Of a stretch of DNA of 24,349 nt, positions 1 to 24,349 are shown one piece after another (the first letter of the stretch is position 1; each line of letters starts with the position of its first letter). Where the stretch lies: NCBI GenBank assembly GCA_024232355.1, contig JAAEPW010000034.1, forward strand, positions 1 through 24,349. Direction: 5' to 3'. The DNA is from Chloroflexota bacterium. GTDB lineage: Bacteria; Chloroflexota; Anaerolineae; B4-G1. A program made the translations under genes and the position numbers. The notes under the pieces are model-generated. The model was not told where the DNA came from and made no database searches. It was given only the letters and a program-made list of their open reading frames with translations.

Positions 1-140
1 CTACGCCTACCGAACATTTTTGGCAGACTTCTTACCTCTTTCGCTTCGTTTGTTACTCTCTCTCCAGACCCTCAGCTACCATCAACCCCACTTTTTGCTC
101 TTTTTGCTCTTCTACGCTGCCGACCTGCTTCGAAACCCCA
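1..140 (-). other. Downstream end of window, no gene assigned
   Basis: The stop of the giant gene (TGA at 141-143) overlaps an ATG (139-141), but that frame ends after nine codons. A 9-base element, GAGCAAAAA, occurs twice in tandem on the minus strand near 91-108. An ATG at 15-17 stays open to the edge (five codons) and could start another gene, but its GAGG element is about 18 bases away, too far for confidence. No hairpin terminator is visible. Confidence 0.4.
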
Positions 141-3100
141 TCAATGGTCAAGGTTGTCCTGCTCTACAATCTCACCAAAAATCGTGTTCAGATTCAGGTC
201 AAGCAACTCACGATTGCCAATAATCAGTATTCGATCGTCAAAGACGAACGCATCGAGCAGTTCACCATCGAACGGCAAGTCCACAGTGTACGGAGCCAAG
301 GGAGCAAGTGCAAAGGTGGCGCGGCCCGGTGTGAACACGCCGACCATCTCGGATCCAATACCTGCTGACGTGCGTACCAAGCGAGGAAATGTCTCCGAGT
401 CGCCGGTGTGAATTATGAAAGTGTTGTCGATCTGTCCCATACCAGAGAAATCGACGTCAGACCATCCGTTGCCTGTTGCACTGCGCCAGTGGATACGTAG
501 CAGGCCATTGGGTCCATTGTTAATGGTGCGCACCACAACTGGAGCCGGAGGACGCCAGAAGCCTGAAGCAAGAAGGCCGCGCATCTGGTCAAGCTGGTAA
601 AGCTTGACGCCATCAGTATAGCCCAGATAGGCAGGCGTTTGACTTTCGTGTGCATACAGAACGGTAGGCGCCTCATTTTCCAACAGACCATCAAACGGTC
701 CAGCGTGCAGATGAACCGAGCGCCAGTGCTCGTCCATTTCGATCACGCCAGCGCGGGTCGGTAGCCAGTAGGTGGGACTATTATCGCGCAAGATTGCAAT
801 GGGTAACCCGACGACGATATCATCGAAAAAGCGTCCCTCGGTGAAACGGCGCTCTGCCCGTCCGCCAATGCTGTCAAGTGCGGTGATGCCTAGTCCACTG
901 TCGTCTTGGAGATACAGCCAAAATTCGTCTGTGCCCACGTATTCGGGACAGCCAGCGGTTTGTTGAACGGTCAGGTCGGCATCGATGCGCACATAGTTAT
1001 CTGTGCCGGCAGCCAGGCATAGGAATGATTCATCTCCATCGTGAGTAACGCCCACTGCTTCATAGTTGGCAGCGTTATCAAGAATCGTAGGGCGTTCAAG
1101 ATCCGCGACGTGGATGGACTGGCGTGATGCTTGAAACCACCCGAATCTGTCTGTCGCCAACTCGATCGTGTCATCAAAGAAAAGTGCTACAGAGTTGAGT
1201 GTGTCAAAGTTAAACTGACCACCTACCAGGCTCACCATTTCGCCTCGTAGGAAAACATCCAGGGTGCCAAGCGATCTGCCATCCCTGCCGGTTAGCCGCA
1301 CCTCCAAATATCCGGTATCCTCTGGAGCAACCAGCAACTGTTCGCTGAATGGATCAGTTCCGTCAAAAGGTGAAAAGACACCTGTCGGTCTTGGATTGGA
1401 AAGATCGCCCTGGTACACCCAGTCACTATCGGCAAAGCAACGGGCCAGTACGATACCGTCCTTCAACTTTAACTCGATGCTGGGACATATTGTATCTCTC
1501 GCTTTTGGCTCTCGGACGATCATCACGTTGTTCGCGTCGATATATGCCTCTCCACTGTTGAGGTGATCGACGGTGACGAGACCAAGGGGGGTGGCAACCC
1601 ACACCTGGTCATCGACGACTATAATCTCGTTCCACTTGTCGATGCCCACGTTCCAGGTCATGTGAATGTTGTCAAGCCACCAGGAAAGCTTTTCCCATTG
1701 GTCGTCTAATCCACGATGCTCAAACTCGAAAGGAAAGTCGTTCTCCGGGGATTGTCGTAGGCGCAGACGACCGTGTTCGAACAGTGGAGGATTCGCGTCA
1801 TAGTCCAACACTCGTTCGACCAGGTGAGTGTCGGTGACAGGCTTCCAGGAGTCTATATCGTAGAACCAAAGCTGGTGGTCGGTGGTCTCGAAATAGGTCG
1901 CCTCGGGTAGGGTGGCGTCATTCCACCATGTATCTTTGTCGACACAGATAAAACGATCTGGCGACAGATTGTCCAGCGGGTTGCTCTTGGGCGCGGGGTT
2001 CAGGGCCAGCGTTCCCGTTTGGTGGACAGTTACCCAACGCCGATCCCACATAGTGAAGGCTCGGTCCTCGCAGACGATCACATCGTCGAGACGATCGTGT
2101 GGCAAGCGGCCTTTATCCATATTGATAGGTTCCAAATCTAGCTTGCCGTCGGCATCATAATATTGCCCAACAAGTCCGTGTTCAGCGATGGTCACCCAGT
2201 GCCAAAGGGGGGTTGACAATTGCAGGCTGGTATCCAATTGCCCAGGGTTAGTACATTGGGCAAAGGGTTGACCAGCGCGCCGTTCTATGCACAACAATGC
2301 AGACCGGGCCATCAACAAATCCGGCTCGCTGGCTGGAATGCCCACATCAATGACTGGGACCAGGTCGCCAGCAGGTAAATTACGCATGTCGTACAGTCCG
2401 ACGAGGTTGTTGAATGAACTAGATGTGGCGTTCGAGTAGACTTGGAGTCCAATATCGGAGCCAACGTTCAATTGTCCGTCGAAATAGCCGATGGCTGTCA
2501 CATGGTCAAAAGGGAAACGTTGATCAACAAAACGGTATGGCTCCCAAAAACTGTTACCGACCAGGTTGTCAACCAAAATCTCCTTGAGTACTTGGGCAGA
2601 ATCCAGGGTGAAACGGAGGCGGTCTGTTGCAACCAGATACCGGCGCTGATCAGGATCAGGGTCAGGTGTATTGGGCACAAACTTGTCCAAAGCCACATCC
2701 CAGCGCAAAACAGTACTCCTGGCATAACTATAGAGCTGTGTGCTACCATCCACAAAGTGGAATGCCTCCAGGCGGTTGGTGTCCACAGGGAAAGCGCGCC
2801 TGGCCTGGAGGCTGGCGATTTGTTGAGCAGGTTGGGCAATCTCTAAAAAGGCTTTTGTAGCCACGTACAGTGCATCTCGGTAGACTGTAGCCGCCAAGAG
2901 ACGATCGCTGTTAAATCCAAAGCCACCCTGAGTGGTGAGAGCGAAATTGTGAGACGCACCACCGAGGTCGATGTCCAAGCGATTATCGCGAAGCATCCAT
3001 TCCCAGATGGCATCTTGGATCAGAGTGCGATTTGCGTGTGGATTGGGGACATTCGGGTGCCAAGTGATGCCATCGTGTTGATACCAGGCATCTCGACCCA

Positions 3101-6100
3101 GGTCCACAAAATAAGCAGTACCGTTGCCATCGGATTGGAGGATGCCGCCAGTCAGGGCCAAATATTGTGGACCAGCGTCAAAGCTGGTGGGCAGACCGAC
3201 TGCGTTGTGAATGCCTGCATCACTCTGGATCAAGAAATCTATGCCCGAATAGGCCAATGCCCGCCAGTTTGTGTCCCAGGTAAAACCTCTGCTGGCAAGA
3301 CCTGGCAAATCTATGCCGCTCACGGTGATTGTCACCTCGACCGTGGACGATGCGATTCGTTCCCTAAAGTGCATATCGCCGACTGCAAACGTGAAATCCT
3401 GGGTCGGGCTTTGTGCAACTCGCCCAAGAGTCAAGCATACTGTATTACCACCAGAGAGAAAGCACCCATGCGCAGCAGTGATGGGTAGGTTGAGTGAGGT
3501 GGGATAAAAGATAATGTGATCGTCATTGAGGTTCAGGTCAGGTTGAGTGTATACCCATAAACCGTATGGATTGGCAACGTGAAACTCGCTTTCCCCCTTG
3601 ACCAAGACAGAATCGATGCGCTCAAACAGAAACTGACCCTCGTCGATAAAGTCTCGTTTCTGAAACGTGCGCTCGCCCTCACCAGTATTCACCGCAAACG
3701 TTCCACCCTGGCGATTCCAACGCAGCCAACCCACGTTCAGTGCGGGAGGCAGTTTGAAATCAGCAGGTAGGGCTCCCATCCCGGCCAATCTGTATGCACG
3801 GCCGCTGACCCGCTGCGCGACGAGTACGCCGTTGTCTCGAACCCTGAGCCGGATGATGGGATCATAGCTTGCTCGCCCGTCATCAGGCAAATAATGCAAA
3901 TCATTCTGTAGGTTGCTCCATTGATCATCCAAATAGTAAAGAGGCTCAGTGATAACAACTGTATGCGTCCTGACGTCATACTGCCCTTGACCAACTTGGA
4001 TAACATGAATTCCTTGGTCGCTTCGGTCAATCAGTTCTACGCCGTTTTCCAGTGCGTGAACCTCTGCGATGCCTTTATAGGACACAGTGGCTTTGCCAGC
4101 CAAATAGTAACACGGGGTGAGGGATGGCGTTGGCGTCAGCCAAGGTTCATGGAACCATCGTGCTTCTGCAGTTGGGGTAGCAGAAGATTGAGTGATCGCA
4201 TCGCTAACACACTGTGCGGGGAGGATGTGGAGCCATTTATTATTGGACAGTACCCACCAGGCGTTCTGTGGATTGTGGACCAGCCAGTCCACGTTGGTTG
4301 AAGGGATAACTCGATCAAGCAACCTGTCGGCTGGTATAAGATTAGATCCGTTCCAATAGTACGGTGTGCCGTCGGACGCAACACCGGTGACATTAGAATT
4401 CCAGGTAACAAAAAGGCGAATGGAGGCTTGGTGTGTGGTTTCCCCACTCACTGTTCGTGGGCTTTGGAAGACACGACCATCATAGTGCCACCAGTCGTCG
4501 CCTGCAAAGTACGCCCACCAGCTATCTTGATCGTCCTGGAGCAGATATTGAGCCGAATCAAACGTGTCGAGTCCATCCTGGTTCAAAACCGTGAGGCAGT
4601 TCAGTTCATCGCTGTAGAGAATAAGTTGGTCTTGCGCAGGTGTAGCACTGGCCGTGATACGATTACAGTTGGCGACGGCAGTGTCCAAAATTTCTTCCTG
4701 TCCACTGTTCTTATCGAGAGCGCGAAGACCGCTCACAGTGTCAAACAACACGAGGTTTTTCCACTCAAAGGCGTGTGCAACGTCGTCCGGATAGAGACTG
4801 AAAGGCGCTAGCATCACCCTGCACGTATATTTGCTCTCTGCTTCGTCAGTGACGACGGTACACTGGAGTAGCTCTCCTGTTTCACTCAGCCGCCAGATGT
4901 CCCCATCTGAAGTAATCGCCGTCTGCTGATCAGAAGGGGCAAGACGGTACTCGACAAAATCCCGAGGGTGCGGCCCAAGCTCTTGGGCAATTCTCCAACT
5001 GGTTTGATTATCCCCGACAATCAAGCCACGACCGAGTACACGTTGGTATGTCAGGGTGTTGTCGGGTGGGAATGGTTCTGACCGTTCCCAATTCCGCGTT
5101 ACCGGGTCAAAGTAGAGGATGCGGTTGTTGGAAACGATTGTCCATGTGGCAGTGTTTTCGACACGCGCCTGGATGTCGAGTAATGTATCAGCACTGACTG
5201 CTGGCGGTTCGACGACCTCAGCACTGCCGATCAATTGCAAATCAGCGCTCTGATTGGTCGCAGTTAGTATTGCATAGTAGAACTGATCGTCGGTGGTTCG
5301 GACTGTGATGATATTTTCGTCTCGATAGGGTTCAATGGTGATATCTGCAATTGAAGGTTGTCTATCCCTGTTAAAATAAAGCGCAACCGAGTCCCAGGTG
5401 TGCAACTCCAAATCATAACGCCAGATAGTGGCATCGGTGCTAAACAAAAGGTGTCCGGCTAACTGACGGTCGAATGTGCGTCTCAGTTCAGTAGAGAACG
5501 GGGCCAAAGGTTCAGATGCAATAATTTGCTTCTCTATTCCTGCCCGCCATTCGATTATCTGACCATTCGACGTGATCCAGGCAACACGCCCTGTAGACTC
5601 GTTGACAGAAACCGCTCTAACCGTCTTGATCGAGTCGATGTCAAGATCAATCCTGGAATTAGAACAAGAGTATGGTGTGGTGATGCTATCTACACCAATA
5701 AACGTTAGCTGAGCTTTACCACTGACCTGACTGGTGGTAATGAGATTGGTGACAAGGAGCAGATACGATTGACTGTCAGGATAGTCAAAGTAGTAAACCC
5801 TGTGAGATTGCGGAACGCTAGCCGGTGCATCGCGCCACGTGCGGGCGGCATGGTCATAGAATTTCAGTCCCGCGTTGGTCAGCACAGCTACCAGGTCGTT
5901 GGGCAGAGCACGAGCATCATAAATCTGTCCAACATCACTACCCGCAGTGGGGTTGCGAAAAAAGCATTGTGCGCGATCCAAATCAGTAGCGTCATTTTGG
6001 TCATGTCCCATCAAGTAGAGGTTCTCTCCACGCCTGCGCACAGTCCAGATAAAACTCGAACTAGGGGACAGATTGCTAACTTGGCCTGACGTGGAAGAGA

Positions 6101-8372
6101 GAATAGTGTCACCCCACGCAGCCTTGCCGTTCACCAGCGCCAGCGGTTTGTCGTCGACGATCCCCCGAAGATGGACATCACCGTAATTGGCGATTTCCCA
6201 GGTTCTGGCAATCTGACGTGTTGCCAAGTCGTATTGATTGATATGACCATGACCTGCCAGGAACAAGTGCTGATCGCGTTGCATAACATCACTCAGTTCC
6301 TCATCGGTCATATCAAAGTCATCTTGGTCACCGATCAGGGCATTGCCTCGGTTGTCGATGAGACGTCCTCGGCTGGTACGAAGCAGCCAGCGTCCATCGA
6401 CCGAGATTACTTCCTCCAGGTCTTCCCCAGACATAAGGGAAACGCTGGAACTGCTCCAGGTACGTGCGTCAAGATCGTATAGAGCCATACCACCGCCGAT
6501 GATTGCCAGGGTGTCGTCATTCCCAGCCACGTCTCGCAGGGTGTTCCAATCTCCTGCCAAAAGGGCTGCACCGGCGACGCGTTGGGCGTTTTGTGGGGTG
6601 ATGTGATACACACTGCCGTCAGCGTCGAACACGCCGATCCCCGACTGCCCCCAAGCCCACGTGCTCTGTGGTGGTCCTGACACATAGTAGGGTTCGATAT
6701 CCCACAACCTGCTCACCAAGGTTGACGTGACGACCGGGGGATCGTGAATGGCATAAATATTTGTCATTGGTCTAGGACCAGGAGTCAATGCATAGATGTC
6801 TTTGCCACTGCCGACGAGTTGGACGTCAGAGTCCAGCAACCAGTTGGGGGTATCGTCTTTATCGATGTCGGCATACTGGCGATAGTGGGTGTCGTGCAAG
6901 ACGATGCCGTCTGCGCTGGCAAAGATCACTGTATCTCCTGCTGCTGCGGCGGCCACAAAGGTTGAGGGATCGATGGCCGTCTTGCCTTGCTCATAAAGGG
7001 TAGAGAACTCGCCAGACTGGGTTGATATCGAGTAAAGATTGCCCGGCGAGGTCAGCGCCAAAAGCTCCTCATCTTTCCCGTACCGCAACGTCACGGTTGT
7101 AACACCGGAGTCCGGCCATTCCCACCAGCCATCTAGATGCCCACCACGCACCACACCAACGCCAGACCGCTGGGCAAAATAAAAGCCCGCGCCATCTTTG
7201 AACGGCAATGTGGTGATTACTGGTTGCTCGGTGACCTGTTCCCAGGAATGTAGGTGGGTATTATAGTTATAAATGCCCTCTTGGCCGCTCAAGGTCAGTA
7301 TGTGACCAGTGTGCTGGGCAAACGTTAGATTACTCAGATTCAGGTTTGTATAGAGGTTTTGTTGATTTACAATGTCCGCTGGTGTACTATCAGGGTCGGA
7401 AAATGTCCCCAGCCAGATGCAACCACTCACGTTAGTAGTATCCTTGCAGTCACGGTGTGCCAGAACCCAGAGATTGCCTTCAGTATCTGTGACAACCCCC
7501 ATGTCTGTGTCAAGATCAATAATTCGTCCATCGAGTTGTTGCTTACCTATAGCTTGCATTGAGCTTGCATCGATTTCCACCTGGAACAAGCCGTCGAGCG
7601 TGCCCACCCAAAAGTAGTCACGCCACCACACGATGTGAGTGATCTGTTCGTTTGGGAATTGGCCTGTGAGCGCGCTTGAGGGCAGCCATTTGTGCTGTAT
7701 GGTATCGTAGAGGCCGAGGTCGGTGTCGTTTGTGCCAAGCAAGAGCCAGCGACCAGAGTCACTAACGGCGGCTGCGACCAGTTTATCGTCTGCGACGGGC
7801 CTGCCGTCACGGTGGGTGAACCGGCTGTTATTGACGATGATACGCCACTCGTCGTCATAGCGTGCCAGACTGCCATCTGCACCAAGTGCCCAGAGCGCGC
7901 GTTTATCGGGGCAATCGTCGAACATCAGCGATCCCACTGCATCCCCACACCCGGAGCGCAGTAGCACGAAATCGGCAGAGATCGGGGCGGTGGCGGAAAA
8001 GGGGCGCTGGGTGGTCCAGAGATGAGTCACCGGATCGTAACTGTGAATTATGCCCCCTTCTTGAGAGATCAAAAGACGGTCTTTTGTTGGGTCAAAGGCA
8101 GCAGTCAATAATTGATGTGTTTCAAGATCGTCGCGCACGTTCTCTAATATGCGTTCGTCGGCCAGAGGTTGGACTAGAGGGAGAGTGAGACCGCCAAAGT
8201 TCCGGACAATCCGTATAACAACTCCGCCGCCGCCACACAGCAGCAACAGTAATGTTGCCAGTAAACCCAGCACGAGTGCTGTGTCTCGACGTTTATCGAA
8301 CGCAAGTTCCCGTATAACCTGTCTAAATGCGTCGCGGCTGCGTTTGTTGATGGAACGATTGTGTGTGCTCAT
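141..8372 (-). CDS. Giant membrane-anchored multi-propeller protein (2743 residues)
   Basis: A 2743-residue protein. The N-terminus is basic (residues 1-30), followed by one transmembrane helix (about 31-54, ALVLGLLATLLLLLC), so by the positive-inside rule the remaining ~2690 residues lie outside the cytoplasm. They are beta-rich and repetitive. A kelch/propeller-like motif, Tyr/Phe-Asp, 4-5 residues, Trp, recurs: YDPVTHLW (about 113-120), YDTIQHKW (about 222), YDLDARTW (about 632), YDHAARTW (about 838), YDLELHTW (about 984), FDPVTRNW (about 1088) and YDIDSW (about 2170). Strands of the form DGxLWxY, as in two-component-regulator propellers, fill the rest. A short linker, LTPTPSLTP (about 1411-1420), splits the protein into two halves of similar size. 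Cysteines tend to come in nearby pairs, as expected outside the cell. There are no catalytic motifs. It is probably a ligand- or surface-binding element of this locus. The blade count is not resolved. Confidence 0.85.
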   Translation of the reverse strand: MSTHNRSINKRSRDAFRQVIRELAFDKRRDTALVLGLLATLLLLLCGGGGVVIRIVRNFGGLTLPLVQPLADERILENVRDDLETHQLLTAAFDPTKDRLLISQEGGIIHSYDPVTHLWTTQRPFSATAPISADFVLLRSGCGDAVGSLMFDDCPDKRALWALGADGSLARYDDEWRIIVNNSRFTHRDGRPVADDKLVAAAVSDSGRWLLLGTNDTDLGLYDTIQHKWLPSSALTGQFPNEQITHIVWWRDYFWVGTLDGLFQVEIDASSMQAIGKQQLDGRIIDLDTDMGVVTDTEGNLWVLAHRDCKDTTNVSGCIWLGTFSDPDSTPADIVNQQNLYTNLNLSNLTFAQHTGHILTLSGQEGIYNYNTHLHSWEQVTEQPVITTLPFKDGAGFYFAQRSGVGVVRGGHLDGWWEWPDSGVTTVTLRYGKDEELLALTSPGNLYSISTQSGEFSTLYEQGKTAIDPSTFVAAAAAGDTVIFASADGIVLHDTHYRQYADIDKDDTPNWLLDSDVQLVGSGKDIYALTPGPRPMTNIYAIHDPPVVTSTLVSRLWDIEPYYVSGPPQSTWAWGQSGIGVFDADGSVYHITPQNAQRVAGAALLAGDWNTLRDVAGNDDTLAIIGGGMALYDLDARTWSSSSVSLMSGEDLEEVISVDGRWLLRTSRGRLIDNRGNALIGDQDDFDMTDEELSDVMQRDQHLFLAGHGHINQYDLATRQIARTWEIANYGDVHLRGIVDDKPLALVNGKAAWGDTILSSTSGQVSNLSPSSSFIWTVRRRGENLYLMGHDQNDATDLDRAQCFFRNPTAGSDVGQIYDARALPNDLVAVLTNAGLKFYDHAARTWRDAPASVPQSHRVYYFDYPDSQSYLLLVTNLITTSQVSGKAQLTFIGVDSITTPYSCSNSRIDLDIDSIKTVRAVSVNESTGRVAWITSNGQIIEWRAGIEKQIIASEPLAPFSTELRRTFDRQLAGHLLFSTDATIWRYDLELHTWDSVALYFNRDRQPSIADITIEPYRDENIITVRTTDDQFYYAILTATNQSADLQLIGSAEVVEPPAVSADTLLDIQARVENTATWTIVSNNRILYFDPVTRNWERSEPFPPDNTLTYQRVLGRGLIVGDNQTSWRIAQELGPHPRDFVEYRLAPSDQQTAITSDGDIWRLSETGELLQCTVVTDEAESKYTCRVMLAPFSLYPDDVAHAFEWKNLVLFDTVSGLRALDKNSGQEEILDTAVANCNRITASATPAQDQLILYSDELNCLTVLNQDGLDTFDSAQYLLQDDQDSWWAYFAGDDWWHYDGRVFQSPRTVSGETTHQASIRLFVTWNSNVTGVASDGTPYYWNGSNLIPADRLLDRVIPSTNVDWLVHNPQNAWWVLSNNKWLHILPAQCVSDAITQSSATPTAEARWFHEPWLTPTPSLTPCYYLAGKATVSYKGIAEVHALENGVELIDRSDQGIHVIQVGQGQYDVRTHTVVITEPLYYLDDQWSNLQNDLHYLPDDGRASYDPIIRLRVRDNGVLVAQRVSGRAYRLAGMGALPADFKLPPALNVGWLRWNRQGGTFAVNTGEGERTFQKRDFIDEGQFLFERIDSVLVKGESEFHVANPYGLWVYTQPDLNLNDDHIIFYPTSLNLPITAAHGCFLSGGNTVCLTLGRVAQSPTQDFTFAVGDMHFRERIASSTVEVTITVSGIDLPGLASRGFTWDTNWRALAYSGIDFLIQSDAGIHNAVGLPTSFDAGPQYLALTGGILQSDGNGTAYFVDLGRDAWYQHDGITWHPNVPNPHANRTLIQDAIWEWMLRDNRLDIDLGGASHNFALTTQGGFGFNSDRLLAATVYRDALYVATKAFLEIAQPAQQIASLQARRAFPVDTNRLEAFHFVDGSTQLYSYARSTVLRWDVALDKFVPNTPDPDPDQRRYLVATDRLRFTLDSAQVLKEILVDNLVGNSFWEPYRFVDQRFPFDHVTAIGYFDGQLNVGSDIGLQVYSNATSSSFNNLVGLYDMRNLPAGDLVPVIDVGIPASEPDLLMARSALLCIERRAGQPFAQCTNPGQLDTSLQLSTPLWHWVTIAEHGLVGQYYDADGKLDLEPINMDKGRLPHDRLDDVIVCEDRAFTMWDRRWVTVHQTGTLALNPAPKSNPLDNLSPDRFICVDKDTWWNDATLPEATYFETTDHQLWFYDIDSWKPVTDTHLVERVLDYDANPPLFEHGRLRLRQSPENDFPFEFEHRGLDDQWEKLSWWLDNIHMTWNVGIDKWNEIIVVDDQVWVATPLGLVTVDHLNSGEAYIDANNVMIVREPKARDTICPSIELKLKDGIVLARCFADSDWVYQGDLSNPRPTGVFSPFDGTDPFSEQLLVAPEDTGYLEVRLTGRDGRSLGTLDVFLRGEMVSLVGGQFNFDTLNSVALFFDDTIELATDRFGWFQASRQSIHVADLERPTILDNAANYEAVGVTHDGDESFLCLAAGTDNYVRIDADLTVQQTAGCPEYVGTDEFWLYLQDDSGLGITALDSIGGRAERRFTEGRFFDDIVVGLPIAILRDNSPTYWLPTRAGVIEMDEHWRSVHLHAGPFDGLLENEAPTVLYAHESQTPAYLGYTDGVKLYQLDQMRGLLASGFWRPPAPVVVRTINNGPNGLLRIHWRSATGNGWSDVDFSGMGQIDNTFIIHTGDSETFPRLVRTSAGIGSEMVGVFTPGRATFALAPLAPYTVDLPFDGELLDAFVFDDRILIIGNRELLDLNLNTIFGEIVEQDNLDH

Positions 8373-8503
8373 CTCAACCTACATCTATTTATGATCAAAC
8401 CTACTGACGACCAGTTCTTTCATCGGCCTCTTGTTCAGTTCCACGCACTGTGACGCTGACCTGGGCCAGTAGCTCCTCGGTCGAAGGCTCAACGGAGTGG
8501 TCG
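8373..8503 (-). other. 131-bp gap before the giant gene
   Basis: This is the longest spacing in the window. It holds no clear hairpin terminator and no promoter I can defend. A frame without a start codon (8598 to 8404, TAG at 8401-8403) crosses most of it. A GTG at 8507 could begin a 40-residue product that overlaps the upstream stop as GTGA, but its composition is not convincing. AGG lies shortly upstream of the ATG at 8372. Confidence 0.4.
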
Positions 8504-9985
8504 TCACGCTCGTAATTCTCTGAACTTGGATATGGTTTTCCAAATCCATTGGGATATTCTCTGCCAAAACGGTGTGTTTCGCTCTGTGGGCACTGTTTCT
8601 ATTGGCGGCGCCAGGGCGGTCTCGTCCAGTTGTGCCAGGGCATTGATCTGCTGTTGCTCAAAATTAAAATCGCCGTTCTGCAAAAAACTTGTATCTTGAT
8701 CGAATTCGAATTGCCATGTATCTTTTGTGTGAGATAGATCTTTACCTGCAAGACAAACCACAATGCGCAGAACGTTCGTGGCGTGGAGTAGCGGGTAGGG
8801 GTCGGTGACCGGGCTAGAGGCGTTCCCACTGAGGTGTGCGTAGAACTGGTACACCGGGTCGCGGTACGTGGAGACGTCCGAGTCGGCGCGAAATGCCTCA
8901 GTCAAGAGTTGCACACTGTCACAAGCATCCAGATATGCCTGGGCAATAGTGGGGATCGATCGAATGAGTGCCAGATGTAGTGCGATGTCCTGCGCGATAC
9001 GACCCGTAGATGCGATTTCCTCAACGAGATCGTGGGATAGATTGTCCTTGTCAAGCCCTCGAATTTTCAGAGGCGCTCTCGTGCTCAACTCATTCTGGAG
9101 TTGAGCGTATATCTGATCCAAACTCTCCCGCCGTGTGTCGACGGCATCCGTTATTCGGCTCACATGCTCATTGCGTGATTCGACGCCAGCGATGATTTCG
9201 CCCATTTCGCCCAAAAGTTGATCCAGATAAAAGTGTTCCAGGTGAGAGAACTCGTCCTTTGCTGTATCTGTTCGCGCCAGTTCGCCAAAGGTAGTGTGCA
9301 TACCCCGCAAATACTCTTGGAACCACTCGGTATTTCGATCACCGTATGCGTACAGCATCAGATAGCTGTGATACCACAACTCGACAGCGCGTGGGAAAGA
9401 GATAGGCCCGTTTCGAAAACGCTTCTGTAATTCGAGTGTAAAACGGGCCAGAAAACACACGCGTTGGCAAAGTGCTTTGGGTGCCTTAGCAAGCTGCTGC
9501 TGACCAAGTGCGATCAATACCTTTTCGAACTCGTTACAGACGACAGCGCAAACCAGGTCAGGATGAATGCCGAGCAAGACGAAATATATCCCGGTAAAGC
9601 AGCGCCGGGCAATCGCCAGGTGAATGAATGGAGTGTAGGCCCAACGGCTCAAGGGTAGACGGAATAACCACGCAAAGATGATCAATGTCGTGAGAAACAA
9701 ACCGCTCCCCCACAGTGCCAGACTGTAGGGAAAACAGCGTATATAGATGTTTCCCTTTAGTAAAAGCAGTACCCGGTCGTGCAACATGTACAGGATTCGA
9801 CCCGGAGCGTCCTCATCCCACATCTGCAAGTATATTGAGAGCATCAGGGCAATCTCTAGAATACTCACGACAGCAGCAGCGGCAAGGCACGGCGCAACGC
9901 GCCTCAAACGTTCCCCAAGATCAATGGACGGGTCGGGCATCTTTTTGAGTATGGGAGATCGAAGATCGAGTTTGGGGGTGTTCAT
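8504..9985 (-). CDS. Membrane protein with helical cytoplasmic domain, unknown family
   Basis: A 493-residue protein. Transmembrane helices lie at about 31-53 and 86-108, with a possible third at 126-150. The rest is mainly helical: a charged stretch at about 240-310 (DEFSHLEHFYLDQLLGEMGE, ESLDQIYAQLQNEL) looks like coiled coil, and the end is an amphipathic Trp-rich helix (FWQRISQWIWKTISKF). No known domain is recognised. I use the ATG at 9985, which forms an ATGA overlap with the basic small protein and has GGA upstream. An ATG at 10132 would add 49 Cys-rich residues that merely read through the preceding gene. The 3' end is odd: a different frame stays open from 8598 to 8404 with protein-like sequence, so a frameshifted, longer ending is possible. 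Confidence 0.82.
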   Translation of the reverse strand: MNTPKLDLRSPILKKMPDPSIDLGERLRRVAPCLAAAAVVSILEIALMLSIYLQMWDEDAPGRILYMLHDRVLLLLKGNIYIRCFPYSLALWGSGLFLTTLIIFAWLFRLPLSRWAYTPFIHLAIARRCFTGIYFVLLGIHPDLVCAVVCNEFEKVLIALGQQQLAKAPKALCQRVCFLARFTLELQKRFRNGPISFPRAVELWYHSYLMLYAYGDRNTEWFQEYLRGMHTTFGELARTDTAKDEFSHLEHFYLDQLLGEMGEIIAGVESRNEHVSRITDAVDTRRESLDQIYAQLQNELSTRAPLKIRGLDKDNLSHDLVEEIASTGRIAQDIALHLALIRSIPTIAQAYLDACDSVQLLTEAFRADSDVSTYRDPVYQFYAHLSGNASSPVTDPYPLLHATNVLRIVVCLAGKDLSHTKDTWQFEFDQDTSFLQNGDFNFEQQQINALAQLDETALAPPIETVPTERNTPFWQRISQWIWKTISKFRELRA

Positions 9986-10437
9986 TGATCGTCCAAATCC
10001 TTTCCCAGTATGTACTGCCAAACTCTGATGAACAGCGCGCGCATAGGACGCCAGACACGGATGACAGCGCGTTGCACAATCTGCACAATAGACCAGGTGA
10101 TGAGTTTGAATTGCAGTATAGTAATGCGCCATCCCAAAGAGACATACAATCGCACACGTAAAACTAGCAAATGGACTTTGTTACGCACCCGAGTTATTTG
10201 CAGATAACGAATCTGGCGATTTAGAATGTATAGGTTTACCAACCGCCATCGTTGGCGGCGTATTTTGCCAATCTGCTGCCGTGATGCAGTGTCGATTGCG
10301 TGCAAGGCGCCTTTGATATGGGACCATCTTTCCACAGCGTTTTCCGCGCGCTCTATGACGGCAGTGGCTTGATCTATCAGGTTCTTGGTCTCTGTGCCTG
10401 GTTTCTCAAGTGTCGCGAGCTTTTCTCGAGTGTTCAT
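9982..10437 (-). CDS. Small, very basic amphipathic protein
   Basis: A 151-residue protein of unknown family. Residues 1-60 are helical and of mixed charge (TKNLIDQATAVIERAENAVERW). From about residue 60 to 143 there are many Arg and Lys but almost no acidic residues, set among Ile, Leu, Val and Trp (WRITILQFKLITWSIVQIV, RAVIRVWRPMRALFIRVW). This suggests long amphipathic helices or strands lying on a membrane, or binding an acidic polymer; a classic uncharged transmembrane helix is absent. It is joined to both neighbours by ATGA overlaps (10434-10437 and 9982-9985), strong evidence that it is a real gene and is translated with them. The neighbour's membrane helices make a joint membrane complex likely. 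Confidence 0.75.
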   Translation of the reverse strand: MNTREKLATLEKPGTETKNLIDQATAVIERAENAVERWSHIKGALHAIDTASRQQIGKIRRQRWRLVNLYILNRQIRYLQITRVRNKVHLLVLRVRLYVSLGWRITILQFKLITWSIVQIVQRAVIRVWRPMRALFIRVWQYILGKDLDDQ

Positions 10438-12653
10438 TTGTGGCCGCCAACAATCTCATCGTACGAAATGTTTTTCAGCCGAGTTGAAAGCTCGTGTATC
10501 TTGGTCTGCAATTTTTCGCGCGTATTCTCTAATTCTGCTACTTGGCGATCAACGCTCTGCTCCAAATCTATGCGTTTATTCTCAGCCTGCTGGACCTTTT
10601 CGTTCACAGATTCTTCTAGATTTGTGATATGCGATGCAAGCGCCTGACGCTCCTTATCGGTGAGTTCGACCAACTGTTCAGTTTTTTCCGTTTGTTCGTC
10701 CATCGACTCGTATTGCAACCAGAGTTTTTTCGCGCGGCCACAAAGATCGTTGGCATCGACGACAAATTTTTCGGTATCCTTTATGATAGTCTCAAGTTCT
10801 TGGTTGATCGCTTTGAACAGTATGGACGTTTTGTCTTGGAGGGTTTTGCGAAATGTATGCCCAAGTTTATCGAATTCACGTTCCGTAGATTCAGCAGTCG
10901 AGAAGACAGCCGACCGGATGCGCTCATCGGTAAGAGTATCAGATATACTGTGAATGAGGTTTTTAGTATCATCCCACTGATCCAATAGATACAGGTTCTC
11001 GTTCAGCCATCCCAAACACTCGGGTGAGGAGATGGGCACGAACTGTTCCAGATCAAGGATTATGACGTAGAGTTTTTGGTCGTAACCAAGAGCGCCGTCA
11101 AATACATAGAGTGGTAATTCGACTTGATCCAGAGCCATTACGCCACCCTGACCGTGGTAATGCTCACTCAATATGATTTTCAAGTATTCGTCCATTGTTC
11201 TCACGTCCCAACTGTGCATAGAGGGATATAACCGGGTTCCCCGTGGGACGAATACTTGGGAATAACTATCCGATCGATAGTAATAGGCCCAGTGCGGGTC
11301 CAGCCAGAACTCGATTGGCTGTGTCTCGCTGTCTCCCCACCATACCAGGGGGTCCATCTCGGACATTGTGACGTCAAAGTTGGCATAGATGAAATGCAGA
11401 CCCTCGGGATAGTAACCGCGAGAAGCGTAAAAGCCGTATCGCAACTTGTTGAGCTTGTCTGGGCAATAACTGCGGAGCACATCTGCCAAGATAGGCAATT
11501 GCTCCTGTGTAAAGCGATACAGCCTGGGACGAGGGCGGTTTCGACGCAAACTCTCCAGTTCGATCATGCGATCGTTGATCTGGTCTTGTCGTCGCCAGAG
11601 TTGCGCGTATTCGTCCTCGTTTGGATGTTGACAGCGGCAGTGACGCAGCTCAAGTTGGTATCCGCTGCGCGGGACGGCCTCGTCGATACGGCGGCGGAGT
11701 TTTTCCAACCCGTCGGCGCTGTTTTCGAGTGGCAACAGTTCGCAACGAGTCAGACTGGCGGTGGTGGGGGCCATTCGCCATTCCTCAACAAAGTGCAACC
11801 CACCGGTATGGAGAATACGCGTGAGTGTACCGTGCGAACAGACGTTTGGCGGCGAGATCACGGCCAATATCTTGGACGGCGTCTCGGCGTTGTCTTGGAG
11901 GGGAATGCCGCCGAACAATGCCGGAGCTTTGAGCAAAATGCGACAAAAGTAAGCCAGGTTGTCATGGCGTGGCACAATCGACTCGGGCATGCCCACGATG
12001 TACTTGGTTTGTTTATCTTGATAGCAGCACAAGGAAACACATTCTTTGAACAGTTCTGCTCTCCACCCGCTCACAAAATCCGACCCGCGGATCTTGTCAT
12101 TCTTGATATGGTACAGGATGTACTGATCGACTCCATTTGGGATACTAACCTGGGCGCTTGCTACTTGAACCTGTGTGGCCAGGTACAGTTGCCCAAAGAT
12201 CTCTGCGCCGCGACTAGTTGTAATGTTGCAAGCCAGCAGAATATTTTCATCCTGGATCAAGTGCCCTGGTAGGTCTGAGGCACGCCCGGACATTACGTCT
12301 CGTTTCAATTTGTCGCTCTTGAGCAGTTCATGCAGGGTAGATAGCAGTGGTTGTGGTTTGGTGGAACGATCGGATTCCAATCCAAACACGGGACCATCTT
12401 TGCCCGTGATACCTCGGTAAATGTCGATCAGGGCGTCGACTGCCGCGTGCTTTTGACTCGCGTTCTTGTAGGGGTCTGAAAGGAGCACGTCAAACGATGA
12501 CTTTGCTTCCAGAACTTGGGGGGGAGGGATGACTCGGATCTGCATCTCCTCGATCAGTTCAGGTAGCGCACCGTCGGCATCCAGGTACTCGGCCAGAAGC
12601 TGCAAGGTGCTCGTGGCCGTCAATTCAGTGAATTCAAAGATACGCTCAGACAT
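10434..12653 (-). CDS. Unknown 739-residue protein with C-terminal coiled coil
   Basis: No family is recognised. Residues 1 to about 565 look globular with mixed alpha/beta content, including aromatic-rich strands (YGFYASRGYYPEGLHFIYANF) and a small His/Cys cluster (LRHCRCQHPNEDEY) that could bind metal, though one cluster alone is weak evidence. From about 570 to 730 the protein is helical. From about 640 it is a regular coiled coil rich in Glu, Lys and Gln (for example LEESVNEKVQQAENK), typical of oligomerisation or of a long spacer. There is no transmembrane helix. The ATG at 12653 has GGGAG seven bases upstream, the best ribosome site in the window. The stop overlaps the next gene by 4 bp (ATGA). 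It sits between the ATPase/unknown pair and the membrane proteins, so a scaffold linking them is plausible. Confidence 0.8.
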   Translation of the reverse strand: MSERIFEFTELTATSTLQLLAEYLDADGALPELIEEMQIRVIPPPQVLEAKSSFDVLLSDPYKNASQKHAAVDALIDIYRGITGKDGPVFGLESDRSTKPQPLLSTLHELLKSDKLKRDVMSGRASDLPGHLIQDENILLACNITTSRGAEIFGQLYLATQVQVASAQVSIPNGVDQYILYHIKNDKIRGSDFVSGWRAELFKECVSLCCYQDKQTKYIVGMPESIVPRHDNLAYFCRILLKAPALFGGIPLQDNAETPSKILAVISPPNVCSHGTLTRILHTGGLHFVEEWRMAPTTASLTRCELLPLENSADGLEKLRRRIDEAVPRSGYQLELRHCRCQHPNEDEYAQLWRRQDQINDRMIELESLRRNRPRPRLYRFTQEQLPILADVLRSYCPDKLNKLRYGFYASRGYYPEGLHFIYANFDVTMSEMDPLVWWGDSETQPIEFWLDPHWAYYYRSDSYSQVFVPRGTRLYPSMHSWDVRTMDEYLKIILSEHYHGQGGVMALDQVELPLYVFDGALGYDQKLYVIILDLEQFVPISSPECLGWLNENLYLLDQWDDTKNLIHSISDTLTDERIRSAVFSTAESTEREFDKLGHTFRKTLQDKTSILFKAINQELETIIKDTEKFVVDANDLCGRAKKLWLQYESMDEQTEKTEQLVELTDKERQALASHITNLEESVNEKVQQAENKRIDLEQSVDRQVAELENTREKLQTKIHELSTRLKNISYDEIVGGHK

Positions 12654-14448
12654 GTTGAATCTCCCAGATGAAATCTTCGAGCCAGTGATCGATCAACTTT
12701 CCGGCCAGAGAACGGGAGGAAAACTTTTGACTATCTGGTTCGAGAGAGTACGAGTGCCGACGCTTGGAAATATACCAACCCGATCCGTTCACTTTGTCGG
12801 GGACCCAGGTGGAGATCGTACTGTGCGCCGCGCGGAACAGTGAGGCAAAGCGCAAATGCTCTCTCTGTGCTTTCTCGGCGACAATGTTGTGATCTTTGTT
12901 TCCGATCCGATCATCAGGCAAGAGCAATATAAAGTGGACAAACCGGAACCGTTCGATCTGGAGCTTGTCCTGTCCAAACGCAGGTGGCAAAGAAGCGAAC
13001 GATAGCGACGCATTATGAGCCTCGTCGCGCCGCTGTTTCCAGCCAACGAACTCGCGCTGCGAATGCAACGCTAGCTTGAGCCATTCTTCCGGTTGTTGTT
13101 GACCGGGTTGGGCGACAACGCGATCACTATCAGTGTGCTTTGCGAGTGGATGTGTATAGTGGTTGCCGGTGTCGAGAAGGGACGGAAACCAGCCAGATTT
13201 GCTCAAGAAGCGGGAGTGGTAGTTATCTCTATCCTGGTCGTTATTGAGGTTTGGAGCCTCGGGGAGATCCCCGACAATTGCCGAGTTGCTCCGTACACGT
13301 CCCAGGTCATCACCCTCGATCCACCGAATCTCGCTCTGCCATAGGCCGTTGCTCTGCAATAACCGGCAGAGGTGCATACTAAACTCGATCCAGCAACTCT
13401 TGAGTAGGATGCCAGCCGCAGATGCAGCGACGGCCCCAGGACACATACCGATCACCAACACGTCGCGGACCTGTGCCGGCCTGGGGGGCTGCCTGATCGC
13501 CCAAAAGCCCGTGTTGATGATGCGGTCGAGGCGGATAAGAGGCGGATAGATGAACTCGCTCTTGAGAATCCGGGAAAAGTCTTCCAGACGGCGGGTCAAT
13601 GTAGCGCCGTCCGCACCCGGCTCGGTCAGTCGCGGATTGGACAATTCGTGGTATTTCGACAGGTCAATGCTTTCCTGTGCCTGGGAACGGACGCTAACCT
13701 GAGGGTTTAGATCGAAAATGACGCGGCTTTCGGGGAGCCTGGTTCTGTGCATAATGAGAGTTGGGCTATGTTGTCTGCGCTGGGTGAGGTCTTGGAGGGC
13801 AAATACCCGATCCTGCCAGAACAAGTACGGGACGCTGCTATTGGTCTCATCGTTCGATAGTTCTTGGATCTGTTCCCGCAATCTTTTGACATAAGCTTTA
13901 TACACTTTGGGCGAGTCGACGTGACACCCTTTGGTATCTTCACAGAACAATAGTGTCTGATTTATGTCTTTACTGGCGCATGCCTGTATGATGAGTGGCG
14001 CGATGATCCGAAATACGACGTGTCGGAACGAAGCGTGCGGCGACAGTTCCCCCTGACGATTGGGGCGAGTGCGCAAGCTGTCAGCCAGACGCTCAATTTG
14101 CTTTTGCCTGGATCTGAGGGAGGGATCGTCGGTGTGCGATGATGGGTGGCTCGCGGCGTACCGCATAGTATCAATGGCTATTTGCCAGGGATTCGATTCC
14201 CCCCCAATTTTGGACCTGGACAGGCTATGACTATGCGCCCGTGACCAAGTACCGCCGGGCAGCAGTATCCGGGCAGCATCGGCGGCCAAACCCGGTGTGA
14301 TCCCGACGTGACGGCTGTGCAATGCAGAGATGATCGAGCACGCCAGATCACGTTCCTTGGGGTTCAAGTCTCTGAACGTATCCTCGATCTCTGCTTTCCA
14401 GACTTGTGGAGCAACTAGACGCAGTTGCCCGCTTGTCACAACATTCAA
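12646..14448 (-). CDS. Unknown 600-residue protein in the position of a RavA partner
   Basis: No family is recognised. It is predicted to be soluble, with no signal peptide. The N-terminal half is charged and helical (1-320). A hydrophobic, Rossmann-like stretch follows: strand VRDVLVIGM (327-335), glycine/alanine-rich loop CPGAVAASAAG (336-346) and a helix. Later comes another buried strand, FVHFILLLPDDRIG (503-516). This strand-loop-helix layout could be a vWA-like fold that has lost the DxSxS metal site, which would fit its place directly after a RavA-type ATPase; that is inference only. The start codon is TTG (14446-14448) with AGGTG five bases before it, 17 bp after the ATPase stop. There is no ATG near this N-terminus. 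It overlaps the next gene by 8 bp, so the two are likely co-translated. Confidence 0.75.
   Translation of the reverse strand: MNVVTSGQLRLVAPQVWKAEIEDTFRDLNPKERDLACSIISALHSRHVGITPGLAADAARILLPGGTWSRAHSHSLSRSKIGGESNPWQIAIDTMRYAASHPSSHTDDPSLRSRQKQIERLADSLRTRPNRQGELSPHASFRHVVFRIIAPLIIQACASKDINQTLLFCEDTKGCHVDSPKVYKAYVKRLREQIQELSNDETNSSVPYLFWQDRVFALQDLTQRRQHSPTLIMHRTRLPESRVIFDLNPQVSVRSQAQESIDLSKYHELSNPRLTEPGADGATLTRRLEDFSRILKSEFIYPPLIRLDRIINTGFWAIRQPPRPAQVRDVLVIGMCPGAVAASAAGILLKSCWIEFSMHLCRLLQSNGLWQSEIRWIEGDDLGRVRSNSAIVGDLPEAPNLNNDQDRDNYHSRFLSKSGWFPSLLDTGNHYTHPLAKHTDSDRVVAQPGQQQPEEWLKLALHSQREFVGWKQRRDEAHNASLSFASLPPAFGQDKLQIERFRFVHFILLLPDDRIGNKDHNIVAEKAQREHLRFASLFRAAHSTISTWVPDKVNGSGWYISKRRHSYSLEPDSQKFSSRSLAGKLIDHWLEDFIWEIQHV
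12661..12665 (-). promoter_or_regulatory. Strong ribosome binding site (GGGAG) for the coiled-coil protein
   Basis: GGGAG is placed seven bases upstream of the ATG at 12651-12653 and lies inside the end of the preceding gene. It is the clearest Shine-Dalgarno site among the junctions in this window. Confidence 0.65.
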
Positions 14449-14453
14449 GAATG

Positions 14454-14458
14454 CACCT
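14454..14458 (-). promoter_or_regulatory. Ribosome binding site (AGGTG) supporting a TTG start
   Basis: AGGTG lies five bases upstream of the TTG at 14446-14448 in the 17-base gap between the RavA-type ATPase and the 600-residue gene. It is why I accept the non-ATG start. A TTG start often lowers translation, which may set the ratio of this protein to the ATPase. Confidence 0.5.
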
Positions 14459-14465
14459 GCCTTTG

Positions 14466-15584
14466 TTATGATTGTTCCAGCATTAAATGCTCTTCATCGA
14501 ATTCGTCGCGGCGATCAACCATAAAGCGGTAAAGCAAAAGTTCCTGGTCTGTGAACCTGATCCCGTGCTTTACAAGTGTTTCTGCGTACTTTAATATTTC
14601 GTTCTCATTGTCTGTGGGTTTGCCCTTCTTTTTCCGTATCTCCTGCGCGCGTTCCAGCACATTGGCGGATCGGTAGATGCTGTGGACCATCATGATGCTC
14701 AGGAATTTGATTATGCGGCGATTTGACATTTCCGACAAGCCTCGCCTGCGAATATTGCTGACGTACATGGTCAGTTTTCCCAAAAAGTCATCGCTCCCCC
14801 CGGTGATCGGATTGGCCCCGGTGAGCAAATCATTGGCCTTGCCACGGAAATCTTGCAATTGATCCAGCAGGTTGGGGAAAGATGTGGGTTTAGGGGAACG
14901 ATAGGTTTCCATCCACCCCTTGTTGAGCAGGTCTCGCATATCTTTCGGGCGTGCCTCGAGGTTGCGAATATCGCAGCGCAGTATAAAGCGATCATAAATC
15001 GCGCGCAACTCACTTGTGTAAGGGACTTGGTTGGTAGCGCCAAACAAGCAGTGAACTTTGACCGGAATCCGTTTGCCACGGTCGTGGAAGACGCGTTCGT
15101 TCATAAACGCGAGCAACGAGTTGAGGATTGCACTGGAACCCTTGAACACTTCGTCGAGATAGACGACCTTGGCATTCTGTATCATTCCGCTATCATCACG
15201 CACCAACTTTCCATCAGATTTGGATGCCTCGGCGATGTCAAAATAGCCAAACAACTCACCTGGTTCAGTAAATGGAGTCAGTAGATACTCAAAGTAGTCT
15301 GTTTCAGAGTTGTCAGAATCAGTCTCTCCTGATTTGTCCGGATCTATCCCGATATAGTGACAAAAAGCCCGCACCAACCATGATTTCGCCGTGCCTGGGG
15401 GGCCATTGAATAACAGAGACTCGCCACTGGCGACCGCCAAGATAATCGCCAGAATCGGGTCTTGCATTTCGGCAAAGCGGGTATTGAGATCCTTTTCAAT
15501 ACTCCCCAAGGTTGTAAAGGCATCTTGATGCACTTTGGCCAGTATGAGGAGGTTCTGGGGATCAAACACTGTATAAAAAGTCAT
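14466..15584 (-). CDS. RavA-type MoxR AAA+ ATPase
   Basis: A 372-residue AAA+ ATPase of the MoxR superfamily, RavA subfamily. Motifs: Walker A GPPGTAKS (61-68), the RavA signature YFEYLLTPFTEPGELFG (97-113), Walker B VVYLDEVFK (140-148), SAILNSLLAFMNER (151-164), sensor 1 ATN (183-185) and the arginine-finger region ELRAIYDRF (192-200). E. coli RavA (498 residues) has an extra C-terminal LARA-containing part; this protein stops after the AAA+ lid and a charged tail. RavA works with the vWA protein ViaA and remodels client complexes at the membrane. Here no gene for a recognisable ViaA follows; an unknown 600-residue protein does. The start ATG at 15584 has AGGA 10 bases upstream. It is only distantly similar to the first MoxR in this window, so this is a different subfamily rather than a recent duplicate. 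Confidence 0.94.
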   Translation of the reverse strand: MTFYTVFDPQNLLILAKVHQDAFTTLGSIEKDLNTRFAEMQDPILAIILAVASGESLLFNGPPGTAKSWLVRAFCHYIGIDPDKSGETDSDNSETDYFEYLLTPFTEPGELFGYFDIAEASKSDGKLVRDDSGMIQNAKVVYLDEVFKGSSAILNSLLAFMNERVFHDRGKRIPVKVHCLFGATNQVPYTSELRAIYDRFILRCDIRNLEARPKDMRDLLNKGWMETYRSPKPTSFPNLLDQLQDFRGKANDLLTGANPITGGSDDFLGKLTMYVSNIRRRGLSEMSNRRIIKFLSIMMVHSIYRSANVLERAQEIRKKKGKPTDNENEILKYAETLVKHGIRFTDQELLLYRFMVDRRDEFDEEHLMLEQS

Positions 15585-15676
15585 ATCAAATCAATCCTTT
15601 CGAAATACTCTTTGCTCTTGAAAACGTTGCCCTGCCACGCGCCCTGCGAACGACGTCTTTGCCACAAACTCACCCC

Positions 15677-15697
15677 AAAAACAAACGCCGGGGGGCG
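15677..15697 (-). terminator. Weak terminator-like hairpin between the two modules
   Basis: Immediately after the stop of the Trp-rich gene the minus strand reads CGCC-CCCC-GGCG, a 4-base-pair GC stem (15694-15697 with 15686-15689) and a 4-base loop. TTTGTTTTT (15685-15677) follows. The stem is shorter than typical intrinsic terminators, so partial read-through (attenuation) is more likely than full stop. The rest of the 114 bp gap (15585-15698) shows no promoter I would defend. Confidence 0.3.
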
Positions 15698-15698
15698 G

Positions 15699-16715
15699 TT
15701 ATGCTGATTCTTCTACCGATTTCAGAGAATACTCGGGCCTTGAATGCAATGATAACTGTCTGCGCCAGGTTCCAAACCAACTTGGGATATTGTCTTGCCA
15801 ATCGAGACGAGCGAGCCACACCTTGTCTTTGGGCAGGGTGTCCGGCAGCATAGATTGATCACTGGCGGGTTCGACTCGGCCATATTGCCAGAGGGGCAAA
15901 TCCTCAAGCGCCTGCTTGAGTGCATCTGGGATTCTAGTCGTGTCCCAGTGTCTATATGCCTCCAACAGAACCCATTGATCCCAAACAGTTGCCCAGCCAC
16001 TGTCCAGACCGTGATCTTGGCCCAGCACCCTTAGATATCGCAACCACCGAAATATCAGGCCTCGCGCGCGGCCTAGTTGGATAATGAGTCTCCGGTAGAG
16101 CCTCGGCCACCGCCAAAACTGTAGCCACTGCCAAGGTTTCTGCTTCGCTCTCTGCGGTAGACGCTGGACAGACGGGTCCCATACGTCATAGCAGGCTAGC
16201 GCAATTAGGATCCAGAATGTCCGTGGATCAAGTTGAAAGGTGACGTATTCCCCAGCGGCAAACAGAACTCTTTGGCGTAGCGCAGCCTCGATGCGCTGCG
16301 CTATATCGTGCAAAAAATGTACATCTCGCCACGCACGCATCTCGACGAGTGTCCACACGTCCTCAGAAAGACCATTGAACGGATTGAGGTTCAACAAGCG
16401 CCGCATCTCGAACACAACACGCCCCCGCCACGCAACGACGTCCAGCACGCGATCATTCACGGCTCCCTTGACCACACTGTCGTAAGAGCGATGAGCGTCA
16501 GGCGACGAACCCCGCCTGGTACGTTGCTCGCCGGTCAGTCTGCGCCAGTGCTCGGCAAACAGATTGCCCCAAGATGGACGTTTGCCGTCGAGAGCCTTTT
16601 GCAACACGTTCAAAGCCATCGTCTGCAACCATACGACGAGTCGGTCGGTGGTACCTGCGTCAAAGTGCATCGCGGTTGGATAATTTACATTTGATGTTCT
16701 CGTCTGTTCAACCAT
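15699..16715 (-). CDS. Tryptophan-rich protein of unknown family
   Basis: A protein of 338 residues, 22 of them Trp (6.5%, about five times the usual frequency). No transmembrane helix is clear; FWILIALACYDVW is too short and too mixed to count. A strongly basic aromatic stretch lies near the middle (PWQWLQFWRWPRLYRRL). No catalytic motif or known domain is recognised. I chose the ATG at 16715: it has GGAG just upstream and overlaps the double-vWA gene by 31 bp. A TTG at 16796 (365 residues, 112 bp overlap) has little support, and an ATG at 16670 lacks a ribosome site. It is the last gene of the first module, so it probably works with the vWA membrane proteins. Most likely a membrane-surface or protein-binding component, but that is inferred from composition only. 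Confidence 0.7.
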   Translation of the reverse strand: MVEQTRTSNVNYPTAMHFDAGTTDRLVVWLQTMALNVLQKALDGKRPSWGNLFAEHWRRLTGEQRTRRGSSPDAHRSYDSVVKGAVNDRVLDVVAWRGRVVFEMRRLLNLNPFNGLSEDVWTLVEMRAWRDVHFLHDIAQRIEAALRQRVLFAAGEYVTFQLDPRTFWILIALACYDVWDPSVQRLPQRAKQKPWQWLQFWRWPRLYRRLIIQLGRARGLIFRWLRYLRVLGQDHGLDSGWATVWDQWVLLEAYRHWDTTRIPDALKQALEDLPLWQYGRVEPASDQSMLPDTLPKDKVWLARLDWQDNIPSWFGTWRRQLSLHSRPEYSLKSVEESA

Positions 16716-19405
16716 TTGCTCCAAGGTATGTGTACTTTTTGATTTGCAATGGCGAGCAAGTAAAAGACTGCGGCCAAAGAAATCAGACACGGCCAAAGCG
16801 GCTGGCGCTCTAGGGCGCTTTCTAATTGGCGAGAGAACACCAAATCCTCGCCAGGTTTGAATTGTCCACCGCCCATCTGGGCGATTTCTTCGAGCAGGTC
16901 TGCATTAAGGCCCCAACTCGATGCCTCTGTAGTCGCTCGGTCGTCAATATCGCTCTCCAGAGGAATCAAGATTGGGATGCGCTGAGCGCGGGCCAGCGCG
17001 TCGGGTCCTGCTTCTTCTACGACCAACGTTGCCCTCTGTGTGTTTTCGGTACGGGGCACTCGCTCTGTTCCCTCAAAAGTGGCAGGGGAACCCTGCACGG
17101 GTATCATATCAAAGCCAATAGTACCGGCCGGAATCTCGATCTGGACGTCTAGTTTGTCGACTCTTGGAATCCCGTTCGTTTTGCTCTTGACCTCGATGTT
17201 CAGGGTGAGTCTACTGCCATCATCTGAAACATCAAATGTGTAGCGGTCACGCGCAGCATAGGGCACGGTTTGCTCGATCCACTCTCGAATGGCCTTGTTT
17301 CCCCCTGGGTGATCGATCCATTCCCTGTCAAAGCTGCCCGTAAACACACCAACCCGACCTTGTCCACCCTGTCCGTACACGAGTACCGGGTCAATGAATT
17401 TGGGCCTTACGGCCACGAGTTCTGCGTCATCTTTGGCATACGTGATGGCCGCGCCGTTTATATTCAGCGCGGGGATGGTGAGGTTTGGCCCACCGCGAAC
17501 ACGCGCCATTGACAGTGGGATGAAGGCTCCTTTCTCAAAGGACTTTTGACGTGTTTCAGGCTCAAAGAATGGTATTTGAATCCGCCGTGGGTCAAAGGAT
17601 CGATCAACCGTGAAAGGATCGGCCAGGTCGTTCAACGTCAAGTTGTCGGACGCGCGATTTCCACCCACATCGAACACCGTCGTCCGGCAGTCGGGGCGAC
17701 ACTGGGCAGTGTCGCGGTTGAATTCGTTATCCGATATAAAGATCAAACCGCAGTTTGTCATCTGGCGGTCGATGATCATTTCCAATGCTTCCTTGGGATC
17801 GGTACTGCCACCGGCAGTAATGTTGCCGATTTGTTCAAGTGCGTATCGTTTAATCTCTGCGCTTACCACCGTATCGGTCACAATGGGGATTGCACGGCTG
17901 TTAAATGCAATCACGTCCAGACGATCATCGGGCTCAAGTTGACTATCTACGATGTATTGTGCGATCTCGATAGCCTTGGCAATTTTCCAGCCCCCCATTT
18001 CATTCATTGAGTCGGAAGCATCAATCAGGATCACGACGTGGCGCGGCGGAGGCGCTATCGAGTAGGAGCGTGGATCGGTAAAGACGGGCAAGAGCGGAGC
18101 GATGACCGTGTTGTCATAAGTACTCAGAATGGTGTTGTCCTCTTCGCTAGCGCCCTCGTGGTCTCCATTTATCAGGATCAGCCCGAGGCCATCTTTCTCG
18201 ACCGCCATTGCTAGCGCCTCGAGCGTGTCGGAACTAAATGCGCCAGCGGATACCTCGCTGATGACGACGCTGTCATACTGGCTCAGGTTCACGTCCGGGA
18301 GCAACTCATCGGGAGAGAATGTGTCTATAGCCGCAAAGTCACGAGGGATTGCCTCCGTCCACAAATAGTCGCCGCCGACCGCCAGCAGGTGGATAGGACG
18401 GTTGATGTGCGTAAAAAGACGGCGGTGATGCGTGGGCGTGTCAGAATCAGTGTCAACCAGCACCAGGTCCACGAACTGAATGCCTATGCCCTCGAACCCG
18501 ATTGCGACACGAGGAGAGTGATACATGGATGACGGAAGAGAGTACGAGACGACGGAATTCCCTTCCCGTCCTACGTGCTCGACGATGTCGTCTTGTATAC
18601 CCAAATTTCTCGATATTCTCAACTCGACGTTTACCGGCCGAGACCCAACGTTATAAACGACGCCACGGAAATGTGTGGTGGAGCGCGCGTTTACCGGATT
18701 GGGCAGATTGGCGGCTGTGATTGCTAACTCTGGAACCAGGCTCTCAATGGGGAGAATGTGAATCGGTATGCCTTGGCGAGCAAGCTGTTGGGCAGCCACG
18801 TATGCGTTTCCCACGGTATCATTCCCGTCGCTGACCAAGAGCACTTGTCCACGGCCTCCCGCCCTGGCAATGAGTTCTCCGGCACGAGTCAACCCTGCCC
18901 CGATGTCGCTGCCATCTCCGGCGGCAAAATTTACATCTGGGTCCAGGCTATTCAGGTGCGTTAACAATGAGGCCAGTGTAAAATCATCGTCGTGCGAGAC
19001 GCCGCCACGAAAAGTGACAATACTCGCCGTGTATTGTTCCGGGGCGCTATCAACGATATTCTCTATCACGGGTGTCAACTCGTTGCGGATATAGTCCTCC
19101 AACCCACCATCCACACGAAGCACGCTGTCCGAAACGTCCAGGACGACGCACAAATGCTCTTCTTCGGGATCGGCGGGTATGGACCTGATGGGGTTCCACG
19201 CAGCCAACGCGAGGCAAATTGCCGCCAGGATGGTCAGCACAGTCACCGAAACCCGCCTGATTGGCGCCTTGCGGTTTCGGACGAGTCCGTACAACAACCG
19301 CACACCTGCAACGATGATCACGATCGCAGCCATTAGGGTAATCACCCAGTGCAGAGGCCAGGCATCAAACGGTTCAAAGTTGATAGCTTGCATCATAAAG
19401 TCCAT
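16685..19405 (-). CDS. Large membrane protein with two vWA domains and a GATase1-like domain
   Basis: A 906-residue protein. It has two N-terminal transmembrane helices (18-41 and 51-70), then a vWA domain with DVSDS (90-94), S166-D167 and VSDGND (191-196). A beta-sandwich region (about 225-320) is followed by a class I glutamine-amidotransferase-like segment (about 336-440; LLAVGGDYLW, VVISEVSAG, LILINGD). A second vWA domain carries DASDS (462-466), T535-D536 and ISDN (557-560). A beta-rich region and a C-terminal transmembrane helix (about 869-887) end the protein. Both vWA domains keep the MIDAS residues, so both can probably bind a metal. No catalytic Cys is obvious in the amidotransferase-like part, which is likely structural. 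Starts at 19405 or 19396 are both possible; the latter gives an ATGA overlap with the preceding gene. Function is unknown beyond being a probable MoxR client. Confidence 0.88.
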   Translation of the reverse strand: MDFMMQAINFEPFDAWPLHWVITLMAAIVIIVAGVRLLYGLVRNRKAPIRRVSVTVLTILAAICLALAAWNPIRSIPADPEEEHLCVVLDVSDSVLRVDGGLEDYIRNELTPVIENIVDSAPEQYTASIVTFRGGVSHDDDFTLASLLTHLNSLDPDVNFAAGDGSDIGAGLTRAGELIARAGGRGQVLLVSDGNDTVGNAYVAAQQLARQGIPIHILPIESLVPELAITAANLPNPVNARSTTHFRGVVYNVGSRPVNVELRISRNLGIQDDIVEHVGREGNSVVSYSLPSSMYHSPRVAIGFEGIGIQFVDLVLVDTDSDTPTHHRRLFTHINRPIHLLAVGGDYLWTEAIPRDFAAIDTFSPDELLPDVNLSQYDSVVISEVSAGAFSSDTLEALAMAVEKDGLGLILINGDHEGASEEDNTILSTYDNTVIAPLLPVFTDPRSYSIAPPPRHVVILIDASDSMNEMGGWKIAKAIEIAQYIVDSQLEPDDRLDVIAFNSRAIPIVTDTVVSAEIKRYALEQIGNITAGGSTDPKEALEMIIDRQMTNCGLIFISDNEFNRDTAQCRPDCRTTVFDVGGNRASDNLTLNDLADPFTVDRSFDPRRIQIPFFEPETRQKSFEKGAFIPLSMARVRGGPNLTIPALNINGAAITYAKDDAELVAVRPKFIDPVLVYGQGGQGRVGVFTGSFDREWIDHPGGNKAIREWIEQTVPYAARDRYTFDVSDDGSRLTLNIEVKSKTNGIPRVDKLDVQIEIPAGTIGFDMIPVQGSPATFEGTERVPRTENTQRATLVVEEAGPDALARAQRIPILIPLESDIDDRATTEASSWGLNADLLEEIAQMGGGQFKPGEDLVFSRQLESALERQPLWPCLISLAAVFYLLAIANQKVHIPWSKWLNRREHQM
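16719..16722 (-). promoter_or_regulatory. Ribosome binding site (GGAG) deciding the start at 16715
   Basis: TTGGAG precedes the ATG at 16713-16715 with a short 3-base spacer. It lies within the end of the double-vWA gene, so translation is probably coupled. It is the best ribosome site among the three candidate starts. Confidence 0.45.
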
Positions 19406-21084
19406 CTGGATAATGTCAGGATACGCTCAATCGTCAAGAACAGTGTGGCGAGCGTAATCAGTATCAACCAAAGTGGAAATGTATCTGCGGCGGCGCGAAG
19501 CGGCTGGATGTCCTCGATACGGCCATCTGACCTTGGGGGATAGGTATATCCCTCGCCAGGGTGCAGCGCGCTGCGATTGCCTTCTCTAGTTGGATGTTGA
19601 GAAGACGTCAAGGTATACAACGGCGCTGGCGTATATTCTCCCAACAACCAACGCAAGGCATTAAAAAAAGCTGTGTTGGAAAAGGCTTCCAGGTTTTCGT
19701 CTGAATCAGAGACCGGCAATCCCGGCACGTAGGCTGCTGGTAACACATTGCTCGCAGCAAACCATGTCAAACCACCGTTATCATATAGAACTGATCGCAA
19801 AGGATCGTCCTCGGGCAAGCTGATACCCTGAATATCAAGCCTTTCGGCAACGTCAAAGTTGATGCCGTCTAATAGAGGGTTTTCGAAAAAGAACCGGATT
19901 TCTTTGCCTGCCTCGATAGAACCCTGCCCGTAACCACTGCCCACCAGCAGCACTGGTACGTCGTCGCTCTCTAGTTCTCCTGGGTACGAGATGATTCGTA
20001 TGTGCGGATCACTCGCATCAGGTTGCCAGCCGAGTGTGTCCAGGAGGGTTTTGTCTTCCAACTGCCAGTCGGCGCGGATCTGCTCGACAAGGTCGTAGGC
20101 AATGGTCACTTGGTCGTCCAAAGAATACGCGCCGCCTTTGGATAATGCGAGTGTGTAATGCCCAACTCTTGGCAGAGAAACTAGCAGGGAAGAACGTCCG
20201 AGCCGGTCCCAGTTGACGTTCTCTAGTTTCATCTCATCATTGCGTTCGTCTGTGACTGTCAGAGTGGTTTCTAATGGGATGCTGCCATAAGCAGCCAATT
20301 CGACTTTAATCTCGCCGGTTGTGTTGAACACGGTGCCTGTTCTCTGGACGTTCACGATACCGACGTTATCCACCTGGGTAGCAACGTCTAGCCAAATCGT
20401 TTGAGTAGTCGTTTGGACGTCTCCGCTGGACAGGCTTTCTTCGTTGATCCACACTGGCGCTGGCATATCGGTGACGACGAGCACGTGTGTGGCTGGGCAA
20501 CTGCTGTCACTATTCGATTCGGTAGAACGTTTGATAGAACGTTCGATCAAACCACGAACCAAGCCTACGTCGGTTCCCAGCGGGCGATGTTGGATACCGC
20601 TCACTGCGTCCAGAACTGCATCCGGCGAGACATTGGGTTGGATATTTTTTTCACCCAGATCAAAAGTATAAAAGTCGATACACACGTCACTGTCTAGTTT
20701 GTTCAGGTGTGTGACCAACCTTTCCACCTGGCGACAAGCGAGGTCGATGCGAGTTTGACTGCCTTCCAGCGTGCTCATACTCGCCGACGTGTCGAGTGTG
20801 ATCCAGACCCCAACGTGCTCCTGTTGGGGTTTGATGTCGATAGCAATCTTTGCGCAGATTGCGGCTATCAGAAGCATCACGAGAGTCATGCACTGCAACA
20901 CAAATATCCAAGTCAAACGCAGAGTGCGCCAGCGAGGAACCTGGATGTCCGGTGCTCTTTCTTCTACTTGAAAGAATACAGCAGACGATATGGGGAATTG
21001 TGTGTAGTGTGGGCTAGTCAAGTAGAGAACGATCAATGCTGCAATCGTTGTCCCGATTACCCCAGTGGCGATAGCGATAATCAT
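19393..21084 (-). CDS. BatA-like membrane protein with one vWA domain
   Basis: A 563-residue membrane protein. Residues 3-22 and 57-80 are transmembrane, with a SxxxFFQVEERAP-type loop between them, the layout of the BatA/aerotolerance N-terminal domain (PF07584). A vWA domain follows with a complete metal-binding set: DTSAS (98-102), Thr 171 and Asp 206. A beta-rich region (about 245-330) and a glutamine-amidotransferase-like segment (about 360-450) come next, and a last transmembrane helix lies at 536-553. The start is the ATG at 21084, which makes an ATGA overlap with DUF58; a GTG at 21183 would add 33 residues lying inside the DUF58 gene. Proteins of this kind are considered MoxR clients that bind metal-dependent ligands at the membrane. 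Length and C-terminal region are closer to the large vWA membrane proteins of Chloroflexota and Planctomycetes than to short BatA. Confidence 0.88.
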   Translation of the reverse strand: MIIAIATGVIGTTIAALIVLYLTSPHYTQFPISSAVFFQVEERAPDIQVPRWRTLRLTWIFVLQCMTLVMLLIAAICAKIAIDIKPQQEHVGVWITLDTSASMSTLEGSQTRIDLACRQVERLVTHLNKLDSDVCIDFYTFDLGEKNIQPNVSPDAVLDAVSGIQHRPLGTDVGLVRGLIERSIKRSTESNSDSSCPATHVLVVTDMPAPVWINEESLSSGDVQTTTQTIWLDVATQVDNVGIVNVQRTGTVFNTTGEIKVELAAYGSIPLETTLTVTDERNDEMKLENVNWDRLGRSSLLVSLPRVGHYTLALSKGGAYSLDDQVTIAYDLVEQIRADWQLEDKTLLDTLGWQPDASDPHIRIISYPGELESDDVPVLLVGSGYGQGSIEAGKEIRFFFENPLLDGINFDVAERLDIQGISLPEDDPLRSVLYDNGGLTWFAASNVLPAAYVPGLPVSDSDENLEAFSNTAFFNALRWLLGEYTPAPLYTLTSSQHPTREGNRSALHPGEGYTYPPRSDGRIEDIQPLRAAADTFPLWLILITLATLFLTIERILTLSRWTL

Positions 21085-22061
21085 ACGTCTCTCATAAATA
21101 GGCGTTGCAACAAACGGTCCTCTACGAACCGGGCCTTGAAAAACTCGGCAATATGCTCGTGCAAATCGCTGCGTGCATCCCACGACCAGATGGTATGATC
21201 GGCAACGCTCAAAAATGCGTGTTTGTGCTTGTTAACCATTGTACCAACAGAAGCGATCATATCATCGGTGACAACGAGCCTCTTTTCGCTTGTGCCTGGG
21301 CCAAAAATGGCTCGGGCACCGCGCCCTAGAGTGAATTGCTCATAGCGCCAACTATCGAGGTCCACGAGAATCACCCAGCGCATTTTGTCTTTTGCCATTT
21401 TGATACGATGCAACAGACGCCGAGCCTCACCTTGCTCTTGATGACCAAAGTAAAAATCGGTGAGAATGATCCAAACGGAGGCAGGTGGAAGACATCGATC
21501 CAATTCTGAAGCATTGAACTGCTCATTAAAGGTAATTTTGCCTGCGACACGATCTATTTCTGGACGGATGCGGAGCGGGTCGTTTGTCCCTCTGAACTCG
21601 TGCAGCCGCAGCCGAGTCCCAAACAGCGGATGCAAGACAACTCGATCCCCGGCACGCAGAGCAACAATCGACAGTGCTTCTGCCAGCCAACGAGCGACCT
21701 GAAGTTTGGAGATATTTACAGCAGAGCGTGAATTGCTCTGGAGAGGACGGGGCCAAGTCATCGTCTCACGCGTATCAATTGAGACTACCAGTTTCAAATG
21801 TTCCTCGGCCATGAACTTGCGAACTAGCAAGTCTTCCCAGTAATTCGCACTGCCCTTGGCCATCGTACGCACAGACGCGCGCCAGTCGATGTGGCGAACG
21901 TCATCACCGATTGTGTACCGGGCGTACTCTTGAAACTCGAGGCTCTGTCCCATTCTGCGGGTGATATGACCACCGACCAAATGGGGACGGACGTGACGTC
22001 GCGCTCTGAGCCGGTACTGTTCCAGAAAAGACATAGACACGGGTAGGTTGGAGAACTCCAT
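21081..22061 (-). CDS. DUF58 domain protein
   Basis: A 326-residue protein with the two hallmarks of DUF58. The first is the FQEYARYTIGDDVRHIDWRAS block (residues 43-63). The second is RKFMAEEHLKLVVSIDTRETM (81-101), the first strand of a vWA-like fold in which Asp 96 takes the place of the metal-site motif. DUF58 proteins are encoded beside MoxR ATPases across bacteria and are thought to be their partners or clients. No transmembrane segment is seen, though many DUF58 proteins have two N-terminal ones, so this is the short soluble form. It starts 3 bp after the MoxR stop; the ATG has a weak ribosome site and Met 10 is an alternative. Its stop overlaps the next gene by 4 bp (ATGA). Confidence 0.93.
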   Translation of the reverse strand: MEFSNLPVSMSFLEQYRLRARRHVRPHLVGGHITRRMGQSLEFQEYARYTIGDDVRHIDWRASVRTMAKGSANYWEDLLVRKFMAEEHLKLVVSIDTRETMTWPRPLQSNSRSAVNISKLQVARWLAEALSIVALRAGDRVVLHPLFGTRLRLHEFRGTNDPLRIRPEIDRVAGKITFNEQFNASELDRCLPPASVWIILTDFYFGHQEQGEARRLLHRIKMAKDKMRWVILVDLDSWRYEQFTLGRGARAIFGPGTSEKRLVVTDDMIASVGTMVNKHKHAFLSVADHTIWSWDARSDLHEHIAEFFKARFVEDRLLQRLFMRDV

Positions 22062-22064
22062 GAT

Positions 22065-23288
22065 TCAGTATATTATACTCTCGACAATTTCGCTCAGTGT
22101 TATCTTGAACAATCTCGATTGCTCGCGGGCGTGTCTATCCTGCACAGGTGTACAAGCATTGCACAAATCGCGCAAGTAATAGTCCAACAGCCGGGTGTCA
22201 GGTATACCAGGATATTTACCCCGATATTCTTCGTGCCCATCGTACCGCAGCTTGACGCGGTGGCGTAACGTAGGAATGATGATTTTGGCGAGGGCAATGT
22301 TGTCTGCCCAGGTGGTCGTTTCAAAGAACAGGCACCATGCTTTGGTTCCTCGCATCATAGCGGTAGCAGCACGTGGCCCCAAACCGTATTCGAGCATATT
22401 GACAAGTTCTTGGCGCGTCTCGCGGGATTTTTTGTCCAGGCTATCACTCTCGTTTGAGCGGTTGTTGGTAACCAGAAACAGGTTCTTGATGTGTTCACGC
22501 ACAATCGGATCCGGTTCCATACACCGAATATATTTGCGCAGATTTTGGTACCATTGAAGCGATACTTTGAACTCACAAGCTGCCCGGACAGACTTTTCTT
22601 CTGTTTCAGCTTTGGGAGCGGTTGGATCGATTACGCCAGTATCCTTTGCCATGATCAAATCGAGCACATCGCCACCGGGCACGGGCATGAGGATTTTGAA
22701 CATGAAACGATCCGACTGCGCTTCTGGCAACTGATATGTACCTGCGTGATCGATGGGGTTTTGGGTAGCCAGCACCATGAACGGCATCATCTCGTCTGTT
22801 TTGTCGTCTTTGGTCTCTTTGAATTCTCCCGATGGGACGTGATAGCACTTGCCGCCAACTGTGACTTGGCGCTCTGCCATTGCTTCGAGCAATGCAGACT
22901 GCGTTTTGGGCGTGGCCCGGTTGATCTCATCCGCGAGCAGCAAGTTGCGAAATACCGGGCCTGGCTGGAAGGTAAACGTCGAAACATACCCCCCCCCCGT
23001 GCCGCTTGGCATCTCTGTGCCGATAATGTCGGTGGGCATAAGATCAGGAGTGAACTGGATGCGACCAAAATCAAGGTTTAACGTATAGCTCAACGTTTTG
23101 ACCAGTTGAGTTTTGCCTAGTCCGGGGTTGCCCTCCAACAGAACGTGCCCGTCAGAGTACACAGAGATCAGGCACAGACGAATGACGTCGTCCATCCCAT
23201 ACATGTGTTTTTTGACGCCATCCACTATAGCATCGACAAAGACTCTACTGGATTTCCGTTCCTCTAGAGATAAACTGTCATAGGTCAT
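22065..23288 (-). CDS. MoxR-family AAA+ ATPase
   Basis: A 407-residue cytoplasmic AAA+ ATPase of the MoxR family (AAA_3). These act as chaperone-like remodellers, usually on proteins with von Willebrand A domains encoded nearby. Visible motifs: Walker A GNPGLGKT (residues 53-60), the MoxR block FTPDLMPTDIIGTE (79-92), Walker B LLLADEINR (116-124), sensor 1 ATQN (174-177) and the arginine-finger block QLPEAQSDRF (186-195). The C-terminal helical lid follows. I place the start at the ATG at 23288. It lies 2 bp after the upstream stop behind GGGGTGG, and the family's usual N-terminus begins there; a TTG at 23330 would add 14 unconvincing residues. The gene is 3 bp from DUF58, the usual MoxR partner. 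A run of ten G on the coding strand sits at 22989-22998. The family call is firm; the substrate is unknown. Confidence 0.96.
   Translation of the reverse strand: MTYDSLSLEERKSSRVFVDAIVDGVKKHMYGMDDVIRLCLISVYSDGHVLLEGNPGLGKTQLVKTLSYTLNLDFGRIQFTPDLMPTDIIGTEMPSGTGGGYVSTFTFQPGPVFRNLLLADEINRATPKTQSALLEAMAERQVTVGGKCYHVPSGEFKETKDDKTDEMMPFMVLATQNPIDHAGTYQLPEAQSDRFMFKILMPVPGGDVLDLIMAKDTGVIDPTAPKAETEEKSVRAACEFKVSLQWYQNLRKYIRCMEPDPIVREHIKNLFLVTNNRSNESDSLDKKSRETRQELVNMLEYGLGPRAATAMMRGTKAWCLFFETTTWADNIALAKIIIPTLRHRVKLRYDGHEEYRGKYPGIPDTRLLDYYLRDLCNACTPVQDRHAREQSRLFKITLSEIVESIIY
22989..22998 (-). repeat. Homopolymer tract, G10 on the coding strand, inside the MoxR gene
   Basis: Ten consecutive C on the plus strand read as G10 in the MoxR gene and encode part of the Gly-Thr-Gly-Gly-Gly-Tyr loop near residues 96-101, between the Walker A and Walker B motifs. 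The frame is intact at length 10. A change of one base would destroy the ATPase. Confidence 0.95.
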
Positions 23289-23290
23289 AG

Positions 23291-24349
23291 TTACCACCCC
23301 AACCCATCGCCAAGTAGGGCGATGATCCAATTGTGAATGTACTGAATAGGCGAGAGAGAGGGGCTCAAATCTGTAGCGATAGGTGCGTTGTCTGGATCGC
23401 CGTCGCCATCGGAGACAGTTCCCCCAGGTGGTTCTGGCGGGCGAGTCGGTGGTTCAGTGCCTCTGCGCGTCGATTGTAACATCATAGGTGGAATCTCCAC
23501 TTCAATGCACTGACCAAGAGTCGGCGGTTCCGGTGCAACTCTCGGTGATGGTTGTCGCTCATCTTCCCTATCGGATGAAGGGTCTTGCTCCCTTTCTGGC
23601 TGTTGCTGCCTTGGACTTGACTCACCGCCTCCGTCGGAATTACCATTGTTGTCGTTTTGTTCGTTTGATTCATCAGAATCCGAGTTCCCTTCCTCATCTC
23701 TACGAGGTCCGGCGTCATCATTAGGGGGTGTGGATCCATCCTCATTATCAGGGGGGGCAGTGCGGCCTCCATTGTCAGGGGATCCAGTTTCGTCTTTGTT
23801 GTCAGGGGATCCAGTTTCGTCTTTGTTGTCAGAGAACATGGTTTCGTCCTCGTTACCAAAGGGAGTCGCTGTGGCCTCGACACTGATGTCATCTTGCCCT
23901 TTACTCTCTTCAGGGGTAATAACCTCATCTTCTTCCTCGCCCTCATCAGGGGCGATAGCCTCATTTTCTCCCTCATCATCGTCGCGTGGGTGAGGATAGC
24001 TGTGCGCACGGTCGCGAGGTTGGAGAACGTTACTTGCACCCTCACCATTGCCGGTAGTGGCGTCGTCCATCGATGTGTTCTCGTCGCTCGTTGTGCTGGA
24101 AGAGGGGGTGGCGTCTTGAGTGCCGCTTTCGTTTGGACCGCCAGGGTCCGACGCGGTCGAGCCGCCATCGTTCCCGCTCCCATCAGTGGTCGTATCGGGA
24201 GAGGGGGTGGCGTCTTGAGTGCCGCTTTCGTTTGGACCGCCAGGGTCCGACGCGGTCGAGCCGCCATCGTTCCCGCTCCCATCGGTGGTTGTATCGGGAG
24301 AGGGGGTGGCGTCTTGAGTGCCGCTCTCATTTGGGCCGCCAGGGTCCGA
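23291..24349 (-). CDS. Acidic, disordered repeat protein, C-terminal part (5' end outside window)
   Basis: This is an open frame of 352 visible residues that runs off the window edge; its true start is not in view. The visible part is almost wholly low complexity and rich in Asp, Glu, Ser, Pro, Gly and Thr. It begins with a 33-residue tandem repeat (core SDPGGPNESGTQDATPSP), followed by short acidic stretches and a 9-residue repeat (GSPDNKDET). Only the last ~20 residues (PIQYIHNWIIALLGDGLGW) are hydrophobic. The frame is secure because all five base differences between copies of the 99 bp repeat are synonymous in it. An ATG at 24070 lies inside this frame and is probably internal. The stop is 2 bp before the MoxR start, so it is the leading visible gene of that operon. 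No family is recognised. An extended linker or stalk, possibly of a larger envelope protein, is a guess from composition. Confidence 0.75.
   Translation of the reverse strand, partial: SDPGGPNESGTQDATPSPDTTTDGSGNDGGSTASDPGGPNESGTQDATPSPDTTTDGSGNDGGSTASDPGGPNESGTQDATPSSSTTSDENTSMDDATTGNGEGASNVLQPRDRAHSYPHPRDDDEGENEAIAPDEGEEEDEVITPEESKGQDDISVEATATPFGNEDETMFSDNKDETGSPDNKDETGSPDNGGRTAPPDNEDGSTPPNDDAGPRRDEEGNSDSDESNEQNDNNGNSDGGGESSPRQQQPEREQDPSSDREDERQPSPRVAPEPPTLGQCIEVEIPPMMLQSTRRGTEPPTRPPEPPGGTVSDGDGDPDNAPIATDLSPSLSPIQYIHNWIIALLGDGLGW
23776..23829 (-). repeat. 27-bp direct repeat, 2 copies
   Basis: Two adjacent 27 bp copies (23776-23802 and 23803-23829) lie inside the acidic repeat protein and encode the 9-residue unit GSPDNKDET twice. 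Degenerate versions follow (SPDNGGRTA, PPDNEDGST). This is a second, independent expansion within the same disordered region. Confidence 0.9.
24101..24349 (-). repeat. 99-bp in-frame tandem repeat, about 2.5 copies, continues past the window
   Basis: Copies begin at 24101, 24200 and 24299 (the last cut by the window edge), with an exact 99 bp period, so 33 codons each. Copies 1 and 2 differ at 2 of 99 bases; the visible 51 bases of copy 3 differ from copy 1 at 3. All five differences are synonymous in the frame that ends at 23291. The encoded unit is rich in Gly, Ser, Thr, Asp and Pro. The copy number beyond the edge is unknown. Confidence 0.95.

Follow-up and report, generated by a model that had tools for sequence, protein, structure and literature searches.

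We have identified a bacterial system of roughly twelve genes that combines two different MoxR-type ATPases, several von Willebrand factor A (vWA) proteins and a giant propeller-like protein that is predicted to lie outside the cell membrane. That the genes of this locus form one system is strongly supported. The chances are about even, in our judgement, that they encode a single envelope-spanning, ATP-driven remodelling machine serving the giant protein g12. This reading starts from which genes are present, how they are ordered and where they occur together, from the folds predicted for g8 and for a part of g12, and from a single bpMoxR clade; from there we infer its topology (positive-inside), the contacts, the direction of force and the place of the giant as client or working end.

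The window, the whole stretch of 24,349 nucleotides that was analysed, contains eleven complete genes on the minus strand, from 23330 down to 141 (ORF listing and translation), and the 3´ end of a twelfth (g1, 23291 to 24349, minus strand); all coordinates below refer to the minus strand. Gaps of more than 20 bases are limited to g6/g7 (114) and g11/g12 (131). The genes g9 and g10 overlap by 4 bases, as do g3/g4 and g10/g11 when the likely starts at 21084 and 9985 are taken, and the spacing is operon-like. A preliminary description of this DNA had listed a same-strand gene set with a MoxR/DUF58/vWA module, a second MoxR module and an 8.2 kb gene, and had counted two different MoxR ATPases, three vWA domains and five proteins without a known family; the ORFs and the Pfam searches bear out this inventory, the three vWA domains being canonical ones.

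The first module resembles Bat operons. Its ATPase g2 (22065 to 23330, likely ATG at 23288) is a MoxR-type AAA+ protein (Pfam AAA_3, 5.9e-54) with the Walker A motif GNPGLGKT. The gene g3 (21081 to 22061) encodes a DUF58 protein (Pfam, 1.6e-6) with zero predicted transmembrane segments; DUF58 itself is often regarded as vWA-like. It is followed by g4 (19393 to 21183, likely ATG at 21084), a BatA-like membrane vWA protein with the MIDAS motif DTSAS and one canonical vWA domain, for which the VWA_2 match (0.0011) is under the curated cut-off and the BatA match (0.028) sub-threshold; D131, S133 and S135 of the motif are conserved in at least 90% of 18 aligned rows. The membrane protein g5 (16685 to 19405, 906 amino acids) contains the other two vWA domains (Pfam, 3.2e-15) with the metal-site motifs DVSDS and DASDS. 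For g4 as well as g5, two N-terminal and one C-terminal transmembrane segments are predicted, and the vWA domains of g5 are predicted to be periplasmic. The set of MoxR, DUF58 and BatA-type membrane vWA protein in g2 to g4 is retained in all 21 full loci described below.

The fragment of g1 encodes an acidic low-complexity tail (82 of 352 residues are D or E). The gene upstream of g2 in relatives mostly has 520-794 codons, 3-5 predicted transmembrane helices and a low-complexity C-terminal part, and these frames often end in P-x-W, while the window's g1 ends in HNW. The equivalence is one of position and tail character, with no significant alignment. Since most readable loci have a multi-transmembrane frame upstream of g2, g1 probably belongs to the conserved set. 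Six proteins from the g1 position matched zero Pfam families and therefore gave no BatD or BatE match.

The second module starts with g6 (15699 to 16796), a Trp-rich protein (22 W in 365 residues) conserved immediately upstream of the second ATPase g7 (14466 to 15584). The label RavA-type, given earlier to this module, has to be replaced: g7 belongs to the bpMoxR family (PF20030, 2.1e-46, 158 bits against a cut-off of 27) and reaches 95.7 bits with the NCBIfam RavA equivalog model, which has a cut-off of 681. NCBIfam models gave weak matches for g7 to g12 beside this sub-cut-off RavA match. The Walker A motif GPPGTAKS is of the P-loop variant GxxxTAKS, which is present in 27 of the 36 loci L001-L036 and in 37 of the 44 loci L037-L080. 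In a tree, a 100/100 branch separated the 36 bpMoxR proteins of the system (from 35 loci and the window) from the 44 others, with a warning by the tool that long branches meet at this point; judged from these sequences, the bpMoxR proteins of the system appear to form a clade of their own.

Neither g6 nor g8 to g11 matched any Pfam family at E ≤ 0.1. For g8 (12646 to 14448), a protein of about 600 residues, the absence of a known family stands at the level of Pfam, but the predicted structure revealed a degenerate vWA-like domain at residues of about 240-600, which follows a mostly helical N-terminal part, lacks the MIDAS metal site and extends to the C-terminus. Among solved structures the NorD vWA domain was matched first, tied with other vWA-like folds including Rea1-MIDAS. 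Because of this predicted fold, g8 is likely the vWA partner of g7. We also considered homology of g8 with the known vWA proteins of ternary systems, for which the profile comparison was not significant. The best local matches of g8, to a bpX0/1 protein and an archaeal vWA partner, are located just before the vWA domain in a common SE(L/F)..P stretch, and a similar L..SE stretch is common to g8 and the 600-residue protein of the comparison loci; we note both as hints. A wide protein search with g8 returned two proteins, one of them g8 itself, among 7998 candidates, with a word filter that fails on such diverged families.

Between g8 and the giant gene are three genes. The protein g9 (10434 to 12653, 739 amino acids) has a C-terminal coiled coil; the PDB profile matches listed, 60 of 167, fall on this coiled-coil region, and most of them are coiled-coil or helical-bundle proteins. 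The wide search with the g9 alignment, subject to the same failure of the word filter on diverged families, found four proteins at E ≤ 1e-10 (one being the window's own) among 7996 candidates. In the ORF listing g10 (9982 to 10437) is a basic protein of 151 amino acids with a hydrophobic C-terminal part. In 25 of 31 judgeable loci the next ORF after g9 is of a similar kind (basic, 120-215 codons long, hydrophobic in a segment past residue 70), an equivalence defined by position and make-up with 0 sequence matches in relatives. The membrane protein g11 (8504 to 10132, likely ATG at 9985) has two to three predicted transmembrane segments, and its gene is directly upstream of the giant gene in loci holding both.

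The giant gene g12 (141 to 8372) is a single open frame of 2743 codons (8.2 kb). The earlier view of it as a propeller gene is supported for residues 56-1180, which were modelled as all-beta and propeller-like. The protein has an N-terminal membrane anchor (residues 35-53) preceded by a basic flank, and the remainder is predicted to be extracytoplasmic. Length is stable, with 2412-2868 residues in 18 rows, and five of these 18 giants carry a C-terminal peptidoglycan-binding domain (PG_binding_1). Anchor, modelled fold and the peptidoglycan-binding domains of five relatives agree with the proposal that the giant is extracytoplasmic and propeller-like. The window's g12 itself matched zero Pfam families at E ≤ 0.1.

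The fold of g12 raises the possibility of a signalling role, in which its propellers would detect damage or a ligand in the envelope, as periplasmic Reg_prop sensors do, and the MoxR-vWA pairs would pass on the signal or reset it. In profile searches of the PDB g12 indeed matches best the propeller region found in two-component sensors (3va6/3ott, 8.3e-7 summed), and the best fold matches of the model include BT4663 (4a2l). However, the Pfam matches of the window proteins include no family of kinases, response regulators, DNA-binding proteins or second-messenger proteins, and Reg_prop was found at E ≤ 0.1 in only one of 18 giants. We regard a signalling function as improbable.

To determine to what extent the locus is conserved, one genome per species was scanned with a bpMoxR alignment of 16 rows. 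From 242 confirmed relatives the best 80 loci were taken, and profiles of the window proteins were then run on all their open frames. Thirty-five of these loci, all retrieved through relatives of the g7 in the window, carry g8 or g9. All ten profiled genes (g2-g9, g11 and g12) are located on one strand in 21 of the 35 loci, and their order is identical in 20 of the 21; in the remaining one (L028) the g7/g8 order assigned automatically is ambiguous because the frame of g8 is over-long. The other 14 loci are cut by a contig end, split or devoid of module 1. The full loci are distributed over four phyla and occur in Alphaproteobacteria (Azospirillaceae, Rhodobacterales, Cohaesibacter and others), one Alteromonadaceae MAG, Planctomycetota, Verrucomicrobiota and Chloroflexota, including named strains of Azospirillum brasilense, Rhodobacter capsulatus and Paracoccus lutimaris. 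Such a ten-gene synteny in 21 loci is more than chance. Co-occurrence in order of the unknown genes and the giant gene in several lineages had been named beforehand as support for a joint locus, and this is what was found.

Still, the window might contain neighbouring operons (Bat-like, bpMoxR and giant surface protein) that share no common function. Indeed, the parts are encoded at separate loci in some genomes. In the Acidobacteriota Sulfidibacter corallicola, Acanthopleuribacter pedis and a Holophagae MAG, they are found in three places: the multi-transmembrane gene with g2-g5, then g6-g10, then g11-g12. A further Acidobacteriota genome (G003) has g5-g10 and g11-g12 apart, and in the Chloroflexota genome G100 g2-g4, g5 and g6-g12 are separate units. 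Module 1 is also missing from some genomes: g4 and g5 were not detected in Candidatus Thiosymbion (G016) and in Rhodobacteraceae G527, both of which keep g6-g12. They were likewise not found in G034 and G002, both incomplete MAGs, and g4 was not found in G003 and G026. Within module 1 the genome-wide searches covered g4 and g5; in total, g4 was detected in 32 of 38 genomes and g5 at E ≤ 1e-200 in 34 of 38, with partial g5 in G024 and G026. Module 1 is thus not obligatory and seems to be dispensable in some lineages.

Nevertheless, the separated units still co-occur, and the three split Acidobacteriota genomes retain all parts. A search with the window's g12 detected the giant in 31 of 35 genomes, and profiles added two of the other four (G028 and the MAG of L034/L035). 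We sampled further genomes around known carriers, scoring few candidates per genome. The protein g9 was found in 3 of 198 Rhodobacteraceae, 3 of 82 Azospirillaceae and 2 of 227 Acidobacteriota, and the giant in the same three, three and two genomes. Among these 507 genomes, g9 and the giant occur together in eight and either alone in zero (E ≤ 1e-15); six of the eight come from the first scan and two (G527 and G717) are new. Both of the g9 carriers among 400 Chloroflexota carry the giant, the giant search being limited to these two. In the Rhodobacteraceae sample g5 was found in 3 of 198 genomes, namely in two of the three with g9 and in G566, at the end of a contig of 5.8 kb that also carries g2-g4; neither g9 nor the giant was detected in this genome, which is either an assembly gap or a real exception. 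These counts show that the system is rare and patchy yet occurs as a set. The split loci are the most telling evidence for one set, since the units stay together in the genome when unlinked. Together with the order kept in four phyla, this makes operons of unrelated function a very remote prospect, and the independence of modules 2 and 3 is largely refuted. Independent occurrence of modules and giant had been named as what would speak against a joint system; separate loci and genomes devoid of module 1 do exist, but the parts still co-occur.

The patchy distribution of g9 would also fit a MoxR-vWA ternary system that acts in biological conflict, against phages or competitors, and in which g12 or g6 would be the variable effector or sensor. 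In addition, the bpMoxR family and the degenerate vWA domain match features named by Kaur et al. 2020 (PMC7159879). However, the Pfam scans revealed no effector domain, and PADLOC, run on nine window proteins (g2-g9 and g11), gave weak AAA or coiled-coil matches alone, the best at 3.5e-4. The stable length of the giant also speaks against a variable effector. Eight pairs of relatives were compared, seven of them over ten genes (g10 not among them) and one over four, with the giant represented by its first 1500 residues; each compared gene still aligns and none is replaced, the fastest-diverging genes being g6, g11 and the giant. A search of viral contigs with two peptide patterns gave 37 pattern matches and zero relatives, and one Azospirillum g9 had zero matches on plasmids. 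Since these scans and comparisons revealed neither an effector domain nor a replaced part, a conflict role, as suggested by the family, is not supported by the data, and we consider it unlikely. An envelope remodelling or assembly machine is the reading we prefer over conflict and signalling, because the searches found no effector or hypervariable part and no relative on viral contigs.

In such an envelope machine, the bpMoxR ring g7 would pull or twist the adaptor g8, possibly a vWA protein that lost its metal site, in the cytosol, as NorQ does on NorD. The coiled-coil protein g9, together with g10 and g11 as small membrane proteins, could then relay the stroke to the giant; because g11 is the upstream neighbour of g12, g9-g11 may link g7-g8 to the membrane and to g12. 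The latter would be held by its one-helix anchor, with propeller domains in the periplasm and, in some species, a peptidoglycan-binding end. The Bat-like unit (MoxR g2, DUF58 g3, g4, g5 and the multi-transmembrane g1) might help to mature, load or dock the giant or an envelope partner, the intact vWA metal sites of g4 and g5 presumably facing the periplasm. The earlier proposal that two modules and the giant form one membrane machine, with the propeller part as a hypothetical outside sensor or binder, is partly supported, by the order in four phyla and by co-occurrence when unlinked, but the absence of module 1 in G016 and G527 argues against module 1 as a constant part.

More tentatively, and with somewhat less than an even chance, the system could represent an undescribed trans-envelope class, in which two AAA+ rings cooperate to fold, load or move a peptidoglycan-fixed multi-propeller giant, one ring acting via a metal-free cytosolic vWA adaptor and the other via metal-binding periplasmic vWA proteins. 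If true, this would be a dedicated ATP-driven system reaching the periplasm, which has no ATP, and a dual-AAA+ machine working across the membrane would add a new principle to the biology of the bacterial envelope. MoxR-vWA chaperones are widespread across bacteria, and to our knowledge clients have been described for a minority of them. In this system the probable client or working end is a very large protein that should be simple to follow, and its gene is part of the same conserved locus. Since named strains carry full loci, the targets of Bat-like and bpMoxR systems become directly testable. New in this work are the metal-free vWA-like fold predicted for g8, which makes it the likely partner of g7, the all-beta, propeller-like model of the giant's first half with its one N-terminal anchor, and the peptidoglycan-binding domain at the end of five of 18 giants.

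Among described systems, the MoxR-vWA-beta-propeller ternary systems with the Pfam families bpMoxR and bpX0-bpX6 (subsystem 4 in Kaur et al. 2020, PMC7159879) come nearest. According to that paper, the P-loop of these systems is often the variant GxxxTAKS, the vWA component strictly has a C-terminal propeller, and the third component consists of a variable N-terminal region, a membrane segment, TPR and a propeller. The window shares with them the ATPase family, the TAKS-type P-loop, a metal-free vWA partner, propellers, a membrane-proximal component and extra unclassified genes. No TPR family was matched in 18 giants, whereas g12 does show the membrane segment and the propeller-like fold. Three comparison loci carry bpX0, bpX1, bpX2, bpX3, bpX5 or bpX6. 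None of bpX0-bpX6 was found at E ≤ 0.1 in the window's g8-g12 or in 18 giants, at E ≤ 0.05 in 27 g8 proteins and among the 25 families listed, of 33, for 28 g9 proteins, or at E ≤ 0.01 in 31 g6, g11 and g1 rows. Unlike in the ternary systems as described there, g8 has no C-terminal propeller, the propellers belong to a protein of their own, the anchored giant, a complete Bat-like module with a second MoxR is added and the bpMoxR proteins form their own clade. Because the published definition needs a propeller behind the vWA domain, we place the system as a variant beside the ternary kind and not as a member of it. The combination is not described in the open-licence literature searched; some of the loci may already be listed in the data behind Kaur et al. 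2020.

Similarities to other known systems concern single parts of the locus. The periplasmic Reg_prop sensors BT4663 and BT4673 have, like g12, tandem extracytoplasmic propellers behind a membrane anchor, whereas g12 is without a matched kinase part, has about 2700 residues and travels with MoxR genes. NorQ-NorD and RavA-ViaA are, like g7-g8, pairs of a MoxR ring and a cytosolic vWA partner; in contrast to them g8 lacks the MIDAS, the locus contains many more membrane parts and the client of g7-g8 is likely an envelope protein. Module 1 is similar to the Bat operons of Bacteroides, Borrelia (BB0170-BB0176) and Rhizobium (RL3499-RL3502), which contain MoxR, DUF58 and membrane vWA proteins with similar topology. 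PMC5700661 recounts that the vWA domain of BB0173 was shown to be periplasmic and that Rhizobium mutants are altered in envelope and shape. In contrast to the Bat operons, two vWA domains are combined within one protein, g5, and the window's module 1 is joined to module 2 and the giant gene.

At the edge of the window, the partial gene g1 carries near-identical tandem repeats with a unit of about 33 codons (SDPGGPNESGTQDATPSPDTTTDGSGNDGGSTA; about 24090-24349), and a second open frame (23482-24348) overlaps this repeat stretch.

In the related locus of an Oscillochloris MAG (L012), the coiled-coil gene g9 and the giant propeller-like gene g12 are each broken over several frames and an in-frame TAA is reported in the vWA gene g5, reflecting either decay or assembly error. 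In G717 (L127/L128 and L125/L126), a genome containing both g9 and the giant gene, g4 and g5 are located on the same contig about 18 kb apart, and both contigs end in pieces matching the Trp-rich g6, as if other genes had been inserted into the locus. Immediately after g5, the three Acidobacteriota split loci encode an additional protein (L099:11612-13492, L100:4070-5785 and L101:12010-14193), which is 571-727 codons long and has a hydrophobic stretch in its N-terminal part; those of L100 and L101 have a similar '...IEWVRAWPDYAG' stretch in common. One Rhodobacteraceae MAG contains a divergent g7-g9 set spread over two contigs (L034, L035), which in L035 is followed by g11-g12, without g2-g6.

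In hyperthermophilic archaea (Thermoproteota), the gene next downstream of bpMoxR encodes a single protein with a vWA match, about 425-473 codons in length (L041-L044, L050, L052, L058-L060, L063-L065, L072, L073, L077 and L080). This two-gene arrangement may represent the bpMoxR-vWA pair in its simplest form.
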